Below are positions 1 through 64,000 of a stretch of DNA of 64,000 nucleotides, in pieces. This DNA comes from a virus, in the IMG/VR virus record IMGVR_UViG_3300031951_000015, positions 110,668 through 174,667 of that record; one strand, 5' to 3'. Numbering within the stretch: the stretch's first letter is position 1; each line of letters begins with the position of its first letter. The notes beneath the pieces were generated by a model. That model had not been told where the DNA came from. It worked only from the letters and a program-made list of their open reading frames with translations, and ran no database searches. The translations under genes were made by a program, and so were the position numbers.

Positions 1-64
1 CTTTCAAAGAGTCAACTAAGAGTTCCAGATTACGGACGATGAGTTTGAGTTTGTCTTTGTCCAT
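1..64 (-). CDS. Hypothetical protein, 5' part only
   Basis: The first 21 codons of a minus-strand gene run off the left edge of the window. The visible peptide begins MDKDKLKLIVRNLELL, is charged and probably helical. It starts about 20 bases downstream of a good sigma70-like promoter (86-114). No function can be given from this fragment. Confidence 0.6.
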   Translation of the reverse strand, partial: MDKDKLKLIVRNLELLVDSLK

Positions 65-85
65 AAGAAAATATTCTCTCGATTC

Positions 86-114
86 ATTTTACCATAAAAA
101 AAGGAGGGAATCAA
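86..114 (-). promoter_or_regulatory. Sigma70-like promoter fused to a terminator
   Basis: On the minus strand TTGATT is followed after exactly 17 bases by TAAAAT. The -35 box lies in the loop and 3' stem of the terminator at 100-124, and the T-tract of that terminator forms part of the spacer. It would drive the gene starting at 64. Confidence 0.55.
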
Positions 115-124
115 TCCCTCCTTT
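100..124 (-). terminator. Rho-independent terminator
   Basis: A 10-bp GC-rich stem (100-109 with 115-124) with a 5-base loop is followed on the minus strand by a T-tract. It ends the transcript of the two small genes at 128-360. Confidence 0.8.
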
Positions 125-127
125 GAA

Positions 128-226
128 TTATTTTGCCGCTACCAGCGTAGCAAGAGATGCTTGTTTACGACGTTGCTCTTTTTGCTTTTGCTCTTTAATG
201 AGTTGAAGGAAATTGAGTTTTTTCAT
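128..226 (-). CDS. Small basic hypothetical protein (32 aa)
   Basis: The gene encodes a 32-residue peptide starting MKKLNFLQLIKEQKQKEQ, rich in Lys, Gln and Arg and probably one amphipathic helix. A strong Shine-Dalgarno (AGGAGGGG) lies just upstream, inside the end of the preceding gene, whose stop overlaps this start as ATGA. A terminator follows directly. Ribosome site, coupling and terminator make it a credible gene despite its size; function unknown. Confidence 0.6.
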   Translation of the reverse strand: MKKLNFLQLIKEQKQKEQRRKQASLATLVAAK

Positions 227-360
227 TTGTGCCCCTCCTTTACAAACTTAATACCACGATAGGTTTCGTTGTATTGTTGGGGTTGCTGCATCATCTGCTG
301 TTGATATGCAATACGCTTTTCGGTATCGTATTCAACACCGCGATAAACTACTTTCGACAT
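223..360 (-). CDS. DUF4278-like small protein (45 aa)
   Basis: This 45-residue protein has a VYRGVEYDT motif near the N-terminus and a second YRGIKF motif near the C-terminus, with a Gln/Met-rich middle. The paired YRG motifs match my memory of the cyanobacterial DUF4278 family, whose function is unknown. AGGAG lies just upstream of the ATG, and the stop overlaps the next start (ATGA), so the two small genes are translationally coupled. Confidence 0.65.
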   Translation of the reverse strand: MSKVVYRGVEYDTEKRIAYQQQMMQQPQQYNETYRGIKFVKEGHK

Positions 361-398
361 TGGTTTTCTCCTTAGTTTTTAGGTTAAAGAGCGTTCCT

Positions 399-554
399 TC
401 AGTCGGCTTTTGCGTCTACGAAGCAACCTTTTCTTGTAACTTGTTTAATCTCCCAAACAATATCATTCTTTTGTTGAGAAGTCAGTGTTTGGTTGATATT
501 AACTTTACCAATCAAAAACTGTGCCTGTAAGCAAGTTAAGAAAAGTGCTTCCAT
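399..554 (-). CDS. Conserved hypothetical protein (51 aa)
   Basis: The ORF starts MEALFLTCLQAQFLIGKVNI and ends with a charged tail. Composition looks like a real small soluble protein and resembles short hypothetical proteins I recall from cyanophages. No frame-compatible upstream start exists because a stop precedes it. The start lacks a strong Shine-Dalgarno. The leader holds a large hairpin (581-622) and a sigma70/late promoter pair (626-654). Function unknown. Confidence 0.55.
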   Translation of the reverse strand: MEALFLTCLQAQFLIGKVNINQTLTSQQKNDIVWEIKQVTRKGCFVDAKAD

Positions 555-580
555 AGATGAACGGCTTCGTTCCGAGTCGG

Positions 581-622
581 CTTACTTCCGTTCGCTATTC
601 GAAAATAGCGAATGAACGTAAG
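581..622 (-). other. Strong hairpin at the 5' end of a leader RNA
   Basis: Arms 581-599 and 604-622 pair at 16 of 19 positions around a CGAA tetraloop. There is no T-tract on the minus strand, so it is not a simple terminator. The predicted start of the sigma70 transcript (about 619) would place the hairpin at the 5' end of the RNA, where it could stabilise the message. Confidence 0.6.
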
Positions 623-625
623 GGT

Positions 626-654
626 ATTATACCCTTGTTGATCGTATTTATCAA
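626..654 (-). promoter_or_regulatory. Sigma70-like promoter
   Basis: TTGATA, 17 bases, then perfect TATAAT on the minus strand, upstream of the 51-residue gene. The -35 box overlaps a late promoter motif and an 8-bp palindrome (636-643 with 651-658). Confidence 0.65.
644..652 (-). promoter_or_regulatory. T4-type late promoter motif
   Basis: Minus-strand GATAAATAC overlaps the -35 region of the sigma70 promoter at 626-654, so one leader could be used early and late. Confidence 0.5.
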
Positions 655-738
655 CAATATTTTGTAATTTTTTATACAGTTTTAGAAAACTTTAAGAATC
701 AAAAATTTTGCCGGAAAATTTTCCCCCGATCTGGGAAA

Positions 739-1113
739 TCACTTCCGCTTTTTCTTTTGGGGTGCTTGATATCCCCAGAGTTTTGGATTGACTCTACCAT
801 GTCCGAAGTCAATACTCTTCAAGTTACTACGAAACTTATCCCAGTACATATCAAATAGTTTGATACGCCCACCTCTGGTTAAATCAAAACAGATCTTATC
901 ATCTACAAGATACTTGATAATGTATGCATCATTCGGTGCATCTTTTGTACACACATCAGCATATGAACCATTCTCGATCAGAATATCACAACCGTATCGT
1001 GACTTACAAGTTTCCTTCTCTGCTGGTGTCCAATGATCCATATGCTTTTTTGTGGTTTTTTCTCTCTCAATTACATCATTATGTTGACTCATATTCAGGA
1101 ACGACCTCCCCAA
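739..1113 (-). CDS. Hypothetical protein (124 aa)
   Basis: The protein has a charged N-terminus, two cysteines near a CKSRYGCDI stretch and a strongly basic end (PQKKKRK). I do not recognise a family. The listed start overlaps the end of the preceding gene by 19 bases; an internal ATG eight codons in (MSQHND) is the more likely start. It is the last gene of a run beginning with glutaredoxin. Confidence 0.55.
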   Translation of the reverse strand: MGRSFLNMSQHNDVIEREKTTKKHMDHWTPAEKETCKSRYGCDILIENGSYADVCTKDAPNDAYIIKYLVDDKICFDLTRGGRIKLFDMYWDKFRSNLKSIDFGHGRVNPKLWGYQAPQKKKRK

Positions 1114-1727
1114 ATAATATCGGGATATGCTTCCGAAACAACTTCTTTGGTGATTTTATATTTTGTTTCCAGATTCTTATCCTTTACAAGGCAGATGATT
1201 TCTGCTTCAAGTGGATGAAGACCTTGAAGTAGATTAATGAACATTGTTTCTCTACGAAGAGAACTCAGTCCATCATTTCCACCTTTGATGAAATTATAAA
1301 ACTTTGAATATTCTTTACGAATAGAAGAACGTCCCTGATCTTGTGACCCAAGTGAATTAGAACCAAGTTCTTCCATCTTACCGACTGCATCTGCAATCTT
1401 CTCACTCAAAGTTCCTTTGAAAGAGTCCATCTCATCGACAGCAGCATAAGGGACATCACCAGGAGGAAGTGCTGATGTAATAGTTTCGTCAAAGTTCCAA
1501 ATGAACAATGCTTTTAGTGCAGGATGAGCATACTTTTGAAGTACCTCCACCTTCTTTGCGTTGCTTCTTTGTTTTGAAGCGGCATTGAAAATCTCAAAGA
1601 TAAAAGGATTTGCAGGAAGTTCTGGAATGGATTCTGCAATTACCGTTGCTTTTGGTGCCGCTGGTTTTTTGGTGGCAGTCGTTTTAGTCTTAGTCGTCGC
1701 TGCCGTCGTCTTCTTCGTTGTCGTCAT
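1095..1727 (-). CDS. Conserved myovirus protein, DUF6433-like
   Basis: The start at 1727 (MTTTKKTT) is chosen over the ORF edge because GAGAA lies at suitable distance. Residues 1-35 are a low-complexity Thr/Lys/Ala linker. The rest has the pattern NPFIFEIFNAASKQ, a KVEVLQ helix, FYNFIKGG and RRETMFINLLQGLHPLEAE, which matches my memory of a myoviral family of about 200 residues called DUF6433. Function unknown. The start overlaps the end of the small membrane protein upstream. Confidence 0.7.
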   Translation of the reverse strand: MTTTKKTTAATTKTKTTATKKPAAPKATVIAESIPELPANPFIFEIFNAASKQRSNAKKVEVLQKYAHPALKALFIWNFDETITSALPPGDVPYAAVDEMDSFKGTLSEKIADAVGKMEELGSNSLGSQDQGRSSIRKEYSKFYNFIKGGNDGLSSLRRETMFINLLQGLHPLEAEIICLVKDKNLETKYKITKEVVSEAYPDIIWGGRS

Positions 1728-1920
1728 AATAGTTCTCAAAATTAAATGCAATTACTTCGTCAGGTATAAGATTTCCTTGGGAGTCAAACATTTCCGGATG
1801 AGGTCTTGGAATTTCCCGATAGTTCATCATATATTCTCTTGCTACCCAACCACCTATAAGTCCCACTATAAGAAATAAAACGGTTAGGAATGAACCGAAT
1901 ACTAGACTAACTGCTAACAT
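1690..1920 (-). CDS. Small membrane protein with acidic tail (76 aa)
   Basis: Residues 3-27 form one hydrophobic segment (LAVSLVFGSFLTVLFLIVG). A polar region with HPEMFDSQGNLIPDE follows, then a very acidic end (DDNEEDDGSDD). CGGAG precedes the ATG. The gene overlaps the next one by 38 bases in another frame. This layout recalls conserved hypothetical proteins of T4-like cyanophages; the function is unknown. Confidence 0.7.
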   Translation of the reverse strand: MLAVSLVFGSFLTVLFLIVGLIGGWVAREYMMNYREIPRPHPEMFDSQGNLIPDEVIAFNFENYYDDNEEDDGSDD

Positions 1921-2158
1921 TTCTTTTTCTCCGGGAAACTACTTTTTTCTTCCTTGAATGAAAGGAAAATTCAAAATAGATAGTTACTTCCCGATTGAAG
2001 AAGCAAACCATCTTTTCAAAAATGATATGGAATGGGTGTGTTTGCTTCTTTTTGCCTCCATTAAGTATGAGTTCAACACCACGATTAAAGTGGTCTTCCT
2101 TTTTATTTAGGGTCTCATCAGACGATTTGGTTCTCTTTGAGGAATTTGATTGTGTCAA
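1907..2158 (-). CDS. Possible hypothetical protein (83 aa)
   Basis: This ORF overlaps the glutaredoxin 3' end by 41 bases and the next gene by 14. The second half has a protein-like pattern (FNRGVELILNGGKKKQ, then FFNREVTIYFEFSFHSRKKK) and a basic end. A late promoter motif (2103-2110) lies inside it, so the functional start may be downstream. I do not recognise it, and it could be spurious. Confidence 0.45.
   Translation of the reverse strand: MTQSNSSKRTKSSDETLNKKEDHFNRGVELILNGGKKKQTHPFHIIFEKMVCFFNREVTIYFEFSFHSRKKKVVSRRKRNVSS
2103..2110 (-). promoter_or_regulatory. T4-type late promoter motif
   Basis: Minus-strand CTAAATAA followed by AAAAGGAAG. It could serve the genes at 1690-1920 and below. 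Confidence 0.4.
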
Positions 2159-2354
2159 CGCATCCTCCTAACTTTTTATCATTACAAATTACTTGTGGAA
2201 ATGTAGATCCTTCACCAAACTCTGCGTAAAATTCTTCTCTGGTAAAGTCTTGGTTTAAAGTATACATCACATACTTCTGTTCTGTCAAGTCCAATACTTG
2301 TTTGACCTTATCGCAGTATGGACAACCTGGTTTCGAATAAACTGTGAAATTCAT
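2118..2354 (-). CDS. Glutaredoxin
   Basis: The 78-residue thioredoxin-fold protein starts MNFTVYSKPGCPYCDKVKQ. The dithiol active site CPYC lies at residues 11-14; the TFPQVIC cis-proline motif and the C-terminal GGCVDTIKFL glutathione-site motif follow. These are diagnostic for glutaredoxin. The start is set by family alignment, since a 15-codon upstream extension lacks family resemblance. In phages such proteins usually reduce ribonucleotide reductase, but no nrd gene is in this window. A TATAAT box lies at 2373-2378 without a convincing -35. Confidence 0.88.
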   Translation of the reverse strand: MNFTVYSKPGCPYCDKVKQVLDLTEQKYVMYTLNQDFTREEFYAEFGEGSTFPQVICNDKKLGGCVDTIKFLKENQIV

Positions 2355-2455
2355 ATGTGTCGTTTTGTTTTTATTATATAGAAGTTTATGGGAATGCAAA
2401 AATTTTGCGAAATATATTTAATTTTATCCGAATTTAAAATATTATACTATCATAT

Positions 2456-3019
2456 TCATATGATATTAAAAGATAAACTAATTTTTTCTCTATCAGTAGG
2501 TCGAGTTGCATGAAAAGTTGAACTCATAAAAATCAATATTCTTCCATCTAAAGTTTCATAATTATAATTTTCGAAAGAATTATTATCTTGGAAATTTGGT
2601 AGTATTGGTTGATGATCTACAATTGGTGACTTTACGTAAAAATCTGCCAGTCCACTACCAATTATATAAACAACCCCAGATAATAAAGAATTGTGATGAA
2701 TGTGAGTTTCTTGATACATACCTGGTTGATAATAATTTAACCAACTACTTTTAATTTGATATGATTGATTCATATCAAATTTCATATATTTACAATATTC
2801 CTTTATTGATTCTTCTACTGATTTTTTTACTCTATAAAAATCAGGTAATTCTAAAATGTTACTATTATTTTTTATAGTAGAAATGCACTTCGATTGAAAT
2901 GCATAGTCTCCCTGTTCAAAACATATTCTTTTTGCTATGATTTTTATGCTTTCGCTGATAAGTTTTGGATTATCTTTTTTATAAATGATTGTAGGAAACA
3001 ATGTATCAAAGTTACTCAT
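2456..3019 (-). CDS. 2OG-Fe(II) oxygenase superfamily protein
   Basis: The protein has a double-stranded beta-helix signature: SWLNYYQPGMYQETHIHHNS with probable metal histidines, SGVVYIIGSG, and a C-terminal GRILIFMSSTFHATRPT with the distal His and an Arg that would hold 2-oxoglutarate. This fits the short phage and cyanobacterial 2OG-Fe(II) oxygenase group (PF13759-like from memory). The substrate is unknown. It is apparently a single-gene unit with its own sigma70-like promoter. Confidence 0.78.
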   Translation of the reverse strand: MSNFDTLFPTIIYKKDNPKLISESIKIIAKRICFEQGDYAFQSKCISTIKNNSNILELPDFYRVKKSVEESIKEYCKYMKFDMNQSYQIKSSWLNYYQPGMYQETHIHHNSLLSGVVYIIGSGLADFYVKSPIVDHQPILPNFQDNNSFENYNYETLDGRILIFMSSTFHATRPTDREKISLSFNII

Positions 3020-3028
3020 AAAATAAAA

Positions 3029-3057
3029 ATCATAGCATCAATTTATTAGATATGCAA
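3029..3057 (-). promoter_or_regulatory. Sigma70-like promoter
   Basis: TTGCAT, 17 bases, TATGAT on the minus strand, ten bases upstream of the 2OG-Fe(II) oxygenase start. It lies between the fibre locus and this gene. Confidence 0.45.
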
Positions 3058-3060
3058 GAT

Positions 3061-4476
3061 TTATCTTAGTTGGTAACCATTGATTGTAAATCCATATTGA
3101 GCACCACTACTATCTCCTATTAAACCAGTGTTTCCTCCATTTGATCCGCTGATAACCATTGTAAACGAAGATATGGTTTTTATCTCTCCAAGATTTGTCT
3201 TTCCTTGATAATCTGGAGTGTAAATGTAGGGGAATTGAGTCCCAGATACATCGTTGATATAGAAATAACCAGGTTTTGGTGCTGTTGCTGGACCATTACC
3301 AGTAATCCAAGAAACTTTCAATGCCTGGGCACACATGGGTGTTGCCAAAGCAAATCTCCAAGCAATAGTTGTCCAACCAGATGATATTTCATAATATCCA
3401 CCAGCTAGATTAGTTGCACTCCCACCCCAAGCAGTAAATGGACCACCATTTATTGAATACGTTATACTACTACCAGGAATAGGTCCAGTTGCAGTGGTGC
3501 ATGATAGTGGTGAATCTGTTCCAGTTAGATAAGCAACAATAACTCTCCCAGATCCCCCACTACCTCCGGAACCGCCACCACCACCGCCACCAGATCCGGT
3601 GTTTGCAACTCCGTTACCACCGGTGCCGCCATGATTTCCTACGCCACCGCCACCAGATCCACCACTAGAACTTCCTACCCTAGATGCACCTCCGCCGCCG
3701 CCAGCAAAAAATTGAGAAGTTGGAGAGAAAAATGGAGTTGCGTTTAACCAAGAAATAGGTGTTGTAGGAAGACCTGCGCCACCAACACCAGGTTGATCTG
3801 GTTGTCCTTGGATTCCTGCCCCACCAGCACCTCCTCCTCCACCACCTCCGAACCCGGGACCCCCTGAAGAGGAGGGTCCACCTTGATTTCCCAATCCGAA
3901 GATATTAGAATTAGTGGGTAATGCTGGATTGTTAACTTGATTTAATGGAGATATTGAATTGCCATATGTTCCACCAGGAGAACCACCTTGAGTTGTAAGT
4001 GGACTTGGTGTGTAATTTAATCCTCTACCTCCCCCCTGAGCAACCCAATCAGGTCCAAAAGTTGAATTGCTACCATTTGAACCAGGTGAATTAGATAATG
4101 ATCCTGAACCTCCAGCACCTCCTCCTCCCACAACAACATCATATGATCCTGAGGTTAAAGTTAAAGGTGCAATTATTACACCACCCGCACCGCCACCAGC
4201 TTGTCCACCATCACCAGGAGGATTATAAGAACCGCCACCACCACCTCCAATCAGTAATATATATGCTGCTTTTGGACCTCCAGTGGTTACAAAAGGATTT
4301 GGACCAGAACTGGCAAAATCATGATATGTATAACTTCCTACCGTTGTTTTTGTTCCACCAGTTGCAGAAAAAGGTCCACCACCGACAGCACCACCAACAG
4401 GTGCTACATACCTCTTTCTTCCAAATCCGAAAGAAAATCCACCCCCACCACCAGTTCTTGATAAAATAGGACTCAT
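3061..4476 (-). CDS. Glycine-rich adhesin-like protein with C-terminal cap (471 aa)
   Basis: It starts MSPILSRTGGGGGFSFGFG, then a short globular part (YTYHDFASSG), then about 250 residues of poly-glycine runs separated by short loops, as in polyglycine-II sandwich tail-tip adhesins such as gp38 of phage S16. Unlike its paralogues it carries about 150 further residues after the glycine core (from TGTDSPLSCTT onward), with a Cys pair and ending GFTINGYQLR. The start overlaps the stop of the fibre gene upstream (ATGA). Likely role: host-receptor recognition at a fibre tip; inferred from composition and context. Confidence 0.72.
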   Translation of the reverse strand: MSPILSRTGGGGGFSFGFGRKRYVAPVGGAVGGGPFSATGGTKTTVGSYTYHDFASSGPNPFVTTGGPKAAYILLIGGGGGGSYNPPGDGGQAGGGAGGVIIAPLTLTSGSYDVVVGGGGAGGSGSLSNSPGSNGSNSTFGPDWVAQGGGRGLNYTPSPLTTQGGSPGGTYGNSISPLNQVNNPALPTNSNIFGLGNQGGPSSSGGPGFGGGGGGGAGGAGIQGQPDQPGVGGAGLPTTPISWLNATPFFSPTSQFFAGGGGGASRVGSSSGGSGGGGVGNHGGTGGNGVANTGSGGGGGGGSGGSGGSGRVIVAYLTGTDSPLSCTTATGPIPGSSITYSINGGPFTAWGGSATNLAGGYYEISSGWTTIAWRFALATPMCAQALKVSWITGNGPATAPKPGYFYINDVSGTQFPYIYTPDYQGKTNLGEIKTISSFTMVISGSNGGNTGLIGDSSGAQYGFTINGYQLR

Positions 4477-5378
4477 CTGTAACCTCCATTAACTACACCC
4501 ATCAAGTAATAATTTGCTGTTGTACTTGCAGAACCAACAGTATTAATACCAGTGAAACTATAAATATCCATTCCACTTGTAGTTGTTACACCAGAGATTG
4601 CATTTGCTAATGAACCACCAGCCCAACGAATGGTAGCATTAAATCCATTAAGAGTAACAGCAGTACAAGATCTTGCCGTGCCTGTCTGATTTACAAATAC
4701 ATTGAAAGTGATTGTATGACTATCAAAATCACTTGAAGTTGGAATGCCAACAACTGCGAGTGTAATATCTCCTGTTGGATTAGTTGTTAATCCAATGTTT
4801 GATGATGCTCCGTTGTAAGTTAAAGTAACTGTATTTCCATTTGTAATTATATGCTTTTCTGCAACACTGATAAATCTAGTTTCAGTAGTTGCCCAAGCAA
4901 CATTAGTTTCAAATCCTTTTTTAGTATTATTATAAGTTAGTGTTTTATTTGTTGTACCATAAATCTGAATACCATCACCATCTGCTTGTGCATCAGTTGT
5001 ATTTCCAGAACCAATGCCAACTAATGGATCTGTGATTTCTAAATTGGTTGTATTGATTATAGTTTGAGTACCATTTACAGTCAAATTTGTAAATGTTGCT
5101 GCCGATCCTGTGATATTTCCTACTGTAATATTTGGAGATCCAGAAAGTCCGGTAGCGTTGCCAGTTACATTACCTGTGAGGTTTCCAGTTACATTACCTG
5201 TGACATTACCAGATACATTGCCTGCGAGAGTTCCAGTTACATTACCAGTTACATCGCCAGTGAAACTAGTAGCAGTTACAACACCAGTGACACTAAACCC
5301 ATCGGCAATACCATTTGGAAATCTAGGTCCACCAGTTCCTAATCTATCAACAAGTTTATCAGCTCTAATCCTGGACAT
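4473..5378 (-). CDS. Tail fibre protein with TGNVTGN repeats (301 aa)
   Basis: The N-terminus MSRIRADKLVDRLGTGGP is shared with several other fibres here. It is followed by FPNG, VVTATSFTGDVTG and a run of TGNVTGN-type repeats typical of trimeric beta-helical fibres. The C-terminal 130 residues (from about 170) form a conserved domain ending GVVNGGYR, also found in the fibres at 9843, 21177 and 29832. The stop overlaps the start of the glycine-rich partner. Probably a gp37-like fibre shaft or tip. Confidence 0.75.
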   Translation of the reverse strand: MSRIRADKLVDRLGTGGPRFPNGIADGFSVTGVVTATSFTGDVTGNVTGTLAGNVSGNVTGNVTGNLTGNVTGNATGLSGSPNITVGNITGSAATFTNLTVNGTQTIINTTNLEITDPLVGIGSGNTTDAQADGDGIQIYGTTNKTLTYNNTKKGFETNVAWATTETRFISVAEKHIITNGNTVTLTYNGASSNIGLTTNPTGDITLAVVGIPTSSDFDSHTITFNVFVNQTGTARSCTAVTLNGFNATIRWAGGSLANAISGVTTTSGMDIYSFTGINTVGSASTTANYYLMGVVNGGYR

Positions 5379-5405
5379 TAAACTATCCTTCTACCAGTAT
5401 TATCT

Positions 5406-5414
5406 GTATTTATT
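5406..5414 (-). promoter_or_regulatory. T4-type late promoter motif
   Basis: AATAAATAC on the minus strand, 28 bases before the ATG of the fibre gene ending at 5378. Confidence 0.6.
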
Positions 5415-5480
5415 ATACAATGAAGTTAGTTGTATGAGTTTATATCATAAACACTCTTGTTTAGAATGTTATATTAGATT

Positions 5481-6389
5481 TTATATAGTATATCTAATAA
5501 TTACAATACCCGGACCTCCTGCGCCACCGACACCAGGAGGGTTCCAAGAATGTCCTCCTCCACCACCTCCAGTGTTTGGAGTTCCTGGACTTGCATCTCC
5601 AGGATCACCAAATCCATTACCACCACCCCCAGATCCACCCAGAGCAGCATCCGAATTATCTCCTGCGCCTCCACCACCACCAGCTCTTGTTATTGATGTT
5701 CCAGTAATACTTGATGTAACGCCATTTCCACCACGTCCACAAGTAGTTGGACCTGATGCATCAAAACCGGCCGTACCGGCACCACCTCCTCCACCAGCAG
5801 CTCTACCACTAGCAGATCCACCACGATATCCTTGATTTGAAGTTCCGGAACCATAATTAGATCCGGCGTCTCCACCAGCACCCCCACCAGATCCACCATT
5901 AAATCCTGAAACACCTGGATAAGCACCTCCACCACCTCCACCTGGTGAAGTGATAGTTGTAATATTAGGTCCCGAAATAGAAGAGGAATTCCCATTGCCG
6001 CCTCGTGTGGATTTATCTGTCGCTTTTATTCCCCCAGTTCCAACAGTAATGGTGTATGTAACACCAGCGGTAAATGTTGTTGTTGGTTCAGCAGACGCTC
6101 CACCACCAGAATTTTCACCCTGAACTGAAGATCTATAACCACCGGCACCGCCGCCGCCTCCCATACCACCACCACCAGCACCACCGCCACCAACAATAAT
6201 CCACTCTGCACTAACGGTATTAGATACTTGGAAATTATAATATGGTGCTGGTTGACCTACAACAAAGCTATGTATTTTCCAACTACCGAATGTAGTAATA
6301 TCACCACCAGAGGCGGAAAAAATACCACCACCAGAGGGTGCATCAACTCTACCAAACCCAAATGCTCTTCCAGTAAAAATCGGTGCCAT
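5481..6389 (-). CDS. Glycine-rich adhesin-like protein (302 aa)
   Basis: The N-terminal tag MAPIFTGRAFGFGRVD and a small globular region lead to AEWIIVGGGGAGGGG, where a long glycine-rich core begins. The protein closes with GGPGIVIIRYTI, the end signature of most of this family in the window. It lies four bases downstream of a fibre stop codon, so the pair is probably co-translated. The likely role is a gp38-type distal adhesin. Confidence 0.72.
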   Translation of the reverse strand: MAPIFTGRAFGFGRVDAPSGGGIFSASGGDITTFGSWKIHSFVVGQPAPYYNFQVSNTVSAEWIIVGGGGAGGGGMGGGGGAGGYRSSVQGENSGGGASAEPTTTFTAGVTYTITVGTGGIKATDKSTRGGNGNSSSISGPNITTITSPGGGGGGAYPGVSGFNGGSGGGAGGDAGSNYGSGTSNQGYRGGSASGRAAGGGGGAGTAGFDASGPTTCGRGGNGVTSSITGTSITRAGGGGGAGDNSDAALGGSGGGGNGFGDPGDASPGTPNTGGGGGGHSWNPPGVGGAGGPGIVIIRYTI

Positions 6390-6393
6390 ACTA

Positions 6394-7299
6394 TCAGACT
6401 CCTACGTTACCTTGTCTAAATCCCCCGTTCTTTGTTGCATAAACCTGGTAACTTGTTGCAGTTGTATTCGTACCTCCAGTATAATGCACAAAGAACGAAA
6501 CAAAATCTCTATCATTTGGAGTTGAAGATAGAGTTACAGTTGTTCCAGAACCAACTAATGCTCTGGTTGAGATACCAGCAACTGTTGCTCCATTTTCATA
6601 ACCAATCACAGTGCAGTTAATTCCAATACCAGTTGTTGCTGTTGTATTTCCAGTTCCTACTGGTGTTGATGACATCTGCGTAAAGATGCAAGTAATGGTT
6701 GTTCCATTTGCATTGCCAGTGAAGGCAGGCATATTCTTGAAAGAAACAATACCAATATTTGCACCAGTTGGAATAGTGTAAGTATATGTCGTTGCGTTTC
6801 TTACATCTAATTCAAGAACAAGATTGTTTCCACTATTATAAGTCGTCGCAGCAGCAACAGTTTCTAGAACACCCTTGAACTTATTAGGATCAGAATAAAC
6901 AAAAGAACTACTACCTCTTTCCCAAGTTAAAGTCTTATCTCCTCCTGCTCCACCAAAAATTGTTAGTCCACCACCATCTGCCGTTGTATTTGATGCAGAG
7001 GTTGTAGTTCCGATACCAATGTTCTTATCTTCTACTACCAGATTTACGGTATCAATAGTAGTAGTGGTTCCTTGAACTGTTAAGTCACCAGTTATCGTTG
7101 CGTTTCCAACAGTGATATTCGGAGTTCCAGTTAAACCCTGTGCATTGGTTGCAACTGATACAGTTCCTGTTACATTGCCAGTTAAATTTCCATCAAAACT
7201 AGTAGCAGTAATAACACCAGTAACGGTAGCACCATTAGGGAAATTAGGTGCGCCGCTACCCTCCCTATTACGAATACTATCAGCTCTAAGTATAGACAT
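6394..7299 (-). CDS. Tail fibre protein, second C-terminal class (301 aa)
   Basis: The N-terminal module MSILRADSIRNREGSGAP is followed by NFPNG and VITATSFDGNLTGNVTG. The distal part differs from the GGYR class: it has NLVVEDKNIGIGTT, ADGGGLTIFGG and a long domain ending in KNGGFRQGNVGV. The fibre at 26036 shares this distal domain. It is paired with the glycine-rich gene immediately downstream. Confidence 0.72.
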   Translation of the reverse strand: MSILRADSIRNREGSGAPNFPNGATVTGVITATSFDGNLTGNVTGTVSVATNAQGLTGTPNITVGNATITGDLTVQGTTTTIDTVNLVVEDKNIGIGTTTSASNTTADGGGLTIFGGAGGDKTLTWERGSSSFVYSDPNKFKGVLETVAAATTYNSGNNLVLELDVRNATTYTYTIPTGANIGIVSFKNMPAFTGNANGTTITCIFTQMSSTPVGTGNTTATTGIGINCTVIGYENGATVAGISTRALVGSGTTVTLSSTPNDRDFVSFFVHYTGGTNTTATSYQVYATKNGGFRQGNVGV

Positions 7300-7326
7300 T
7301 AACTTATTCCGAGACCAATTTTACTT

Positions 7327-7335
7327 GTATTTATA
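7327..7335 (-). promoter_or_regulatory. T4-type late promoter (consensus TATAAATA)
   Basis: TATAAATAC on the minus strand, 28 bases before the start at 7299. The TAA stop of the upstream gene is embedded in it. Confidence 0.7.
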
Positions 7336-7963
7336 TCTGAAAGGCGTTGATAACCAATTCACAATTAGGTCCAAGTATCAGACTCTTTGTATCCGCAACA
7401 ACAACAGATTTTCTTGCAACCGTAACTGTTGAAGATGTTGAACCTGCAAGTGTCTTATCTTCGGTTACGTCAAGAACATTTTGTATTTCAATAAATCCAG
7501 TGTCAAAAGTTCCATCACCAATTGTCAATCCATTCGGAAAGTTTGGAGCACCAGTTCCTACCTTGTTTGTAAAGTTATCTGCACGAACTCTTCCACCAGT
7601 TCCTGAAAGAAGACTAATACCGCTAGTACTAATACCAAGAACATCTGGAATAAATTCATCACCATCAGAAACTATGAAGTCCGCACCTTCTTCAACTGCA
7701 AGATCAACATATTGAGTATATGCAACATTTGAAGAATCTGGAACAGTGACAGTTGATGTTTGCCCGATGCTTAAAACTTCGTTTGTATAATAAATTTTAC
7801 TCAGAGGACTTGCCTGATCTTGACTTATAGCAGTTCCTAAACCAGCAGATGTTATACCATCAAGATTTGATCCATCACCATAAAATGCGGTAGCAGTAAT
7901 GATACCAACAATCAGTTGATTACCATCACCAATACCAGGTCCAAGTACTTTTGTGAATGACAT
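7331..7963 (-). CDS. Structural fibre-associated protein (210 aa)
   Basis: The N-terminus MSFTKVLGPGIGDGNQ is followed by GIITATAFYGDGSNLDG, a recurrent element of cyanophage fibres. Residues 124-148 (GRVRADNFTNKVGTGAP, then NFPNG) repeat the N-terminal module that starts the neighbouring fibres, here internal. The C-terminus (KSLILGPNCELVINAFQI) looks like a short beta cap. The order suggests fusion of a small cap protein with a fibre N-terminal module. Likely virion component. Confidence 0.65.
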   Translation of the reverse strand: MSFTKVLGPGIGDGNQLIVGIITATAFYGDGSNLDGITSAGLGTAISQDQASPLSKIYYTNEVLSIGQTSTVTVPDSSNVAYTQYVDLAVEEGADFIVSDGDEFIPDVLGISTSGISLLSGTGGRVRADNFTNKVGTGAPNFPNGLTIGDGTFDTGFIEIQNVLDVTEDKTLAGSTSSTVTVARKSVVVADTKSLILGPNCELVINAFQI

Positions 7964-7976
7964 TGGAAGTTTTTAG

Positions 7977-7985
7977 GTATTTATA
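7977..7985 (-). promoter_or_regulatory. T4-type late promoter (consensus TATAAATA)
   Basis: TATAAATAC on the minus strand, 13 bases upstream of the start at 7963. Confidence 0.65.
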
Positions 7986-7994
7986 TTGTTATTA

Positions 7995-8792
7995 CTACCT
8001 AATTAACAAATCAAATTCTAAACATCTATGGCATATTTGATCTGAAACATTTACTTTATATTTCCTTTTTCGAATACCCTTTGTGTCAATTTTGTGAAGA
8101 TTATTACCAAGAAAATTATCAGAGTATTCAACTCCATTAATATTTAACTGTTTTATTTTTTTATAGTTATGACTGTAATGAGGGATATTTAAAAAATCAT
8201 ATATTCTTTCCACTTCTTTTTGAGGATTGTTCACAAAATCATCATAGCCAATCAGTATATGAATATTATTTTGTGGATCTATTTTGTTAAGTGTATTGAT
8301 GGATAATATCTGCTGAACCAACTGCCCATGAGGATTAAAAATAAATTCAAATTTTTGTTCCACAGTTCCATTATTAGTATTTCTATTAATAAAGTTATTT
8401 GGATTTTTATCAGACCAGTCTACCCAAGATTTAAAAATATCAAGAGTATTTCTAACAAGACAAACTATTTTTATTTCATTTGGGCAATATTTTTGAAGTA
8501 AAGAAAAATTAGCAGGAGTTCCCCAAGCAGATCTATCAATAACATAATCAACATTCCATTTAGAATAATATGAAGATATTATACTTTCCATCACAGAATC
8601 ATAAGATTTTTCATCTGGAAAATTTTTATACGCTACATCAGTATCTTTCCAACTATCAAGTTTAAAAAGAATTTCTGATACTAAACTATTTCCAGATACA
8701 CCTATTTTTTTATTTTGATTTAAAATACATGACAAAATAGTGTTTCCTGCTCTCGGCATACCCGAAAGAAAATAATACTTTTTACAACTCAT
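7995..8792 (-). CDS. Sulfotransferase family protein
   Basis: Near the N-terminus YYFLSGMPRAGNTILSC matches the 5'-phosphosulfate-binding loop of PAPS-dependent sulfotransferases. Around residue 135 IVCLVRNTLDIFKSW matches the 3'-phosphate-binding region (Arg and Ser). YDDFVNNPQKEVERIYDFL is a typical late helix. The length (265) fits the family. It is the only obvious enzyme between fibre cassettes. It might sulfate a glycan on host surface or virion, but the acceptor cannot be read from sequence. It lacks a late motif nearby; a TATAAT-like box lies just upstream. Confidence 0.78.
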   Translation of the reverse strand: MSCKKYYFLSGMPRAGNTILSCILNQNKKIGVSGNSLVSEILFKLDSWKDTDVAYKNFPDEKSYDSVMESIISSYYSKWNVDYVIDRSAWGTPANFSLLQKYCPNEIKIVCLVRNTLDIFKSWVDWSDKNPNNFINRNTNNGTVEQKFEFIFNPHGQLVQQILSINTLNKIDPQNNIHILIGYDDFVNNPQKEVERIYDFLNIPHYSHNYKKIKQLNINGVEYSDNFLGNNLHKIDTKGIRKRKYKVNVSDQICHRCLEFDLLIR

Positions 8793-8824
8793 TGAAAATA
8801 GAATTTTATAATATTATATCACAC

Positions 8825-9841
8825 TTATGAAGGATATCTGACGATGACTATTCCTGCTCCACCATTTCCACCACCTGCGGGACCATTTGGATGTCTTCCA
8901 GCGCCACCACCACCAGTTCCATAAACTCCTGGATTTCCACTAGCTGAACCACCACCACCTAATCCACCAGCCCCTGTTCTATTTGTACCTGTGCTACTAT
9001 ATACACCTCCTCCTCCACCACCACCATAGTAACCTGATGCGCCTACGGCAGGAATAAAAGCAGGTTGTTCAGGAGCAGGTATTGCCGGTCCAATGATAGG
9101 TCCAGGAAAATCTCCAAATGCAACTCCAATACCACCATCACCACCACCAGGATCATTTCCAGGAGTAGAAACACCAGCTGCACCTGCGCCTCCACCGCCA
9201 GAAGTGCCATACCCACCAGTTGGAACAGAAAATCCACCAGGATTTCCATAGTCAGTTAATGCTGGATTAGTTCCTGGTTGTGTTGCCTGACCAGATGCAG
9301 GCGCTGGATCTCCTCCAGATGATCCACCACCAGATCCTCCTGGTTGTCCAAAATTATGACCGGGTCCAGCATCGTAATAATTGGATCCAGCTCCACCACC
9401 ACCTTTTGCCAGTACATAGTTTGGTTGACCAAATATTGGAACTCCGGGAGTTCCAAAGTAACTATTTCCACCAGGACTTCCCTGAGGAACTTGTGGAGCA
9501 ACTGCGACAGGACCATAACCCTTTGTGCCTGGTGCGCCAACTTGAACTGGATATATTCCAGCAGCTAAAGTTTTGGATGCACCATAAACAACACCGCCAG
9601 CTCCACCGCCAGCACCATAATAGTTACCACCTCCTCCACCACCAGCAACAACTAAAATATTGACAACCTTAGGAGATGGTAATGAAAAACTAGTAGAATT
9701 TGGATAAGTAAAAACATGATAAGTATACCCATTTCCTGGAGTTAATATTGTACCTCCAGTTGCCGAACCACCACTAGAAACAGCAGAAGAACTAAAACTC
9801 ATTCCGAGTTTGTCAGCAATTCTAGAAAGTAAAGGTGCCAT
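8825..9841 (-). CDS. Glycine-rich adhesin-like protein (338 aa)
   Basis: The N-terminal tag MAPLLSRIADKLGMSFSSS is followed by GGTILTPGNGYTYHVFTYP and VNILVVAGGGGGG, which opens the poly-glycine core. The end is GGAGIVIVRYPS. It starts one base after the stop of the fibre at 9843-10628. Antisense frames are open through this gene only because of its GGN codon composition. Confidence 0.72.
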   Translation of the reverse strand: MAPLLSRIADKLGMSFSSSAVSSGGSATGGTILTPGNGYTYHVFTYPNSTSFSLPSPKVVNILVVAGGGGGGNYYGAGGGAGGVVYGASKTLAAGIYPVQVGAPGTKGYGPVAVAPQVPQGSPGGNSYFGTPGVPIFGQPNYVLAKGGGGAGSNYYDAGPGHNFGQPGGSGGGSSGGDPAPASGQATQPGTNPALTDYGNPGGFSVPTGGYGTSGGGGAGAAGVSTPGNDPGGGDGGIGVAFGDFPGPIIGPAIPAPEQPAFIPAVGASGYYGGGGGGGVYSSTGTNRTGAGGLGGGGSASGNPGVYGTGGGGAGRHPNGPAGGGNGGAGIVIVRYPS

Positions 9842-9842
9842 A

Positions 9843-10628
9843 TCAATAGAATCTATAATTTCCGTTTGCGCTTCCCGTGACAGTATAACTTGTTATAGCA
9901 CCATCACCGACAGTATCTATACCAACAAAGTTATAATAATCAATACAAGAAGTATTACCTGCGGATACAGTTCCAGATGCCCAACGAATTGTTCTTTGAG
10001 TTCCGTTGAAGAAAATACTGGAGCAAGCATATCCAGTTGAACCCTGATTTATAATTACCGTTAAACTAATTACTTTATTACTAAAATTAGTTGTGGGAAT
10101 ATTATTTACATGCAAGGAAATTGGACCAGATGGTGATCTTACAATTCCAATGTTTCCTTCTCCCGCACTAAAATCAATTGTTACTGATGTTGCAGTTCCT
10201 ACTTTAATCTCCTCTGCAACTGATTTAAATCTTGTCTCATCAGGAATTAGAGTTGTTAGGGTAGTGACTCCGGAATTAACCACAATACCACCAGCAGTAA
10301 CTCTAACACCAGTCCTTGCTGTGACTAACCCAACCGAGTCAATATTAGTTACGTCTTCATAAGTTAAAGTTCCACCTACCGAAACATTACCACTGAAAGT
10401 TGCAGTGGTTCCAGTTACATTTCCAACAGTAATATTGGGAGTTCCTGATAGTCCAGTAGCACTACCAGTTAGATTTCCACTAAAAGTCGTGGCGGTTACA
10501 ATGCCAGTGAGGTTAATACTACCAGCACCAGAGATCGTACCAGTGGAAGGAACTGTTGCACCATAGGTTAGTTCAGGTGCGCCAGTTGCATTTTTATTTA
10601 CTAGTTGATCCGATCTAAGCCTAGACAT
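9843..10628 (-). CDS. Tail fibre protein (261 aa)
   Basis: The N-terminal module MSRLRSDQLVNKNATGAP leads into GIVTATTFSGNLTGSATG and a linker YEDVTNIDSVGLVTARTGVR that also occurs in the fibre at 29832. The C-terminal domain belongs to the GGYR class, here ending GSANGNYRFY. It is paired with the glycine-rich gene downstream. Confidence 0.73.
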   Translation of the reverse strand: MSRLRSDQLVNKNATGAPELTYGATVPSTGTISGAGSINLTGIVTATTFSGNLTGSATGLSGTPNITVGNVTGTTATFSGNVSVGGTLTYEDVTNIDSVGLVTARTGVRVTAGGIVVNSGVTTLTTLIPDETRFKSVAEEIKVGTATSVTIDFSAGEGNIGIVRSPSGPISLHVNNIPTTNFSNKVISLTVIINQGSTGYACSSIFFNGTQRTIRWASGTVSAGNTSCIDYYNFVGIDTVGDGAITSYTVTGSANGNYRFY

Positions 10629-10654
10629 TAAATTATCCTAGTACCAATTTAACT

Positions 10655-10663
10655 GTATTTATA
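10655..10663 (-). promoter_or_regulatory. T4-type late promoter (consensus TATAAATA)
   Basis: TATAAATAC on the minus strand, 27 bases before the start at 10628. It contains the TAA stop of the 511-residue gene. Confidence 0.7.
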
Positions 10664-12194
10664 TGTTCAATTCATATACATCAATTATAAAATCATCACT
10701 ATCAAGAATTAAGTCATATGGAGATTCAATTTTAACTTCTTGATATTTCACAAAAGTAACGTTATGTCCTACCTTTGGGGCAACAGTTGAAGTAGCACCT
10801 ACACTTATCACTGTTGGCATACTGATGACTTCACCCAAGAATGATCCACTACCAGTAGCAAGAGTCTCTTCACCACCTCCAATCTGTCCAGTTAATGAAG
10901 TATTGATTATCAAGTTATCAATTGTTGAATCCAGAATTGTATTCTGAACGACAGAACTATTGATGACAACATCTACAATATCACCAGCAATCGCAGGTTC
11001 TGCAAGAGTAATTGTTGTGCTATTAGTTTCAGTAAAGTCCGTTGCAGATAAACGAACACCGTTCAGATATACATCAACATATCCAGTATTATAAGAATTA
11101 GTTAAACTGAATACTGTTCTTGATGAACTAACATTAAAGGTTTCTTTGTAAATGACACCAGATGCACCTCCACCAGAACCAGAGATAGTAACTTCAACAG
11201 TATTTCCAACCTGACGAATACTATTTCCAGATCCAACAAAGTTAATGGTTCTTACCGTACCAATCCCAAGGCCACCAGATTGAATTGCAACAACTGGATC
11301 ACTCTCAATAATTGTAACTGGTCCAACTCTTCCATAGAAAGAAGTTACATCACTATTGACTGGACTTGAAAATCCAATGTGACGAACTTGAATTTGAGTT
11401 CCTGCTGGTGGAGCACCAGTAAATGCAAGTACGGTATCATAAACAGAATAAGCACGAGTTCCATTATTATCTGATGCGTGCTGAACAACACCATCAATTG
11501 TGACTACAACACTTGCACTATTGGGAACTGACTGTGAAAGTGTAAAGTCAGTTGTGACTCCATCACCAGAGAAATTATCAAGTTTATTATCACTAATATC
11601 AAAGGTTGCCAGTGATTCGGCAATCACATATCCCCAAAAGATTTCTGATGATGTCGGTGCAGTCGCAAACTTAATATTACCACCAGCATCAATTGCAAAT
11701 CCAGAACTTAAAGATAATAATTTATTTGGTTGCTGAATAACACCATTAATGGAGATTTGAAGTTGTGCGGCATCAGTGATTCTACAATGAGTTCCATTGT
11801 CTCTTGTAGGACGGAATGATGTATTGACTCCATCAAAAGCAACATTCAGTGTATGTGCAGAACCAGTACCGACTAATGTTAGATTTCTTACAATATTATT
11901 CGTGGCATTTGATGCAGAGTCTGCCAGACTAATGTTGTCTCGATCATACTTAATAATATAATAAGCGTTTCCACTTGTTAATCCACCAATACTAGTGCCA
12001 CCACCATTGGTATATGTAACTCTTTGCCCAGTTACAAAACGGTGTTCTAGAATTTTTATCGTATTATTTCCAACCGATACAATGCTAGAAGATGATCCAT
12101 CAATCGTTGCGGTATATGATGAGATATCATCGAGTATTTTAAAGTTACTTGCAGTATCACCAGTGACGTGGTAATTTCCGATGTATGGGGACAT
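10659..12194 (-). CDS. Tail fibre-like structural protein (511 aa)
   Basis: The protein starts MSPYIGNYHVTGDTASNFK and contains several beta-rich modules of the type NTTFTLSxxVP...VxIDGVxQ (VVVTIDGVVQHASD, VDVYLNGVRLSATDF), which recur in cyanophage structural proteins. A Gly/Ser linker (SGSGGGASG) lies near residue 345. The last 60 residues (FLGEVISMPTVISVGATSTV onward) look like a cap. A virion appendage role is inferred from composition and position. Confidence 0.65.
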   Translation of the reverse strand: MSPYIGNYHVTGDTASNFKILDDISSYTATIDGSSSSIVSVGNNTIKILEHRFVTGQRVTYTNGGGTSIGGLTSGNAYYIIKYDRDNISLADSASNATNNIVRNLTLVGTGSAHTLNVAFDGVNTSFRPTRDNGTHCRITDAAQLQISINGVIQQPNKLLSLSSGFAIDAGGNIKFATAPTSSEIFWGYVIAESLATFDISDNKLDNFSGDGVTTDFTLSQSVPNSASVVVTIDGVVQHASDNNGTRAYSVYDTVLAFTGAPPAGTQIQVRHIGFSSPVNSDVTSFYGRVGPVTIIESDPVVAIQSGGLGIGTVRTINFVGSGNSIRQVGNTVEVTISGSGGGASGVIYKETFNVSSSRTVFSLTNSYNTGYVDVYLNGVRLSATDFTETNSTTITLAEPAIAGDIVDVVINSSVVQNTILDSTIDNLIINTSLTGQIGGGEETLATGSGSFLGEVISMPTVISVGATSTVAPKVGHNVTFVKYQEVKIESPYDLILDSDDFIIDVYELNI

Positions 12195-12220
12195 CTAATT
12201 TTGAGGTGCTTTCCTTGTTA

Positions 12221-12229
12221 TTATTTATT
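12221..12229 (-). promoter_or_regulatory. T4-type late promoter motif
   Basis: AATAAATAA on the minus strand, 27 bases before the start at 12194. It contains the stop of the GIY-YIG gene. Confidence 0.6.
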
Positions 12230-12847
12230 GGTTTGTTTAGACCATCTTTTATTGGCAGCATCACTTAATTTTTTTCTTGTTTCCTCTGTAATATTGCAAA
12301 TACGTCCCAATACAAGTCCTTCAGATAGTTTTTCTTGAACTTTTATTCTCATTATTCTATGATTCTTTTTTGTTTTTGGGTCATACATCCAAACTAAATC
12401 CAGTTTTTTAAGTGTTTGTTTTCTTTTTATTGAACTTTCTTCTGTAAAAACTTGAAGTGCTCTTGCTCTTCTAATCTTCTCTCTTGCACTTTCATTTAGA
12501 AAAAATTTACCTTTTTTAACTTTACTCATTTTTTCTTTTGTTTCTTGAGATGTAACTGCACCCTCTCTCGTAAATTTAGTCGAAGTTTGTTTTGCCCTAT
12601 TAGCAAAATGTGAGTTAAGAGCAATATCATAAAAATTATGCAACTTTATTTCTGCACGAATTGCATCCTTTCTTGTTTTAAACGTTTCGATAATTACTTT
12701 TTGAGTGGGATTAAATGTTTTATCGTGAAATGATCCAAAATAGTTTATATCTTGTTCCGGTAAGCAATTGCAACTTCTACACCCAATATACCCCCTACCC
12801 CACTCTTCATAAGAATAATAGGTATAATGATACTTCTTATTAGACAT
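12221..12847 (-). CDS. GIY-YIG homing endonuclease
   Basis: Residues 6-22 (YHYTYYSYEEWGRGYIG) form a GIY-YIG-type first motif. CRSC follows, then GSFHDKTF and an Arg/Glu-containing helix (KTRKDAIRAEIKLH) fitting the nuclease fold. The C-terminal half has two copies of an EETKEKMSKVKKGK-like element (residues 100-120 and 185-200) resembling NUMOD3 DNA-binding repeats. It is free-standing between a fibre gene and a small structural gene. A late promoter lies in the loop of a long-range inverted repeat just upstream (12861-12926). Confidence 0.78.
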   Translation of the reverse strand: MSNKKYHYTYYSYEEWGRGYIGCRSCNCLPEQDINYFGSFHDKTFNPTQKVIIETFKTRKDAIRAEIKLHNFYDIALNSHFANRAKQTSTKFTREGAVTSQETKEKMSKVKKGKFFLNESAREKIRRARALQVFTEESSIKRKQTLKKLDLVWMYDPKTKKNHRIMRIKVQEKLSEGLVLGRICNITEETRKKLSDAANKRWSKQTNK

Positions 12848-12871
12848 TTCTTTACCATTAGGACCGCATAT

Positions 12872-12880
12872 GTATTTATA
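12872..12880 (-). promoter_or_regulatory. T4-type late promoter (consensus TATAAATA)
   Basis: TATAAATAC on the minus strand, 25 bases before the GIY-YIG endonuclease start, directly after the terminator at 12887-12907. Confidence 0.65.
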
Positions 12881-12886
12881 TTAAAA

Positions 12887-12907
12887 AGGAGGGACTTACA
12901 CCCTCCT
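12887..12907 (-). terminator. Rho-independent terminator
   Basis: AGGAGGG / CCCTCCT stem of 7 bp with a 7-base loop, followed on the minus strand by TTTTT. It is a second terminator behind the 136-residue gene, about 60 bases after the first. Confidence 0.7.
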
Positions 12908-12955
12908 CCTGATAAGATTGCGGTCCATCAGGTATTAATATTTATCATAAAAAAA

Positions 12956-12972
12956 GAGGGGTAGAACCCCTC
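12956..12972 (-). terminator. Rho-independent terminator
   Basis: GAGGGG / CCCCTC stem with a 5-base loop and seven T residues on the minus strand, immediately after the stop at 12979. A GATAAATA late motif follows directly (around 12938-12946). Confidence 0.8.
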
Positions 12973-12978
12973 AGTTTA

Positions 12979-13389
12979 TCATTCACCTGCTGGTGGTTCG
13001 GGAGTAAAGAGATCCCAAGCACCTGCTTCTTCATCCCAACGATAAAATGAACGTGCTTCAATCTCCGCCTCGGTGAGTGCAGGAGCAGGTCCTACTGGTG
13101 ATTCCCAATCAGCAGTTTCTTCATTCAGAATCCACGAAGCAAATGGTTGTGGTGGAATGAAAGCATCAAGAGTTTCATTGTAAGAGTAACCAATACCTGC
13201 ATAGCGAACTCTCATATTGTTATTGTATGAGGTTTGCTTCCAGTTGGTATCAGCACCTAGGAGTTTCTTACAAAATGCAACTCCGATTTCTTCTACTTCT
13301 ACTCCATTAGAATCAGAAGTATCTTCGTTACTCACAACAATGACTTGAGTAACAACGTTGTTTTCATCTAGTTGTGCAAAATGTGCCAT
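12979..13389 (-). CDS. Conserved cyanophage structural protein (136 aa)
   Basis: It begins MAHFAQLDENNVVTQVIVVSN and contains FCKKLLGADTNWKQTSYN, RVRYAGIGYSYNETLDAFIP and FASWILNEETADW. This pattern matches a small protein I recall from many cyanophages near fibre genes, thought to be virion-associated. The acidic, proline-rich end (FTPEPPAGE) is typical. It has its own late promoter and strong terminator. Confidence 0.75.
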   Translation of the reverse strand: MAHFAQLDENNVVTQVIVVSNEDTSDSNGVEVEEIGVAFCKKLLGADTNWKQTSYNNNMRVRYAGIGYSYNETLDAFIPPQPFASWILNEETADWESPVGPAPALTEAEIEARSFYRWDEEAGAWDLFTPEPPAGE

Positions 13390-13422
13390 CGTTTTCTTAT
13401 ATGAATGATTATGACTGTGAAA

Positions 13423-13431
13423 GTATTTATT
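13423..13431 (-). promoter_or_regulatory. T4-type late promoter motif
   Basis: AATAAATAC on the minus strand, 34 bases before the start at 13389. Confidence 0.6.
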
Positions 13432-13493
13432 ATACTATAAGTTTAGTATCCTGAAAAGTCAGATATGAATATTTATTGGAGTTGTTAAGCATT

Positions 13494-15485
13494 TTATGAA
13501 GGATATGCGATGAGAACGATACCAGAACCACCTTTACCACCATTTCCAGATACTGGTGTGTCTGTAGAAGCTCTCCATCCATTTCCACCTCCTCCACCTC
13601 CTCCTGTGTGAAGTTTTCCATCTTGACCACTTCTTCCATAAGATCTAACAACTCCTGGTGTTGTTTGACCAGCCCCACCACCTCCGCTACCACCAGCAGA
13701 TCCTACTACGCTCGTCGGATATCCACTGCCGCCGCCTCCGCCACCAAACCAGAATCCACCTGGTGTTGGTGCGGCCGCTCCACCATATCCTCCTGGATCG
13801 CCATAAGCAGAACCTGGATCTCTAAAAGAAGGTGGTGCCTGTATTCCATATCCACCAGCACCACTACTTATATTTGGAGAAGTTCCATTAGAACCAACTG
13901 CTCCCGCACCACCTCCACCAGCACCTTCATAAGGTCCAGAATTTCCGCCATTATTTCCATATTGTATTATTCCAGGAATTCCTGGGTTTTGTGATGGTTG
14001 AGATGCTGGTCCAGGAACAGCAGTGTAGTGAGATCCTCCACCAGAACCACCAGTTGACGCATTTCCAGCACTACCACCACCTTTACCACCACCTTTTGCT
14101 GTTACTGTTGTTGGTCCAGGATAAGATAAAGTTGTATCAGATCCAGTAGATTCCGCTCCACCTCCAGCACCTACAGTAATAGATAACGCATTTGGAGATC
14201 CTGTAGAAACAGTAAATGCTGGATTATAAACTATTCCACCAGCTCCACCACCACCACCTGCGCCTATGCCAGTATTACCAACTCCTCCTCCACCTCCACC
14301 AGCAACAATCATGTATTCAATATTTAAAGGAGAACCTGATACATTTGTAAAAGTTCCTGTTGCCAAGAAAGTATGAATTGTTTTATTATTATAAAAACTT
14401 ACAATACCTCCTGTTGCTTTTATAGATGAGATTGATTTTAGATATCTTACTACTACAATACCAGATCCACCATTTCCAGCTACTATACCATCAGCACCAG
14501 AAGCTCCTCCTGCTCCAGTATATTGATCTCCATTGTATGGTTGGGGACTTTCCCCACCACCACCAGCACCGCCACCAAATGGTGCATTTCCTGGATAATT
14601 TTCTCCACCTCCGCCACCACCATAATATCCACTATGGGGTGCTAGAGCAGGTACACCAATCAGTGGTCCATTAAATTCTGAAAATTGAATTCCATTTCCA
14701 CCAAATCCTTGAGATACTGGCGCTGCATTAGCACTGTCATTATGCGATCCACCAGCCTCTGCGGCACCACCGCCGCCAGATCCATCTCCCGGATTTGGTC
14801 CAATTGGAGCTCCACCGGGACTTCCATAATTTATCCATCCTGATGGTGCTGTTGGATGTGTTTGTGATGGTTGAGTTCCAGTAGCTAAAACATTTGAATA
14901 ATTACCTCCATATCCACCACCGCCTCCACCAGAACCACCAGGACTTCCAGCAATTCCAAAATATCCACCACCACCACCACCTTTTGCAGTTAATCCACCA
15001 AAAGTACTATCCGAACCATTCTGACCAATATTAGGAGAACTAATTCCACCAGCACCTCCACCTCCAACAGAAACCGGAATTGTAAGTGGATATGGTCCGG
15101 ATGATACATTATATGTTGCGTGCCTAACAACACCACCAGCACCGCCGCCACCGCTACCATTTCCTACAGGAACTGCAGTTTTTCCCCCACCTCCACCACC
15201 TGCAACAACTAAAACATCAATAAAACCTGGATGTTGTGGTGATATGGATTCTATGATAAAAGTGCTAGGTCCAACAGTTGAGGTGAATGTGTGATATGCA
15301 TAATTATTTCCTGGTTCTAATCCATTAATATCTCCACCAGTTGCAGCGATAAGTGGTGGTGGAGGAGGAATATTTGGTCCAGCATTTGCACCACCACCAC
15401 GAATAAAAGATTTACGGAAGTACTCTAATAAGTGCCCGTCGCTTCTATTATTTTGCGTTGTATTCTTAGAACTTCTTGCACCCAT
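13494..15485 (-). CDS. Double-module glycine-rich adhesin-like protein (663 aa)
   Basis: After a distinct N-terminus (MGARSSKNTTQNNRSDGHLL, then a proline run) come two complete glycine-rich modules in tandem. The first opens with IDVLVVAGGGGGG and closes with GGSGIVVVRYLKS near residue 340. The second starts with IKATGGIVSFYNNKTIHTF, opens its glycine core with YMIVAGGGGGG and ends GGSGIVLIAYPS. The product is thus about twice the size of the single-module paralogues. It follows a small structural gene by 15 bases. Confidence 0.72.
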   Translation of the reverse strand: MGARSSKNTTQNNRSDGHLLEYFRKSFIRGGGANAGPNIPPPPPLIAATGGDINGLEPGNNYAYHTFTSTVGPSTFIIESISPQHPGFIDVLVVAGGGGGGKTAVPVGNGSGGGGAGGVVRHATYNVSSGPYPLTIPVSVGGGGAGGISSPNIGQNGSDSTFGGLTAKGGGGGGYFGIAGSPGGSGGGGGGYGGNYSNVLATGTQPSQTHPTAPSGWINYGSPGGAPIGPNPGDGSGGGGAAEAGGSHNDSANAAPVSQGFGGNGIQFSEFNGPLIGVPALAPHSGYYGGGGGGENYPGNAPFGGGAGGGGESPQPYNGDQYTGAGGASGADGIVAGNGGSGIVVVRYLKSISSIKATGGIVSFYNNKTIHTFLATGTFTNVSGSPLNIEYMIVAGGGGGGVGNTGIGAGGGGGAGGIVYNPAFTVSTGSPNALSITVGAGGGAESTGSDTTLSYPGPTTVTAKGGGKGGGSAGNASTGGSGGGSHYTAVPGPASQPSQNPGIPGIIQYGNNGGNSGPYEGAGGGGAGAVGSNGTSPNISSGAGGYGIQAPPSFRDPGSAYGDPGGYGGAAAPTPGGFWFGGGGGGSGYPTSVVGSAGGSGGGGAGQTTPGVVRSYGRSGQDGKLHTGGGGGGGNGWRASTDTPVSGNGGKGGSGIVLIAYPS

Positions 15486-15500
15486 TATACTTACCTCTTA

Positions 15501-15908
15501 TCAGATGTCTGTATCACCGAGAATTTGATAGTTGATAGCACTACCAATACCTGCTCCTCCAACCACGTTCGCTGGTTGTGTAACTTCTACAACAATCTTT
15601 TCTTGGTTTGTAAGAACCAGTGGATAGTTCATTTCAAAGAAGAAAGTTTCGTTTGCATTTAGATCTACTCTTGCCAATCTATATGCCGTCTGCCCAACAC
15701 CAGAAACCGTAACGCTACTTGGGTAAACGTAGAGTGATGAAGTAGCAGTTGAAAGTCCAGTGTTGTGCATTACCACACCACGAAGATAGGTGGTTGATGC
15801 AATACCAACACCACCAGCAGTTGCAGTGGTTCCTACAGTTAAAATACCTACTGTATTAATGCCAGTAACTGCCTGAATACCTAATAATTTAGTTCTTTTG
15901 AGTGCCAT
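15501..15908 (-). CDS. Small structural protein (135 aa)
   Basis: The sequence MALKRTKLLGIQAVTGINTV followed by LTVGTTATAGGVGIAST and SLYVYPSSVTVSG suggests a single beta-sandwich domain. It resembles the small fibre-locus proteins at 18134, 28030 and 36193, which share the hydrophobic beta pattern and a late NxxxFxE/LE element. It immediately precedes the double-module adhesin. Confidence 0.6.
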   Translation of the reverse strand: MALKRTKLLGIQAVTGINTVGILTVGTTATAGGVGIASTTYLRGVVMHNTGLSTATSSLYVYPSSVTVSGVGQTAYRLARVDLNANETFFFEMNYPLVLTNQEKIVVEVTQPANVVGGAGIGSAINYQILGDTDI

Positions 15909-15925
15909 CGGTATATACTTTTTAA

Positions 15926-15934
15926 GTTATTTAG
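15926..15934 (-). promoter_or_regulatory. T4-type late promoter motif
   Basis: CTAAATAAC on the minus strand, 18 bases before the start at 15908. It contains the TAA stop of the next upstream gene. Confidence 0.55.
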
Positions 15935-16554
15935 TTAAACAGTGCGGCGTCAAGTTCATTAAAATCTCCACCTCCACCACCAGACACTGGAAGGTTTGTC
16001 AGATTAGCGCCAGATCCAACAAAACTTGTTGCGTACATAGTTCCAGTAACTGTCGCACCAACTCCCAAAGTTTCAAACTTCTTACTGTTATCATGATAAA
16101 GTTCGGCGGAACCATTGCCAACAAACTTCGCCATTGTTTCACCAGTTGAATGGTGTTGAATAATGACGTTAGTGGAACCAGAAAGATATAGATCTCCTGC
16201 TCCAGTATCCTCCACATAACTATTGGTTCCATCATGATAGATTCTTAAATCATCACTATCACCAAAGTTTGCTTTAACATTATCACCAAGATTAATATCT
16301 TGAGCAAATGTTGAGATACCAGAAACAGAAAGACCAGTAACTGTGATACTAGGTGATCCAGTTAAACCAGTTGCATTTCCACTGAATGTACCACTGAATC
16401 CACCGCTAAATGTAGTGGCGGTAATAATTCCGGAAGAGTTTATATTTCCTACACTACTAATCCCAGAACCCCCAAGATCAAGATTGTCTCCTACTTGGAG
16501 TTCTTGAAGTTGTCCAGCACTTGGATTATAAATCAGCGGATATCTATTCGCCAT
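15931..16554 (-). CDS. Tail fibre protein (207 aa)
   Basis: It opens MANRYPLIYNPSAGQLQELQ and includes GIITATTFSGGFSGTFSG, the RIYHDGTNSYVEDTGAGDLY motif and a KFVGNGSAELYHDNSKKFET motif. The last two also appear in the 522- and 1583-residue fibres. The end has SFVGSGANLTNLP and a Gly linker before a short FNELDAALFN tail. It is a short member of the long-fibre repeat family. Confidence 0.72.
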   Translation of the reverse strand: MANRYPLIYNPSAGQLQELQVGDNLDLGGSGISSVGNINSSGIITATTFSGGFSGTFSGNATGLTGSPSITVTGLSVSGISTFAQDINLGDNVKANFGDSDDLRIYHDGTNSYVEDTGAGDLYLSGSTNVIIQHHSTGETMAKFVGNGSAELYHDNSKKFETLGVGATVTGTMYATSFVGSGANLTNLPVSGGGGGDFNELDAALFN

Positions 16555-16575
16555 TATATCTGAATAGTCTTTGGA

Positions 16576-16584
16576 TTATTTATG
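16576..16584 (-). promoter_or_regulatory. T4-type late promoter motif
   Basis: CATAAATAA on the minus strand, 22 bases before the start at 16554; contains a stop codon. Confidence 0.6.
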
Positions 16585-16981
16585 CTACATTGAAAGAGAT
16601 GAATCCCTTTGTTCCGTCTCTTCGAAGGACTCCAAGTTGCTCTCCATTTAATGCAAGTGTTGCTGCACTAGTTCTAGTTCCAATCGTTAAACTTGTAAGT
16701 GCAGTCGTATTTAATGTAGTTCCAAGAACTATACAATAAAAATTTGATGTTGCATCAGGTGGCGAAGCAAACGTGATTTGATTTTCTTGAACAACAAAAG
16801 ACTTGATAGGTTCTTGAATAACACCATCAAGTGAAAGAAGTAGAGTATAAGCGTTTGATGTAAAAAATGGAGAACCACCAAGCGTGAGATTAAATGTTAC
16901 CTTACTTCCATCAAACTCATCAGAGATATCATCAAGTTTGAGATAGGGGCCCGTTGCTTGGGGTCTTCCGATATATGCCAT
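16580..16981 (-). CDS. Small structural protein (133 aa)
   Basis: MAYIGRPQATGPYLKLDDIS is followed by VTFNLTLGGSPFFTSN, LLLSLDGVIQEPIKSFVVQ and ITFASPPDA, the same beta module seen in the 511-residue protein. This suggests a fibre base or connector domain. Function is inferred only from module similarity and context. Confidence 0.62.
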   Translation of the reverse strand: MAYIGRPQATGPYLKLDDISDEFDGSKVTFNLTLGGSPFFTSNAYTLLLSLDGVIQEPIKSFVVQENQITFASPPDATSNFYCIVLGTTLNTTALTSLTIGTRTSAATLALNGEQLGVLRRDGTKGFISFNVA

Positions 16982-16994
16982 TGAGGGTTTTTAG

Positions 16995-17003
16995 ATATTT
17001 ATG
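16995..17003 (-). promoter_or_regulatory. T4-type late promoter motif
   Basis: CATAAATAT on the minus strand, 14 bases before the start at 16981; contains the TAA stop of the glycine-rich gene. Confidence 0.6.
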
Positions 17004-18105
17004 ATGCCAAGTATCGAACAATAACTATTCCAGATCCTCCGTTAGCTGTTGGAGCAGTAAATGTAGTATATTGACCTCCACCTCCGCCACCTCCGGTATA
17101 AACTACACCGTTGTTCCCATTTCCACCTTGTGCTGATACAGCACCACCGCCAGTTCCGGGTCCACCAGGTCCTCCTCCACCAGGTCCCCCAGATCCACCG
17201 GTGGATCTACCGCCAGCACCTCCTCCTCCACCAAAAAGACCAGTTGGTCCCACTGCGGATGTCCATGCCGTTCTTTCTGGAGAAGGTATAGCAGGAGCAA
17301 TAATAGGTGCAGGAAAACCTGGAAATGGTTGTCCAGCTCCACCAGCAGCAGATGATACTCCACCAGACCCTACACCACCAGCTCCACCTCCACTGTTAGA
17401 AAATGGATCGCCTGGTTGAGCATTTCCACCAATATTTCCATATTGGTTAAAACCAGTCTTTCCGATATATGCGGTATTTTGTGTCGGTTGCAGTGCTACA
17501 GAAAGTCCATTAACATATGGTGAATAACTATTCAATCCACCACCACTACCACCATCAATAGTAAATCCTGGTACTGGAGAAGCATCAAAATTTCCCCCTC
17601 CTCCACCACCCTTTGCAAGTAAGTAACCTGGAGTTGAATTTACACCAAATGTGGTATCAGATCCACGACCACCACTAGGTCCAGTAGCAGGGGTTGTTGT
17701 AGTTGTTCCAGATCCACCACCTCCGACAGATACTGGATATGGAGAACCACTAGCAACAAGATATTGTGTATGATGAACAATTCCTCCTGCACCTCCGCCT
17801 GCACCAAGAGGAGCACCAGCACCTCCACCACCAGCAACCATCAGTAATTCTATATATCCAGATCCTGGATTTGTTTTTGTAAATACGTGAGGACCATTGC
17901 CAATAAAAACATGATAAACATATCCATTTCCAGAAGAAACAGATGGTATAATAGTTCCACCAGTTGCAGTTACAGGGCTTAAAATAATTGGCCAGTTTCC
18001 ATCTTGTTGAATATACTCTTGCTGAATTAAATCCCAAATACCTTTGTTTCCGGGAGAATCAGATTGAGGTGCTGGACCAATGTAACTCGCAATTCTTTTA
18101 GACAT
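16999..18105 (-). CDS. Glycine-rich adhesin-like protein (368 aa)
   Basis: The N-terminus is longer and different (MSKRIASYIGPAPQSDSPGN, then WDLIQQEYIQQDGNWPIIL) before the common TATGGTI...YVYHVFIGNG region. IELLMVAGGGGAGAPLG opens the glycine core, and GGSGIVIVRYLAS closes it. The alternative N-terminus suggests a different attachment partner from the MAPI-type adhesins. Confidence 0.72.
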   Translation of the reverse strand: MSKRIASYIGPAPQSDSPGNKGIWDLIQQEYIQQDGNWPIILSPVTATGGTIIPSVSSGNGYVYHVFIGNGPHVFTKTNPGSGYIELLMVAGGGGAGAPLGAGGGAGGIVHHTQYLVASGSPYPVSVGGGGSGTTTTTPATGPSGGRGSDTTFGVNSTPGYLLAKGGGGGGNFDASPVPGFTIDGGSGGGLNSYSPYVNGLSVALQPTQNTAYIGKTGFNQYGNIGGNAQPGDPFSNSGGGAGGVGSGGVSSAAGGAGQPFPGFPAPIIAPAIPSPERTAWTSAVGPTGLFGGGGGAGGRSTGGSGGPGGGGPGGPGTGGGAVSAQGGNGNNGVVYTGGGGGGGQYTTFTAPTANGGSGIVIVRYLAS

Positions 18106-18133
18106 TTAACTTTCCCAAAAACTTTAAAAATTA

Positions 18134-18508
18134 TTATAGAATTTCATCATAAGAGCAGTAAATATCAATACCATTTGCACTACCAGCGGTTACACCAAGA
18201 GACCTATTTTCTTCAAGATAAACTGGATTTTCCTTACCAACAACAATAAGAGATGCTGCTGCTGGAACAGGAATAAGATATGCTAACGAAGTAGATGTTC
18301 CTGCTCCGGCAGCTTGATTATGATATTTAATTGTCACATTAACTGCTGTTGATCCATTGACATTTATTGCAGTAAGATTGTTTATTTTTAAGAGCTTACC
18401 ACTTGATGCCGCATTAGATAAAAAAACAGTGTGAGCTGTTGTTGCAATACCGACATTTGTAGAAAGACCAATTACTGTCCCTATACCAAGAAGATTTGGA
18501 TTTGCCAT
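18134..18508 (-). CDS. Small structural protein (124 aa)
   Basis: The protein starts MANPNLLGIGTVIGLSTNVG and contains KLLKINNLTAINVNGSTAV, a LAYLIPVPAAASLIVVGKE stretch and an ENRSLGVTAGSA turn. It belongs to the same small beta-domain set as the products at 28030 and 36193 (VPIP...LxxGxxxxLEATD-like pattern). It is probably a virion component. Confidence 0.6.
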   Translation of the reverse strand: MANPNLLGIGTVIGLSTNVGIATTAHTVFLSNAASSGKLLKINNLTAINVNGSTAVNVTIKYHNQAAGAGTSTSLAYLIPVPAAASLIVVGKENPVYLEENRSLGVTAGSANGIDIYCSYDEIL

Positions 18509-18522
18509 CTTATCTTTTTTGA

Positions 18523-18531
18523 TTATTTATG
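18523..18531 (-). promoter_or_regulatory. T4-type late promoter motif
   Basis: CATAAATAA on the minus strand, 15 bases before the start at 18508; contains the stop of the next gene. Confidence 0.6.
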
Positions 18532-18991
18532 AGAAAAGGTGATTATAAGTATAAACTTTGCCAGCATCAAAAGCGACAATTCCTGTTAGATTTGAACCAT
18601 CACCATAATAAGTAACAATTCCAGAAGAACCAACTGTTGCACCTGTTCCAACTGGAGTTATTTTTACATTAGCAATCGTAGAAACACCACTAGCATTTAC
18701 ACTTTGAAAACTAAAAGAATTAGTAACATTTAATTGTCCGGTGGTAATAATACCAGTAGTATTAAAGTTAGCAGAACCAGTTACACTTAATCCACCAGTA
18801 ACCGTAATGTTACCAGTTATGTTCGCGCCAGAAGAAAAGGTTGTAACACCAGCAATGGAAGTTGCTCCACCAACAACAAAGTTACCATTATTTGTCAGAG
18901 TTTTTCCAGATGGAATATTCAGACCCTGACTATAGACAGGTGCCGCAGTTCCGTCTGCACTTACAATATTATCAACTCTAAGTTCTGACAT
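18527..18991 (-). CDS. Short tail fibre protein (154 aa)
   Basis: The N-terminal module MSELRVDNIVSADGTAAP matches the fibre family. Alternating beta repeats follow (ATSIAGVTTFSSGANITGN, TGGLSVTGSANFNTTG), then GIVTYYGDGSNLTGIV and a short FDAGKVYTYNHLFS end. It lacks the long C-terminal domain of its larger paralogues and has no glycine-rich partner directly behind it. Confidence 0.68.
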   Translation of the reverse strand: MSELRVDNIVSADGTAAPVYSQGLNIPSGKTLTNNGNFVVGGATSIAGVTTFSSGANITGNITVTGGLSVTGSANFNTTGIITTGQLNVTNSFSFQSVNASGVSTIANVKITPVGTGATVGSSGIVTYYGDGSNLTGIVAFDAGKVYTYNHLFS

Positions 18992-19010
18992 CTTGTCTTA
19001 TACTTTCTAG

Positions 19011-19019
19011 TTATTTATG
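19011..19019 (-). promoter_or_regulatory. T4-type late promoter motif
   Basis: CATAAATAA on the minus strand, 20 bases before the start at 18991; contains the stop of the 87-residue gene. Confidence 0.6.
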
Positions 19020-19278
19020 AAACTGTGTGTGGTAAATTAGAAGGATTAATAATCAAATGCTTACCACTGCCTATTGTAACACTAACACCAGAACTAACAT
19101 TCATATGTGTTCTTTCAAGAGTAATAATAGAGTCTTCTGCACCAGAGTTTGATGTATTGAAGTCTATGTTTTCACTTACAATGAGTGCAGTTTTAGGTAC
19201 ATAAGTAAACTCATCAGCACCACTGACAGCAGTATTGATACCGATTTGAACTCTTGATGTATCTCTTGCTCTTGTCAT
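19015..19278 (-). CDS. Small structural cap-like protein (87 aa)
   Basis: MTRARDTSRVQIGINTAVSG is followed by YVPKTALIVSENIDFNTSN and MNVSSGVSVTIGSGKHLIIN. The KTALI...SxVTIGSG pattern recalls the 66- and 147-residue proteins at 27020-27660, which suggests a dispersed family of small beta caps. Function unknown beyond probable virion association. Confidence 0.6.
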   Translation of the reverse strand: MTRARDTSRVQIGINTAVSGADEFTYVPKTALIVSENIDFNTSNSGAEDSIITLERTHMNVSSGVSVTIGSGKHLIINPSNLPHTVS

Positions 19279-19291
19279 TGGGAGTTTTTAG

Positions 19292-19300
19292 ATATTTATG
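19292..19300 (-). promoter_or_regulatory. T4-type late promoter motif
   Basis: CATAAATAT on the minus strand, 14 bases before the start at 19278; contains a stop codon. Confidence 0.6.
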
Positions 19301-21173
19301 TTGGGTATGCAATAAGAACGATACCGGAACCACCTTTGCCACCAGACCGTAGAGCTGGTCCAGGAGCACCAGTTGCTCCACCGCCGCCAGAACCTGTGTT
19401 CTCTAATGCATTTGCACCATCTTGTCCATTAGGTCCCATACCACCATTTCCTGCTCCGGCAAAAGGACCACCAGGTCCACCACCAATACCTCCCGCGTTT
19501 GGTCCAATCCAGACACCACCACCACCACCACCAGCAAACCAATAACCACCTCCACCTGGACCAGGAGCTCCTACTGTTGATGCAGGATTTCTAAATGATG
19601 GTGGTGCTTGCAGTCCTATACCACCAAAACCTCCCGCTATTGGAGATGAAGGAGAAGGTCCTGCACCACCGACACCGCCGGCTCCACCTCCTCCACCTGC
19701 TGGATATCCAGGAGAACCACTACCACCAGAACCACCAGCGTTTCCATACTCTATTGCTCCTGGATTTGTTGCCGGTTGTGCTGCTGTCGCTGCTGTTCCG
19801 CCATCTCCCGCACCACCAGAAGAACCGCCAGTATTAGATCCTGTACCAGGCCAACCTGCTCCACCAGCACCACCACGATATGCAACATATGGTCCAGAAG
19901 GATGCGTTACTGTGGTATCAGCACCGTCAGTTCCTCTGTTGGTTGGACTAGATCCTCTTGGAGCAACACCACCGGCACCAACAGTAATCGTATAAGTTGC
20001 TGGTGATGGAAATCCTAATCCAGGATGATAAACAACACCACCTGCACCACCACCGCCACCTGATGCAAAGTTAGTTGGGTTAGTGTCCGGACCACCAGAA
20101 CCACCACCTGCTACGATGAATACTTCTGCTGTTGGGATTGCTGTTGTGGTTTGGAAAGTTCCAGAACTCGTAAAGGTATGAATGGTCTTACCATTATAAT
20201 AACTGATAGCACCACCAGTTGCTTTTGCGGTTCCAGAAGATGTAGGAAGAGCATAACGGACGATTACGATTCCCGAACCACCAGAACCACCTATCCAAGT
20301 GCCTCCACCAGGATTTCTACTAGCTCCACCTCCACCACCTCCGGTAGAATAAGTTCCAGAAATACCATTACTATTTGCAGTCGGTCCACCAGCACCTCCG
20401 CCTCCATCACCTCCTGGGGCCCCAGCACCACCAAATCTTCCACCTCCACCACCTCCAGCATACATTATTGGATTTGTGGGTCCATACGCATAAACATTTG
20501 AAGAACCATCTCCACCATATCCTTGACCATCTGTATTTCCTGTTTCTCCTGCACCACCACCGCCGCCGCCAATAGATCCTTGACCAGATCCACCACCACC
20601 ATTATTTCCTTGTCCGGGAGCGGGTGAAGGAAACAGTGGAGAGGTTGGTGAATACACATTTCCACTTCCTGCACTTCCAGATACTCCTCCTCCACCACCA
20701 GATCCTCCGGAAATTCCAGGTCGGATAGGAGCGGACGGAGGGCCAGCACCACCACCGCCGCCGCCAGCTGCTGTAAAGGAAAATAGAGAAGTATCTCCAC
20801 CATTAGATCCTTGGACTGCAACTCCTCCAGCCCCACCAGCACCAATAACTATTGGATAAGATCCAAGTGATAGTGAACTTGTAGATGTTTTAAATCCACC
20901 GGCTCCACCACCACCAGTATCATCAGCATCTGTTCCACCTCCACCACCACCTCCAGCAACAACAAGGTATTCAACAGTGCCTGATCCAGAAGTAACTGTG
21001 AGAGCTCCAGATGAAGTGAAGATATGTGCTCTATAAAATGTTCCAGAAACTTCGTAATCACTAATCACACCACCTGTTGCAGTGATAGGTCCGCCAGCAG
21101 AACCAGCAGAAATAACAGCACCAATACCAAACTGTTTTACAATCGATGCCAGAGAAGTAACGATAGGAGCCAT
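19296..21173 (-). CDS. Double-module glycine-rich adhesin-like protein (625 aa)
   Basis: The N-terminal tag MAPIVTSLASIVKQFGIGAV precedes GPITATGGVISDYEVSG and VEYLVVAGGGGGGG, the first glycine core. That module ends GGSGIVIVRYALP near residue 310. A second module begins AKATGGAISYYNGKTIHTF and AEVFIVAGGGSGG and ends GGSGIVLIAYPT. The second module resembles the second module at 13494. It starts three bases after the fibre at 21177. Confidence 0.73.
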   Translation of the reverse strand: MAPIVTSLASIVKQFGIGAVISAGSAGGPITATGGVISDYEVSGTFYRAHIFTSSGALTVTSGSGTVEYLVVAGGGGGGGTDADDTGGGGAGGFKTSTSSLSLGSYPIVIGAGGAGGVAVQGSNGGDTSLFSFTAAGGGGGGAGPPSAPIRPGISGGSGGGGGVSGSAGSGNVYSPTSPLFPSPAPGQGNNGGGGSGQGSIGGGGGGAGETGNTDGQGYGGDGSSNVYAYGPTNPIMYAGGGGGGRFGGAGAPGGDGGGGAGGPTANSNGISGTYSTGGGGGGASRNPGGGTWIGGSGGSGIVIVRYALPTSSGTAKATGGAISYYNGKTIHTFTSSGTFQTTTAIPTAEVFIVAGGGSGGPDTNPTNFASGGGGGAGGVVYHPGLGFPSPATYTITVGAGGVAPRGSSPTNRGTDGADTTVTHPSGPYVAYRGGAGGAGWPGTGSNTGGSSGGAGDGGTAATAAQPATNPGAIEYGNAGGSGGSGSPGYPAGGGGGAGGVGGAGPSPSSPIAGGFGGIGLQAPPSFRNPASTVGAPGPGGGGYWFAGGGGGGVWIGPNAGGIGGGPGGPFAGAGNGGMGPNGQDGANALENTGSGGGGATGAPGPALRSGGKGGSGIVLIAYPT

Positions 21174-21176
21174 AAA

Positions 21177-21869
21177 TCAGTACCTTCTATATCCGCCGCT
21201 TACGTTTGAGAGTAACTTGTAGTTAAGTGTTGATGCCGCAGAACCAACAGTATTAATACCAGTAAAGTTAAAGACATCATAACCAGTGGTGCTTGCCGTT
21301 GCTACCGTTCCCGAAACATATGCAATATGAGTCTGCAATCCAGCAGTTGCATTTGCACCAAAAGCAACACCATTCAGAGTTACGTTTGTGCAACCATAAG
21401 CAGTTGCACCTTGCTGAACAATGACCGCAAATGAGATTGCACGATTATCAAAAGAACTATCAGTTGGAATACCAGTTACATTGAGTGTGATAGGTCCTGT
21501 TGGGTTTGTGCAGATCGCAACATTACCACCACCAGTATTGTAGACAAGACTTACAGTATTACCACTGACCAGAGTGGTTTTATCCGCAATAGATGAAAGT
21601 CTTGTATCAGTTAGTGTTGAAATACCAGTGTTATTAACACCAGAAACAGAAATACTTGGAGAACCAGTTAGTCCTTGTGCATTGGTTGCCAGTGTTGCTG
21701 CTGATGCAGTTCCTGTTAAGTTACCTGTGACATTGCCAGTGAGGTTTCCAGTAACATTACCACTAAAAGTTGTGGCAGTTACAACACCAGTAACAACAGC
21801 ACCGTTTGGCAAAGACGGTGCTGTTCCTGATACTCTACCAGTTATGGAATCAACACTTAATTGCGACAT
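21177..21869 (-). CDS. Tail fibre protein (230 aa)
   Basis: MSQLSVDSITGRVSGTAP, then LPNGAVVTGVVTATTFSG and TGNLTGNVTGN repeats, then a C-terminal domain of the GGYR class (NPTGPITLNVTGIPTD, TGINTVGSAAS) ending SNVSGGYRRY. It is the shaft partner of the double-module adhesin. Confidence 0.74.
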   Translation of the reverse strand: MSQLSVDSITGRVSGTAPSLPNGAVVTGVVTATTFSGNVTGNLTGNVTGNLTGTASAATLATNAQGLTGSPSISVSGVNNTGISTLTDTRLSSIADKTTLVSGNTVSLVYNTGGGNVAICTNPTGPITLNVTGIPTDSSFDNRAISFAVIVQQGATAYGCTNVTLNGVAFGANATAGLQTHIAYVSGTVATASTTGYDVFNFTGINTVGSAASTLNYKLLSNVSGGYRRY

Positions 21870-21889
21870 CTCTTTACGCTACTTTTCAG

Positions 21890-21898
21890 TTATTTATG
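21890..21898 (-). promoter_or_regulatory. T4-type late promoter motif
   Basis: CATAAATAA on the minus strand, 21 bases before the start at 21869. Confidence 0.6.
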
Positions 21899-21902
21899 CT
21901 AT

Positions 21903-22157
21903 TCAAGTGCCAACTGATCTTTCAAATTCTGTTCCTTCCTGAACCATTCCATCACCATCGGCATCAATTGGATTTGGATTATATCCTTCGTTCTTTACAA
22001 CAGAACCACCAAACTCGTAGAGTTCAGTGGTTGCCTCACTTTTTAGTGAATAAAGTTTACGATCATCAAAGTTAGTTGACCAACGCTTATCACCTTGATA
22101 ATAAATGACCTGTTGATTTCCTTGAATACTTTGAACTTTCTTTATAAAGTATGCCAT
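21903..22157 (-). CDS. Small protein with EF-hand-like loop (84 aa)
   Basis: MAYFIKKVQSIQGNQQVIYY is followed by a WSTNFDDRKLY region. The end contains NPIDADGDGMVQEGTEFER, where D-x-D-x-D-G-x-x-x-E spacing resembles a dockerin or EF-hand calcium loop. I recall the same motif in proteins of marine phages. It lies between fibre genes and may be a calcium-binding virion or attachment protein; this is inference. Confidence 0.6.
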   Translation of the reverse strand: MAYFIKKVQSIQGNQQVIYYQGDKRWSTNFDDRKLYSLKSEATTELYEFGGSVVKNEGYNPNPIDADGDGMVQEGTEFERSVGT

Positions 22158-22172
22158 CTTTACAAATGATTT

Positions 22173-22727
22173 TCAACTATTTATTGCTTGATGGTCTGGA
22201 AGTTTAGGAAGTAAATCAAACGCAATGATTGTTCTTTGTTTTCTCGATTGATTGGGATGAACGAAGTGTAAAGTATAAGAAGGAACAATAAACAGTGTTC
22301 CTTCTTTTACATCTTGTGGATGTGCAAGAGTTGTTGTATCAGTTCTCGGATCTTGCCAAGGTGCTACAAAGCAAGTAGGAGTATGATGTTTCGAATCATA
22401 CTCCACATAAAGAACACCAGAGAATCCCCAACTTTTATGGTTGTGAACTGTCTGATGATCTCCTTGTTTATATCTCACTGCCCAACAATCAGTCATACTA
22501 CAAGTTACTTGTGCTTCCTGACAGAACTCAAACAGTTGAGGTCTGATGAGGTCTTGGAAGTAATGTAGGTATGACTTTTTATTTGTTTGGCGATCAGTCT
22601 CAAAAGTTTGAAGAGTGGTTCTTACAAACTTTTGAGAGTTGATTCTGTTGAGAAGTCCACGGCGCTTAAAGTCCCAGTCGTCTATTTGGTATTGGTATGA
22701 TGGATATTCAAAGAGTGGTGCTTTCAT
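22173..22727 (-). CDS. 2OG-Fe(II) oxygenase-like protein
   Basis: The start at 22727 (MKAPLFEYPSYQY) is chosen because its ATG overlaps the stop of the upstream HNH gene (ATGA) and GGAG lies at suitable distance; the longer ORF needs a TTG start. The protein has DCWAVRYKQGDHQTVHNHKS with metal histidines, WGFSGVLYVEYD, and a distal HFVHPNQSRKQRTIIAFDL with His and Arg. This is a phage 2OG-Fe(II) oxygenase pattern related to the protein at 2456. Substrate unknown. Confidence 0.72.
   Translation of the reverse strand: MKAPLFEYPSYQYQIDDWDFKRRGLLNRINSQKFVRTTLQTFETDRQTNKKSYLHYFQDLIRPQLFEFCQEAQVTCSMTDCWAVRYKQGDHQTVHNHKSWGFSGVLYVEYDSKHHTPTCFVAPWQDPRTDTTTLAHPQDVKEGTLFIVPSYTLHFVHPNQSRKQRTIIAFDLLPKLPDHQAINS
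22177..22185 (-). promoter_or_regulatory. T4-type late promoter motif
   Basis: AATAAATAG on the minus strand, 20 bases before the start at 22157, inside the last codons of the oxygenase gene. Confidence 0.55.
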
Positions 22728-23515
22728 ACTGGCAATCTCCAACCACGATGATGATCTACTTCAAATCTTGATAATCTTTGCATCTGTCTTTTACTCAATC
22801 CAAAATCTTTACAATGTTCATCAATATCATCAACTTTTACAATATTATTATCTGGCGATAAGAAATAATAAGTTTTCAATCTTGCTTTTCGGCATAACTC
22901 CCTTTGCTCATCGCTCATAATCAAGTTTGGTCTAATCGTATTTGTTATTTTAGCAGTCCAACCTTTATAATGATTTCTCTTTCCCATACAAACATAACAC
23001 ATAGTAGGGTTGTGTAAGTTATGTTCTAAACAAAAACTTTTCAAACTTTGAGTAATATATTCTTTACCATTTGGATCTGTAATCAAATATTCATAAACAA
23101 ACTTTGTTTTTCGCATCTTATCAACGTGTTCTTTTTTGGATTTCACACCACGACACCTATCACCAACAGCATTACCAACTCTTATTTTTAATCCTTCATA
23201 AAGACGTGAGTTGCAATAATATTCTTTATCACCACTTTTATGATGATTCATTTTCCAAAAAGCGTGAGTCATCTTTATTGTTTTTGGATGCTTTTCTCCA
23301 TACCTTTTGATAAATGCTTTTTCTAATAGAGAGTGAGCAATATAATGTTCTCTGGCAGTCAAATATACAATCCTTTTGTTCCCTTCTGTTGTCTGCCCAT
23401 AAAGAGATCTTGGAAAAACGTGATGTCCTTCCACATACATTTTCACATTTCTTTTGTTGTAACCTCTTTTCTCTGCGTTTCGTATAAGGTTACAGTAAGT
23501 CCTTAGGTAGTTCAT
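22724..23515 (-). CDS. HNH homing endonuclease
   Basis: Residues 28-60 contain VEGHHVFPRSLYG and NKRIVYLTAREHYIAHSLL, a classic HNH pattern with paired histidines, Asn and the distal His. The C-terminal half has SLKSFCLEHNL and HYKGWTAKI plus LSKRQMQRLSRF and HHRGWRLPV, which look like two helix-turn-helix DNA-binding repeats of phage homing enzymes. It sits between two oxygenase genes and its stop overlaps the next start. A late promoter lies inside a long-range inverted repeat upstream (23527-23599). Confidence 0.8.
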   Translation of the reverse strand: MNYLRTYCNLIRNAEKRGYNKRNVKMYVEGHHVFPRSLYGQTTEGNKRIVYLTAREHYIAHSLLEKAFIKRYGEKHPKTIKMTHAFWKMNHHKSGDKEYYCNSRLYEGLKIRVGNAVGDRCRGVKSKKEHVDKMRKTKFVYEYLITDPNGKEYITQSLKSFCLEHNLHNPTMCYVCMGKRNHYKGWTAKITNTIRPNLIMSDEQRELCRKARLKTYYFLSPDNNIVKVDDIDEHCKDFGLSKRQMQRLSRFEVDHHRGWRLPV

Positions 23516-23526
23516 AACTGCTCTTT

Positions 23527-23599
23527 GGTTGGTGACGTACTATTTATGCAAGAAAAGGGCACCAGAGCGCCCCATTCTACCTGAAATGTGTCACCAACC
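23527..23599 (-). repeat. 10-bp inverted repeat enclosing a late promoter
   Basis: GGTTGGTGAC (23527-23536) pairs perfectly with GTCACCAACC (23590-23599). The loop has an inner hairpin (GGGC...GCCC) and the late promoter at 23540-23548. The proximal arm ends 11 bases from the HNH gene ATG, beside its weak ribosome site (AAGAG). I see no gene in the 102 bases between the neighbouring genes. Confidence 0.65.
23540..23548 (-). promoter_or_regulatory. T4-type late promoter motif
   Basis: CATAAATAG on the minus strand, 25 bases before the HNH endonuclease start. Confidence 0.6.
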
Positions 23600-23617
23600 C
23601 AGGCACTTATATTTAGG

Positions 23618-24346
23618 TCACCGGGCACGGTCCCAGGCGCAATGTGCCCTCTGCCCATCTTGTAACACGTAGTGAAAAAATATTTGATGGTAGTACAACT
23701 GTTCTTGATTTTTACCAAATAGTTTTTTACCTTTTCTATTAAGTCCTGGCATTGGATCACGCCAATGAGGTCTGGAACAACCTTTATAAACCATTCCATC
23801 ACCAGGTTTCAGAATCACTGAACGATTCTCACCAGGAACTAATACCTGTGTCTTCTTTTTATCTGCATAAGTATCTGGTGTTTTAATCCAGATCGGCCAG
23901 TCAGCATCTTCACCAGTTAGATTAGTGCTGATATGAACCGTTACAGAAATCTCACAAGCATCACGATCTGCGTGACGGGTAAGTTCTTGTCCTGGGAAAT
24001 AATAACGATCATAATAATAGGTATTATAAAGTTTACGTCCCAATACTTCTTCCAGTTTCATACGAATACCACAATGGATTTGGCGATATTGTGGATGCCA
24101 ATAACGAGCAAGAGAACCTTCAACTTGCATCTCAACTTCATGATGGGTGAACTGATCCATCTTTTTACCCCACCAGTTCAGTTGTCCACGCTCTTGTGGA
24201 ACTGGATGATAGAGTTCCTCAGGATTCCACAAGTCTTTAATAACTAGATATCCATTCTTTTCAAAGGATTCGTTGTGAGTCCAGGCAGTACCTGTATTCA
24301 TCCTTTCCTGCATCATCAGTTGCAGTTCTGTCATTTGTTCTGCCAT
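23618..24346 (-). CDS. 2OG-Fe(II) oxygenase superfamily protein (242 aa)
   Basis: The central part has YYYDRYYFPGQELTRHADRD, containing an H-x-D metal motif, then CEISVTVHIST, DWPIWIKTP, and a distal GDGMVYKGCSRPHWRDP where the second His and an Arg are expected. The topology fits a prolyl-hydroxylase-like 2OG enzyme. GAGG precedes the ATG. It is separated by eight bases from the next oxygenase upstream, so the two form an operon. Substrate unknown. Confidence 0.75.
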   Translation of the reverse strand: MAEQMTELQLMMQERMNTGTAWTHNESFEKNGYLVIKDLWNPEELYHPVPQERGQLNWWGKKMDQFTHHEVEMQVEGSLARYWHPQYRQIHCGIRMKLEEVLGRKLYNTYYYDRYYFPGQELTRHADRDACEISVTVHISTNLTGEDADWPIWIKTPDTYADKKKTQVLVPGENRSVILKPGDGMVYKGCSRPHWRDPMPGLNRKGKKLFGKNQEQLYYHQIFFHYVLQDGQRAHCAWDRAR

Positions 24347-24354
24347 TTTCTACC

Positions 24355-24975
24355 TCACTTCCAGCGTTTGCCAACCGTCCATCCAACAAGGGATTTACGG
24401 GTTCCTTTCGTAACTTTAAGAACTCTGTGCTGTGTGCGAGAATCAAACAGGATTACAGTGCCACGCTTACGAGGTGCAATATAACTATTACCTGCTTCAT
24501 CAAGAAGTTGCAGGTTTCCACCTTCATAATCATCGGGGTCGCTCAACTGAACCACGAAAGAAAGTTTCCGTACAAGTTCAACATTCTCATTCAGGAAGTC
24601 TTGTGCAAGACCTTCTTGACGATTACCAACACTTACGGGTTTGTATTGAGTTGCAAGTCCTGCGTCATTATGCCAACCATAAAACTGTCCCTCTTCATAC
24701 TTTGTAAACTGCATTGATTCTCCATCAATACAGTGCAAGTCATAGAGGAAGTTCTCACGGTTTGCTCTTTGAATGTAATGCCATACGAATCCACCAACCC
24801 AATGTGTGGTAGGGATCCAAGCATTTTGTGAGTTTCGTTTATCTTTATTGAGTGCGTCTCCGTGCAGTCGGGAGTCCGCCATTTGCTCTTCGAACTTTTC
24901 TGTGAGATCTCGTTCGATAATATCTACTACGTCTTCTGGTAGATCACTGAAATACCAAATTGATTGAAATGCCAT
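24355..24975 (-). CDS. Prolyl 4-hydroxylase-like 2OG-Fe(II) oxygenase (206 aa)
   Basis: The catalytic core is the clearest of the four oxygenases here: FYGWHNDAGL carries H-x-D, LSFVVQLSDPDDYEGGNLQL follows, and GTVILFDSRTQHRVLKV plus GTRKSLVGWTVG carry the distal His and the 2-oxoglutarate Arg. This matches the PKHD/PiuC-like group. It is the first gene of an operon with a perfect sigma70 promoter. It could hydroxylate a host or phage protein; substrate unknown. Confidence 0.85.
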   Translation of the reverse strand: MAFQSIWYFSDLPEDVVDIIERDLTEKFEEQMADSRLHGDALNKDKRNSQNAWIPTTHWVGGFVWHYIQRANRENFLYDLHCIDGESMQFTKYEEGQFYGWHNDAGLATQYKPVSVGNRQEGLAQDFLNENVELVRKLSFVVQLSDPDDYEGGNLQLLDEAGNSYIAPRKRGTVILFDSRTQHRVLKVTKGTRKSLVGWTVGKRWK

Positions 24976-24998
24976 ATGTGAATAATGTATTCAGGTTT

Positions 24999-25027
24999 AT
25001 TATATATGAGATTGGTTAGAATGTCAA
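24999..25027 (-). promoter_or_regulatory. Perfect sigma70 promoter
   Basis: TTGACA-N17-TATAAT on the minus strand, upstream of the oxygenase operon (start 24975). No late motif is near, which suggests early, host-polymerase expression inside an otherwise late locus. Confidence 0.8.
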
Positions 25028-25044
25028 ATTACAGATTATACTTT

Positions 25045-26022
25045 TTACTCATACGGATTTGCATAAGAAAATCTAGTATTAAATTTCGATGAATTCCAAG
25101 CATATGTTCCATTATATACTCCACGATCAGCAACCCCAACAGAAAAATTACTATTAATAGTTTGACCATAAGTATTGGTAGAATTTGCTCCCGATGTAGT
25201 AGTGGAAGCATCATTTCCTGTGCAGTTATAATTATTACAATTACTACCACCAGTATAATTACTACCATTCCAAGTTCCCAAGTGAACACAATAATAAGAA
25301 TCAGAAACTATTGCATCACTATTATCATAATGCATAGTAAATAAATCATTAGTTTGATCTCTAGCTCCTACATTTTGTATTGGATTTTGAGCGATTTTAG
25401 AACTGGCATTAACACTTCTAAAAACACAATTATAAAATCGACCCCTACTATTTGGAGCGTGAAATGCAGTCATATAATTAGTAGTTCTTGCAGTATCTCT
25501 AACTTTTTCTAATATAGCACCATAAATATCAGATCTAGTAGTAGAATCACCAGCACTGATGTGGTGATCACGACCAGCACCAGAATTTCTAGCTCTTAAG
25601 AGAGTTTGTCCTGGTGCAGCAATAACTCTAAAATAACTAGTACCATTATCAATGACACCAAGTTGACTAGTACTAGTATTCCAATCAATATAATGAAATC
25701 CTTTGATTACAATACATGAATTAGCAGCAAGTCCACTAGTGCCATCTACATTAAAAAGACTATAAAAAGTTCTTTTCGGTGCAGTAATAGAATTTCCAGA
25801 ATTAGCATCATTTCCAAATTCAGAATCAACATAAATCATAGTATACCCAGCACTAGCACTAGAACTAATCAAAGTTTGATATGCATTTGGAAAATCTGAA
25901 AGGGAAAGTGCTCCGGCGACAGGTGATGCAGCAGCAGCACTAGCCTTACCAAACCCAAAACCACCTACACCCCTTGTGATACCTGTAAAGACAGGTGATT
26001 CTTTTTTATGATGTTCAAACAT
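25045..26022 (-). CDS. Beta-helix-like tail tip protein replacing a glycine-rich adhesin (325 aa)
   Basis: The first 30 residues contain SPVFTGITRGVGGFGFGKA, closely resembling the tag of the glycine-rich adhesins (compare MAPIFTGRAFGFGRVD). The rest has no poly-glycine core. It reads as a solenoid: YVDSEFGNDANSGNSITAPK, IVIKGFHYIDWN and many Asn-rich turns (NCNNYNCTGND), as in pectate-lyase-like beta helices. It lies 13 bases behind a fibre gene, in the adhesin position. Probably an alternative receptor-binding or glycan-degrading tip. Confidence 0.65.
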   Translation of the reverse strand: MFEHHKKESPVFTGITRGVGGFGFGKASAAAASPVAGALSLSDFPNAYQTLISSSASAGYTMIYVDSEFGNDANSGNSITAPKRTFYSLFNVDGTSGLAANSCIVIKGFHYIDWNTSTSQLGVIDNGTSYFRVIAAPGQTLLRARNSGAGRDHHISAGDSTTRSDIYGAILEKVRDTARTTNYMTAFHAPNSRGRFYNCVFRSVNASSKIAQNPIQNVGARDQTNDLFTMHYDNSDAIVSDSYYCVHLGTWNGSNYTGGSNCNNYNCTGNDASTTTSGANSTNTYGQTINSNFSVGVADRGVYNGTYAWNSSKFNTRFSYANPYE

Positions 26023-26035
26023 TATTCAACCCTCC

Positions 26036-26992
26036 TTAAGGTCTTAAACCACCATATCTAAAACTACCATTGTTCGTGGCAAGAACATTATAGTTTCCAA
26101 TTGTTCCAGTGCCACTTCCATTATAATGAATTGCAAAACTTACAATATCAATATCATTTGCAGTCGATGAAATTGTTATTGTTGATGCAGTAGCAACTCT
26201 TGCCGAAGTTGAGAATCCAGCAACATTATAAGGAGTAAGTCTAATATTAGTTCCAATACCAGTAGAACCAGTAGTATTACCAGTTCCAGTTGCGTTTTGT
26301 GTGAAGATAATCGTGAAGGTTGTTAAAGAGTTTTTTGTTGCAGGAAAGTCTCTTAATGAAACAATACCAACCTGCCCATTTGCAAGGTTATGAGTAAATA
26401 CAGTTCCGTTCTGGGCATCACATTCTAATATAATATTTGTAGTCCCAGCAATAGCAACGGTTGATGCAGTACTTACAGTTTCTACTGCACCCTTAATATC
26501 AACGGCATTACTGAACGCAAATGCATCAGAGTTGCTATTCCAAGTAAAAGTCTTATCTCCATCAGAACCACCAAAGATTGTCAGTCCAGCACCATCTGCG
26601 GTTGTATTAGATGGAGTTGACGTAGTTCCAATACCAATGTTCTTATCTTCTACTACTAAATTAACAGTATCAATTGTTGTTGTGGTTCCATTAACAGACA
26701 GATTTCCGCCAACAGTTAGATCATTAAGAGTTAATGTGCTAGTTACATTAAGATTAGAAGCAGTAATAACACCAGCAGTCGCATTAAGATTTCCAGTTAC
26801 TGTTAGGTTACCAGTGTTAGTAAAGTTTCCACTATTAGTAATATTACCAGAGTTAGTCAGGTTACCAGCATTCGTAATGCCACCGGTACTTGTAACAGAA
26901 ACAATACCCGTCACCGCAAGAGTATTAGTTTCTGGAACCGTTACAACCGATCCAGTTCTTGATTTAATATTGTCTACTCTTAATGTTGACAT
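26036..26992 (-). CDS. Tail fibre protein, second C-terminal class (318 aa)
   Basis: MSTLRVDNIKSRTGSVVTVP is followed by a repeat block (NSGNITNSGNFTNTGNLTVTG) and LTLNDLTVGGNLSVNG. The distal region NLVVEDKNIGIGTT, DGAGLTIFGGSDGDKTFTW and TFTIIFTQNATGTGNTTG is homologous to the fibre at 6394. The end is NNGSFRYGGLRP. It is paired with the beta-helix tip gene. Confidence 0.73.
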   Translation of the reverse strand: MSTLRVDNIKSRTGSVVTVPETNTLAVTGIVSVTSTGGITNAGNLTNSGNITNSGNFTNTGNLTVTGNLNATAGVITASNLNVTSTLTLNDLTVGGNLSVNGTTTTIDTVNLVVEDKNIGIGTTSTPSNTTADGAGLTIFGGSDGDKTFTWNSNSDAFAFSNAVDIKGAVETVSTASTVAIAGTTNIILECDAQNGTVFTHNLANGQVGIVSLRDFPATKNSLTTFTIIFTQNATGTGNTTGSTGIGTNIRLTPYNVAGFSTSARVATASTITISSTANDIDIVSFAIHYNGSGTGTIGNYNVLATNNGSFRYGGLRP

Positions 26993-27009
26993 CTTGAACT
27001 TTCTTTTTA

Positions 27010-27018
27010 GTTATTTAG
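27010..27018 (-). promoter_or_regulatory. T4-type late promoter motif
   Basis: CTAAATAAC on the minus strand, 18 bases before the start at 26992. Confidence 0.55.
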
Positions 27019-27019
27019 A

Positions 27020-27220
27020 TTAGTTTTCTTCTATGATAAGGATGCACCCATCACCAATACTTAATATAGATCCCGTTTCAATATCAACTGTCGCATCTTC
27101 ATCGTGAAGTATAAAGGAAGTTTTATATGGAAATTCAATATCAATATTAGATTCTACCACATTTTTTTGTGTATTTCGAAAAGTATTATCAACAAAACCT
27201 AACTGAACTGGAATTGTCAT
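27020..27220 (-). CDS. Small cap protein, paralogue of the upstream gene product (66 aa)
   Basis: Residues 19-66 (NVVESNIDIEFPYKTSFIL and TVDIETGSILSIGDGCILI) align with the last 50 residues of the 147-residue protein encoded immediately upstream. The two genes overlap by four bases (ATGA), so this is a tandem duplication of a beta cap domain. Probably a virion component. Confidence 0.65.
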   Translation of the reverse strand: MTIPVQLGFVDNTFRNTQKNVVESNIDIEFPYKTSFILHDEDATVDIETGSILSIGDGCILIIEEN

Positions 27221-27660
27221 ACATCCACAATACTGAAGAATACTCCACTTCCAACACTTAATGTTGAACCTGATTCAATATCAACAGTTACATCTGGATC
27301 AGCATAAATCAAGGCAGTCTTGTTTGGTAGTTCAAGATCAATGTTAGAGTCTATCACATTCTTATAAGCAAATACTGTGGAATCATAAACAACTGACGCT
27401 CCACCACCACCACCAGAAATACTAATATCAACTCTGTTATTGTGAACAGTAATTGTATTTCCGGTTCCAATAAAGTTTAGCGCAGTTATAATGCCACTAT
27501 GAATTGCAGTACCACCAGAGTAAATACCAATCGCCTGAATACCACCAGTTGCAGTTACAACACCAGAAAAAGTTGCTTGAGTGCCATCTATCTGCCCATC
27601 AAAATTTAATGGACTATCAAGACCTTTTCCATCAACCTTTGTAAGTCTTTCTAATGCCAT
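27217..27660 (-). CDS. Small fibre protein with duplicated cap domain (147 aa)
   Basis: MALERLTKVDGKGLDSPLNF is followed by VVTATGGIQAIGIYSGG, a TITVHNNRVDISISGGGGG linker, and a C-terminal cap (NVIDSNIDLELPNKTALIY, TVDIESGSTLSVGSGVFFS). The cap is duplicated as the separate 66-residue gene downstream. The N-terminal MAL.R.TKV start resembles that of the 119-residue gene upstream (MALTKITQGVIKPG). Confidence 0.65.
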   Translation of the reverse strand: MALERLTKVDGKGLDSPLNFDGQIDGTQATFSGVVTATGGIQAIGIYSGGTAIHSGIITALNFIGTGNTITVHNNRVDISISGGGGGASVVYDSTVFAYKNVIDSNIDLELPNKTALIYADPDVTVDIESGSTLSVGSGVFFSIVDV

Positions 27661-27668
27661 AATGCCTC

Positions 27669-28028
27669 CTAGAATAGACCAAGAACATTAGTTTTAACTG
27701 TGGTTCCAGCAGAAATATGTATTGTAGAACCTGCGGAAATTGTGATATTTTTTGCTCTCACAAAAGCAACATTTCCTTGTGCATCAGTTGCAGTTATAGT
27801 CTTTATACCACAACTTGCCCCACCAAGAGTGAGAGTTATTGGTGTTGCAAAAACCTGATTTAATCCACAGTCTTGTCCAACAGCATCAGCAAATCCACTT
27901 ACACCAGTTAAACTAGATCCATCGCCACTGAAAGATGTGGCGGTTATAATACCTGTGGAATTAATATTATTGACTTGATAATCTTCACCTGGTTTAATTA
28001 CACCTTGTGTAATTTTAGTGAGTGCCAT
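27669..28028 (-). CDS. Small fibre protein (119 aa)
   Basis: MALTKITQGVIKPGEDYQVN is followed by GIITATSFSGDGSSLTGVSG and a C-terminal beta cap (ITISAGSTIHISAGTTVKTN). The same order of start, TATSF module and cap recurs in neighbouring small genes. Likely virion component. Confidence 0.62.
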   Translation of the reverse strand: MALTKITQGVIKPGEDYQVNNINSTGIITATSFSGDGSSLTGVSGFADAVGQDCGLNQVFATPITLTLGGASCGIKTITATDAQGNVAFVRAKNITISAGSTIHISAGTTVKTNVLGLF

Positions 28029-28029
28029 A

Positions 28030-28356
28030 TCAGGTCATCTCCAAAATAGTCAGAGCAACATCAAGACTATTATTTGTATCGCTAATAACCGTTAAGGTAT
28101 CCGTAGCTTCTAATACTACTTTATTTCCTTGCATAAACTCCAAAGAAGATCCTTGTGGAATCGGAACATTTTTAAGAAGTTTAATACTTTCTTGACTGAC
28201 TCTGCTGACTCCTACGCCAACATTAATGCCAGACCCAGATACATTAGCAAGCGTGATTCCGATTACTGTCGTGGTAGTCGCCGCAGGAACAGTATAAACC
28301 GAAACCGTAGTGACTCCTACGTTTGCCTTCGTTTTGAGTTTAAAAGTATTAGCCAT
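28030..28356 (-). CDS. Small structural protein (108 aa)
   Basis: MANTFKLKTKANVGVTTVSV followed by VYTVPAATTTTVIGITLANV, KLLKNVPIPQGSSLEFMQG and NKVVLEATDTLTVISD. The same pattern (TVGIYTAP, VKDLPIPANDSS, LILESGDSIQI) is present in the 109-residue protein at 36193, so they are paralogues. The beta-sandwich pattern is common in cyanophage virion proteins of unknown position. Confidence 0.65.
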   Translation of the reverse strand: MANTFKLKTKANVGVTTVSVYTVPAATTTTVIGITLANVSGSGINVGVGVSRVSQESIKLLKNVPIPQGSSLEFMQGNKVVLEATDTLTVISDTNNSLDVALTILEMT

Positions 28357-28361
28357 TTATA

Positions 28362-28994
28362 TCATCCGAATGCAATTGAGAGTCTAACTGCTTCATCGAG
28401 AATGTTGTTTCCACCAACTCTGATCGCTGTTGAACTATTTATATCTCCATTCACATCCAGTTTATACGCTGGTGCAGCACTTCCGATCCCCACAGAACCA
28501 GTTTGAGTATCATATACAAATCTATCAGTTTGAGTAGAAACTCCAATAATTGAAGTGCTTGCTCCACCAACAAAAGCAATATCCTGAATTCGTGGAGTAA
28601 ATACTGTTGATATACTTAAAGATCCACCACCAGAAGCAGAAGCAGCGGCAATTGCAGTAAAGTCAACAACAATTGTAGATCCATAACCAGTAATACTGAT
28701 TCCAGTTCCTACAAAATTAATATCAGTAAATCCAACACCAATTCTATTGGTAACAATTCCAGACTGTGGATTTACTTGATCAGATCCTACACCAACACCA
28801 GCAACAAATAACTGACCATTTTTATAAAGGTCACGTGTGAAGTTTATGTCACCATAAACGTCAAGTTTATATTGGGGATTGGTTGTTCCAATACCAACAT
28901 AGGGAGTCGCAGTTGTAGCAATTCCAATATTTCTGCTGGAATCATCTACACTTATAAATGAACCTAGTTGCGATAACTCCCTATTATTTGCCAT
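28362..28994 (-). CDS. Tail fibre protein with duplicated GIG/YKLDVNGDIN motif (210 aa)
   Basis: The motif YVGIGTTNPQYKLDVYGDIN near residue 35 recurs near residue 175 as VGIGSAAPAYKLDVNGDIN, an element widespread in tail fibres. Between them are GVGFTDINFVGTGISITGYG and a GGGSLSISTVFTPRI stretch. The end is GGNNILDEAVRLSIAFG. A fibre shaft role is inferred. Confidence 0.68.
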   Translation of the reverse strand: MANNRELSQLGSFISVDDSSRNIGIATTATPYVGIGTTNPQYKLDVYGDINFTRDLYKNGQLFVAGVGVGSDQVNPQSGIVTNRIGVGFTDINFVGTGISITGYGSTIVVDFTAIAAASASGGGSLSISTVFTPRIQDIAFVGGASTSIIGVSTQTDRFVYDTQTGSVGIGSAAPAYKLDVNGDINSSTAIRVGGNNILDEAVRLSIAFG

Positions 28995-29031
28995 CTTATA
29001 AGATTTCTCTTGTAGTTAGTCTTTATCTATA

Positions 29032-29040
29032 ATATTTATC
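29032..29040 (-). promoter_or_regulatory. T4-type late promoter motif
   Basis: GATAAATAT on the minus strand, 38 bases before the start at 28994. Confidence 0.55.
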
Positions 29041-29064
29041 CTCACAAATTTCAGGCGAACAGTA

Positions 29065-29829
29065 TTATTCCAAATAAGTAACCTTTACCACAATTAACCC
29101 AGGTGATCCTGGACCACCAGGAGCACCACCAGAAGTATTACCATCATATTCTGCACCACCGCCACCGCCGCCACCACCAGCGCCATATCCAGTACCACCA
29201 GCACCACCTGTTCCACCATAACGAAATGCATTTCCACCAGCACTTGTAACTGTATATCCTGTTCCACCAGTTGTTCCAGATGTAGTTGGGATTGATGGTA
29301 AATTTTGTGCGGGTAAAGATCCATTTGATGAAAAATAAACTCCACCTGCTCCACCAATACCACCCTTTCCAGCAAATCCATCTCCTGGTGGAGATCCATC
29401 AGTACCTTTTGGATATGCAGTAATTGTGTAATCACTAAAAACATCTCTGACTGGTTGTGGAATTGTTAATAGAGTTCCACTTGGTCCAGGATTAGGTCCA
29501 GAAATTGGTGTTGGATAATTTGATCCCACGGATATAGGAACTGGACTAGATCCTGTTTGATTCAATAAAACGCTAACAAATCCACTCGATCCACCAGCAC
29601 CACCTTGTCCACCATTTGATGAGTATGATATTCCAGGTTGTCCTGCACTACCTCCACTACCAGCAGTAATACTAAAATAATCGACACTTTGCACCTGTGG
29701 AATAGATGCCAAGTCAAGAGTTCCTGGTGAAGTAAATTGAAAATATTTCTTTAACAGTCTACGTTGTGTTCTCTTTACAGGTTTTCCAATTCCTCTATTG
29801 AATCCAACTCTTGAAAATATTGGAGACAT
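29065..29829 (-). CDS. Short glycine-rich adhesin-like protein (254 aa)
   Basis: The tag MSPIFSRVGFNRGIGKPVKR is followed by a basic stretch (TQRRLLKKYFQF) and VDYFSITAGSGGSAGQPG, where a smaller glycine-rich core begins. The end is GSPGLIVVKVTYLE. It is the most divergent single-module member. It starts two bases after the fibre at 29832. Confidence 0.68.
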   Translation of the reverse strand: MSPIFSRVGFNRGIGKPVKRTQRRLLKKYFQFTSPGTLDLASIPQVQSVDYFSITAGSGGSAGQPGISYSSNGGQGGAGGSSGFVSVLLNQTGSSPVPISVGSNYPTPISGPNPGPSGTLLTIPQPVRDVFSDYTITAYPKGTDGSPPGDGFAGKGGIGGAGGVYFSSNGSLPAQNLPSIPTTSGTTGGTGYTVTSAGGNAFRYGGTGGAGGTGYGAGGGGGGGGAEYDGNTSGGAPGGPGSPGLIVVKVTYLE

Positions 29830-29831
29830 AA

Positions 29832-31400
29832 TTAACGATAACCTCCATTGACAACACCAAGAATATCATAGTTTGCAGTGCTGCTGGCAGATCCAATAGT
29901 GTTAATGCCGGTAAAACTATAAATGTCGTAACCACTTGTTGTCGTTACACCAGAAATAGATTCTAATAGAGATCCACCAAACCATTTAATTGTTTTTGAT
30001 ACACCGTTCAGTGTTATTGCAGTACAACTTCTTGCAACTCCAGTTTGATTTACAAAAACACTAAACGTAATAACGTGATTATCAAAATCAGAAGTTGTAG
30101 GAATACCTGTGACTGCTAATGTAATATTGCCAGTTGGATTGGTTGCAAATCCAATATTAGCGCCATTTGAATTATAAACTAAACTTACAGTGTTTCCATC
30201 TGCTCTTGTAAGTTTTTCGGCAACATTTACAAATCTCAATTCATTTGGAATGATTAATGAAGATCCACTAACTTCTAATACATGACCCATCAAGGAATGC
30301 ACTGTGCATTGATAATACAAAGAACTTGGTGTCGCTTCTGTTACAAATATTTCAGTGTATGCTCCTATACTTCCAGCAGTTCCGTTTGTAGTTACATTAG
30401 TTGAGTATAATGTATTTCTATTTGCATCCAAGTAAAATCTAAATGGGTGTCCAGAGTTTGAAGAGTCTGATTGATCAAAACGATAAGTTTTACCTGGAAG
30501 TAGTGTTAAAAATGGTGACTCTATACCATTCAAATAATATCCATTACCAGATCCACTTCCATAATAACGATGATTTGTTGTCTTCGAAGCAACCGTGACA
30601 GTATAAGTTAAAGTGGTTGAACTTGCCGCTCCAACCAAAGATTTATATCCTGATAGTTGTTCTGCTGTCGCAATGCCACTTACATTAATACTAGTGGATT
30701 GTATTTGAGTTAGTGTTGAAACACCAGAAGTTACAACCAATCCACCCGAATCAATTCTTACACCAGTTCTAGCAGTTACAAGTCCAATAGAATCAATATT
30801 TGTTACATCTTCATATGTCAATGTTCCAGCAATACTTACATTGCCACTGAAAGAAGCACTAGTAGCAGTTAAAAATCCAGAAACATTTAAATTATTTGTA
30901 GAAGTATCCCCTGTGATAGAAACCCCAGAACTAGTGGTTTCAATCTTTTTAGAATTATCATAATAAAGTTCTACTGATCCCCCACCTAGGAATCTTGCAA
31001 AAGTGTCATTTGTTGAGTGTTGTTTGAAATCAATATCAGATCCAGATACAATAAGAGATCCCGATCCAGTATCCTCAATATATGAGTTTGATCCATTATT
31101 ATAAATTCTTAAATCATTATTGTCGCCAATATTTAAATTATATCCGTTTCTAACTTGAACTGCACCATCAAATGTAGAAACACCAGTTACTCTTAAACTA
31201 GTTGCAGATACTGCTCCACCAACAACTGATGAAGATACACCACTAACATTAGCATATGTAGCAATTCCAGATGATGCAACAATCCCTGTTAGTTGACTTC
31301 CACTACCTACAAAAGAAGTTGCAGTTACAATTCCACCACTTATTGTGACGCCAGTTCCTACTTCGAGTCCATTTTTGACTCTAAAATTCTGATTAGCCAA
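29832..31400 (-). CDS. Tail fibre with cupredoxin-like domain (522 aa)
   Basis: The first half has long-fibre repeats (VVTSGVSTLTQIQSTSINVS, RIYNNGSNSYIEDTGSGSLI). Residues about 260-380 form an inserted domain with LNGIESPFLTLLPGKTYRFD, NSGHPFRFYLDANRN and LYYQCTVHSLMGHVLEV. The spacing of His and C-x2-H-x2-M resembles a type 1 copper (plastocyanin-like) site. The C-terminal 130 residues are the GGYR class fibre domain. The only in-frame start is TTG at 31400 with AGGGG upstream. Paired with the glycine-rich gene behind it. Confidence 0.72.
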   Translation of the reverse strand: MANQNFRVKNGLEVGTGVTISGGIVTATSFVGSGSQLTGIVASSGIATYANVSGVSSSVVGGAVSATSLRVTGVSTFDGAVQVRNGYNLNIGDNNDLRIYNNGSNSYIEDTGSGSLIVSGSDIDFKQHSTNDTFARFLGGGSVELYYDNSKKIETTSSGVSITGDTSTNNLNVSGFLTATSASFSGNVSIAGTLTYEDVTNIDSIGLVTARTGVRIDSGGLVVTSGVSTLTQIQSTSINVSGIATAEQLSGYKSLVGAASSTTLTYTVTVASKTTNHRYYGSGSGNGYYLNGIESPFLTLLPGKTYRFDQSDSSNSGHPFRFYLDANRNTLYSTNVTTNGTAGSIGAYTEIFVTEATPSSLYYQCTVHSLMGHVLEVSGSSLIIPNELRFVNVAEKLTRADGNTVSLVYNSNGANIGFATNPTGNITLAVTGIPTTSDFDNHVITFSVFVNQTGVARSCTAITLNGVSKTIKWFGGSLLESISGVTTTSGYDIYSFTGINTIGSASSTANYDILGVVNGGYR

Positions 31401-31425
31401 GGTTCACTATCCCCTTAGTTTTTAG

Positions 31426-31434
31426 ATATTTATC
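31426..31434 (-). promoter_or_regulatory. T4-type late promoter motif
   Basis: GATAAATAT on the minus strand, 25 bases before the TTG start at 31400, overlapping the TGA stop of the giant fibre gene. Confidence 0.6.
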
Positions 31435-34400
31435 AGACCTTAATTGCCGTGAACTTAATCTTATAGTTTGTTGCAATTGCTGCTGATGGAGTTACAAGTA
31501 AACGAATGTTTCCACCAGAGATGTCAACATCAAATGTTCCAAGTGAATCTATTGTAAAGACTGTTCCATACTCAGTGTTATATGCAATCAGACCGTCATG
31601 AATAACAAGTAACTTTGTTAGATGATATTTTAATCCTTGTGTTGCCTGAATAGTGTATTCAACTGAACGATATGTTGAAGATGATAGCGTATGAATTGCA
31701 GTCTGAGATGTTGTTGATGTTGTTGCAGTTACCGTGTAATCATTAACCCAATTAGAACCATTATATGTAAGATTTTCACCTGCCGCTGGTGGAAGATTTA
31801 AAGCAACATCAGAAAGTTCATCTAGGACTGATGCGCCACCACCACCACCGCCACCACCAACACTAGTCGTATTGTAAGAAACAAACTCAACAATATCATT
31901 AACAAAAGCAGGAGAACTCAGAGTAATTGTAGTTCCGTTTGTTGCAGTATACTCACTTGAAGTTAACTTAACACCATTAACAAATACATCAAGGAAGTTT
32001 ACATTATAAGCAAAACTAAATGATGTTTGACCATCTGTTGCAACATTGGTTTGGGTGGTTCTTAAAGTTGGGAATGTTGCCCAAGTAACACCAACACCAG
32101 TTGATTGTAAATATTGACCAGAGAATCCTGTTGTAGTTCCTGTGCTTATCGCACCAGTGAATGTAGAAACACCAGAAACACTTAATTGTGTAGGAGCAAA
32201 ATTAGTTCCACTTAAAGTATTTGTGGATGAGTTATAAACTAAATCGGAGTTCGTTGCCGATTGAGTCATTGTGCCAGTTGTCTGGCTGGTTAATACTAAT
32301 CTCTGAGTTCCAGATGCGGCATTTAATGTAGATCCAGTGTTAGCAAGATTTGAACCATCACCATAGAATGCAGTTGCACTTATGATACCAGTTGCTGGAT
32401 ATGCGGTAATTGCAGATCCAATATTGACAATATTATTAAATGTTGAAACACCAGTTACATTTAATGTAGTTGCACTAGCAACTCCAAGAGAACTTGTACC
32501 AGTAACAGTGATGTTGCGAACTGTTGCTTCATCAAATACAAGATCATTTTGAATGTATAGGTTTCCACCGACATAAAGATCACTACTAAATGTACCTACA
32601 CCAATAAATGTTGAAAGACCAGAAACACTAAGTTGATTGGAGAATAGTGATGTAGAAGTTGTAACTCCTAATGTGGTAATTCCAGTATTAACTACTAGAG
32701 AATCAAATGTAGGAGTATCTGATAAGCGAACAGTTGCAATACCATTTGGTTGTGGGTCTGCTGTCGCAATAATATTACTTCCTACAAAATCAAGAGTTGT
32801 AATACTTCCAGCAGTTCCTACAACAGATCCTTCATCTTTAACAATAAATCCGTTTAGGATATTATTAACAGAGAAGATACCTGGAACTTCTGCCCAAGTC
32901 CAACCACCTGCACCATCCGCCTTTGCAAGATATTCAGATCCACCAAAGTCAGTTCCATCAGGAGTCAGTTTTGGAGCATGAAGAGTTGCTAATGTCGAAA
33001 CACCAGAAACACTTAACTGGTTTCCAAAAATGGTTGAATTACTTGTAGTAATTCCAATGAATGTCGAAACACCAGAAACACTCAGTTGATTTGTGAAGAG
33101 TGTTTGTGTTGTAGTGGCACCAGATCCGAGTGTTGTAATTCCACTGATAATAACATCACCAATGACCTGCAATTTAGCAGTTGGATTTGTTGAACCAATA
33201 CCAAGATTGCCACTGGAAGGAACGTATCCAACCTCCGTATCAGCAATACCAATTGAAGTAACACCAATATTATTTGCAAAAGTTGGATAAACTGGTGATG
33301 CAGATAAGACCTGATTAACAACATTAAATGCATTAACACCAAAAAGGTTCGAACCATCTCCATAATATTTGATGGTTGTAACACCAGGATTTGATGATGT
33401 AATAATTCCAGATGAAATTGTTACTCCATCAATAGTTCCAATACCACTAATATTAATTTGTGGTGCTTGAATGGTATCATAAACTGTTATGCCATATCCA
33501 GTTGTTTCAAGACGCTTAACATTATTGTGATATAATTCAACAGCACCATTGTTTATAAAGCGTGCTTGATATTCACCCTGGGCAACATTATATACGTCAA
33601 CACCTACACCATCAGATGCAAGAACAAGACTTCCAACACCAGTTTCTCTTAGATAACTATTGGATCCATCGTGGAAAATTTGTAAGTCATTACCATCACC
33701 AAAATTAAGAACATCAGTATCACCAAAGTATGCATTTCCTCTAAATGTTGCTACACCAGCAATTTCTATATTTTTGGTATAGAGTTGTCCAGTAGTTGTG
33801 AATCCAAGAGTTGTAGTGTCAGTTACCGTTGCATTACGGGCAGTAAACTCATCAAAGAATAGATCATCTTTAATATAGAGATCACCACCAACATAAAGAT
33901 CTCCACCAGTAGTCGTAATACCACCAGCGGAAGAGAGAGTTGTGAGACCAGTTACATTCAGATCATTTGGAATGAGAACTGTTGGGGTGGATGTTGTAGT
34001 GAAGTTAATCGCTTGATATCCTTGCCCATTATTAATACTTGAAGCACCAATGGTTCCTTGGAATGCTACATTTCCAGATCCATTGTAAATGTAGAATGAG
34101 TTAGTTCCATCTGCTGCCTGAATAAAACCACTGCTAGGTCTAAAAGTATTTGCAGTGATAATACCAGTTGCATTTACGCTGATTGCTGATACAACACCAA
34201 CAGTTGTCAGTCCAGCGACATTCAGATTTCCAGTAATTGTTGCATTGCGAGCAGTAAACTCATCAAATACTAAGTCATCTTTTACATATAAGTCCCCACC
34301 AACATAAAGGTCTCCACCAGTTGTTGTGATACCACCAAGAGATGCAAGAGTTGAAACACCAGTTACATTCAGTTGCTGAGATTGTAAAGTTCCAAAGATA

Positions 34401-36184
34401 GTTGCACCATAACCAGTAGTTTCAACACGTTTTACACCGTCATGATATAAATCAACTGATCCATTATAAGTTGCACCTATTAATTTTTCAAAAAGATTTG
34501 ATGAATATACTTCAAAATTATTGGAAGTAATTCTAAGTCCAGTACTATAATCTCTTATATAATTTAATCCACCACCAACATTAGCATGATAAATCTGTAA
34601 ATCATTACTATCACCAAAGTGTAAAGTATCTCCATCACCAAAATATCCATTACTTTGGAATATGACATTACTTTGGAAAGTAGAAATGCCAGAAACATTC
34701 AACTGATCAGTAATATCAATCGTGCCAGCATTGGAATTAAGTATTAGATTTCCAGTGCTGGTATCAATCGTGTTATCATCAGCAATACCAATACGAATAT
34801 TATCAATTGTTGCTCCACCATTTGCATCAAGAAGTCCAGTGAATGTGGATACTCCTACAACTTCTAAATTATTTGAAAGAGTAACTTGGCCAGCAATATC
34901 CGCTCCACCATTTGCATCAAGAAGTCCAGTGAATGTAGAGACTCCTGAAACTTCTAAATTATTTGAAAGAGTAACTTGATCTACAAGTGTAACTTGACCA
35001 CTAATATTTGCTCCACCATTTGCATCAAGAAGTCCAGCAAAGGTAGTAACACCACTAATGTTGACATTATCAAGTTCAGTTTGTCCAGTTACATCAATGC
35101 CACCATTAGAATCAATAAGTCCAGTGAATGTGGATACTCCAACAACACTCAGATCACCTGAAAGAACTGCATTTCTAGCGTTAATCTCATCAGCGAAGAT
35201 ATCATCAGCAACATAAAGATCCGCACCAACGTAAAAATCAGTACCAGTGGTTGTGATACCAGAAAGAGTTGAAACACCAGTTACATTTAAATTCTGCGAT
35301 ACATTAATATTAGGAGTATTGATCGTATCATCAGTAAACTGAATATCCCTAACAGCAAAGCGAACACCATTAGGAACTAACGTTGAACCAATACCAACCG
35401 CATAGTTGAACATCCATGCATCGGTTGTTCCAAACCCATAAGAGTTTGCAGCAACCCACATCAATTGCTTATAAGTTTTGGGTAGTGTGCTAAATCCAGC
35501 AAGAGTTAGATCAACTAATGGAGAACCTTCGGTCGATGCAATCGCAATACCACCGTGATTTGCAGTTACATCATTTGAAATATCTTGCCCAAAAGCATCA
35601 GTCGTAACACCAAGAGTTATCTCTTTATCAAATACTTTTAAGTCTGCTGCTGTAATAACTGTTGCAGTTCCACCAATACTGAGGTTTCCTTCAATACGAA
35701 CATTATTGTGGAAGACTGCCTGAGTATCGTAAACATCAAAACCTGTCTGAACATTCAGGTTATTAATTGTGGCAATACCACTTACATTTAAATTATCAAG
35801 TTCAGTTTGTCCAGTTACATCTAATCCACCATTAGCATTGACTTGACCAGTAAGTGTTGAAATACCGGATGCTAAAAGATTTCTAGTAACAACATCGGCA
35901 CCAACAGTTGCACCACCACTGATGCTAACCCCACCAACATATAACTGATTTGCAACATATAAGTCATCACCAAATGTTCCGACACCAACAAATGTAGATG
36001 CACCACCTACATTTACATCACCAGTAATATTTGTAGATCCAACAACAAATAGTGAATGTTGTTGTGCATTGGTTGTCCCAATACCAACCTTCCCAATCGT
36101 CTGTAAGACTGTGCGGTTCTCGGTAACTGATGTAATACCAAGATTAAGATTCTGTTGTCTGCCGCTCTTATATGGTTGGGACAT
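31433..36184 (-). CDS. Giant repeat-rich tail fibre protein (1583 aa)
   Basis: It starts MSQPYKSGRQQNLNLGITSV and consists mostly of repeats of the type LSVSGVSTFTGLLDANGGA and FDEFTARNATITGNLNVAG, interrupted by LQIYHANVGGG/NDLQIFHDGSNSYLRETG elements. After a GGGGGGGASVLDELSDVAL linker near residue 1445 a C-terminal domain follows (VEYTIQATQGLKYHLTKLLV, ending NYKIKFTAIKV) that I recall from other cyanophage fibres. It is the largest gene of the window and most likely a long or side tail fibre. Confidence 0.82.
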   Translation of the reverse strand: MSQPYKSGRQQNLNLGITSVTENRTVLQTIGKVGIGTTNAQQHSLFVVGSTNITGDVNVGGASTFVGVGTFGDDLYVANQLYVGGVSISGGATVGADVVTRNLLASGISTLTGQVNANGGLDVTGQTELDNLNVSGIATINNLNVQTGFDVYDTQAVFHNNVRIEGNLSIGGTATVITAADLKVFDKEITLGVTTDAFGQDISNDVTANHGGIAIASTEGSPLVDLTLAGFSTLPKTYKQLMWVAANSYGFGTTDAWMFNYAVGIGSTLVPNGVRFAVRDIQFTDDTINTPNINVSQNLNVTGVSTLSGITTTGTDFYVGADLYVADDIFADEINARNAVLSGDLSVVGVSTFTGLIDSNGGIDVTGQTELDNVNISGVTTFAGLLDANGGANISGQVTLVDQVTLSNNLEVSGVSTFTGLLDANGGADIAGQVTLSNNLEVVGVSTFTGLLDANGGATIDNIRIGIADDNTIDTSTGNLILNSNAGTIDITDQLNVSGISTFQSNVIFQSNGYFGDGDTLHFGDSNDLQIYHANVGGGLNYIRDYSTGLRITSNNFEVYSSNLFEKLIGATYNGSVDLYHDGVKRVETTGYGATIFGTLQSQQLNVTGVSTLASLGGITTTGGDLYVGGDLYVKDDLVFDEFTARNATITGNLNVAGLTTVGVVSAISVNATGIITANTFRPSSGFIQAADGTNSFYIYNGSGNVAFQGTIGASSINNGQGYQAINFTTTSTPTVLIPNDLNVTGLTTLSSAGGITTTGGDLYVGGDLYIKDDLFFDEFTARNATVTDTTTLGFTTTGQLYTKNIEIAGVATFRGNAYFGDTDVLNFGDGNDLQIFHDGSNSYLRETGVGSLVLASDGVGVDVYNVAQGEYQARFINNGAVELYHNNVKRLETTGYGITVYDTIQAPQINISGIGTIDGVTISSGIITSSNPGVTTIKYYGDGSNLFGVNAFNVVNQVLSASPVYPTFANNIGVTSIGIADTEVGYVPSSGNLGIGSTNPTAKLQVIGDVIISGITTLGSGATTTQTLFTNQLSVSGVSTFIGITTSNSTIFGNQLSVSGVSTLATLHAPKLTPDGTDFGGSEYLAKADGAGGWTWAEVPGIFSVNNILNGFIVKDEGSVVGTAGSITTLDFVGSNIIATADPQPNGIATVRLSDTPTFDSLVVNTGITTLGVTTSTSLFSNQLSVSGLSTFIGVGTFSSDLYVGGNLYIQNDLVFDEATVRNITVTGTSSLGVASATTLNVTGVSTFNNIVNIGSAITAYPATGIISATAFYGDGSNLANTGSTLNAASGTQRLVLTSQTTGTMTQSATNSDLVYNSSTNTLSGTNFAPTQLSVSGVSTFTGAISTGTTTGFSGQYLQSTGVGVTWATFPTLRTTQTNVATDGQTSFSFAYNVNFLDVFVNGVKLTSSEYTATNGTTITLSSPAFVNDIVEFVSYNTTSVGGGGGGGGASVLDELSDVALNLPPAAGENLTYNGSNWVNDYTVTATTSTTSQTAIHTLSSSTYRSVEYTIQATQGLKYHLTKLLVIHDGLIAYNTEYGTVFTIDSLGTFDVDISGGNIRLLVTPSAAIATNYKIKFTAIKV
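34810..35040 (-). repeat. Nearly identical tandem repeats of about 93 bp inside the giant fibre gene
   Basis: The block from about 34810 to 35040 holds 2.5 copies of a unit encoding VSTFTGLLDANGGA plus a QVTLSNNLEV spacer. Two copies (34812-34902 and 34905-34995) are almost identical at DNA level. Other near-identical segments of the same gene occur around 33850-33940, 34255-34370 and 35180-35290. Confidence 0.7.
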
Positions 36185-36192
36185 TTCTGATA

Positions 36193-36522
36193 TTAGTTAA
36201 GAGTTTCTAGGATGCTTCCGATGAATTTAATATTGGTGGCACTATTCGAACTAATCTGAATAGAATCACCACTTTCAAGAATCAATTTACCAAATAATAA
36301 ATTACTAGAATCATTTGCTGGTATTGGTAGATCTTTTACAATTTCAGTAGTTACCGAAGATCTTTTATGAGAAAAAGAAACGGTATGCGTATCAGATCCA
36401 ATATTTGCTGCCTGTGCTAGCAAAATAATTCCACTGTATCCGACAGGTGCAGTATAAATTCCGACAGTATTAACACCAACAACTTGTGTAATAGTCTGAT
36501 ATACGTTTAATGGTAATGGCAT
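36193..36522 (-). CDS. Small structural protein (109 aa)
   Basis: MPLPLNVYQTITQVVGVNTV then GIYTAPVGYSGIILLAQ, VKDLPIPANDSSNLLFG and LILESGDSIQISSNSA. It is a paralogue of the 108-residue protein at 28030. AGGAGG precedes the ATG. It lies between the 623-residue structural gene and the giant fibre gene with 1- and 8-base gaps, which suggests co-translation. Confidence 0.65.
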   Translation of the reverse strand: MPLPLNVYQTITQVVGVNTVGIYTAPVGYSGIILLAQAANIGSDTHTVSFSHKRSSVTTEIVKDLPIPANDSSNLLFGKLILESGDSIQISSNSATNIKFIGSILETLN

Positions 36523-36523
36523 T

Positions 36524-38395
36524 TTAATCTCCTCCTAATGCGAGTATAAATGGTGTCATTGTGGCAAACAAACTCTTAGAATAGAACGTACCAGAAATCG
36601 TTCCTGTAACTTGGTTAATCTGAACACCATCACCAATTCGGAAATTTCCTGATTGATCAGTGCTTGTATAAACAACTAGTCCACCATTTCTCGCATCAGT
36701 CTCATTTTCTTGAATAGGAACACCACCTTGTGCAGGTAAGCAAGAATTTATATTTGTTCCAGAACCAATATACTCAAAAGAATGTCCAGAAGCTAATACT
36801 CTACTTTGCTTAAAGAATGGAACTGTTGTTCCTACACCAACATTATATGGAATATTTTCATTCAATGTAACTGTACATATTCCAGATGATATTGGAGTAG
36901 ATCTGACTATTGAATAGTAAGTTGGAAGCAACTCTGCCGTACCCGTTGCTGTATTTATTCCAACATCAGGAGCGGAGAAAGTAACAGTTGGTGTTGAAGT
37001 ATAACCTCTACCATTGGATACCATTTCAATATTTGTAACTGATCCACCAACCAATTCTGCAACAGCAGTGGCAGTAACACCCCAATCATTTCCAGTGCTT
37101 GGATCTCCAATCGTAATAGTTGGAGTAGAGTTATATCCACTTCCAGGATTTGTAATATTAATATCATTAACAGTATAATATAAATTCTCAACATAAACGA
37201 CCTGACCATCAAAAGGTCTTATGATATCGACTGCAACTGTACCTCCACCAACATAAGTATGAGGAAGAGTTGATGCCCCAACATAAGCAGAGAAACTATT
37301 TGCTGCACCAACAGAATCAACAGTAAATACATATCCATAATTTCCAGTAGGATATGTCAACGTACCTGGTCCTGATGGGCAAGTAAATCCAAGACCAGCA
37401 ATTGTTACGCCCATTCCAACACTTAGATTGTGATCGGCGTTTGTTGTGATCGTTAAAAGTCCAGTTGTATTATTATAAGTTGCAGTTTGAACTCCAAGTG
37501 TTGGAGTTGATAGATCTAAAATAAGAGTATCGGAACCTGCATTTAGTGATGAGGTTATAATTCCAGTGTATTGTTTTGCACCAACACCATCAGCAACAAG
37601 AGCATAATTACCAAACGAAGCGTTAGAGTTTGTCAGATCACAAGCAGCGCCTGATCCACAATATACAGCAATATCATCACAAATTGTGAACAGAGAAACT
37701 AATTGAGCATATCCACTGTTTGTGATTGAGACTCCAATACCACCTTGATTATATTGAGTATAAGAGTCAACAACCATTGACTTCAATGGACCAATTGCTT
37801 TTGATCCGTCAATCTTCATTCCGATACTATTTGGAATAAAGTTTGTACAATTCTGAATGTATGGTGACTGTGCAAAATATTTGATTTCATTTGGATCAAA
37901 TGCAAAAATTGCCTTACCTGGATTCAGTGTTCCACTGTAAGACATTTCTGCAACATAGTTTCCAGGAGAAACGTAAAACAGATCTTGGTTTGCATTAGTA
38001 GGAACAACAGTGACTTCTCTTAAACTGTCACCGACAATACTAACCTGTGGTCCGATTGTAATTGGATTATCTTCTGTATAAGTTCCAGCAGATACTTTGA
38101 CAACTGTTCCTGGAATCGTTGACGCAATTGCTACTGCTGCTTTAATCGTTGCCTTTGCATCACCTAATTTCTTACCTGTGTTTGTATCGTTTCCGTCTTT
38201 TGTTACGTAGAGAATATTTGTAACGGAAACACCCGAACCGACTCTGACTACATCCGTTCCAATACCAGGACGTGCTCTAAGTGTAAAAAGATCAGCATCA
38301 AAAGTATTAAGAGCTAATTCACCTAGTTGTAAATCTGTTACCGCTGGCACCTTTCCGGGCACAGCAGATCTTTTAATTCTAAACGGAGTCGCCAT
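36524..38395 (-). CDS. Large virion structural protein with pectin-lyase-like part (623 aa)
   Basis: The N-terminus MATPFRIKRSAVPGKVPAVT and LQLGELALNTFDADLFTLR is a pattern I recall from cyanophage virion proteins. Residues 60-240 (YVTKDGNDTNTGKKLGDAKA, VVKVSAGTYTEDNPITIGP and PYIQNCTNFI) read as a right-handed beta helix. Two copies of a short INI.NPGSGYNSTPTITIGDP-like repeat lie near 410-470. The last 70 residues restore a fibre-like GVQINQVTGTISG end. Likely a fibre or baseplate-associated appendage. Confidence 0.72.
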   Translation of the reverse strand: MATPFRIKRSAVPGKVPAVTDLQLGELALNTFDADLFTLRARPGIGTDVVRVGSGVSVTNILYVTKDGNDTNTGKKLGDAKATIKAAVAIASTIPGTVVKVSAGTYTEDNPITIGPQVSIVGDSLREVTVVPTNANQDLFYVSPGNYVAEMSYSGTLNPGKAIFAFDPNEIKYFAQSPYIQNCTNFIPNSIGMKIDGSKAIGPLKSMVVDSYTQYNQGGIGVSITNSGYAQLVSLFTICDDIAVYCGSGAACDLTNSNASFGNYALVADGVGAKQYTGIITSSLNAGSDTLILDLSTPTLGVQTATYNNTTGLLTITTNADHNLSVGMGVTIAGLGFTCPSGPGTLTYPTGNYGYVFTVDSVGAANSFSAYVGASTLPHTYVGGGTVAVDIIRPFDGQVVYVENLYYTVNDINITNPGSGYNSTPTITIGDPSTGNDWGVTATAVAELVGGSVTNIEMVSNGRGYTSTPTVTFSAPDVGINTATGTAELLPTYYSIVRSTPISSGICTVTLNENIPYNVGVGTTVPFFKQSRVLASGHSFEYIGSGTNINSCLPAQGGVPIQENETDARNGGLVVYTSTDQSGNFRIGDGVQINQVTGTISGTFYSKSLFATMTPFILALGGD

Positions 38396-38423
38396 CTATT
38401 CGCATTCGGTATTTACCAAAATC

Positions 38424-38439
38424 AGCAGTATATACTGCT
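38424..38439. repeat. Perfect 16-bp palindrome
   Basis: AGCAGTATATACTGCT lies between the HNH gene stop and the start of the 623-residue gene. It may be a weak terminator (GATTTT follows on the minus strand) or a protein-binding site. Confidence 0.5.
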
Positions 38440-38444
38440 TTCAT

Positions 38445-38453
38445 TTATTTATT
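38445..38453 (-). promoter_or_regulatory. T4-type late promoter motif
   Basis: AATAAATAA on the minus strand, 50 bases before the start at 38395, just ahead of the palindrome. Confidence 0.45.
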
Positions 38454-38824
38454 CAAGATGCATTATTCCTTCTGGGACGATAGGCAAATAGATTCGTAGG
38501 AGGATCTGGTTTCATCCATTCTTCTATTTTATTCAATCTATCTTCACTATAAAAATCTTGCTGAACATACCACAACTTCCAGTACTCGTGCCCCTTCGAT
38601 TGATTGCAATCGTGGCAGCAGCATACTACATTTTTTGTAAAGTCTGCACCACCTTTGGATTGGGGGACAATATGATCAATTGTGAGTTTCTCTTCCGACC
38701 CACAATAGGCACATTGATGTCCCCATTCTTCTTTTATATTTTGCCTCCACATTCGTTTCGCCTCACCAGAACTTGTTACATGTAAATTAAACAAGTATTC
38801 TTTTGGAGAATGTAGAGGTCCCAT
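38453..38824 (-). CDS. HNH endonuclease (123 aa)
   Basis: The HNH core is complete: CAYCG, LTIDHIVPQSKGG, KNVVCCCHDCNQSKG. The two CxxC pairs (residues 38-41 and 69-72) would bind structural zinc; DH and N-x8-N supply the metal site. The length is typical of stand-alone phage HNH nucleases, which may be homing enzymes. A 7-bp hairpin covers the start codon (38823-38841). Confidence 0.83.
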   Translation of the reverse strand: MGPLHSPKEYLFNLHVTSSGEAKRMWRQNIKEEWGHQCAYCGSEEKLTIDHIVPQSKGGADFTKNVVCCCHDCNQSKGHEYWKLWYVQQDFYSEDRLNKIEEWMKPDPPTNLFAYRPRRNNAS

Positions 38825-38841
38825 AAGTTATTGCAACTTAT
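38823..38841 (-). promoter_or_regulatory. Hairpin over the HNH start codon
   Basis: ATAAGTT and AACTTAT pair perfectly around a 5-base loop, and the HNH gene ATG lies in the 3' arm. It also covers the stop of the preceding gene. It could restrain translation of the nuclease. Confidence 0.45.
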
Positions 38842-39028
38842 CTGTATTTATCTTTTTACAAGCACCTCTTGCCCAAGCACGACTTAAACTATTCACGTAA
38901 GAACACGCTTTTTGTTTCTTTCCACAATACGGACATTCCGCGTCTGGGGGATCTACAATGTATCCATCAGGCGTATACATCCTTTTCTTTTTTTGATTCT
39001 CAGATTGTTTTCTTTTTCGATGATTCAT
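38828..39028 (-). CDS. Small basic zinc-ribbon-like protein (66 aa)
   Basis: A very basic N-terminus (NHRKRKQSENQKKKR) is followed by DAECPYCGKKQKACSYV and a WARGACKKIN end. The CPYCG plus two later Cys suggest a small zinc site. Its start overlaps the preceding stop by four bases. I recall no named family. Confidence 0.6.
   Translation of the reverse strand: MNHRKRKQSENQKKKRMYTPDGYIVDPPDAECPYCGKKQKACSYVNSLSRAWARGACKKINTDKLQ
38844..38852 (-). promoter_or_regulatory. T4-type late promoter motif
   Basis: GATAAATAC on the minus strand inside the end of the 66-residue gene, 20 bases before the HNH start. Confidence 0.55.
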
Positions 39029-39339
39029 ATAATCACAGGTTGCCCTTGACCTTCAGGAAGTTTGATCTGAGGCAGTTGATTAATTTTGTCAACCATCCAT
39101 TCTTCCTGATGTTGCTTATAAGGTTCTGTATTGATTGCTATTTCATTAGTTGGTAGTGCTTTGGGCATTTCAATGTCAATTACTGGACTCATCAGGGTTT
39201 TGTTTTTTACAATCTCACGATTTGGTCCGTCTAGATGCATCATCATTCTTGCATCTTCAAAATTACCACAATCACAAATTTTTTTATGAGTTCTTCTTTC
39301 TCTTACTGTGAAATAATCTTCACTGTTGTACTTGTTCAT
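39025..39339 (-). CDS. Hypothetical protein (104 aa)
   Basis: MNKYNSEDYFTVRERRTHKK, CDCGNFEDARMMMHLDGPNR and a Pro/Gln-rich end (LPEGQGQPVII). No family is recognised. A sigma70 promoter (TTTACA-N17-TATAAT) lies 20 bases upstream. It is coupled to the basic 66-residue gene. Confidence 0.6.
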   Translation of the reverse strand: MNKYNSEDYFTVRERRTHKKICDCGNFEDARMMMHLDGPNREIVKNKTLMSPVIDIEMPKALPTNEIAINTEPYKQHQEEWMVDKINQLPQIKLPEGQGQPVII

Positions 39340-39448
39340 TGTCTTGTTCCTTTTCCGTATTATACTCTCTTTTCATCGGCCTGTAAAGTTGGGGCCAAGT
39401 GTCCTGAATGATTTCTGCAAGTTTATAAGGTGTTTCTGATGTAATCAT
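39320..39448 (-). CDS. Small hypothetical protein (42 aa)
   Basis: MITSETPYKLAEIIQDTWPQ and a charged end rich in Gln and Glu. It overlaps the next gene by 20 bases. No strong ribosome site is seen. The amino-acid pattern looks real but the gene is tentative. The sigma70 promoter at 39359-39387 lies within it. Confidence 0.45.
   Translation of the reverse strand: MITSETPYKLAEIIQDTWPQLYRPMKREYNTEKEQDNEQVQQ
39359..39387 (-). promoter_or_regulatory. Sigma70-like promoter
   Basis: TTTACA-N17-TATAAT on the minus strand, upstream of the gene starting at 39339. Confidence 0.65.
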
Positions 39449-39526
39449 AAGTCTTGTAATACTGATAATATAAACATAAAAAATCCAAATGCTATGAATG
39501 AAAAAAGCATAAAGAACATAAAAAAA

Positions 39527-39543
39527 GGAGTTCGGAGAACTCC
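39527..39543 (-). terminator. Rho-independent terminator of psbD
   Basis: GGAGTTC / GAACTCC stem with a 3-base loop and a run of seven T on the minus strand, starting 11 bases after the psbD stop. Confidence 0.8.
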
Positions 39544-39553
39544 CTTATTTATT

Positions 39554-40615
39554 TTAGAGTGCGTTTCCTCTGGGAAGAACCTCTTCTGGAAAAACAAATC
39601 GTTCGTGGGGTTGATCTACTGGAGCCATCCAAGCACGAATGCCCTCGTTGAGCAGTATATTTTTAGAATAAAAAGTTTCAAATTCCGGATCCTCCGCAGC
39701 ACGAATCTCCTGACTTACAAAGTCATAAGCCCTCAAATTCAAACCCAAACCGATAATACCAATAGAAGAAGTCCACAAACCCATAACAGGAACAAAGAGC
39801 ATAAAGAAGTGAAGCCAACGCTTATTACTAAAAGCAATTCCAAAGATTTGCGACCAGTAACGGTTAGCAGTAACCATTGAATAGGTTTCCTCTTCTTGTG
39901 TGGGTTCAAACCCTTTGAAAGTATTTGAAGCATCACCATCTTCATAAAGTGTGTTTTCTACAGTTGCTCCGTGAATCGCACAGAGCAGTGCTCCACCCAG
40001 TATACCAGCAACTCCCATCATATGGAAGGGGTTGAGGGTCCAGTTGTGGAAACCTTGTAGGAAGAGCAGGAAACGGAAGATCGCTGCCACACCAAAGGAA
40101 GGAGCGAAGAACCAGCTGGATTGCCCCAGAGGATACATCAGGAAGACGCTCACGAAGACTGCAATGGGTCCAGAGAAGGCAATCGCATTGTAGGGTCTGA
40201 TGCCCACCAGGCGGGCGATCTCGAACTGACGCAACATGAATCCAATCAGGCTGAAAGCCCCGTGGAGCGCCACAAAAGGCCAGAGTCCCCCAAGTTGGCA
40301 CCACCTGACGAAATCCCCTTGAGACTCAGGACCCCAAAGTAGAAGAAGAGAATGACCCATAGCATCTGCAGGCGTTGACACAGCAGCCGTAAGGAAATTA
40401 GCCCCTTCAAGATAACTAGACGCCAACCCGTGGGTGTACCAGCTCGTAACAAACGTTGTGCCAGTAAGCCAGCCACCAAGGGCAAGATAAGCAGTGGGAA
40501 AAAGTAATAGTCCAGACCAACCCACAAATACAAAGCGATCTCGTTTAAGCCAGTCATCCAGGACATCGAACCATCCTCGTTGCGAAATTGGTTGTGAAAG
40601 AGTAGAAGAAGTCAT
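39554..40615 (-). CDS. psbD: Photosystem II D2 protein
   Basis: This is a full-length D2 protein (353 residues; cyanobacterial D2 is about 352, so numbering is shifted by one). The five-helix core is intact. Visible key residues are Tyr161 (redox-active YD, usually Y160) in [10 protein letters not shown], His198 (P680 ligand) in [11 protein letters not shown], and His215 (non-haem iron ligand) in [11 protein letters not shown] perfect AGGAGG precedes the ATG. With psbA it would replace damaged host reaction-centre proteins in the thylakoid during infection. Its promoter combines sigma70-like and late elements (40635-40669). Confidence 0.98.
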
Positions 40616-40634
40616 AACCTCCTATGTATTTCTC

Positions 40635-40669
40635 ATATTTATCTTAACATTACTTCACAAAGAGGTCAA
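40635..40669 (-). promoter_or_regulatory. Fused sigma70-like/late promoter of psbD
   Basis: TTGACC, 17 bases, TAAGAT; the -10 runs directly into the late motif GATAAATAT (40635-40643). The same layout is seen at psbA. Confidence 0.6.
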
Positions 40670-40682
40670 TGAGTATTAGTAC

Positions 40683-40805
40683 TCATCCCCAATAAATTAC
40701 TGAAAGAGTGAAGACGACAAACACAATAACTGTAAAACCCATCATACCTACTCCTGCCCAGATAACCCAGTCTTCCATAGGTTCGTGTTGATTATTATGA
40801 GACAT
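40683..40805 (-). CDS. Small single-span membrane protein (40 aa)
   Basis: The first 12 residues are polar (MSHNNQHEPMED). Residues 13-38 are one hydrophobic helix (WVIWAGVGMMGFTVIVFVVF). It sits between the homing endonuclease and psbD, and its start overlaps the endonuclease stop by 11 bases. The size and position suggest a photosystem-like small subunit, but I cannot match it to a named Psb, Psa, Pet or Ndh protein. Confidence 0.6.
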   Translation of the reverse strand: MSHNNQHEPMEDWVIWAGVGMMGFTVIVFVVFTLSVIYWG

Positions 40806-41310
40806 TGGTTTCGTGTTTTTCCAAATATGAGTGAAGGTCCTTCAAATGTTCCGTTGCTTGTTTCCAGTCACCATCAAACCTTTCATTCAGGAGGTCATAC
40901 ATTTTAGTAGCACTATCACTAGTCATTCCGTTTTGGGACATATGAGTCACAAAGTCTTGTTTGTTCATAATTAAAAATAGTAGAATTGTAATTTTTGTTT
41001 TTCTTCTTTCACCCATATGAGGAAAGATAGATTTTAATAGAGAAGGAAGACGTATTTTGCCATTACATCCAACTCTGTAAAGTAACTTACGATTGCCCCT
41101 TTTGTCTTGATAAGTTCTAACACTCTTGGATTGAAATAAAGATGCTACTCTATAAACAACATCCTTATCAGTCATTTGAAGGTGAACGTATGGGTCATAA
41201 TAAAATTTTACGTCACCCGTAGATTTGAGTGTGTATTTTCTTTTATTATACCCAAAGTGTCCTTCACCTTCAAGTATTCCTGCCAACCAAGCAGCATCAA
41301 TATCAGACAT
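40795..41310 (-). CDS. LAGLIDADG homing endonuclease next to psbA
   Basis: Residues 7-17 (AWLAGILEGEG) are a single LAGLIDADG motif with the catalytic acidic residue. HLQMTDKDVVYRVASLF, GNRKLLYRVGCNGK and LLKSIFPHMGERRKTKI follow the fold of one-motif (homodimeric) enzymes. The last 57 residues (from MNKQDFVTHMSQNG) look unlike the family and may be an added segment. The gene lies 54 bases behind psbA. Free-standing endonucleases beside psbA, one acting on psbA, have been reported in cyanophage S-PM2, though I cannot say this protein is homologous. Confidence 0.82.
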   Translation of the reverse strand: MSDIDAAWLAGILEGEGHFGYNKRKYTLKSTGDVKFYYDPYVHLQMTDKDVVYRVASLFQSKSVRTYQDKRGNRKLLYRVGCNGKIRLPSLLKSIFPHMGERRKTKITILLFLIMNKQDFVTHMSQNGMTSDSATKMYDLLNERFDGDWKQATEHLKDLHSYLEKHETNVS

Positions 41311-41315
41311 AAAAA

Positions 41316-41337
41316 AGAGGGGTGTTTATTCCCCTCT
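41316..41337 (-). terminator. Rho-independent terminator of psbA
   Basis: AGAGGGG / CCCCTCT stem with an 8-base loop and six T residues on the minus strand. The T-tract runs directly into the ATG of the homing endonuclease. Confidence 0.78.
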
Positions 41338-41338
41338 C

Positions 41339-41367
41339 ATTATACTAGGTTTTTCCTAATAAATCAA
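41339..41367 (-). promoter_or_regulatory. Sigma70-like promoter inside the psbA stop region
   Basis: TTGATT-N17-TATAAT on the minus strand; the -35 overlaps the psbA TGA. The predicted start (about 41332) lies within the 5' arm of the terminator, so RNA begun here would lose part of that hairpin. Confidence 0.55.
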
Positions 41368-42443
41368 CCGATGGTTGGAGCAGTCAGAGCAACAGGAGTG
41401 TTCTGTGCAGCAGCGAGGTCCAACGGAAAATTGTGGGCGTTACGTTCATGCATAACTTCCATTCCGAGTCCTGCACGATTGAGTACATCAGCCCAGGTAT
41501 TAAGTACACGACCTTGTGAGTCAATGATGCTCTGGTTAAAGTTGAAGCCATTCAAATTGAAGGCCATAGTGCTCACACCAAGAGCAGTGAACCAGATGCC
41601 TACAACAGGCCAGCTAGCAAGGAAGAAGTGCAGCGAACGGGAGTTATTAAAGGAGGCATATTGAAAAATAAGGCGTCCAAAATAACCGTGAGCAGCAACG
41701 ATGTTATAGGTCTCTTCTTCTTGACCGAACTTGTAACCATAGTTCTGTGACTCTTGCTCAGTGGTTTCACGAACCAGTGAGGAAGTAACCAGAGAACCGT
41801 GCATAGCACTGAACAGAGAACCACCGAAGACACCAGCAACACCAAGCATGTGGAAGGGGTGCATCAGGATGTTGTGCTCTGCCTGGAACACAAGCATGTA
41901 GTTGAAAGTACCAGAGATACCCAGAGGCATTGCATCAGAGAAAGAACCTTGACCGAAAGGATAGACCAGGAACACTGCGCTAGCAGCAGCAACAGGTGCC
42001 GAGTAGGCAACACAAATCCAAGGACGCATACCAAGACGGTAAGAAAGTTCCCACTCACGACCCATATAAGCATAGATGCCGATGAGGAAGTGGAATACAA
42101 CAAGTTGGAAAGGACCACCGTTGTAGAGCCACTCATCCAGGGAAGCAGCTTCCCAGATGGGATAAAAGTGCAGTCCAATAGCGTTGGACGAAGGGATAAC
42201 AGCACCAGAGATGATGTTGTTTCCGTACATCAGAGAACCAGCAACGGGTTCACGGATGCCATCGATGTCCACAGGAGGAGCAGCGATGAACGCAACAATG
42301 AAACAGATGGTAGCAGCGAGAAGGGTTGGAATCATTAGAGTTCCGAACCAACCAACATACAAACGATTGTCGGTTGAAGTGACCCACTGACAGAACTGTT
42401 CCCAAGTATTTGATTGTCGTTGTTGTGCAATTGAAGCAGTCAT
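41364..42443 (-). CDS. psbA: Photosystem II D1 protein
   Basis: Full-length D1 (359 residues) with canonical numbering. Visible residues: Glu130 (the high-light D1 form rather than Gln130) in [10 protein letters not shown], Tyr161, Asp170, His190, His198, and the Mn-cluster ligands His332, Glu333, His337, Asp342 and Ala344 in [14 protein letters not shown] 15-residue C-terminal extension after Ala344 would be removed by CtpA. The gene has no intron, although a homing endonuclease follows it. The leader is about 165 bases with hairpins and a fused sigma70/late promoter. It maintains host photosynthesis in infection. Confidence 0.99.
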
Positions 42444-42494
42444 TGTTTTTAAAAGAGTAGTAAGACCATCAGGGAAATGGTGGAGTTACTATTC

Positions 42495-42515
42495 CCCAGT
42501 CACCCTCAGACTGGG
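42495..42515 (-). promoter_or_regulatory. Hairpin in the psbA leader
   Basis: CCCAGTC / GACTGGG stem of 7 bp with a 7-base loop, 52 bases upstream of the psbA start. A second weaker pair (ACACCC at 42535-42540 with GGGTGT near 42556-42561) lies just upstream. No T-tract, so probably a leader structure rather than a terminator. Confidence 0.5.
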
Positions 42516-42606
42516 TATGAGAGACGTTCTTATACACCCATAGGTCTCGGTTAACGGGTGTTTAACAATGTAACGAATTATGAGAGATCCGTAACATTTG
42601 TTTACC

Positions 42607-42640
42607 TATTTATCATACTACGGTTTGCCGTCCGTGTCAA
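42607..42640 (-). promoter_or_regulatory. Fused sigma70/late promoter of psbA
   Basis: TTGACA, 17 bases, TATGAT on the minus strand, with the -10 overlapping the late motif GATAAATA (42607-42614). The -35 overlaps the stop codon of the 42-residue gene. Confidence 0.72.
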
Positions 42641-42765
42641 GCCTTTTCGGGAAAATTTTTCCAAGTGACCCCAGTATTTTTAAGTTCTTCGTCAAGGTTC
42701 TTTATCTTTTTATCCAAATCTTTTGATGGTTTAGAATACTTGATAGCTTTTTTAAAAATTCCCAT
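42637..42765 (-). CDS. Short hypothetical protein, possibly truncated (42 aa)
   Basis: MGIFKKAIKYSKPSKDLDKK and a coiled, lysine-rich continuation ending WKNFPEKA. I recall longer cyanophage proteins with a near-identical start (MGxFxKAIxYxKPSKDxDKK), so this may be a truncated or short form. No clear ribosome site; a late promoter lies 30 bases upstream (42795-42803). Confidence 0.5.
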   Translation of the reverse strand: MGIFKKAIKYSKPSKDLDKKIKNLDEELKNTGVTWKNFPEKA

Positions 42766-42794
42766 TAAGTATTAACGTCTTTTTACCTTATCAA

Positions 42795-42803
42795 GTATTT
42801 ATT
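42795..42803 (-). promoter_or_regulatory. T4-type late promoter motif
   Basis: AATAAATAC on the minus strand, overlapping the stop of the 54-residue gene and 30 bases before the start at 42765. Confidence 0.5.
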
Positions 42804-42966
42804 ATACCCTATATTCATCAATCTTGTCTAAAACTTTATTGAGATATTGATGTGCTAACCACTTTGGATCATATCCGGATTTGTTCATCCACTCTTTATC
42901 CAGGTCATTTTTTATTTTAAGAACTTCACATTTTATTATATCCTTTGTCAACTGTCCTCTTGGCAT
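42802..42966 (-). CDS. Conserved small hypothetical protein (54 aa)
   Basis: MPRGQLTKDIIKCEVLKIKN followed by YDPKWLAHQYLNKVLDKIDE. The pattern of two charged helices matches a small protein I recall from several cyanophages; function unknown. A terminator hairpin with a late motif in its loop lies directly upstream. Confidence 0.6.
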   Translation of the reverse strand: MPRGQLTKDIIKCEVLKIKNDLDKEWMNKSGYDPKWLAHQYLNKVLDKIDEYRV

Positions 42967-42975
42967 AATACTAAA

Positions 42976-43005
42976 AAACTCTGCTCAATATTTAGAGCAG
43001 AGTTT
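42976..43005 (-). terminator. Terminator with late promoter motif in its loop
   Basis: An 11-bp stem (42976-42986 with 42995-43005) with an 8-base loop is followed by TTTTTT on the minus strand. The loop and arm edge contain CTAAATA (42989-42995), 22 bases before the next start at 42966. Confidence 0.78.
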
Positions 43006-43024
43006 CAAGTTATCTCTTATTATT

Positions 43025-43552
43025 TCAGACTTGTGCGGTTTCCCTCACAGTTGACTTCACGTAATCGAGAACCATTTCTGGAGTAGTCGCTTCGTAAGGG
43101 TCGGTGTCGGCATTGTCCCGTTGCCCCTCCTCAACGAATAGTTTCTCGATGATTCCGTTATCCACGACCGCAGCATAACGCCAAGAGCGACTGCCGAAAC
43201 CAAGGTTAGACTTAGTGACGAGCATACCCATAGAACGTGTGAAATATGCATTACCGTCTGGAATGAGTTTTACTTTCTCAATGTTCTGGTCTTGCGCCCA
43301 AGCATTCATCACAAACCCATCATTAACAGAGATGCAGTAAATAGCATCGATGCCACTACCAATAAAGTCGTCGTATTTCTCTTCGAATCCAGGTAACTGA
43401 TAGGCACTGCAAGTAGGAGTGAAAGCACCAGGCAGGCTAAAAATGACCACACGCTTTCCATTGAATAGATCAGCAGTTGTTCTATTTACAAACTCACCAG
43501 ACTCACGAAACACAAACTCGACCTGAGGAACTTGATATTGTTCTTTACGCAT
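43025..43552 (-). CDS. Peroxiredoxin (Prx5-like)
   Basis: The start at 43552 (MRKEQYQVPQVEFV) is set by a GGAGG five bases upstream; the longer ORF reads through the hli gene. The 175-residue protein has the peroxidatic motif VIFSLPGAFTPTCSAYQLPG with catalytic Cys after PT, GIDAIYCISVNDGFVMNAW, and GSRSWRYAAVVDNGIIEKLF. This matches the Prx5/AhpE-type family that reduces peroxides with glutaredoxin or thioredoxin. It follows hli in one operon, which fits protection of photosystems from peroxide. Confidence 0.88.
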   Translation of the reverse strand: MRKEQYQVPQVEFVFRESGEFVNRTTADLFNGKRVVIFSLPGAFTPTCSAYQLPGFEEKYDDFIGSGIDAIYCISVNDGFVMNAWAQDQNIEKVKLIPDGNAYFTRSMGMLVTKSNLGFGSRSWRYAAVVDNGIIEKLFVEEGQRDNADTDPYEATTPEMVLDYVKSTVRETAQV

Positions 43553-43563
43553 TTTAACCTCCA

Positions 43564-43683
43564 TCAGAACACGCCGGGAATGATTTGCCCAGTAGCGAGA
43601 TAGGAACCCATAGCTGCTACGATTCCGATCATCGCTGCCCATCCATTAATACGTTCTGCCTTTTCAGTAAAAATTTTGTTCAT
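43564..43683 (-). CDS. hli: High-light-inducible protein (39 aa)
   Basis: MNKIFTEKAERINGWAAMIG contains the chlorophyll-binding signature E-x-x-N-G-x-x-A-M-I-G. One transmembrane helix follows, ending QIIPGVF. AAGGAG precedes the ATG. Hli proteins bind chlorophyll/carotenoid and protect photosystem II assembly. Only 11 bases separate it from peroxiredoxin, whose ribosome site overlaps the hli stop. Confidence 0.9.
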   Translation of the reverse strand: MNKIFTEKAERINGWAAMIGIVAAMGSYLATGQIIPGVF

Positions 43684-43694
43684 TGTTTTTCTCC

Positions 43695-43883
43695 TTATTT
43701 TACTTTGGAATAGATAGATGTCTCACCATAATCACGGTGAATTTTATACCCAACAACTGCACCCTTCGTATTCATCAAAGCAGGCATAAAAGCAATTGTA
43801 AAAAATACTGCTGGTGCTCCAATAAAGAGAGCAGCAACAATCACATAATAAGTCAGCAGTTCAATTAGAGAGTGTTCCATCAT
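43695..43883 (-). CDS. Small membrane protein (62 aa)
   Basis: Residues 10-36 form a long hydrophobic stretch (LLTYYVIVAALFIGAPAVFF), and the C-terminus is polar (GYKIHRDYGETSIYSKVK). Either of the first two Met codons may be the start. It lies between ferredoxin and hli genes, which suggests a role in thylakoid membranes, but I cannot name it. Confidence 0.65.
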   Translation of the reverse strand: MMEHSLIELLTYYVIVAALFIGAPAVFFTIAFMPALMNTKGAVVGYKIHRDYGETSIYSKVK

Positions 43884-44139
43884 AGGGGTGTTGTTGTTTT
43901 AGTTCAGGATTTGGTTGCGAAGGAACAACAGGGTTCCTTGACTTGTTTTTAATTACGATGAAAGCATCGTTTTGATAAGACACGGTTCCAAATGGTTTTG
44001 CCCATTTTGGATTTGCATTTGGACTGGTAGCAGTTCCTGTTACTGCTACTCCACCAATTTCAACAGAGATGTCGTCATCTGCATCCCATTCAAGTTTTTC
44101 AAGGGCAATAGCAAATTGCCCCAACATTCCAGCGGTCAC
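43861..44139 (-). CDS. Hypothetical protein between petF and hli (92 aa)
   Basis: The frame opens with GTG overlapping the petF stop (GTGA); an ATG four codons on ([15 protein letters not shown]) is an alternative. The protein has [12 protein letters not shown]-like beta strands, [19 protein letters not shown] and a Pro/Gln-rich end. No family recognised. Translational coupling to ferredoxin suggests a related role. Confidence 0.6.
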
Positions 44140-44429
44140 AGATTCTCTTCCTGCTCAGTGAGGATTACACAATCACTGGTGGGATATGCTACACAGGTAA
44201 GCACCCAACCATCGGCAATCTGATCGTCATCCAGGAAAGACTGCTCCTCATTATCCACAGTACCACTAATCAGTTTACCAGCACAAGCAGAGCAAGCACC
44301 TGCCTTACAGGATGAAGGGAGGTCAACACCTGCCTCTTCTGCTGCTTCAAGAATGTATTGATCATCAGGACACTGGATAGTAGTCTCAGTGCCATCGGGG
44401 GTTTGGAGCGTAACGTTATAGACGGTCAT
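44136..44429 (-). CDS. petF: Plant-type 2Fe-2S ferredoxin
   Basis: The 97-residue protein has the cluster ligands Cys41, Cys46, Cys49 ([12 protein letters not shown]) and Cys79 (LTCVAYP), with the acidic surface typical of photosynthetic ferredoxins. It carries electrons from photosystem I to acceptors such as FNR or bilin reductases. Phage ferredoxins are known in cyanophages. Its start overlaps the stop of a mini-membrane gene (TAATG). Confidence 0.96.
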
Positions 44430-44515
44430 TAGTAAGTCTCACAAAGTTTTTCTACGGATGCTGCCAACAAAACGAAGAAGGCAACGGATGTCATTGTAAA
44501 GAAGATTGAAGTCAT
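44429..44515 (-). CDS. Mini membrane protein (28 aa)
   Basis: [20 protein letters not shown] is one hydrophobic helix, followed by [12 protein letters not shown] lies at ribosome-site distance; the stop overlaps petF (TAATG). The size is like that of the small cytochrome b6f subunits, but no diagnostic motif is visible. Confidence 0.5.
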
Positions 44516-44524
44516 TGTCAACCC

Positions 44525-44719
44525 TTAGAAGATCCCGAAGAAGAAGTTGCCAGTGAGAGCATAAGAAATGACCCCAGCAACAATGCCGACCATAGCCCAG
44601 CGTCCATTTGTGCGCTCCTTAATTTCGTTGGGAGTCATCATCCCATAGTTCTCATAGTACATAACGGGTTCTTTGGCAAACATATTTTGTTGCCCGTACT
44701 CATTAGTTGTTACAGTCAT
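44525..44719 (-). CDS. hli: High-light-inducible protein (64 aa)
   Basis: The start at 44719 (MTVTTNEYGQQN) is preferred over a 20-codon upstream extension that would run through the promoter leader. The signature ERTNGRWAMVGIVAGVISYA contains E-x-x-N-G-R-x-A-M. A C-terminal helix ends GNFFFGIF. It is the first gene of the hli-petF operon and has a perfect sigma70 promoter. Confidence 0.93.
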   Translation of the reverse strand: MTVTTNEYGQQNMFAKEPVMYYENYGMMTPNEIKERTNGRWAMVGIVAGVISYALTGNFFFGIF

Positions 44720-44746
44720 TGTAAATTCGTTAAGAATTGTTACACA

Positions 44747-44775
44747 ATTATATAGCAAAAATAAAGGGGTGTCAA
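44747..44775 (-). promoter_or_regulatory. Perfect sigma70 promoter of the hli-petF operon
   Basis: TTGACA-N17-TATAAT on the minus strand. The -35 lies in the loop and 3' arm of the terminator at 44763-44785, and its T-rich tail is the spacer. Confidence 0.82.
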
Positions 44776-44785
44776 GCACCCCTTT
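44763..44785 (-). terminator. Terminator of the glycan operon
   Basis: AAAGGGGTG / CACCCCTTT stem of 9 bp with a 5-base loop and a T-rich tail on the minus strand, 35 bases after the last glycosyltransferase stop. Confidence 0.8.
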
Positions 44786-44819
44786 GTTCGGATATCATAA
44801 CATTTTTAAGTATAAATGC

Positions 44820-45617
44820 TTACTGTTTATCCTCAACTCCAGGAGGAAGTCTACCAAGATAAGGATTATAGTCAAAAAATTGATTCCAGTCTGAAATATT
44901 TGCAGACTCATTTCTCCAAAACTGCCACAGACCATCATGACTGCTACGATGAAATACATCTACGTGAATGTCATGAATATCAGATCCCAAATCAATCTTA
45001 TACAAGAACAGTGGGATAGCAAAAGTATTTCCAGAGTTATAGATCAAATCATCTGCCACAGCACGAGGTTTGACTCCTTGATCGAGTTTATACTTATCAC
45101 CACGACAATGAAGACGAATTAACTTTTCAGCGTGGTGCCTAGTAATCATATAACAGGCAGTTGAAAAATCATTTACAAATCTTTTATGCATCTGAACATG
45201 AACAGATGCAGGATTAATGATTGCCAATTGGATTACATCATAATCATAAGGGATTTTTGCATAGAAATCTTTCCAAGAAAATCCCCAATGTGCAACTGTA
45301 CTAATATCACAATCATCTTCCATCATTAATGCACAAGGAGCATCAGAGGTTTCCAACCAATGCTTCATTGCTTTTAGATGTGAAGTTACACATCCAACTT
45401 CACCAGATGACATCATATCTGGGTAACGTCCTTTCAGAATGTCACCAAGATCTTTGTCATCTCTACCATCATAAGCAGAAATTCGTTCATAGTTTTCAAT
45501 TTCCCAATACTTAAATTGGTCTTCCATAAACTTTGCCCTATCTGGTTTTTCATCCAGATTGATGTAGTAAATTGGTGGAAGATTTTTAAGTTTATATGCT
45601 GATTTGTTTTTGTCCAT
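44820..45617 (-). CDS. Glycosyltransferase family 25-like protein
   Basis: The N-terminus IYYINLDEKPDRAKFMEDQF and the central GEVGCVTSHLKAMKHWL, then CALMMEDDCDIS, are the classic GT25 (LPS beta-galactosyltransferase-like) pattern with the acidic EDD. The length (265) fits. It is the last gene of the glycan operon and overlaps the previous gene by one base (TAATG). Confidence 0.85.
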   Translation of the reverse strand: MDKNKSAYKLKNLPPIYYINLDEKPDRAKFMEDQFKYWEIENYERISAYDGRDDKDLGDILKGRYPDMMSSGEVGCVTSHLKAMKHWLETSDAPCALMMEDDCDISTVAHWGFSWKDFYAKIPYDYDVIQLAIINPASVHVQMHKRFVNDFSTACYMITRHHAEKLIRLHCRGDKYKLDQGVKPRAVADDLIYNSGNTFAIPLFLYKIDLGSDIHDIHVDVFHRSSHDGLWQFWRNESANISDWNQFFDYNPYLGRLPPGVEDKQ

Positions 45618-46363
45618 TATTCAGAAAGAACGCTTTCTATAATTTGTTTAAATACTTTGGTTTTTCCAACAAGAGGATCATCTAATCCTCTCCAATTTGA
45701 ATGCCAGTTAGTTGCTGCGCGATAGTGTAAAAACTTTCCATCCAAATGGAGTTCCATATTATACCCACCAGCATCTTTCTGTAAATCAATATCATTATAA
45801 TGAGTTGGATACTGAACATCAGTTTCCTTCATTTTGATTCCAGTTTTTTTGAAATACCAGTAGGTCATACCACCAACATCTGTCATATGACCTTCAACAA
45901 TACCATCAGAAAAGTCAATATTCTTATCTTCAATCTTAGGCATATTAAAGAACATAATACCATTCCACATATAGGTAACGTGCCCTCTTACCTGCGGAAG
46001 ACCAGCAATAATAGCATCTTCCATATACTCAACAATATTAAACTCATCAATAAGAAACATATCAGAGTCTAGGAAGAATACAACATCTTCATTATGATTC
46101 TTACGAATAATATTATTATAAGTCCACTGAACAGTATCTGCACATGCTTGTGCAGGATTCATAGCAGATGCCCTCGGAGGTTTTTTATAATACTTCAACC
46201 CATTTTCAAAACAAACAGACTGAAATTCAGATTCAGTAGATTCAATAATCGAATCATCTACAATATGAAACTGATATTCATTCTTCAAAAACTTTTTAAA
46301 AAGTCTTTGTTGAAGTTCAACAAAATCAGGTCGGTTAACAACAGAGGTAAAAATATGAATCAT
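45617..46363 (-). CDS. Putative glycosyltransferase (GT-A type)
   Basis: The start at 46363 (MIHIFTSVVNRPDF) overlaps the preceding stop as ATGA. VVFFLDSDMFLIDEFNIVEY carries a DSD (DxD-like) metal motif in the right place for a GT-A fold. HYRAATNWHSNWRG near the end carries possible distal ligands. I cannot assign a CAZy family. It acts after the epimerase in the operon. Confidence 0.7.
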   Translation of the reverse strand: MIHIFTSVVNRPDFVELQQRLFKKFLKNEYQFHIVDDSIIESTESEFQSVCFENGLKYYKKPPRASAMNPAQACADTVQWTYNNIIRKNHNEDVVFFLDSDMFLIDEFNIVEYMEDAIIAGLPQVRGHVTYMWNGIMFFNMPKIEDKNIDFSDGIVEGHMTDVGGMTYWYFKKTGIKMKETDVQYPTHYNDIDLQKDAGGYNMELHLDGKFLHYRAATNWHSNWRGLDDPLVGKTKVFKQIIESVLSE

Positions 46364-47259
46364 AGTTGTGCAGAAAGCCAATCTTCAAGTTTCATTGACG
46401 GTTCCCAACCAAAAGTCTTACGAAGTTTTTGATTGTTTGCAAGACTCACTCTCGCTTCACCAGGACGAGGGGCAATATTTAATGTTTCATGATCAAACAT
46501 TCTTGCAATCTGATTGATCGAATAGTTGTTTCCAGTTCCAACATTATATACCTGTCCAAATGCTTCTGGATCTGGGTTTGAAATTGCTGCCATAATATTT
46601 GCCTTCACAACATCACCAACGTAAGTAAAGTCACGACGTTGATTTCCATCACCAACGATTGTTAGAGGTTCTCCTGCTGCCCTCTGACGCATAAAAATAC
46701 CAATCACGGGAGCATACTGTCCACGCAGAGGTTGACGCTCACCATAAACGTTGAAATAACGGAAGCACACAGTTTGGAGACCAAACAAATCCGTGTACAT
46801 CTTACACAGTTTCTCACCATTTACCTTAGAAACTGAATATGGATTCAGACAATCATCAGGTTGCGTTTCAATATTCGGAGTTTGATTCAGTCCATATCCA
46901 GAAGATGTGGAAGAATACATCACACGCTTTACGCCAGCTTCACGAGCACATTGAAGAACTGTCACAGTACCAACGGAGTTAATACTGACTGCTTCAATTG
47001 GGTTTTCGATAGCAGGTTGAATCCGTGCCTCTGCTGCAATATGAAACACATAATCTACTCCATCATAGAGTGGACGTGTGTTTTCATAGTCACGGATATC
47101 GTACTTATAGTTTTGTGCCTTATCATTCCAATAAAATTGATCGTGGGCATCAGAATACTCGTTATCAATCACAACAACCTCGTGACCCATTTCAAGTAAA
47201 CGGTCTACAAGGTTTGAACCAATAAATCCAGCACCACCAGTAACTAGTGATTTAGTCAT
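46360..47259 (-). CDS. NAD-dependent sugar epimerase/dehydratase
   Basis: The Rossmann motif GGAGFIGSNLVDRLL, FHIAAEARIQPAIENP, SSTSSGYG and the catalytic YSVSK define an extended short-chain dehydrogenase. FRYFNVYGERQPLRGQYAPV and GDGNQRRDFTYVGDV are typical of UDP-glucose or UDP-GlcNAc 4-epimerases. It would supply an epimerised nucleotide sugar to the operon's transferases. It overlaps both neighbours by four bases. Confidence 0.88.
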   Translation of the reverse strand: MTKSLVTGGAGFIGSNLVDRLLEMGHEVVVIDNEYSDAHDQFYWNDKAQNYKYDIRDYENTRPLYDGVDYVFHIAAEARIQPAIENPIEAVSINSVGTVTVLQCAREAGVKRVMYSSTSSGYGLNQTPNIETQPDDCLNPYSVSKVNGEKLCKMYTDLFGLQTVCFRYFNVYGERQPLRGQYAPVIGIFMRQRAAGEPLTIVGDGNQRRDFTYVGDVVKANIMAAISNPDPEAFGQVYNVGTGNNYSINQIARMFDHETLNIAPRPGEARVSLANNQKLRKTFGWEPSMKLEDWLSAQL

Positions 47260-47900
47260 ACAACTCTCTCAGGTAAAAAGTAATTCTTATTATAATTAAA
47301 GCACTCCTCAGTAGGATAGCTTGTCAAAGGATTCACAGTACCGTGATATCCACTTGTTTGATAGAAGAATGGATCATCAAATGCGTAAACATTGAACCAA
47401 CGCTGTATCTCAGCAAATCCAATATCTTGATAATCTTCAATGATATATCCAGCATGATGACATACCCTCTGGCACATTCTAACATATTCATCGGTTAGAT
47501 ACAAGATAGAATGTCCACCAAGCATATTATATGTCCGATACAGATCATCCTTGATATGTTCGTATTGTACATAAGGTCCAGAATGCCCATTCATTCTACC
47601 CCAGGATGAAATACCAAGATAAACTGCATCAGCATCATCGGGAACTTCAATCTCAGGGCGAAAGTTTTTGATCATACAATCATCTTCAAACAAAACGAAT
47701 GGAGGATCAATTTCTTGCAACCCTTTAAAATGAGCAGCAGAGCATCCAGCAACAGGGCAATCTGGGCGAGGAATACCCTCAACACGAATGATAGTCTTGA
47801 ACCCACACTCTTTGAGAATTTTTTGCATATTCTCATTTTTTTCAGTGTGCTGTTCAAGATTCATATAAACAGCAGGAATTTCTCTAAGATCTAAGTTCAT
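47256..47900 (-). CDS. Glycosyltransferase family 25-like protein
   Basis: IPAVYMNLEQHTEKNENMQK, GCSAAHFKGLQE and FVLFEDDCMIKNF reproduce the GT25 order (N-L, then CxxSH-like segment, then EDD) in a shorter protein (214 residues). Its start overlaps the GT6 gene by 17 bases. Confidence 0.75.
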   Translation of the reverse strand: MNLDLREIPAVYMNLEQHTEKNENMQKILKECGFKTIIRVEGIPRPDCPVAGCSAAHFKGLQEIDPPFVLFEDDCMIKNFRPEIEVPDDADAVYLGISSWGRMNGHSGPYVQYEHIKDDLYRTYNMLGGHSILYLTDEYVRMCQRVCHHAGYIIEDYQDIGFAEIQRWFNVYAFDDPFFYQTSGYHGTVNPLTSYPTEECFNYNKNYFLPERVV

Positions 47901-48579
47901 TATGATTCTTTTTTAAAGCAATGATTTTGGGTTCATAAGGATACTCAGGATTATTCATCTGTTCCTCAGCAAAACAATATGAAGGAGTCAAACTAAGGGT
48001 AGGAGGATTATCGATCAGGTATCGATTCATTTGAGATTCATCGTGCCAAAGAGCAATAACTCCATTTTCAAGATCTCGATTCACGCGGTCAGCAATAACC
48101 TCCGCCATTTCAAGGAATCTCTTGGTTGATCCACCATTGAAACCACCAGCATAATAATTCTCACCTTCTTCACCATATGGAACATATGCTAGAGAATTAG
48201 GATTTCTATCATAAGTTCTTTCTTCTTTCTTATGAAAAGATTGATAAGGATGCATTGTGGCAACAAGATCACTTAGAACCTCATCACCAACCTTATCAAC
48301 CAAACCCATATCAACATCAAAGTAGAAACAATAATCAAACTGAGAAATAAAATCTTTTTCCCTAATAAAGTAATTATACCTTTTCAAAGTTGGCATCGGC
48401 CAAGGTTCATGATCAATCTGACAAACTCTTACATTATCAGATGTTTCTACTTCATGATCGGTAAAAAGTAGACAATTAATTTCATGCCCATTAAGAAAAT
48501 TCTCCTCGATATTATCAAGAAGTCTTTCAACAAACTGAATGTATTTGTTTGTTGCAATAGTCAGAATACAAATTTTCAT
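47884..48579 (-). CDS. Glycosyltransferase family 6-like protein
   Basis: YCFYFDVDMGLVDKVGDEVL contains a DVD metal motif. YYAGGFNGGSTKRFLEMAEV and LWHDESQMNRYLIDNPP match the acceptor and HDES regions of GT6 enzymes (the ABO/alpha-1,3-galactosyltransferase family). A GT6 protein in cyanophage P-SSM2 has been described, as I recall. It would add an alpha-1,3-linked Gal or GalNAc to a fucosylated acceptor if specificity is conserved, which is inference. Confidence 0.85.
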   Translation of the reverse strand: MKICILTIATNKYIQFVERLLDNIEENFLNGHEINCLLFTDHEVETSDNVRVCQIDHEPWPMPTLKRYNYFIREKDFISQFDYCFYFDVDMGLVDKVGDEVLSDLVATMHPYQSFHKKEERTYDRNPNSLAYVPYGEEGENYYAGGFNGGSTKRFLEMAEVIADRVNRDLENGVIALWHDESQMNRYLIDNPPTLSLTPSYCFAEEQMNNPEYPYEPKIIALKKNHNELRS

Positions 48580-49196
48580 TTATTTTTAATGTAAAGTGCA
48601 TCACCCCACTTATACCAAGTTTCTGGCCAATGAGTTTCGACTCTTTCAAATCCATACTCACTTAAAAACTCATCCAATTCTTCAACCATAGGAATTCCTT
48701 CATACATTTCCCCACGATTGACTTCACAATACACATAATCAATTTGTTGAAGAGTTTTTTGTCCTCCTCTAAAAACTTCTAGTTCATATCCCTGAACATC
48801 AATATTGATGAAATTTGATTCTCCAATATCAAATGTATCAAGAGTATCAACTTCAACTTCTTCAGTTCCATCAAAAGACACATCTGGATGATGTTCCAGA
48901 TGTTCTTTTGGTTTTAAAATAGAACTACTCTGTGCTTCATTGCTACTTAGATACATCGTAGCAGTTCCTTTCTTACTACCAAGGGCAACCTGATATCCCT
49001 GAATGTCAGCGTTTACATTCTGAAGGCGTTGAGAAAGAATGTCAAAGTTTTCAGAAAGTGGTTCAAAAACAGTTATCTTCTGAATACCATTATCAACATA
49101 CTCTTGAATTTCTTCACCATAGTGAGCACCAATATGAACAACACCTTTAATGTTCATATTATATTTTCTTCGCAGGTTGGTAAAACTTATTAGCAT
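48576..49196 (-). CDS. FkbM family methyltransferase
   Basis: VVHIGAHYGEEIQEYV and VFEPLSENFDILSQRL form the SAM site. NADIQGYQVALGSKKGTATM and the FkbM-specific NFINIDVQGYELEVFRGGQ follow. An internal start (MNIKGVVHIG, 13 codons on) is possible. It would O-methylate a sugar in the glycan. Overlaps the GT6 gene by four bases. Confidence 0.87.
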   Translation of the reverse strand: MLISFTNLRRKYNMNIKGVVHIGAHYGEEIQEYVDNGIQKITVFEPLSENFDILSQRLQNVNADIQGYQVALGSKKGTATMYLSSNEAQSSSILKPKEHLEHHPDVSFDGTEEVEVDTLDTFDIGESNFINIDVQGYELEVFRGGQKTLQQIDYVYCEVNRGEMYEGIPMVEELDEFLSEYGFERVETHWPETWYKWGDALYIKNK

Positions 49197-49197
49197 T

Positions 49198-50079
49198 TTA
49201 TTTTGAAATTGTTTTAGCGATTTGATTCAGGGTTCCATCCCAAGTCAAGTACTTATCATAGACCATTCTACCATATTCAAGATAATTTTCATACTCACCA
49301 GTTTCCAAAAGATGATCAACAATACTTGGAATAGTATCTATACTATTTTCATCGATAAGGATTGCTGCCTTATTCCAATCAATCTCATCAGCAAAAGGTA
49401 ACCAAAATACATCACTAATATAGATGGGAATAGCATCCATCTGCATAGTTTCATACATTCTGAATGAAGTTGGTCCATACCCTCTTGGGGCAAGTCCAAA
49501 TACAGAATCATATATAATATCTCTAAATGCCTCAGAAAGACCATTAGAAAGATTTACGGCAAACTTATACCCATCTATTCCTTGCAACTTATCACACATT
49601 ACTTTACGAATGGGGTGAGTATCATTCCTTCCTGCAAACCCAACTTTGTTCATTCTTGTTTCTTTTGGAGAACCAGGATGAGGATCTGAAAGAAGTGGAA
49701 TGGGAATATACTCTTGCGTTGGTGCTTTTGGTGACTTAGGAGAATTTGAAGAGGCAAAAACTTTACAGTTATCAATGGAAACTAGTGTTCCATCATCATA
49801 CTGAACAACGGTAAAAAACTTCTCACCAGGATACTTACTTGGCAATTCATTGACCCAGTTTTGAATCTCTGCAATCTTTTCAGTATCATTTCCCCAATTA
49901 CTACTACAATGATATTGAGTCCATTGAATAGGAATATAGATGTAATCACTATCAATATCCATTGTAGTGAAGTAAGAAAATGCTCTCTCCTCAATTAAAG
50001 GGTTAAGACCTTGATGAGGAGGATATCTAAATGTATTTTTAGGCAACCACTGTTGTGGAGTATCAACAATTCTGATCAT
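49198..50079 (-). CDS. Exostosin-like glycosyltransferase
   Basis: GFAGRNDTHPIRKVMCDKL and then FGLAPRGYGPTSFRMYETMQ and DAIPIYISDVFWLPF form the typical exostosin (GT47-like) donor-binding region. WVNELPSKYPGEKFFTVVQY is a usual N-terminal part. The length (293) is like bacterial and viral members. Confidence 0.8.
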   Translation of the reverse strand: MIRIVDTPQQWLPKNTFRYPPHQGLNPLIEERAFSYFTTMDIDSDYIYIPIQWTQYHCSSNWGNDTEKIAEIQNWVNELPSKYPGEKFFTVVQYDDGTLVSIDNCKVFASSNSPKSPKAPTQEYIPIPLLSDPHPGSPKETRMNKVGFAGRNDTHPIRKVMCDKLQGIDGYKFAVNLSNGLSEAFRDIIYDSVFGLAPRGYGPTSFRMYETMQMDAIPIYISDVFWLPFADEIDWNKAAILIDENSIDTIPSIVDHLLETGEYENYLEYGRMVYDKYLTWDGTLNQIAKTISK

Positions 50080-50822
50080 AAGTCTAAGATTTTTGTTTTA
50101 TAAAGATCTGCAGAAAGAGAAGAGTTGGAACCACAAGCATTCCAATAACTAGCACTTCTCAATCTATGATTATAATAAAATTCAGGAACAACTTTAAATT
50201 CACCACCATTCATTATCCAGAAGTAAGAAAATGCTAAGACATCTGCGTGGAGTAGTTCTGTTTGTTTATTTTCAAAAGGTTCTTCAATGAGTTTGAGATA
50301 AGCATTACGATTGAATACATAATTACCAGTATTTAAAAACCAATCAAACCACTTGGTTCTTTTGATAATTCCATCTTTTGCTTCTTCAATACCCACAATA
50401 TCATATTTAAATTTGTAGTGTGCTTCATCAGTGTATCCGTTTTCTGCATTATGAAGTAGAAGTTTTTCCGGACAATAACAAATATTTTCTATTGGATCTA
50501 CAATACCCTGAATGACACTAAGAGTGTTTTCAGTTGGATGATTGTCACTATCAAGAAGGTAAATCCAGTCACAACTAGAATTCTTAACAGCAGTATATTT
50601 GTTTCTGAATCCGCCAAGATTTACTTCGTTTCTGAATAATTTAATTTTACTAGTATTAAGATCATCAACCACTTGATTAAGTTTTTGCCATTCCTCTTCT
50701 GAGGAACAATCATCATTAACAACGATTTCTTTTACAAAATTATTGTCCAACGCATAATTAACTGCTTCTTTAAAATACTGAGAAGTATTATAAAATGGTA
50801 TTGCTAATGTAATTTCTTTCAT
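50076..50822 (-). CDS. Glycosyltransferase family 2
   Basis: ITLAIPFYNTSQYFKEAVNY and KEIVVNDDCSSEE form the GT2 N-terminus; WIYLLDSDNHPTENTLSVI has the DSD (DxD) motif. KVVPEFYYNHRLRSASYW is a late GT2 element. One-base overlap with the upstream gene and four-base overlap with exostosin. Confidence 0.87.
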   Translation of the reverse strand: MKEITLAIPFYNTSQYFKEAVNYALDNNFVKEIVVNDDCSSEEEWQKLNQVVDDLNTSKIKLFRNEVNLGGFRNKYTAVKNSSCDWIYLLDSDNHPTENTLSVIQGIVDPIENICYCPEKLLLHNAENGYTDEAHYKFKYDIVGIEEAKDGIIKRTKWFDWFLNTGNYVFNRNAYLKLIEEPFENKQTELLHADVLAFSYFWIMNGGEFKVVPEFYYNHRLRSASYWNACGSNSSLSADLYKTKILDL

Positions 50823-51571
50823 TATTTTAGTAAGTAATTGACAAACTCTTTGGAGGAAATAACCATATTATCATACTGGTCCATTTTTGTAACATCTGTA
50901 TATCTATTAAATGGAATCCCAAGCACTCTACAAATATCAATATATTGATCACAATATTGATGTGGATTTGGCGGGTATATTTCAATAATATTAGTGTTCT
51001 TTGAAGCAAATAATGAAAATACCATTCCACCACTTTGAGGTGCTATTACACACTTTGCATTATTAAAAATTTGAATTTTTTCAGAAACTGTATAATCTTC
51101 AAAGTAGATTGCTTTAAATCCTAGTTCTTGAAGGTCTTCTACTAACTCATTCTCATTCAAGATATGCCTCCGTTTAATATTATTATCTCTTCGGTTACCT
51201 TCACACAAATGAGACTTGCTTCGACAAATGTAAATATTTTCATACTCACTAGTGTCAAATCCACTGACCCTAGAAAGAAAAAGATCTCTTAAAAATGTAT
51301 ATGTTGTTGGATCAACATGAAATTGACCACTATTGTTTGAAATATTAACTGGTTTAATGGAAGGAATTAAAATAGACTCACCGCCATTGGGGACAATATT
51401 AATAAGATCATTTAAAATTTCAAATGTTTCTTTTTGATATGCAGTATAATCTTCTGCATCGAAGCAGACATTAACTTTTGTAGATAGATCAATTTGCTTT
51501 AAAGATCCTACCATATAGACAAACCAATGGTAGATAAAATCTTTACCAGCTTCCTCAATTTTATATTTCAT
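50822..51571 (-). CDS. GT61-like glycosyltransferase
   Basis: The start at 51571 (MKYKIEEAGKDF) overlaps the preceding stop as ATGA. IYICRSKSHLCEGNRRDN, RHILNENELVEDLQELGFKA and KCVIAPQSGGMVFSLFASKN are the diagnostic GT61 (DUF563) blocks. A second GT61 protein is encoded at 53738. Confidence 0.82.
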   Translation of the reverse strand: MKYKIEEAGKDFIYHWFVYMVGSLKQIDLSTKVNVCFDAEDYTAYQKETFEILNDLINIVPNGGESILIPSIKPVNISNNSGQFHVDPTTYTFLRDLFLSRVSGFDTSEYENIYICRSKSHLCEGNRRDNNIKRRHILNENELVEDLQELGFKAIYFEDYTVSEKIQIFNNAKCVIAPQSGGMVFSLFASKNTNIIEIYPPNPHQYCDQYIDICRVLGIPFNRYTDVTKMDQYDNMVISSKEFVNYLLK

Positions 51572-52332
51572 TTCCAAATAAAATTCCAATTTTCTAGTTT
51601 AGGACATTTTAACATATTTAAAAATTTATTATTACATTCAGGTCCATCACATCTGCGGTGTGGTTCATTTCTAGCATATGCATGAAGATTGATAGTCACG
51701 TCCTTCATTCTGTTAATACTTTGCATATGATAAACAAACAACGCTATCGAATTTTCAACTAAATGAATCTCATTAGCATTCTCAATAATTTTTGAAATAT
51801 TCAAAAAATTATCAGTTAACCGATGTAAATTAATTATTTCACCACTTACATATTTTCTATCTATCATTTCTTCTTCCATCTCACATACCACAGAATAATT
51901 TGATGGGAGATCAAGAGATTGGTATAAATTATCCTCAATGTCTAAGTCTCTTTCATAATTAAACTTAGATATTCTTAGATTTGGATCTAAACCTACTTCT
52001 GTATAAAAAGAAGATGCATTATCAGTAGAAACGAAAGATTCTATCCCAAACTTATTAATCTTATTGAAATACTTACCATTGTTACCTGGATTAGAATATA
52101 ATTCCCCAACTCTAACATCAATCACATCACATTCACATCCAGGATCAATAACACCCTCAACTGGAATAATTTTAGAATTATCCCTAAACATATGAGTCGT
52201 GAAAGGAACAACGACAGGAGTGTCATGAACTAGATAGACTTCATCATAAAATTCCGAAAGATATCGAATCATTCCATTTGTTGATATCCAATCTCCAAAC
52301 GCATCATAAACTACAAATACCAAAGTTTTCAT
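51568..52332 (-). CDS. Putative GT-B-type glycan biosynthesis protein
   Basis: The N-terminus VFVVYDAFGDWISTNGMIRY resembles the donor-side loop of GT9/heptosyltransferase-like GT-B enzymes (AxGDxxxxxxxIRxL). NASSFYTEVGLDPNLRIS and EIHLVENSIALFVYHMQSI are compatible with a GT-B C-terminal part. I cannot assign a family with certainty. Overlaps both neighbours by four bases. Confidence 0.62.
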   Translation of the reverse strand: MKTLVFVVYDAFGDWISTNGMIRYLSEFYDEVYLVHDTPVVVPFTTHMFRDNSKIIPVEGVIDPGCECDVIDVRVGELYSNPGNNGKYFNKINKFGIESFVSTDNASSFYTEVGLDPNLRISKFNYERDLDIEDNLYQSLDLPSNYSVVCEMEEEMIDRKYVSGEIINLHRLTDNFLNISKIIENANEIHLVENSIALFVYHMQSINRMKDVTINLHAYARNEPHRRCDGPECNNKFLNMLKCPKLENWNFIWK

Positions 52333-52769
52333 AAAAGTGCAGGATAATCAGTGCATATTCCAAAGGGTTTTTCATATCCTGGCATAAAAGTTTCAATATC
52401 TTCTTTATTAATTAAAGGAATAATAGTAGTATGATCTATCTTTTGAGTTAGATCGTGCAACCATATTATACCAGTTGATGTATAAACAAAACTATCAGAA
52501 CTATGGCAAAAAGAATGATATGCCCAACACTCCTTTGCTGCTTCAAGATTTTTACAGTGTAACCATAAGTAGTGTCTACGTTTATCCAACCAATTATGGT
52601 CTACTTTATATTGTGGAAAATCATGCCCCAACCAAAGTTCACCATTGATTGAACGAACATCAATCTCAACATGAAATCCGCTCCCAATTGCACAATCAAT
52701 ATAACTTGGACGATTTTCTTTGTCAGGAACAGCACCACGAATGTTTCCTCTATGAGAAATAATAATCAC
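52329..52769 (-). CDS. Glycerophosphodiester phosphodiesterase-like protein (short)
   Basis: ISHRGNIRG, ENRPSYIDCAIGSGFHVEID and LWLGHDFPQYKVD match the HRG...EN...E-D-V...HD catalytic motifs of GDPD enzymes. The protein has only 146 residues, much shorter than the usual 250-300, so the TIM barrel is incomplete or reduced. Such short forms occur in capsule and LPS clusters. Substrate unknown. Confidence 0.72.
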   Translation of the reverse strand: MIIISHRGNIRGAVPDKENRPSYIDCAIGSGFHVEIDVRSINGELWLGHDFPQYKVDHNWLDKRRHYLWLHCKNLEAAKECWAYHSFCHSSDSFVYTSTGIIWLHDLTQKIDHTTIIPLINKEDIETFMPGYEKPFGICTDYPALL

Positions 52770-53077
52770 AGTTCTTCAATCCTCAAAGATTTATCTTCAA
52801 TAAACAAATCATAAAAAGGTTTATTAACTAAAAGTTCGTGGTACTTTGCCCCCCACTCATTCAACTGCCTAGTAGTAAGTTCAGTCCAGTCTTTTTGTTT
52901 TCTACTTCCTCTAGCAGTCCAATAAACAATAGTATTCCCTTCATCATAAAGTTTATTAATTTTCTCTATGTTTTCTAGAATAGGTTTTGCTTTTGTATAA
53001 TCATGAGTTGTTCCAAAGTCAACAGATGTTTCTCTATGACAAATGGTCTCATCAATGTCAACATAAATCACTTTCAT
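52766..53077 (-). CDS. HAD-family phosphatase-like protein (103 aa)
   Basis: VIYVDIDETICHRE is a HAD motif I (DxDxT variant), NTIVYWTARGSRKQKDW is motif II, and FYDLFIEDKSLRIEEL is a motif III/IV segment. The size is minimal, as in capsule-biosynthesis phosphatases. It overlaps both neighbours by four bases. Confidence 0.8.
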   Translation of the reverse strand: MKVIYVDIDETICHRETSVDFGTTHDYTKAKPILENIEKINKLYDEGNTIVYWTARGSRKQKDWTELTTRQLNEWGAKYHELLVNKPFYDLFIEDKSLRIEEL

Positions 53078-53745
53078 TGATACATATTTCTCCGATAATT
53101 TTCATTGGGACAAGTATCAACATCGGCAACTTCTTGTTCTGTTAAGAACTTAACTCCACCTAAAAGTTTTGCGCCAATAAAAATATCAGCAGACTTTTCA
53201 CACATTAGAGTAGAAGCTGCACAATCTTTTTTAGATGCAGATGCTGTGATTATACCATGGTTTTGAAGTAGAATCAACTTTGGAAAGAATCCTTCATGAT
53301 CTACAAATCTAGATACATGCTTCTCCACTAACTTCAATATTGATTCTCCTGGTGGTGCATAAGGGACAACACAAGACTTTGTACCATTCCTCACGATCTG
53401 ATCGGGGAACCATCTATGCTCAGCAAAATCATAAAGAACCGATGGCTCAGAACACAAAATTTTAGTTGTATGTGGTGGATGCGTGTGAGCGATAAAATTT
53501 ACTTCCGGAAAAGTCTTCATAATCCAAGCATGAAAAGAAGTTTCGATACTTGGTTTTTTATGAAGAAGTTCTATCTGTGCTCCATTAGTATTGCATAAGG
53601 TCAAATCTTCTTCTGATAATGTATGAAGACTTGTTCCACTTGCCTTAATCAAAAAAGTATTTTCATCTACCCTTACTGAGACATTACCCTCACCACAAAT
53701 AGTGTAGTCACTGATTTCTCTTGCTAGTTCTAGTATTTCAGACAT
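53074..53745 (-). CDS. Class II aldolase/adducin family protein
   Basis: ISDYTICGEGNVSVRVDENT has the glycine-rich phosphate loop, IETSFHAWIMKTFPEVN and IAHTHPPHTTKI the zinc histidines, and LLQNHGIITASAS the third metal His. This is the fuculose-phosphate aldolase/adducin fold. In glycan clusters such enzymes make or cleave short phosphorylated sugars; here its neighbours are a HAD phosphatase and a nucleotidyltransferase. Confidence 0.87.
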   Translation of the reverse strand: MSEILELAREISDYTICGEGNVSVRVDENTFLIKASGTSLHTLSEEDLTLCNTNGAQIELLHKKPSIETSFHAWIMKTFPEVNFIAHTHPPHTTKILCSEPSVLYDFAEHRWFPDQIVRNGTKSCVVPYAPPGESILKLVEKHVSRFVDHEGFFPKLILLQNHGIITASASKKDCAASTLMCEKSADIFIGAKLLGGVKFLTEQEVADVDTCPNENYRRNMYQ

Positions 53746-54841
53746 CTTTAAGAAATGTTGCTAACGTATTTAGATTTACCCTCCAAGGCGAGTTCAGACC
53801 CCCAGAAATAGAAAGAGACCCATCGCTTTCAACGGTCTCCTCAATCTTCTCAACAAACTCAGTATCATTAAAATGATAAAGTTGAGTATGACTCATAGAA
53901 TACTCAAATCGAGTGTTGATATCAAAGAATAAAGGACTATTAATTGAAATGACTTTTGTTTCTGGTGGTGAAAAAATTACGTTACACATACCACCACCGA
54001 TAGGACCAGCAACATATTTTGCAGAGTTAAACAATCCGATCTTCTCTTTCATCGTCATATTTTCACAGAAGATCTCCTCATATCCATAAGACTTAAAGAG
54101 TTCTACAACTTCATCTTCATTTATACAACGGCGGCGTTCGGTGTAGTTTGTACCGATATTTTCAAAGTTATTATGCAACCAAGTTCTACGTGAAATATAA
54201 ATCTTTTCTGGTCCTTGATAATCACCCTTCATACGATTAATAATATCAAATACTCCTGCATGTGGTGGCGTATTTGAAAGTCCATTATGAGTCAATGAAG
54301 ATCCAACTACAACAGTATTGTATAAGGTATCTGGGTTAAGAAACACAACATCTTTCTTTCTTATTCCCAAGAGTTCAAGACATTCCCAAACAAAAGGATA
54401 TAAATCATCTTTGCCTTCTGGTGGACTTACTAAAAGTTTAAGATCTGGATGAATCTCTTTCTCATTGAAGTATGAATAGAGGTAGGGTAGAGTATCATAG
54501 ATGAAGTGATAATAGTTCGCCATATTATACACAAAGTAGAATACAGGAACCGAACAAAAGTTCTTAAAGTGAAATGGATTATCCACTTCATACGCCATCG
54601 TTTCTTCATAAACTGTACCACGCCCAAGAGACATAAACATCTCTTTTGTTGGAAGAATTAATTTATGAGTTTGATGAGAATAAATTAGTGGTTGTGGATA
54701 GTGCTTCGATAATCCAGTAAATTGGCAGGAAAAGAAGTATGCAACTTCAATATCCCTGCCATTGTCATCATTTTCTTTTATAAGTCTTGTTCTTCCAGAG
54801 TTCCAGTATTCAATTGGTAAAATAGTCTTTTGTATACTCAT
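53738..54841 (-). CDS. GT61-like glycosyltransferase (367 aa)
   Basis: The start at 54841 (MSIQKTILPIEY) is the first ATG; the longer ORF needs TTG. PVFYFVYNMANYYHFIYDTL, KIYISRRTWLHNNFENIG, RRRCINEDEVVELFKSYGYE and KYVAGPIGGGMCNVIFSPPE are GT61 motifs (N-x-x-H-F, R-R, late GG). It overlaps the nucleotidyltransferase gene by 32 bases. Confidence 0.85.
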   Translation of the reverse strand: MSIQKTILPIEYWNSGRTRLIKENDDNGRDIEVAYFFSCQFTGLSKHYPQPLIYSHQTHKLILPTKEMFMSLGRGTVYEETMAYEVDNPFHFKNFCSVPVFYFVYNMANYYHFIYDTLPYLYSYFNEKEIHPDLKLLVSPPEGKDDLYPFVWECLELLGIRKKDVVFLNPDTLYNTVVVGSSLTHNGLSNTPPHAGVFDIINRMKGDYQGPEKIYISRRTWLHNNFENIGTNYTERRRCINEDEVVELFKSYGYEEIFCENMTMKEKIGLFNSAKYVAGPIGGGMCNVIFSPPETKVISINSPLFFDINTRFEYSMSHTQLYHFNDTEFVEKIEETVESDGSLSISGGLNSPWRVNLNTLATFLKDV

Positions 54842-56372
54842 AAGGATGCCAATCAACTTTATTGAAAAATCTTTGCCAATATTCGTAAGTTTTTAAATCG
54901 TTAGGTGTCCCCCAACAAATATAATTATCAATCTCAAAATTCTTGACTTTATATCCCAAATGAATTGCTTCGTTTAACATACTATCAACATAAAATTCAC
55001 CATTTGTCCTAGTGTTATTCTTGTAAAGAGATTCAAGAGAACGATAAAAAATTTCTTTTGTTCTGAAAAACATAGTTCCAGTGATAGCATATTCATTTAC
55101 AGGATTTTCTCCCATAAACTTTTTCACATCAACACGAGTTACATTACCATCACCATCACAGTTCACCCAAGAATATGCATTTGGTTGTAAGTGACTTGTA
55201 TAGTTGTTACGATAAGTCCATACAATTATATCATTATTTTCATCATTCACCAAATCCAAAAACTTATCTGCATCATAAAAAACTCCATTATCGCAGGCAG
55301 AGATAAGAATAGAGTTATCTGGATCACATTGATTTACAATCTTTTCGGTTGTACATGCCTGCCCTTCAAGAACTTCATCAATCCATACAATATTTTCTCC
55401 TGGTGCTTGATACCCTTTCAAACAAGCATAGATAATCTCGTCAGTTTTGGGGAGGCATCTAACTGCCTGCTCAACCATATTTTTACCATTAACTTTGATG
55501 AATGGTTTTGGTTCAGTATATCCTTCCTTAGAAAATCTACTACCAGCACCCGCCATTGGAAGAGCAAGAGTGCAGTTTTCAAGTCGTACTTCTTTCTGAC
55601 CTTCTAGTGCTTTGCGATAATAATTAGACCAACTAGTATAAACATCTAGATCAAAAGGAGTTCCCCACTGCAACATGTAGGGGATTCCATATACAGTATT
55701 ATATAACCCATCCCTTACCATTAAATTATAAATTAAACTTACATAATATTCACCATTAATATTGATATCTTCATCCATCAACTGCTTAAAATATTTCTTA
55801 ACATAACTACCCTTTCTAAAATAGTAATTACCAGCAGAGGCAAACTCAGACATCTTATCATCTGTAAATGGTTGCTTCTCCCTAACTTCTAATATTTTTT
55901 CATCTGGTCCACTATCATCAGTACGACAGAAAGCGTAGTTATCACTACCTAACATATGGGGATGAAATCCAGTGTAACAAATTACACACCCATCACACTC
56001 TACAGTATTCAAGTATTCCCTAAAATGCCTATAATCCCAATAAATTGAAAAATCACAATAATTGACAATAACCTCTTCATCATCATCAATTAAATGATCA
56101 AACTCTGATACAGAATATACTGGACCTTTTTTATGGCAAGGAATAGTGACTATTTCCTTCTTATCTACGAGTTTATCTAATACTTCAATAATGTCAGTTT
56201 CTTTCTTATGTTTATCATTAATAATAAAAACAAAGTCACTATCTTCTGGATATAGGTTGACTATATGCTCTATGACTTTCTTTCCATCTACTTCAATAAG
56301 ATATTTTGGAATATCATACCCAGCAGCAGCAAACCTACTGCTCATACCAGACATTGGAATAACGACTTTCAT
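54810..56372 (-). CDS. Tandem double sugar nucleotidyltransferase (520 aa)
   Basis: Two complete NTP-transferase domains are fused. The first starts VVIPMSGMSSRFAAAGYD and IPKYLIEVDGK (residues 1-250); the second starts LALPMAGAGSRFSKEGYTEP and KPFIKVNGK (residues 270-510). Each has the G-x-G/S-S-R-F signature and the lysine of the sugar-phosphate loop, and each ends with a WGTP motif. Most relatives are single-domain. Both domains look active. It would make one or two activated sugars or alcohols. A late promoter lies 17 bases upstream. Confidence 0.83.
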   Translation of the reverse strand: MKVVIPMSGMSSRFAAAGYDIPKYLIEVDGKKVIEHIVNLYPEDSDFVFIINDKHKKETDIIEVLDKLVDKKEIVTIPCHKKGPVYSVSEFDHLIDDDEEVIVNYCDFSIYWDYRHFREYLNTVECDGCVICYTGFHPHMLGSDNYAFCRTDDSGPDEKILEVREKQPFTDDKMSEFASAGNYYFRKGSYVKKYFKQLMDEDININGEYYVSLIYNLMVRDGLYNTVYGIPYMLQWGTPFDLDVYTSWSNYYRKALEGQKEVRLENCTLALPMAGAGSRFSKEGYTEPKPFIKVNGKNMVEQAVRCLPKTDEIIYACLKGYQAPGENIVWIDEVLEGQACTTEKIVNQCDPDNSILISACDNGVFYDADKFLDLVNDENNDIIVWTYRNNYTSHLQPNAYSWVNCDGDGNVTRVDVKKFMGENPVNEYAITGTMFFRTKEIFYRSLESLYKNNTRTNGEFYVDSMLNEAIHLGYKVKNFEIDNYICWGTPNDLKTYEYWQRFFNKVDWHPYEYTKDYFTN

Positions 56373-56388
56373 ACCTAAACTTTTTTTA

Positions 56389-56397
56389 GTATTTATT
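56389..56397 (-). promoter_or_regulatory. T4-type late promoter inside the glycan operon
   Basis: AATAAATAC on the minus strand, 17 bases before the nucleotidyltransferase start; it contains the stop of the upstream gene. It would allow separate late expression of the distal 15 genes. Confidence 0.55.
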
Positions 56398-57094
56398 GGT
56401 GCCTGGAAGGATCGATAGTATATGGTTTATCAAAATATTCTACTCTTAGAACCTTATCATATACATTCTGAGTCACAGATGGTTCAAAATTACAAGGATA
56501 TCTACCTTTAAACAACTCCAACATCTCCATACAAAAATTATAAGTTTCAGTGTATGCAAGCATAGAATTTCTATTACCATATACAATAGCATCAGAAACC
56601 CAAGGAACATCCTTACCATATCCAAGAGGTTCACGAACAACAATAGGTGCAGTATAATTGCACCAAGGAATTACAGAAAATATTTTGTAAGAATCTGTTA
56701 TATTAATTTCTGGTAGAGATGAAGTTATAATATCAGAACGATATTTAATATAAGCATCATATTCAAACCCATTAGCATCAGCATACTTAGTCGCCATATC
56801 AAATGCATTTCTATCATTAAAAAACATTGACATTGGATTATATGGTTTTGGTTCTGAAAGATTTGTGTTGATGTTTATAAAAATATCTTCAAATCTTTTT
56901 GGAAATGTGTATGGATTGATATATAAACCCTTCAACCAAGTAGATAAATTTGTCCTTGCAATGTCATAATATTCAGAATCAATATCATTGATAGAGCAAA
57001 ATAAATCAACCTCATACTTAGAATTTTGTAGTAGAGGGAGAAGACAAGATTGATAACACTTTAATCTTCCAGAAATTAATAATGCAACCTTCAT
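56393..57094 (-). CDS. Putative glycosyltransferase (233 aa)
   Basis: The start at 57094 (MKVALLISGRLKCYQ) overlaps the preceding stop as ATGA. ISGRLKCYQSCLLPLLQNSK, VDLFCSIND, YDAYIKYRSDIIT and WVSDAIVYGNRNSMLAY are a pattern I recall from uncharacterised transferases of capsule and LPS clusters. Family assignment uncertain. Confidence 0.65.
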   Translation of the reverse strand: MKVALLISGRLKCYQSCLLPLLQNSKYEVDLFCSINDIDSEYYDIARTNLSTWLKGLYINPYTFPKRFEDIFININTNLSEPKPYNPMSMFFNDRNAFDMATKYADANGFEYDAYIKYRSDIITSSLPEINITDSYKIFSVIPWCNYTAPIVVREPLGYGKDVPWVSDAIVYGNRNSMLAYTETYNFCMEMLELFKGRYPCNFEPSVTQNVYDKVLRVEYFDKPYTIDPSRHQ

Positions 57095-57891
57095 ATTACA
57101 ATCCACTCAGGAAGATATAGGTCACTCAAATTCTTTGATGCATCTGCTCCACCAAACCAAACACTTGGAGAAACTGTCTTTTTACTATTTGCCAACCAAG
57201 CACCCCACCAAGAGAATGATGAATTAGCAATAATATGATACTGGCACAAAGACATCAAACACAAATCGACACCTGTACTATTACCTTCTGCAAAAATAAA
57301 ACGATCACCTTGGAATAATTCTTGCTCTTTACACCAATCAATACCATCAGAAAAAATCATCACGGGAATATCAGTTGGCATATGTGTCAGACCTTCTACA
57401 TAATATTCCAATGACTGAACAGGATGATGAGGATATTTTAGATAATCACCTCTACGAAGATGAATTGCAATAACTTCCGTATCTCCAAAGTTTGATTTAA
57501 ATGCTTCCTCGGTTGGTTCCCGAATTTCATCAGCAAATGTAAATGCCTCACGTATCTGCTTTTCAATATGTTTGAAATATTTTTCAGTCTGAAAATAACC
57601 ATATAGACTAATGTTATCTGGACAGTTATTCCAAAGGTTTTCATCTAACTCAAAACCAGATTCCATAATCTTAGGAAAATTAGTAACATACTTTGGTGCT
57701 TCCGGAATCTTGAAGCACTCAAACATTGTAATATCTGAGTTTACACAATTAATATCTCTGGTTGCTACGACTGCTCTTGGTGGTAAACAATACTCATATC
57801 CATGTCTTTGAGCAAGACCACGCAGAGCAGTATATTGAAACATCTGGTTTCCAAGTCTACCCAGATTTCCTAGATCATCATTTGCAAGCAT
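57091..57891 (-). CDS. GT11 alpha-1,2-fucosyltransferase
   Basis: The start at 57891 ([18 protein letters not shown]) lies within the last codons of fcl. LGRLGNQMFQYTALRGLA, VIAIHLRRGDYLKYP and HIIANSSFSWWGAWLAN are the three conserved GT11 motifs (GDP-fucose binding by HxRRGDY). It directly follows gmd and fcl, which make its donor, so a fucosylated product is well supported. Confidence 0.92.
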   Translation of the reverse strand: MLANDDLGNLGRLGNQMFQYTALRGLAQRHGYEYCLPPRAVVATRDINCVNSDITMFECFKIPEAPKYVTNFPKIMESGFELDENLWNNCPDNISLYGYFQTEKYFKHIEKQIREAFTFADEIREPTEEAFKSNFGDTEVIAIHLRRGDYLKYPHHPVQSLEYYVEGLTHMPTDIPVMIFSDGIDWCKEQELFQGDRFIFAEGNSTGVDLCLMSLCQYHIIANSSFSWWGAWLANSKKTVSPSVWFGGADASKNLSDLYLPEWIVI

Positions 57892-58813
57892 TTTCTTTAT
57901 ACCATTGATAAGTTGATTCAATACCTTCACGAAGAGAAATTTTTGATTCCCATCCAAGTGCTTTGATTCTATCCACGTTCATCACCTTGCGGGGAGTTCC
58001 ATTTGGTTTGGTAAAATCCCAGTTGATATCACGATCATAACCAACAACATCAGCAATAATATTTGCAAGTTCCCAAATTCTAACATCCTCACCCGTGCCA
58101 ACATTAATATGTCCTGCATCTTCATACTTTTGCATACAAACGTAACACGCCTCAGCAAGATCATCAACATGCAAAAACTCGCGCATTGCAGAACCATCAC
58201 CCCAGAGTTTTACTTCCCAATACTTACTATGATCCAAAGCAGCGTGGAACTTTGCAATCATTGCAGGAAGAACGTGTGAGGTTTCCAGATCAAAGTTATC
58301 ATTCGGACCATAAAGATTCGTAGGCATCAGAGAGATGGCATTGAACCCATACTGTTGCCGATATGCTTGACACATCATAATGCCAGCGATCTTTGCAATC
58401 GCATAGGCATCATTCGTTGGTTCCAAAGGACCAGTCATCAACTGATCTTCTGTGATTGGTTGAGTTGCAAACTTAGGATAGATGCAAGAAGAACCAAGGA
58501 ACAGTAGTTTCTTCACACCAAAGTTATAGGACTGCTGTATAAGATTGGTTTGAATCTGTAAGTTTTCAGTCAGAAACTCTGCTTTATGATTATTGTTTGC
58601 CATAATGCCACCAACTTTTGCAGCAGCAACAAAAACATATTCAGGTTCTTCCGAACAGAAGTACCTTTCCGTTTCATCTTGATTGGTAAAATCTACATCA
58701 TCACGAGTTCCCTTGATGATATTAGTATATCCTTTACTTTCAAGATTTCTTACGATTGCAGATCCAACCATTCCATTGGCACCAGCAACTAATACTCTAG
58801 AATCACTGTCCAT
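57878..58813 (-). CDS. fcl: GDP-L-fucose synthase
   Basis: The start at 58813 ([17 protein letters not shown]) overlaps the gmd stop. [14 protein letters not shown] binds [37 protein letters not shown] and the catalytic YAIAK identify the epimerase/reductase. It converts GDP-4-keto-6-deoxymannose to GDP-L-fucose. Full length (311 residues). Confidence 0.95.
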
Positions 58814-59804
58814 AAATGCACATATCCTCAACAAGTTGTTTAAAAGAAATCTTAGGTTCCCAACCTAGTTTTTCCTTTGCCTTTGTGGCATCACCTAATA
58901 AAGTCTCTACTTCAGCAGGTCGAAAATATTTAGGGTTGACTCGAATAACCGTTTTACCAGTATTCTTATCAATACCAACTTCATCTAGTCCTTCACCTTC
59001 CCATACAATTTTCATACCAAAATATGGTGCTGCTTCTTCTACAAACTCACGCACAGAGTATTGAACACCTGTGGCGATTACATAGTCATCTGGTTCATCT
59101 TGTTGAAGCATCAACCACATTGCTTCTACAAAGTCTTTTGCGTGTCCCCAATCACGTTTTGCATTTAGATTACCAAGTTCCAAAACATCTTGTAATCCAA
59201 CAGAAATTTTAGAGAGTGCCTGTGTGATCTTACGAGTTACAAAAGTTTCACCACGTCTTGGAGATTCGTGATTGAATAGGATACCTGTACAAGCATACAT
59301 TCCATATGCTTCACGATAGTTCTTAGTAATCCAATAACCGTAGATCTTTGCTACCCCATAAGGAGAACGGGGATAAAAAGGAGTAGTTTCACGTTGAGGA
59401 GTTTCTTGTACAAGACCATAAAGTTCGCTTGTAGACGCTTGATAAATACGGACACGATCTTCCATCCCCAAAAGACGCACCGCTTCAAGAATACGAAGAG
59501 TTCCCACACCATCGACATCAGCAGTGTATTCAGGCATTTCAAAGGATACTTTGACATGACTCTGAGCACCAAGATTATAAATTTCATCGGGTTTTACTTT
59601 TTGAATAATTCTTACAAGATTGGTAGAATCAGTAAGGTCACCGTAATGGAGATTAATAGAATCATAGATGTGGTCAATACGATGAGTATTAATAAGGGAT
59701 GCTCGTCGGACAATGCCATGAACTTGATAACCTTTTTCAAGTAATAATTCTGCGAGATACGACCCATCTTGACCTGTAATGCCAGTAATTAATGCAACCT
59801 TCAT
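58803..59804 (-). CDS. gmd: GDP-mannose 4,6-dehydratase
   Basis: [67 protein letters not shown] and [10 protein letters not shown] identify GMD, with the S/T-E-Y-K catalytic set. [17 protein letters not shown] is typical. It makes GDP-4-keto-6-deoxy-D-mannose. It is the first gene of the glycan operon. Confidence 0.97.
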
Positions 59805-59824
59805 AAAGGAAAATACTTTTTATC

Positions 59825-59853
59825 ATTATACTAAAAAAGGAGAGTTTATGCAA
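59825..59853 (-). promoter_or_regulatory. Sigma70-like promoter of the glycan operon
   Basis: Perfect TATAAT lies 17 bases after TTGCAT (only 3 of 6 in the -35). The -35 sits in the loop of the terminator at 59839-59859 and the T-tract lies in the spacer, the same layout as at 44747-44785. Confidence 0.55.
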
Positions 59854-59859
59854 CTCTCC
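59839..59859 (-). terminator. Rho-independent terminator
   Basis: GGAGAGTT / AACTCTCC 8-bp stem with a 5-base loop and six T residues on the minus strand. It closes the transcript coming from 60225. Confidence 0.8.
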
Positions 59860-59870
59860 CACTAGGTCTT

Positions 59871-59966
59871 TCATGCACGCCACCAATTCTTTAACTGGAA
59901 ATTGGAAACCAGGCGGGAGAGAGTCCCATCCGCACCACCAATCCTTGAGAGAGATTGGAAACTCAT
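59871..59966 (-). CDS. Possible small protein (31 aa)
   Basis: MSFQSLSRIGGADGTLSRLV then SNFQLKNWWRA. The stop is 12 bases before the terminator. No good ribosome site is visible, and a 4-codon ORF overlaps its start. Two copies of ATTGGAAAC lie in the region. Tentative. Confidence 0.35.
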   Translation of the reverse strand: MSFQSLSRIGGADGTLSRLVSNFQLKNWWRA

Positions 59967-59997
59967 AACAGGGTCATTTTGACTCCACCACTTGGTT

Positions 59998-60225
59998 TTA
60001 CGAAACCAAGAAAAGTTGGGTTAACTTTGATATCTCGGTAATACCAAAGAATGTGATTAGAAATAACACATCCCAGAGTTTGAGTTTGATAGCAAAAGGA
60101 ATACCGAGTAGTCCTCCAATAAACTTAATGATCAAACCGTTTTTAAAATCTCCCCATAACATGATTTGATAACCAAGTAAGAGGAGAAAGTTGCCAATGT
60201 ATCTCAGGATACTTGTTTTAGACAT
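59998..60225 (-). CDS. Small hydrophobic membrane protein (75 aa)
   Basis: Two or three predicted membrane segments (YIGNFLLLLGYQIMLWG, IIKFIGGLLGIPFAIKL, WDVLFLITFFGI) cover most of the protein. It starts MSKTSILRYIG. Unknown function. Confidence 0.6.
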   Translation of the reverse strand: MSKTSILRYIGNFLLLLGYQIMLWGDFKNGLIIKFIGGLLGIPFAIKLKLWDVLFLITFFGITEISKLTQLFLVS

Positions 60226-60253
60226 AAGGGGGATTCATCACCGACCAGTGCTG

Positions 60254-60505
60254 TTATAGACCATCCGTGTCTTCTTCATCGTCTCTTACATAACAAGGAA
60301 CTCTATCAGGATCCAACCATTTAGCATACTCAATGTCTTCCATAGCGGTAGAACATTGAAGAACGTTATCAAAAAGATAGATATCGTTCCAGCGTTTGGT
60401 ATAGTAGTTTTGCTTTTGCATACGATAATCGGGTTTGCCGTTTATCTCAAGAATACCTGTCTCAACAAAGCGGTATCCTTCACGTTCCAGGAGAACCTTG
60501 CTCAT
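60254..60505 (-). CDS. Hypothetical protein (83 aa)
   Basis: MSKVLLEREGYRFVETGILE, KPDYRMQKQNYYTKRWNDIY, and an acidic end (VRDDEEDTDGL). Small soluble protein, no family recognised. Overlaps the preceding gene by four bases. Confidence 0.6.
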   Translation of the reverse strand: MSKVLLEREGYRFVETGILEINGKPDYRMQKQNYYTKRWNDIYLFDNVLQCSTAMEDIEYAKWLDPDRVPCYVRDDEEDTDGL

Positions 60506-60714
60506 GCTTCAACTACTTCAAGATCACTGGCGACATACTCCATAAGCATTTCGTAGTCGTCAAGGGGGTCTCCCGAAAACACGACACCTTCATTTTCATA
60601 AAAGCGACGGACCTTTTTATAAAGTTTCGGACTCTTTACATCAAGGTAGAATTCCCCGTTAGCAGCAGAGCGAAGAGTGCTAACATCCTTTTTGAATTTT
60701 TGAATCAGAGACAT
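60502..60714 (-). CDS. Hypothetical protein (70 aa)
   Basis: The start at 60714 (MSLIQKFKKDVSTLRS) is chosen because the longer ORF would run through the tRNA-Pro gene and its own promoter. ANGEFYLDVKSPKLYKKVRR and GDPLDDYEMLMEYVASDLEV follow. Short soluble protein of unknown function, coupled to the next gene (ATGA). Confidence 0.62.
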   Translation of the reverse strand: MSLIQKFKKDVSTLRSAANGEFYLDVKSPKLYKKVRRFYENEGVVFSGDPLDDYEMLMEYVASDLEVVEA

Positions 60715-60736
60715 TGTTTTGAATTGTTGCCTTAGT

Positions 60737-60765
60737 ATTATAAGGTTTGTTGAGTGTTTAGTCAA
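60737..60765 (-). promoter_or_regulatory. Sigma70-like promoter
   Basis: TTGACT-N17-TATAAT on the minus strand, between tRNA-Pro and the gene starting at 60714. Confidence 0.72.
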
Positions 60766-60789
60766 GTGTGCCAGTGAAGAAACTGGCGA

Positions 60790-60861
60790 TCGGAGTGACA
60801 GGGATCGAACCTGCGACTTTCTCATCCCAAATGAGACGCGCTACCTCTGCGCTACACTCCG
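60790..60861 (-). tRNA. tRNA-Pro (UGG)
   Basis: A cloverleaf can be drawn: acceptor CGGAGTG/CACTCCG, D-arm with GTAGCGCAGAGGTAGC, anticodon loop TTTGGGA with TGG, T-arm GCAGGTTCGATCCCTGT. CCA is not encoded at the end. It is read from the perfect sigma70 promoter at 60892-60920. Confidence 0.93.
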
Positions 60862-60869
60862 AAGTACCG

Positions 60870-60986
60870 TTATTTATTTCGGTGTATAAGCATTATACCC
60901 ATAATGGGAGCGATTGTCAAGCCCGCTCCGCAAAGTCCTAACCAGATCGGGCTTGCTGCAAGTGTTTCCACAATATGAAAAATCAT
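60870..60986 (-). CDS. Small membrane protein (38 aa)
   Basis: MIFHIVETLAASPIWLGLCG is followed by AGLTIAPIMGIMLIHRNK; most of it is hydrophobic. The start overlaps the preceding stop as ATGA. The promoter of tRNA-Pro lies in its last third, and the stop lies inside an AATAAATAA motif. I recall near-identical small proteins from cyanophages; function unknown. Confidence 0.6.
   Translation of the reverse strand: MIFHIVETLAASPIWLGLCGAGLTIAPIMGIMLIHRNK
60892..60920 (-). promoter_or_regulatory. Perfect sigma70 promoter of tRNA-Pro
   Basis: TTGACA-N17-TATAAT on the minus strand, about 30 bases before the tRNA 5' end, inside a coding gene. Confidence 0.82.
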
Positions 60987-61180
60987 CTTCCTCTCCAATT
61001 CTTATATTCATAGTAGAAGTATTGATCTACTTCATTTAAACCTGATAGAGGGGCATCTACACCCCACTCAGACCATTCTATACAAAACTGTTTAATATCG
61101 TGGTTATGGGATACACTATGTCCGTGCATCCTCACAAAAGAGGACATAGCAAACTGATACTTTTTATTGTGGATAGGCAT
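60983..61180 (-). CDS. Hypothetical protein (65 aa)
   Basis: MPIHNKKYQFAMSSFVRMHG, IKQFCIEWSEWGVDAPLSGL, and YFYYEYKNWRGR. Aromatic-rich, soluble. No family recognised. Overlaps both neighbours. Confidence 0.58.
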   Translation of the reverse strand: MPIHNKKYQFAMSSFVRMHGHSVSHNHDIKQFCIEWSEWGVDAPLSGLNEVDQYFYYEYKNWRGR

Positions 61181-61253
61181 TGTGAAGTCCCCAATTTATA
61201 AAAATTGAAATGACACTAAAAATACAAATTGCTTTGAAAATTGTGTTACTCAT
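61164..61253 (-). CDS. Mini membrane protein (29 aa)
   Basis: MSNTIFKAICIFSVISIFIN plus WGLHNAYPQ: one hydrophobic helix. Start overlaps the preceding stop by eight bases and the stop overlaps the next start by 17. Confidence 0.42.
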   Translation of the reverse strand: MSNTIFKAICIFSVISIFINWGLHNAYPQ

Positions 61254-61359
61254 CTTCTTCGTCCTCATAAGTAGATGGTTCTTCAAATAATTCTTCTATC
61301 TTCTGTTGTAAAACTATTCTTTGCAATTCTTGTAAATCTTTTTCTGTTAAAGATACCAT
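61246..61359 (-). CDS. Small acidic protein (37 aa)
   Basis: MVSLTEKDLQELQRIVLQQK and an acidic end (FEEPSTYEDEEDE). Probably one helix. Start overlaps the preceding stop as TAATG. Confidence 0.5.
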   Translation of the reverse strand: MVSLTEKDLQELQRIVLQQKIEELFEEPSTYEDEEDE

Positions 61360-61565
61360 TAGTTTAATGTAATTTTAAGAAAAGGAAGTAGTGGTGGAAT
61401 CACACCTACAAGTCTCAAAAGTCCCTCAGCAAATAAAGCAAGAACCACCCAACCGACGCACATACTAATGATAGAAGCATTACGGTTGTGTCTTCTGATA
61501 GCAGCATCAATCATCTCCTGCACTTCTGTGCGAGTTACATAATCATCATCAAAAGGTTCCATCAT
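61359..61565 (-). CDS. Small membrane protein (68 aa)
   Basis: A polar N-terminus (MMEPFDDDYVTRTEVQEMID) with a short helix, then a membrane segment (ASIISMCVGWVVLALFAEGL) and a hydrophobic end. The start overlaps the preceding stop (ATGA). Unknown function. Confidence 0.6.
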   Translation of the reverse strand: MMEPFDDDYVTRTEVQEMIDAAIRRHNRNASIISMCVGWVVLALFAEGLLRLVGVIPPLLPFLKITLN

Positions 61566-61711
61566 TTCTCATCTCCAAGAAACTTTGCAAGGGGATCTTT
61601 TCGGGTTTTGGTTATTTCAACTGCTCTCTTATAGAACATATTATCGGTGTTCCCAGAGGCTTCAAAAGTCTCCTTGATCTTCACCCAATTCTCGTAGGTG
61701 CGCTGATCCAT
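61562..61711 (-). CDS. Conserved small hypothetical protein (49 aa)
   Basis: MDQRTYENWVKIKETFEASG is followed by FYKRAVEITKTRKDPLAKFL. I recall this pattern from many cyanophages. A possible promoter (TTGACA at 61760-61765, weak -10) lies upstream. First gene of a chain of overlapping small genes down to 60870. Confidence 0.65.
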   Translation of the reverse strand: MDQRTYENWVKIKETFEASGNTDNMFYKRAVEITKTRKDPLAKFLGDEK

Positions 61712-61742
61712 AGGGTTAAAGTTGAATACTACTAGTTATGCT

Positions 61743-61765
61743 AGTGAGTATTTCCACCCTGTCAA
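61743..61765 (-). promoter_or_regulatory. Possible sigma70 promoter
   Basis: A perfect TTGACA (61760-61765 on the minus strand) is followed after about 16 bases by a poor TAGCAT. It would drive the small-gene chain starting at 61711. Confidence 0.35.
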
Positions 61766-61823
61766 GTTTGTGTTGATACAAAAATATAGATTAAAAAAAT
61801 CTAAAATTTTGTAATATTTGTAA

Positions 61824-61906
61824 CGGAGAGAACAGGAATCGAACCTGCGAAGCTTTTAAACCCAGCCGCTTTCAAGGCGGTGTCCTCGACCAACCGGACT
61901 CTCTCC
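61824..61906 (-). tRNA. tRNA-Ser (UGA)
   Basis: A cloverleaf with acceptor GGAGAGA/TCTCTCC, anticodon loop CTTGAAA with TGA, a long variable arm and T-arm GCAGGTTCGATTCCTGT. The long variable arm fits tRNA-Ser. Confidence 0.93.
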
Positions 61907-61917
61907 AAAATAAGTCC

Positions 61918-62175
61918 TCAACGGACTTCAAAATCTAAACGCCTTACTTTACGTTGGCGTCTTGCTTCCTGAAAAGCAAGGTCTTCGTTTGAGAGAACAC
62001 CAGATTTTGATTTGTTATGATAAGAGTTTAGCATAACAACCTTAGATAAGTCAAGTGCCGAAATCTTATCTCCACGAATAGTTGCCATATTTGGACAACC
62101 ACAGCAAACAGTTTTAGTAGGATGCCCCTCTAACTCTTTGCCACAGGAGCGGCATCTGATTCTTAAATTTTCCAT
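61918..62175 (-). CDS. Zinc-finger-like small protein (85 aa)
   Basis: MENLRIRCRSCGKELEGHPT and VCCGCPNMATIRGDKISALD supply CxxC and CCxC pairs suitable for one zinc. A basic end (ARRQRKVRRLDFEVR) follows. I recall it as conserved in cyanophages; function unknown, perhaps nucleic-acid binding. Confidence 0.65.
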   Translation of the reverse strand: MENLRIRCRSCGKELEGHPTKTVCCGCPNMATIRGDKISALDLSKVVMLNSYHNKSKSGVLSNEDLAFQEARRQRKVRRLDFEVR

Positions 62176-62190
62176 TGTATTATAAGATAA

Positions 62191-62628
62191 TTATTTTTCA
62201 GTAAATGAGCGAAGCATCCAAATAAATTTACCATGTGCTTCATTTAAATCATCAAGAAGATTAATAGTACCTCTTGACTTTTGGTTTTCTGCTTCTACTG
62301 CGGCAGAAGAAAGCATTTCAACAATCTTTTTATGATCTTCAAGAAGATCACTAATCATTTCCATTTCAGAAATATTAGATTTTGCTTCCGAAACTCCAGA
62401 TACTTCTACAACTCTAGATAAAGAACTAATTGGCTTAATACGAAGAAATCGCATATGCTCAGAAATTCTATCAACCTCTTCTTGAATAGCAGTATACTGC
62501 CCACCAAACAAATCGTGAATCTGCTTAAAATCAGGTCCTACAACATGCCAATGGTAAACCCAAGTCTTTTGAAACAGAAGAAAAAGACTTGCTTGGGTAT
62601 CAGAGAGTGATTTATAAAGTTTTTCCAT
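62191..62628 (-). CDS. Dps/ferritin-like protein
   Basis: SLFLLFQKTWVYHWHVVGPD, FKQIHDLFGGQYTAIQEEVD and RISEHMRFLRIKP reproduce the Dps N-terminal two-helix pattern with ferroxidase-site His, His/Asp and Glu. The rest (ISDLLEDHKKIVEMLSS) gives the third and fourth helices. Dps proteins sequester iron and protect DNA from peroxide. A late promoter (62649-62657) lies between it and tRNA-Val. Confidence 0.82.
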   Translation of the reverse strand: MEKLYKSLSDTQASLFLLFQKTWVYHWHVVGPDFKQIHDLFGGQYTAIQEEVDRISEHMRFLRIKPISSLSRVVEVSGVSEAKSNISEMEMISDLLEDHKKIVEMLSSAAVEAENQKSRGTINLLDDLNEAHGKFIWMLRSFTEK

Positions 62629-62648
62629 TATACTTCTGTTTTTTTGAA

Positions 62649-62657
62649 GTATTTATA
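62649..62657 (-). promoter_or_regulatory. T4-type late promoter (consensus TATAAATA)
   Basis: TATAAATAC on the minus strand, 20 bases before the Dps-like gene, directly behind tRNA-Val. Confidence 0.65.
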
Positions 62658-62659
62658 AG

Positions 62660-62731
62660 TGGGCAATATCGGATTCGAACCAATGACCGTCTGCGTGTAA
62701 AGCAGCTGCGCTACCGCTGCGCCAATCGCCC
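62660..62731 (-). tRNA. tRNA-Val (UAC)
   Basis: A cloverleaf with acceptor GGGCGAT/ATTGCCC (one wobble), anticodon loop TTTACAC with TAC and T-arm ATTGGTTCGAATCCGAT. No encoded CCA. Confidence 0.92.
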
Positions 62732-62738
62732 AATAAAG

Positions 62739-62903
62739 TCAATATTGACTCATCATATATTCTACCGTATTTGCTACGTCATTCATAGCATCTCGTAGAT
62801 TTTCTCTTTGACCCGATTCTTGTTTAATGATTGGGCGATGATCTTCAGTTAGGGTCCAACGCCACTGATTCATTTCATTACAATACCAAAGATTAATTTT
62901 CAT
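62739..62903 (-). CDS. Conserved small hypothetical protein (54 aa)
   Basis: MKINLWYCNEMNQWRWTLTE, then ESGQRENLRDAMNDVANTVE. I recall near-identical proteins from T4-like cyanophages. It overlaps the preceding gene by 11 bases and ends eight bases before tRNA-Val. Confidence 0.65.
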   Translation of the reverse strand: MKINLWYCNEMNQWRWTLTEDHRPIIKQESGQRENLRDAMNDVANTVEYMMSQY

Positions 62904-63096
62904 TCTTGAAATATTCCAGTTTTACCCAATTAAGAAGTGCATAAACTTCTGTGATTTCTGACTTATAGTTTAGGTAGTCAGTATCATCAAACATTTTTTC
63001 CCTTTCAAAGAATTCGATTTCACTTGAAAGAAAATTAACATAATGATTAAAGACAGTTATAGTAACTTCTCTATCGCGTTGGGAAATAAGAGACAT
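62893..63096 (-). CDS. Hypothetical protein (67 aa)
   Basis: MSLISQRDREVTITVFNHYV, EIEFFEREKMFDDTDYLNYK and LLNWVKLEYFKNEN. Helical, charged, unknown. First gene behind the pstS terminator and its overlapping promoter. Confidence 0.6.
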   Translation of the reverse strand: MSLISQRDREVTITVFNHYVNFLSSEIEFFEREKMFDDTDYLNYKSEITEVYALLNWVKLEYFKNEN

Positions 63097-63117
63097 AAAA
63101 CTCCTAACTCGTTATCT

Positions 63118-63147
63118 ATAATACATTAAAAAGGGGGGTTTTGTCAA
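63118..63147 (-). promoter_or_regulatory. Sigma70-like promoter fused to the pstS terminator
   Basis: TTGACA-N18-TATTAT on the minus strand, upstream of the gene at 63096. The -35 spans the 5' arm and loop of the terminator at 63134-63152. Confidence 0.65.
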
Positions 63148-63152
63148 CCCCC
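63134..63152 (-). terminator. Rho-independent terminator of pstS
   Basis: GGGGGTT / AACCCCC 7-bp stem with a 5-base loop and five T residues on the minus strand, ten bases after the pstS stop. Confidence 0.82.
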
Positions 63153-63161
63153 ATATGTATA

Positions 63162-64000
63162 TCAGTTACCGATTCTGTTCACAGCAATACGTGCTTTATT
63201 GAGAATACTGCCCGAAAGGGGAACATAACCCAAATCATCAGCAATCATTTGTGCATTAGAACTCAGTGCATAATTCAAAGCAGCACGAATATCATTTGTC
63301 TTGGCACCATTTCCAGTCTTATATGCAAGGATCCAAGTCAGAGTAGAAATAGGATATGCATTAGTACCAGATGGGTTAGGATTTTCTCCTGCAAGATTAG
63401 CATCCAGAGTAATACCATTCAGAGCGGCCGCACCAGTCACAGCAGAAGGTCCGACAAACTTACCTGCTTTGTTTTGAAGAACTGCTGCTTGAAGTTTGTT
63501 AGGGCGAACAAAACCAGTATTCACATAACCAATCGCACCAGGAGTGTTTTTGATAGTTCCAGAAACACCTTCGTTTCCTTTTGCACCTACACCAACAGGC
63601 CACTTAATTGCCTTACCCACACCAGGTTTCCAACCACCAAAAGCATCCAAAGAGTTAGTGAAGGCAAAGGTAGTACCAGAACCATCAGAACGATGAACAA
63701 CATTCATAGGTCCAGCAGCGCAACCAACTTGATTCCAATCTTTAATGCGACCAGAGAAAATATCAACAGTTTGCTTTTGAGTCAGTTTCAGTTTGCAACC
63801 TGATTTATTATAGGCAATGGCAATCGTTCCACCTACCATAGGAATTTGAACGACACCACGCTTCACTTGCTTTGCTTCCGATGCTTTGATGGGTTCATCA
63901 CTTGCTCCGAAGTCAACTGTGCCCGCAATGAATTGACGAACACCAGCACCAGAACCAACGGACTGATAATTAACCCTACTCCCAGAAGTTCGTGCATAAT
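63162..64000 (-). CDS. pstS: Phosphate ABC transporter substrate-binding protein, C-terminal part
   Basis: The open frame continues to the window edge; the visible 279 codons lack the N-terminus. NYQSVGSGAGVRQFIAG and TVDFGASDEPI carry the phosphate-binding loops. VVHRSDGSGTTFAFTNSLDA is the third phosphate-contact segment. PGAIGYVNTGF and TYPIST-like NAYPISTLTWI complete the PstS fold. It would bind phosphate in the periplasm for the host PstABC permease; pstS is common in marine cyanophages. Confidence 0.93.
   Translation of the reverse strand, partial: YARTSGSRVNYQSVGSGAGVRQFIAGTVDFGASDEPIKASEAKQVKRGVVQIPMVGGTIAIAYNKSGCKLKLTQKQTVDIFSGRIKDWNQVGCAAGPMNVVHRSDGSGTTFAFTNSLDAFGGWKPGVGKAIKWPVGVGAKGNEGVSGTIKNTPGAIGYVNTGFVRPNKLQAAVLQNKAGKFVGPSAVTGAAALNGITLDANLAGENPNPSGTNAYPISTLTWILAYKTGNGAKTNDIRAALNYALSSNAQMIADDLGYVPLSGSILNKARIAVNRIGN

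Follow-up and report, generated by a model that had tools for sequence, protein, structure and literature searches.

Eight receptor-binding fibre-tip cassettes are most probably arrayed on the minus strand of the window, the 64,000-nucleotide stretch of DNA from an uncultured T4-like cyanophage analysed here, and we put the probability at roughly 0.78 that they work as modular units in which a short plug on the tip docks a class-matched socket and the bodies have been exchanged at the plug. In the arrangement we propose, a repeat-rich fibre would end in a distal socket, either its own C-terminal domain (classes I and II) or a small separate adapter protein (class III), and the immediately downstream gene would encode the tip. 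The first ~15-30 residues of the tip would be a class-specific plug docking on the socket, with a receptor-binding body of TNF-like/Gly-rich, laminin-G-type lectin or other fold behind it, and such bodies would be swapped among phages at the point where plug and body join, the socket being retained. The order of the genes, the correspondence of sockets and plugs, and the exchange of bodies behind near-identical sockets are observed directly, whereas physical docking, receptor binding and incorporation into virions are what we infer from them. The genes, named below by their first coordinate, are as follows.

4473..5378, minus strand: class I fibre; socket ~4473-4883; its C-terminal domain shares 72% identity with the one in 29832
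3061..4476, minus strand: putative Gly-rich tip, class I plug MSPILSR; PF21722 61.6 bits; 4-nt overlap with the fibre stop
6394..7299, minus strand: class II fibre; socket ~6394-6873; 51% identical to 26036 by alignment; PHROG 36132
5481..6389, minus strand: putative Gly-rich tip, class II plug MAPIFTGRAFGFG; PF21722 59.9 bits; structure modelled; gap 4 nt
9843..10628, minus strand: class I fibre; socket ~9843-10250, 41% identical to the 4473 socket
8825..9841, minus strand: putative Gly-rich tip, class I plug MAPLLSR; PF21722 47.6 bits; gap 1 nt
21177..21869, minus strand: class I fibre; socket ~21177-21608; 97% identical to its ortholog in L059
19296..21173, minus strand: putative two-domain Gly-rich tip, plug MAPIVTSLASIVKQFGIG; PF21722 96 bits in two stretches; gap 3 nt
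26036..26992, minus strand: class II fibre; socket ~26036-26515
25045..26022, minus strand: putative tip, class II plug and non-Gly body; 10% Gly; no Pfam or PHROG match; gap 13 nt
29832..31400, minus strand: class I fibre without the shared N-terminal foot; socket ~29832-30242
29065..29829, minus strand: putative Gly-rich tip, class I plug MSPIFSR; 24% Gly; no Pfam match; gap 2 nt
15931..16554, minus strand: class III fibre ending ELDAALFN; an [LMV]Fx end precedes 52/55 class III adapters
15501..15908, minus strand: class III adapter, 135 aa; PHROG 20100; tip-like gene next in relatives
13494..15485, minus strand: putative two-domain Gly-rich tip, class III plug MGARSS...DGHLLEYFR; PF21722 110 bits; ortholog in Bellamy
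18527..18991, minus strand: class III fibre ending TYNHLFS
18134..18508, minus strand: divergent class III adapter, 124 aa, 23% identical to 15501; 110 bits to an adapter profile built from sequences that include 18134 itself
16999..18105, minus strand: putative Gly-rich tip behind the 18134 adapter; PF21722 37.8 bits; gap 28 nt

All seven Gly-rich ORFs (24-33% Gly) and the eighth ORF with a different body were located where a sequence-only reading of this DNA had placed them. Gly content was 27% in 3061, 33% in 5481, 30% in 8825 and 13494, 28% in 16999, 33% in 19296 and 24% in 29065, with poly-G runs of at most 8; 25045 had 10% Gly and no poly-G run. Six of the seven (3061, 5481, 8825, 13494, 16999, 19296) scored above the curated cut-off (24.3 bits) of Pfam Gly_rich_2 (PF21722), 13494 and 19296 with two domains of this type each, while 29065 and 25045 were not above it and had no Pfam match. 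The same reading had described six tightly spaced fibre/tip pairs, which was borne out by stop-to-start gaps of -4, 4, 1, 3, 13 and 2 nt, and its view that fibre and tip are paired in cassettes and that the Gly-rich proteins play a role like that of tips is supported. It had missed the C-terminal domain common to all six fibres, the separate adapter gene preceding the other two tips (13494 and 16999), and the N-terminal tip peptide that corresponds to the socket class. Eight tips, not only six, stand behind a socket. The strongest signal is this fibre C-terminal socket, which predicts the next gene, rather than the shared fibre N-terminus that the reading had noted. The latter is present in 4473, 6394, 9843, 21177 and, in weaker form, 26036, five of the six fibres in all, and was not found in 29832. 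Since it also occurs within 7331 and in Bellamy fibres preceding class III adapters, its presence does not single out fibres that bear a tip.

The sockets fall into three classes: I (4473, 9843, 21177, 29832) and II (6394, 26036), which are fibre C-terminal domains, and III (15501, 18134), which is a separate adapter gene of ~130 aa. Among 155 non-redundant cassettes from IMG/VR and one cultured phage (56 of class I, 44 of class II and 55 of class III), the distance from the socket stop to the start of the next gene was at most 30 nt in 153, comprising 55/56, 44/44 and 54/55 of the respective classes. In class II, 41/44 tips had F[TS]G (FTG or FSG) among their first 22 aa, compared to 1/56 in class I and 1/55 in class III (Fisher p = 2.6e-23 for class II against class I, although the cassettes are related by descent and their counts are not independent events). 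In cassettes outside motif discovery the motif was again found in 22/25 of class II (above 100 bits) and 0/14 of class I, and P.F[TS]G occurred in 4/1,521 background ORFs. The ORF upstream of the class III adapter ended in [LMV]Fx in 52 of 55 cases, against 167/6198 background ORFs. The plug motif of class I is a loose one that varies with the start codons chosen. A few cassettes broke the pattern: in L048 the downstream gene was 67 nt away with no plug, and L163, L186 and L181 had variant plugs. In L055 and L060, which come from the same dataset (3300049043), the reading frame stops early after the plug.

Sockets I and II are possibly related to each other (hhalign probability 69, E 4.6e-5). 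That the class III adapter might be a detached class I/II socket was considered and rejected, as there was no profile similarity. PDB sequence searches with both socket profiles gave nothing meaningful, and the predicted socket fold had no PDB match at E <= 0.001. It had 87 matches at that threshold among predicted viral proteins, including tail fibres of Synechococcus phages S-H38 and S-SM2. A comparable pair was not seen downstream of one S-SM2 fibre, possibly other than the matched protein, nor downstream of fibre-region genes of S-MbCM6 and S-H9-1, which are possibly not those matched.

Behind sockets that are 80-97% identical, the tip bodies alternate between Gly-rich, laminin-G-like lectin and other types, some of the non-Gly bodies being Laminin_G_3 lectins. 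Switches between Gly and non-Gly bodies were counted in 5 of 37, 24 of 64 and 25 of 187 pairs whose sockets have 80% identity or more, and the class I tree requires at least nine body changes. Nine class II orthologs had sockets 64-95% and plugs 50-86% identical, and all 36 of their body pairs lacked blastp similarity, a count in which low-complexity masking hides Gly-rich to Gly-rich similarity. The tip exchange that had been proposed for 25045 is supported: its plug is the class II FTGITRGVGGFGFG, common to the Gly-rich tips of Bellamy, L071 and L074, and its body is non-Gly, while its Bellamy counterpart carries a Gly-rich body behind the plug FTGISRGLGGFGFG. PDB sequence searches with 25045 and with one Gly-rich tip gave nothing meaningful, and tblastn with one Gly-rich tip gave no matches, as expected with low-complexity filtering on.

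It is quite unlikely that the downstream genes encode chaperones of fibre assembly, as T4 gp38 and Pam3 gp25 are, whose products would be released after assembly instead of remaining as virion tips. T4 gp38 is a chaperone at the same gene position (PMC6851490, PMC6957217), and 16999 and 19296 weakly match PHROG 'tail fiber assembly', but a chaperone would be expected to co-vary with its fibre and only the plug does so here, while the bodies have lectin-like or Gly-rich receptor-binding folds that change between near-identical sockets. The modular tip reading also resembles the gp37-gp38 system of T-even phages (T2/S16/PP01), where the tip gene adjoins the distal fibre gene, as it does directly downstream in the window, and a short N-terminal part of gp38 attaches to the fibre end and decides compatibility, the receptor part being variable (PMC6851490, PMC12892980). 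T2 gp37, for example, was incompatible with PP01 gp38 until the N-terminal 113 aa of gp38 were exchanged for those of T2 (PMC12892980). In contrast to T-evens, the window has eight cassettes, three socket classes, several body folds and much shorter plugs, and neither in sequence nor in fold was gp38 matched. The gp38 attachment domain has three Trp-tipped helices (PMC6851490), whereas no Trp was found in the class I/II plugs of the window (~15-30 aa).

An AlphaFold model of the Gly-rich 5481, based on 14 aligned sequences and of moderate confidence only (pTM 0.80, mean pLDDT 76.5), predicts how one Gly-rich body is folded. The best Foldseek match was the tail tip of mycobacteriophage Bxb1 (9d93 chains Qa/Qb, E 9.5e-6), a different virus type with an overall TM-score of only 0.36-0.46, and Pam3 gp24 (7ypx; E 3.5e-5, probability 1.00, TM 0.42/0.50) and ALK/LTK domains were also matched. 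S16 gp38 was absent among the matches listed, and PF21722 was not found in a search of S16. The gp38-type polyglycine-II sandwich that had been suggested is not supported by this, and, judged by the Foldseek matches of this one model, the Gly-rich tip fold appears to differ from that of gp38. The myocyanophage fibre Pam3 gp24 shares with the 5481 model a TNF-like and Gly-rich receptor-binding domain; it unites a baseplate-docking helix and the receptor domain in one chain with gp25 as separate chaperone (PMC9608196), whereas the window has fibre and tip as separate genes. The N-terminal alpha-helical docking domain of Pam3 type was not seen in the model, which has no helix of 4 or more residues and in which plug residues 1-24, modelled as monomer, have pLDDT under 50.

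Recent serial tandem duplication of one fibre and gp38-type adhesin cassette within this phage, as the sequence-only reading had suggested, is very improbable. Many cassettes do stand in a row, and 6394/26036 and 4473/29832 are recognisable paralogs, but the DNA similarity between cassettes is old, patchy and local only (best 83% over 156 nt and 70% over 407 nt). The four class I sockets take four separate placements in the socket tree, and for three of these sockets a close ortholog exists on another contig (90%, 79% and 97%). A comparison with related cyanophages had been proposed as a check, and Bellamy has a similar array, which also counts against duplication within the phage, as does the modelled tip fold, which does not appear to be that of gp38. 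The best reading is an array of old origin, made up of cassettes that have been kept independently of one another.

It is unlikely, though compatible with the modular tip reading, that one or few cassettes are expressed or loaded and the others are silent recombination stock. Five of the six class I/II fibres have the common N-terminal foot and could be in competition for a single site; against this, none of the eight reading frames is disrupted, class III is arranged differently, orthologous cassettes are kept separately across phages, and the virus record has no reverse transcriptase, for which reason a diversity-generating retroelement was also rejected. We tentatively suggest that the three socket-plug interfaces are mutually specific and act as a tool-changer, in which many folds could be borne on the right ~20-residue plug, with up to eight different tips per virion at once and no cross-loading. 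The plug-socket correspondence leads to the prediction that a plug binds only sockets of its own class, and it could explain how a single phage can maintain many tips and still assemble them correctly. The branched tail-spike complex of Ackermannviridae likewise equips a phage with several receptor-binding proteins whose attachment parts are modular and conserved (PMC11414711), but each of those tail-spikes has its own N-terminal attachment domain, while tip and fibre are separate genes here.

A 2010 review mentions 'missing' tail fibre proteins (PMC2984593), and receptor-binding proteins are not assigned in most T4-like cyanophages. Since a socket profile marks the adjoining tip gene whatever its fold, the socket domains offer a way to find them. 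Among 50,697 phage records the class I socket had no relative, and the class II socket and the 15501-type adapter matched only Bellamy, so standard annotation would miss sockets and adapter; socket relatives were not found in GTDB genomes either. Many relatives that have not been cultured have the same kits, as does one cultured phage, Bellamy (MF351863), where six Gly-rich genes are similarly arrayed. The statement that T4-like phages normally carry one gp37/gp38 pair holds for T-evens, but in T4-like cyanophages and pelagiphages a host recognition cluster that is large and variable and includes several fibres is already known from the structural module (PMC7029224). This cluster, which lies between VrlC and gp14, resembles the present array; its description, as consulted here, does not distinguish cassettes of two or three genes, nor sockets or plugs. 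The virus record does contain gp23.

The IMG/VR record, of which the window is the final 64 kb (positions 110,668-174,667 of 174,667 bases), comes from a T4-like cyanophage and holds a gp23 gene for a T4-type major capsid protein (E 6.8e-154), with psbD at 39554 and psbA at 41364, both read from translations and DNA similarity to annotated cyanophage genes. The tip and fibre genes listed in the sequence-only reading lie on the minus strand between 3 and 31 kb, with coordinates exactly as claimed. Six of the seven Gly-rich tip proteins matched Pfam PF21722 (two proteins matched twice), no Pfam model was reached by the seventh, 29065, and the body of the eighth tip, 25045, is non-Gly.

Alignment of the six fibres preceding a tip showed that the feature common to all of them is the C-terminus, here called the socket. 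Four fibres (4473, 9843, 21177 and 29832) carry a class I C-terminus, 36-72% identical by blastp, and two (6394 and 26036) carry class II, 51% identical over the whole alignment. Tips 13494 and 16999 come after small separate genes, 15501 and 18134 respectively. This class III small gene, or adapter, also precedes Gly-rich genes in the cultured cyanophage Bellamy (MF351863) and in IMG/VR contigs, and upstream of it is a short fibre ending ELDAALFN, TYNHLFS or similar. Thus, none of the eight tips lacks a socket-like partner. The shared N-terminal foot of the fibres, stressed in the sequence-only reading, does not predict a tip, since it also occurs inside the gene at 7331 and in Bellamy fibres preceding class III adapters. 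Small proteins at 28030-28356 and 36193-36522 are mutually related (29%, E 5e-8); the former lies after a fibre ending in AFG, and no tip comes after it. Noted together with 27669-28028 and 28362-28994, these are possibly further adapters.

Loci of relatives were retrieved from IMG/VR with socket profiles, and dropping near-identical copies left 155 cassettes: 56 of class I and 44 of class II, counted above 100 bits, and 55 of class III. In cassettes that are not phylogenetically independent, as applies to all cassette and motif counts here, the next gene started at most 30 nt from the socket stop in 55/56, 44/44 and 54/55 cases, respectively. F[TS]G was present within tip residues 1-22, which overlap the N-terminal plug, in 41 of 44 class II cassettes, 1 of 56 in class I and 1 of 55 in class III; among cassettes absent when the motif was first spotted, it was found in 22/25 of class II versus 0/14 of class I. 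The background frequency of P.F[TS]G was 4 in 1,521 ORFs. Class I plugs mostly start M[AS]P[ILF]xSR, and in class III the upstream ORF ends [LMV]Fx in 52 of 55 cases, compared to 167 of 6198 in the background.

Socket and plug are kept as a unit while the remainder of the tip, its body, varies, as body exchanges show. For example, the sockets of relatives L064 and L059 and of fibre 6394 are 90-95% identical and their plugs 64-69% identical; behind them, the L064 body falls in no known Pfam family, that of L059 is laminin-G-like, and that of the tip after 6394 is Gly-rich. Among pairs with sockets at least 80% identical, the body switched between Gly-rich and non-Gly in 5/37, 24/64 and 25/187, and the class I tree requires at least nine body changes. 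The plug of 25045 matches plugs of Gly-rich tips in Bellamy and two other relatives (L071, L074); this tip is one case of body exchange in the window. Two contigs of dataset 3300049043 (L055, L060) carry a socket and an intact plug, after which the tip is soon interrupted by a stop or a frameshift, reflecting either sequencing error or inactivated tips.

Most likely, each fibre trimer would end in a socket, on which the plug of its co-translated tip would dock, and the tip body would bind the receptor; we infer this docking and receptor binding, and also the co-display of tips. The scheme is supported by T-even gp38, which likewise docks via its N-terminal domain (PMC6851490); compatibility of T2 fibres with PP01 tips was regained by swapping only this N-terminal part (PMC12892980). 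The class I socket was modelled as a beta-rich domain (pLDDT 87.6) with no PDB match at E <= 0.001 and 87 matches among predicted viral proteins, cyanophage tail fibres included. The model of tip 5481 (pTM 0.80, mean pLDDT 76.5) best matched the Bxb1 tail tip and Pam3 fibre, with weaker matches to ALK and LTK in their TNF-like/Gly-rich domains; S16 gp38 was absent among the matches listed. Since Pam3 gp24 has been reported to resemble both S16 gp38 and ALK (PMC9608196), the mode of use may be like that of gp38, though the fold differs.

In a 41-row tree, the four class I sockets of the window took four separate placements. Three have close partners elsewhere (4473 with L012, 90%; 29832 with L023, 79%, and L017 as sister; 21177 with L059, 97%), and the 9843 socket is a long branch standing alone. 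Among cultured phages, class II sockets and the 15501-type adapter were detected in Bellamy alone; this phage has six Gly-rich genes, two after class II sockets and four after class III adapters, also interspersed with a similar set of oxygenase-like genes. PF21722 had no match in T4, S16 or the freshwater Synechococcus phages S-SRM01, DSL-LC02, DSL-LC03 and S-CRM01, and one to three matches each in Syn9, P-SSM2, S-SSM7 and pelagiphage HTVC008M. Recent duplication within one genome is contradicted by the tree placements, the outside orthologs and the Bellamy array; together with the PF21722 distribution, these comparisons argue that the array is old and common to a subset of T4-like cyanophages.

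Taken singly, the elements are already known: phages with several receptor-binding proteins, fibre clusters that vary, and gp38-like tips that can be swapped, the main survey of gp38 modularity being Trojet et al. 2011 (cited in PMC6957217). No description turned up in the open literature searched of one phage that combines sockets of three classes, plugs to match and exchangeable bodies of unrelated fold.

Further genes noted (window coordinates)
2456-3019, 2OG-Fe(II) oxygenase (PF13759)
7995-8792, sulfotransferase family (PF13469), between two cassettes
12221-12847, homing-endonuclease candidate, sub-threshold NUMOD3 match
22173-22742, 2OG-Fe(II) oxygenase (PF13759)
22724-23515, homing-endonuclease candidate, sub-threshold I-HmuI NUMOD-like match
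24355-24975, 2OG-Fe(II) oxygenase (PF13640)
38453-38824, homing-endonuclease candidate, HNH-like, judged by eye from sequence
40795-41310, homing-endonuclease candidate, LAGLIDADG-like, judged by eye from sequence

The three oxygenase genes are interspersed among the cassettes, adjoined by 23618-24346, which is without a Pfam match, and genes of this group have closely similar counterparts in Bellamy (L009 13967, 14596 and 15330). These putative enzymes might act on the Gly/Pro-rich tips, hydroxylating residues in them, and the sulfotransferase is a possible tip- or glycan-modifying enzyme. The four candidates at 12221, 22724, 38453 and 40795 are likely homing-endonuclease genes. At 44820-59804, a run of genes resembles at the DNA level a block of sugar-nucleotide and glycosyltransferase genes in S-SRM01, which contains GDP-mannose dehydratase, fucose synthase and fucosyltransferases; other phage host recognition regions likewise carry genes of these kinds.

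Follow-up and report, generated by a model that had tools for sequence, protein, structure and literature searches.

A leader module with covarying arms around a late promoter upstream of cyanophage homing endonuclease genes, and its possible action as an antisense-like brake

A perfect inverted repeat around a late-promoter motif, placed directly before a homing endonuclease gene, raises the questions of what the repeat does there and whether it belongs to this one gene. The locus lies in IMG/VR record IMGVR_UViG_3300031951_000015, 174,667 bases in length, of which a stretch of 64,000 nt (the window) was analysed; two photosystem reaction-centre genes of psbA/psbD type (PF00124; 41490-42362 and 39662-40531, both on the minus strand) identify the record as that of a cyanophage. 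The gene (22724..23515, minus strand, its TGA overlapping the ATG of the next gene) encodes a MobE-like HNH protein of 263 aa. The protein matches phrog_655 (homing endonuclease) with E=1.2e-20, and in tblastn the gene matches MobE of Aeh1 with 32% identity (E=3e-18). No Pfam family was found at E 0.001, and PF22083, at 0.0059, stayed below its cut-off. Judged by the PHROG and tblastn family matches, the product is a MobE-type homing endonuclease. All genes around the leader lie on the minus strand.

A preliminary description of this DNA had reported the repeat and its position, and both are borne out: 23527-23536 and 23590-23599 are complementary at 10 of 10 positions, lie 53 nt apart, bracket the late motif CATAAATAG (23548-23540) and stop beside an AAAGAG ribosome site. 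Three further parts were absent from that description, namely a terminator inside the loop between the arms, a second late-type box upstream, and a small CCTG/CAGG stem. Read on the gene strand (minus for every part), the leader starts with the upstream box CCTAAATA (P1; 23610..23617), late-promoter-like by motif and by its fixed spacing in relatives, which forms the 5′ edge of an inserted cassette. Then come TAAGTG, CCTG, the 5′ arm GGTTGGTGAC (23590..23599, read 23599-23590), ACATTT and CAGG; the small stem pairs CCTG (23603-23600) with CAGG (23583-23580), is supported by covariation, and holds the 5′ arm in its loop (23580..23603). The second half consists of the terminator GGGGCGCTCTGGTGCCCTTTTCTT, an intrinsic hairpin GGGGCGCTCTGGTGCCCT (23556..23573) followed by a TTTCTT T-run, the late promoter P2 CATAAATA (23541..23548, assigned by motif), the 3′ arm GTCACCAACC (23527..23536), AAAGAG (23521..23526) and, 5 nt further, the ATG at 23515.

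The described cyanophage late promoter is NATAAATA (PMC2984593). As the T4 late box begins at -13 (PMC2988020), we placed +1 at 6 nt after the box. By this rule a transcript from P1 of the HNH leader would begin with G, and from the position of P1 and of the terminator we infer a small RNA of ~50-55 nt (23551..23604, minus strand), running from the purine 6 nt past P1 to the terminator. For P2, the base 6 nt after the box is a T, not a purine, with a G one base earlier; the predicted start is the first (G) or second (T) base of the 3′ arm. AAAGAG follows directly on the end of the perfect arm, and the minimum-energy fold pairs part of it through an extended helix.

As a 101-nt RNA, the HNH leader folds at -38.9 kcal/mol (z = -3.86). 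Compared with 400 random upstream segments, its duplex energy across the promoter was equalled by a fraction of 0.0025 and its arm length by 0.0075. The late motif ATAAATA occurs 31 times on the coding (minus) strand of the window and 3 times on the plus strand. Under our script's rule 24 of the 31 are followed by an ORF and 7 are not, and only two of these 24 are bracketed by arms of at least 8 bp: the HNH leader (10 bp) and the leader of a GIY-YIG gene (8 bp). A known Rfam RNA was ruled out as the leader, since the Rfam 15 covariance models gave no match at E up to 1 between 23450 and 23750. At gathering scores, Rfam searches of nine sources returned only wcaG, PhotoRC-II, a group I intron and tRNAs. 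The window itself has wcaG at 59869-59966 (101 bits) and PhotoRC-II at 42481-42573 (79 bits), both on the minus strand and both typed by Rfam as cis-regulatory RNAs.

The GIY-YIG leader (12846..12946, minus strand; gene 12847-12221) has the same anatomy, with arms GGACCGCA/TGCGGTCC. It folds with z = -4.10, and fractions of 0.0025 (duplex energy) and 0.02 (arm length) of the 400 random upstream segments equal it. A third intact leader of the same phage stands before another GIY-YIG gene (G000:C1:66357-66459, L163; arms TTTGCTCGCA/TGCGAGCAAA). A covariance model made from 72 leaders, the window's included (R1), detected three strong copies in the genome of this phage, plus two weak matches (E 0.2 and 0.6).

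The preliminary description saw in the HNH and GIY-YIG leaders one logic reached twice by convergent control, in sequences unrelated to each other. The common logic, a late promoter enclosed by arms next to the ribosome site, holds; the lack of relatedness does not. The difference is confined to the arms; P1 box, CCTG(A)...(T)CAGG, terminator and P2 align between the two leaders. We then used a model (R3) built from 40 leaders and trained only on other GIY-YIG leaders, the window's and the MobE-type HNH leaders being kept out. R3 recovers both window leaders (23617-23514 with E=3.2e-11; 12946-12846 with E=2e-8) and gives a weak third place at 13477-13427 (E=0.092). It also matches 10 of 10 MobE-type HNH loci offered, nine of which had come from the DNA pattern given below or from genomes reached through it, and one (L034) from a protein search. 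It matches none of seven other loci (Aeh1, S-PM2, two of ACG-2014f, Sf-CH5, S-B43, S-H68). The R3 matches make a convergent origin very unlikely. The weak third place (13427..13477, minus strand; R1 E=0.206) is a possible decayed copy, AATAAATA...CTGACTTTTCAGG, without arms. With its box and CTGA-CTTTTCAGG it lies upstream of the gene 13389-12979, and a fuller remnant of P1, stem and terminator accompanies a similar gene in L198 (G001 65321).

That the leaders of relatives looked alike first suggested a shared pattern, and the same logic was found upstream of other cyanophage homing genes. Scanning viral sequences for CCTGA-N8-14-TTTTCAGG-N14-42-ATAAATA gave at least 120 matching stretches; the window's HNH and GIY-YIG leaders deviate from this strict pattern by a base or two and are therefore outside the counts based on it. 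Among the matches listed, duplicates included, 96 of 123 carry perfect arms (8-11 bp), vs. 239 of 2866 (8%) when arms were cross-paired between listed elements; in the remaining 27 of the 123 the arms reach 6 bp or fewer. All collected loci together gave 127 matches, which reduce to 70 distinct arm-bearing and 17 distinct armless elements among the matches listed. A protein-based search for HNH relatives in viral contigs returned only the near-identical contigs of L005 and L006 (100% over 3200 bases), which carry no information; a search with the exact arms found 22 stretches, of which L021 and L022 come from these same two contigs. Arms are present before homologous HNH genes, yet mobE of Aeh1 has a different hairpin. 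No such leader was seen at the inspected loci of the GIY-YIG relatives L036 and L038-L042 (S-PM2, two loci of ACG-2014f, Sf-CH5, S-B43, S-H68).

The position of P1 is nearly invariant. Among the matches listed, 67 of the 70 distinct elements with arms show TAAATA separated by exactly 6 nt from the CCTGA that follows, the other three having the box at 5 nt, at 7 nt, or none (a TATATA variant); the same spacing occurs in 4 of the 17 armless elements listed. When elements were selected independently of arms, by TAAATA 6 nt before CCTGA, arms of at least 8 bp were present in 67 of 71 distinct elements among the matches listed. Among the 70 listed arm-bearing elements, transcription is predicted to start on a purine in 69 at P1 and likewise in 69 at P2. 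P1 reads NCTAAATA rather than NATAAATA in 26 of 69 of the matches listed and in the window's HNH leader, and promoters of this form are possibly weak, as far as the motif tells. The upstream gene uses the TAA of P1 as its stop codon in 23 of 59 cases, which counts against the small-RNA reading given below. Across 67 elements the information content does not exceed background (at most 0.29 bits) between -60 and -14, and climbs at the P1 box. An intrinsic terminator was predicted in 90 of 90 distinct middle segments vs. 2.7% of shuffles. In two of the 70 listed leaders (L032, L104) the stretch from terminator to late box contains a TATAAT, which may be a promoter of host type and likewise lies inside the arms.

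The arms vary across the family by compensatory change. In 40 leaders all 10 of 10 arm pairs are compensatory, with a covariation score of 0.610 vs. 0.213 for shuffled and at most 0.133 for slid alignments. Of the arm cells, 91% are paired in the alignment of these 40 leaders (A5) and 72.8% in an alignment in which MAFFT misplaced some arms (A1), both percentages being inflated because elements were kept for matching arms; swaps of pair type are unaffected by this. The small stem covaries as well: across 42 leaders chosen to be diverse, 5 of 5 pairs are compensatory (score 0.293 vs. 0.154 after shuffling), and its forms include CTCTAA/TTAGAG, GCTTA/TAAGC, GTCTGT/ACAGAC and CCTTA/TAAGG. Two other tests of this stem are weak: a flexible search yielded 5 pairs for 94 of 95 elements, yet did the same for 40% of shuffles, and with halves swapped between elements 5 pairs were reached in 340 of 552 combinations vs. 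22 of 24 observed.

These data bear on whether the repeat might simply have arisen by chance next to an ordinary terminator-promoter junction. Five further inverted repeats of 8-15 nt, most of them imperfect, do occur in the surrounding 501 bases. Against such an origin stand the family-wide covariation of arms and small stem and the near-absence of the arrangement from bacteria and archaea: in 84,980 species, one genome each, the 5′ pattern had 64 matches, one of them with an 8-nt arm (of low complexity) and one with ATAAATA within 110 nt. With the random-segment comparison added, we reject a chance repeat, which is hardly credible.

In virus records, R1 matches 34 of 43, that is 33 of 35 IMG/VR records and S-SRM01, which has six copies, the 43 having been chosen mostly for pattern or protein matches; it has no match in the other seven records of named cyanophages that were searched. 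A model of the 5′ part alone (R2), run on 28 records, found 59 places and no new ones. Three of them (G005 32135, G011 9112, G001 65321) have neither a 3′ arm nor a nuclease ORF. The S-PM2 record gave no R1 or R2 match at E 0.01. With BLASTN against a phage collection, near-full matches to the query were obtained only in two S-SRM01 records, the others being partial. At L034 of S-SRM01 (2447-2501) the annotated HNH start (QPX48262.1) falls inside the leader, and the likely start is 54 bases downstream.

What follows the leader is mostly a homing endonuclease. Among the matches listed, 124 elements led to 93 distinct ORFs of at least 60 aa; five elements, at contig ends or before a broken gene, had no such ORF. 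Matches to phrog_314 and phrog_655, both homing endonuclease families, were found for 74 and 30 of the 93 ORFs, and one protein may match both. By N-terminal motif, the basis of our GIY-YIG and HNH labels, the 97 distinct arm-ORF pairs comprise 81 with GIY-YIG types, 11 with MobE-type HNH and 5 others. The five include ORFs matching phrog_99, an HNH family (L221), endonuclease VII families (L245) and, weakly, phrog_314 (L217), besides a GIY-YIG gene for which the start used lies within the arm (L229) and a broken gene followed by an unrelated ORF (L058). Arms recur across these types. Ten of the 23 arms seen with at least two distinct ORFs precede at least two ORF types, arm variants being counted apart and one of the ten resting on an unclassified ORF; arm ATGGGTGGTT, for instance, precedes both HNH and GIY-YIG genes. 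By sequence comparison, the leader behaves as a module common to several nuclease families.

At the HNH locus, leader and gene form an inserted cassette (22728..23617, minus strand) at the ATGA stop/start overlap of two host genes. In Bellamy the same two flanking genes overlap at ATGA, GCACGATGAAGGCACC, and the site is empty; in the window the cassette sits between CGG-TGA and ATGA-AAGC, and its own TGA restores the ATGA overlap. Neither the P1 box nor the arms are present at the junction of Bellamy or of S-SM2, the two related phages compared at this place. We assign P1 to the cassette because conservation begins there and because P1 is missing from the junction of these relatives. Judged from this comparison, the leader arrived with the HNH gene as one unit. 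In S-SM2 (L001 1625-2254) the slot that the HNH cassette holds here is occupied by another gene, SSM2_037. The flanking ORF at 23618-24346 (minus strand) has ferrochelatase (phrog_2954) as its best PHROG and no Pfam family, and this name may be doubtful.

A repeat that travels with its gene could work as DNA, as a binding, cleavage or recombination site that aids movement of the cassette or as a site of promoter repression, for which the operator of I-TevI is a precedent (PMC2988022). We regard this as unlikely. A given arm can stand before different types of nuclease, and one type follows many arms, so the arms are independent of the protein; the Bellamy and S-SM2 junctions have no arm; and a terminator and a promoter between the halves would be needless.

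On balance we lean towards a role at the RNA level, in which the cassette is an antisense-like brake before free-standing cyanophage homing genes and a small RNA from P1 would target the mRNA from P2; this rests on sequence comparison and folding. Late in infection P1 would give a terminated RNA of ~50 nt with the 5′ arm in its loop, and this loop would target the 5′ end of the nuclease mRNA made from P2. Pairing beside the ribosome site would lower nuclease translation in trans, scaled to the number of templates. Read-through RNA from upstream genes would hold both arms, fold on itself and be silenced in cis, the terminator removing much of it, and different arms would give each cassette a separate address. 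Because the perfect arm stops before the ribosome site, the block would come from occlusion or from weaker, extended pairing. In two leaders (L222, L234) the complementarity extends to 17 nt, through CCTGA into TCAGGTA ahead of the start codon, and there the ribosome site itself would be covered by the predicted small RNA. We discarded attenuation through pairing of the arms, as the 3′ arm lies past the terminator.

By motif, the predicted small RNA has a promoter and a terminator of its own, and compensatory change maintains its complementarity to the start of the target at all ten arm pairs. In folding calculations the HNH small RNA (two hairpins) reached -23.5 kcal/mol and the mRNA -4.1, vs. 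-37.4 for the two together; the predicted complex has the small stem opened, by a program without crossing helices. For the GIY-YIG pair the values were -20.8 and -5.8 alone and -34.4 together. Within genomes, the cognate pairing was the strongest in 51 of 52 cases. A comparison for avoidance of cross-talk within genomes, a possible mark of action in trans, gave no clear sign either way: cross-matches of at least 8 nt numbered 3 vs. 3.34 expected, and the corresponding energy comparison gave P = 0.052. Duplicate elements were dropped before these counts, the permutation left out the near-identical genomes G018 and G021, and 3 of 57 per-copy elements were dropped for unusable arms (the second copy in L198, L206 and L249).

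The main rival is a lock in cis of the T4/Aeh1 type, which we consider possible and clearly less probable. Here RNA from upstream would be silent, transcripts from P2 would start inside the hairpin and be free of it, and P1 and terminator would only manage transcription of neighbouring genes. Such locks have a precedent (PMC2988022). In the mobE DNA of Aeh1 we see long arms around CTAAATAG, the 3′ arm standing immediately before the ATG. In our leaders too the arms bracket P2, the predicted P2 start is at the 3′ arm, and the folds are stable (z = -3.86 for HNH, -4.10 for GIY-YIG). Covarying arms would also be explained by pairing in cis alone. A lock leaves unexplained the fixed 6 nt from P1 to a second covarying stem that crosses the arm helix, as well as the terminator in 90 of 90 segments, and the ribosome site lies mostly outside the perfect helix. 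The lock may act alongside the small RNA.

The two covarying helices, which would cross in one molecule and need not in two, also allow a pseudoknot of small stem and arms within a long RNA from P1 or upstream, serving processing, stability or protein binding. The invariable terminator between the arms makes this improbable, for much of the RNA should end before the 3′ arm, and the required loop lengths look awkward. P1, the separately covarying stem and the terminator are the reasons for favouring action of the small RNA in trans.

A further step, which we offer tentatively and regard as rather doubtful, is that each homing gene has its own trans-acting, antitoxin-like small RNA and that the arms define exclusion groups in co-infection. 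If so, a resident cassette could silence an incoming nuclease with an identical arm, and the solitary 5′ modules at G005 32135 and G011 9112 could be remnants of immunity. Should the small RNA exist, selfish genes of several nuclease families would share a portable antisense brake. S-SRM01, a cultured phage with six copies, makes the idea testable.

Hairpins that hide the ribosome site and contain internal late promoters are described for I-TevI, I-TevII, I-TevIII and segB of T4 and for mobE of Aeh1 (PMC2988022, PMC3014915); as presented in PMC2988022, control of homing nucleases by RNA hairpins has so far consisted of separate cases in T4-like phages. The cyanophage leaders share with them a homing gene, an inverted repeat that brackets a promoter and a late RNA (here predicted) without the 5′ arm, and MobE of Aeh1 is a sequence relative of the window's HNH protein. 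Unlike those leaders, the cassette also contains P1 and a terminator, as well as a second stem that covaries and encloses the 5′ arm, and one alignable module serves several nuclease families, while R3 finds no copy at mobE of Aeh1. In seg43(25) of Aeromonas phage 25 a stable hairpin likewise stands just upstream of an unsequestered ribosome site, and the excerpted account in PMC2988022 does not mention a promoter-terminator-promoter series there. The same alignable cassette, with its two covarying helices, is present before GIY-YIG, MobE-type HNH, phrog_99 HNH (L221) and endonuclease VII-like (L245) genes.

Short RNAs that pair with the mRNA of a nearby gene and inhibit synthesis of its product are familiar from type I toxin-antitoxin systems, and sar of phage P22 is antisense to its target region. 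Sar is a phage RNA of 68/69 nt that pairs with ant mRNA (PMC12197685), and the RNA predicted here would resemble it in pairing with the mRNA of a nearby gene and inhibiting synthesis. Unlike sar, it would be made upstream on the same strand, match through an inverted repeat and be directed at homing nucleases. CfrI of S-PM2, ~225 nt and antisense to psbA and F-CphI (PMC2984593, PMC12197685), is likewise a cyanophage non-coding RNA tied to a homing endonuclease gene (F-CphI). The leader was rejected as an antisense RNA of the CfrI kind, being on the gene's own strand and finding no R1 or R2 counterpart in S-PM2 at the threshold given above. Excerpts of the open-licence PMC literature held no description of such a leader; the logic of its single parts is known, and their combination and the sharing of one cassette across nuclease families appear to be new.
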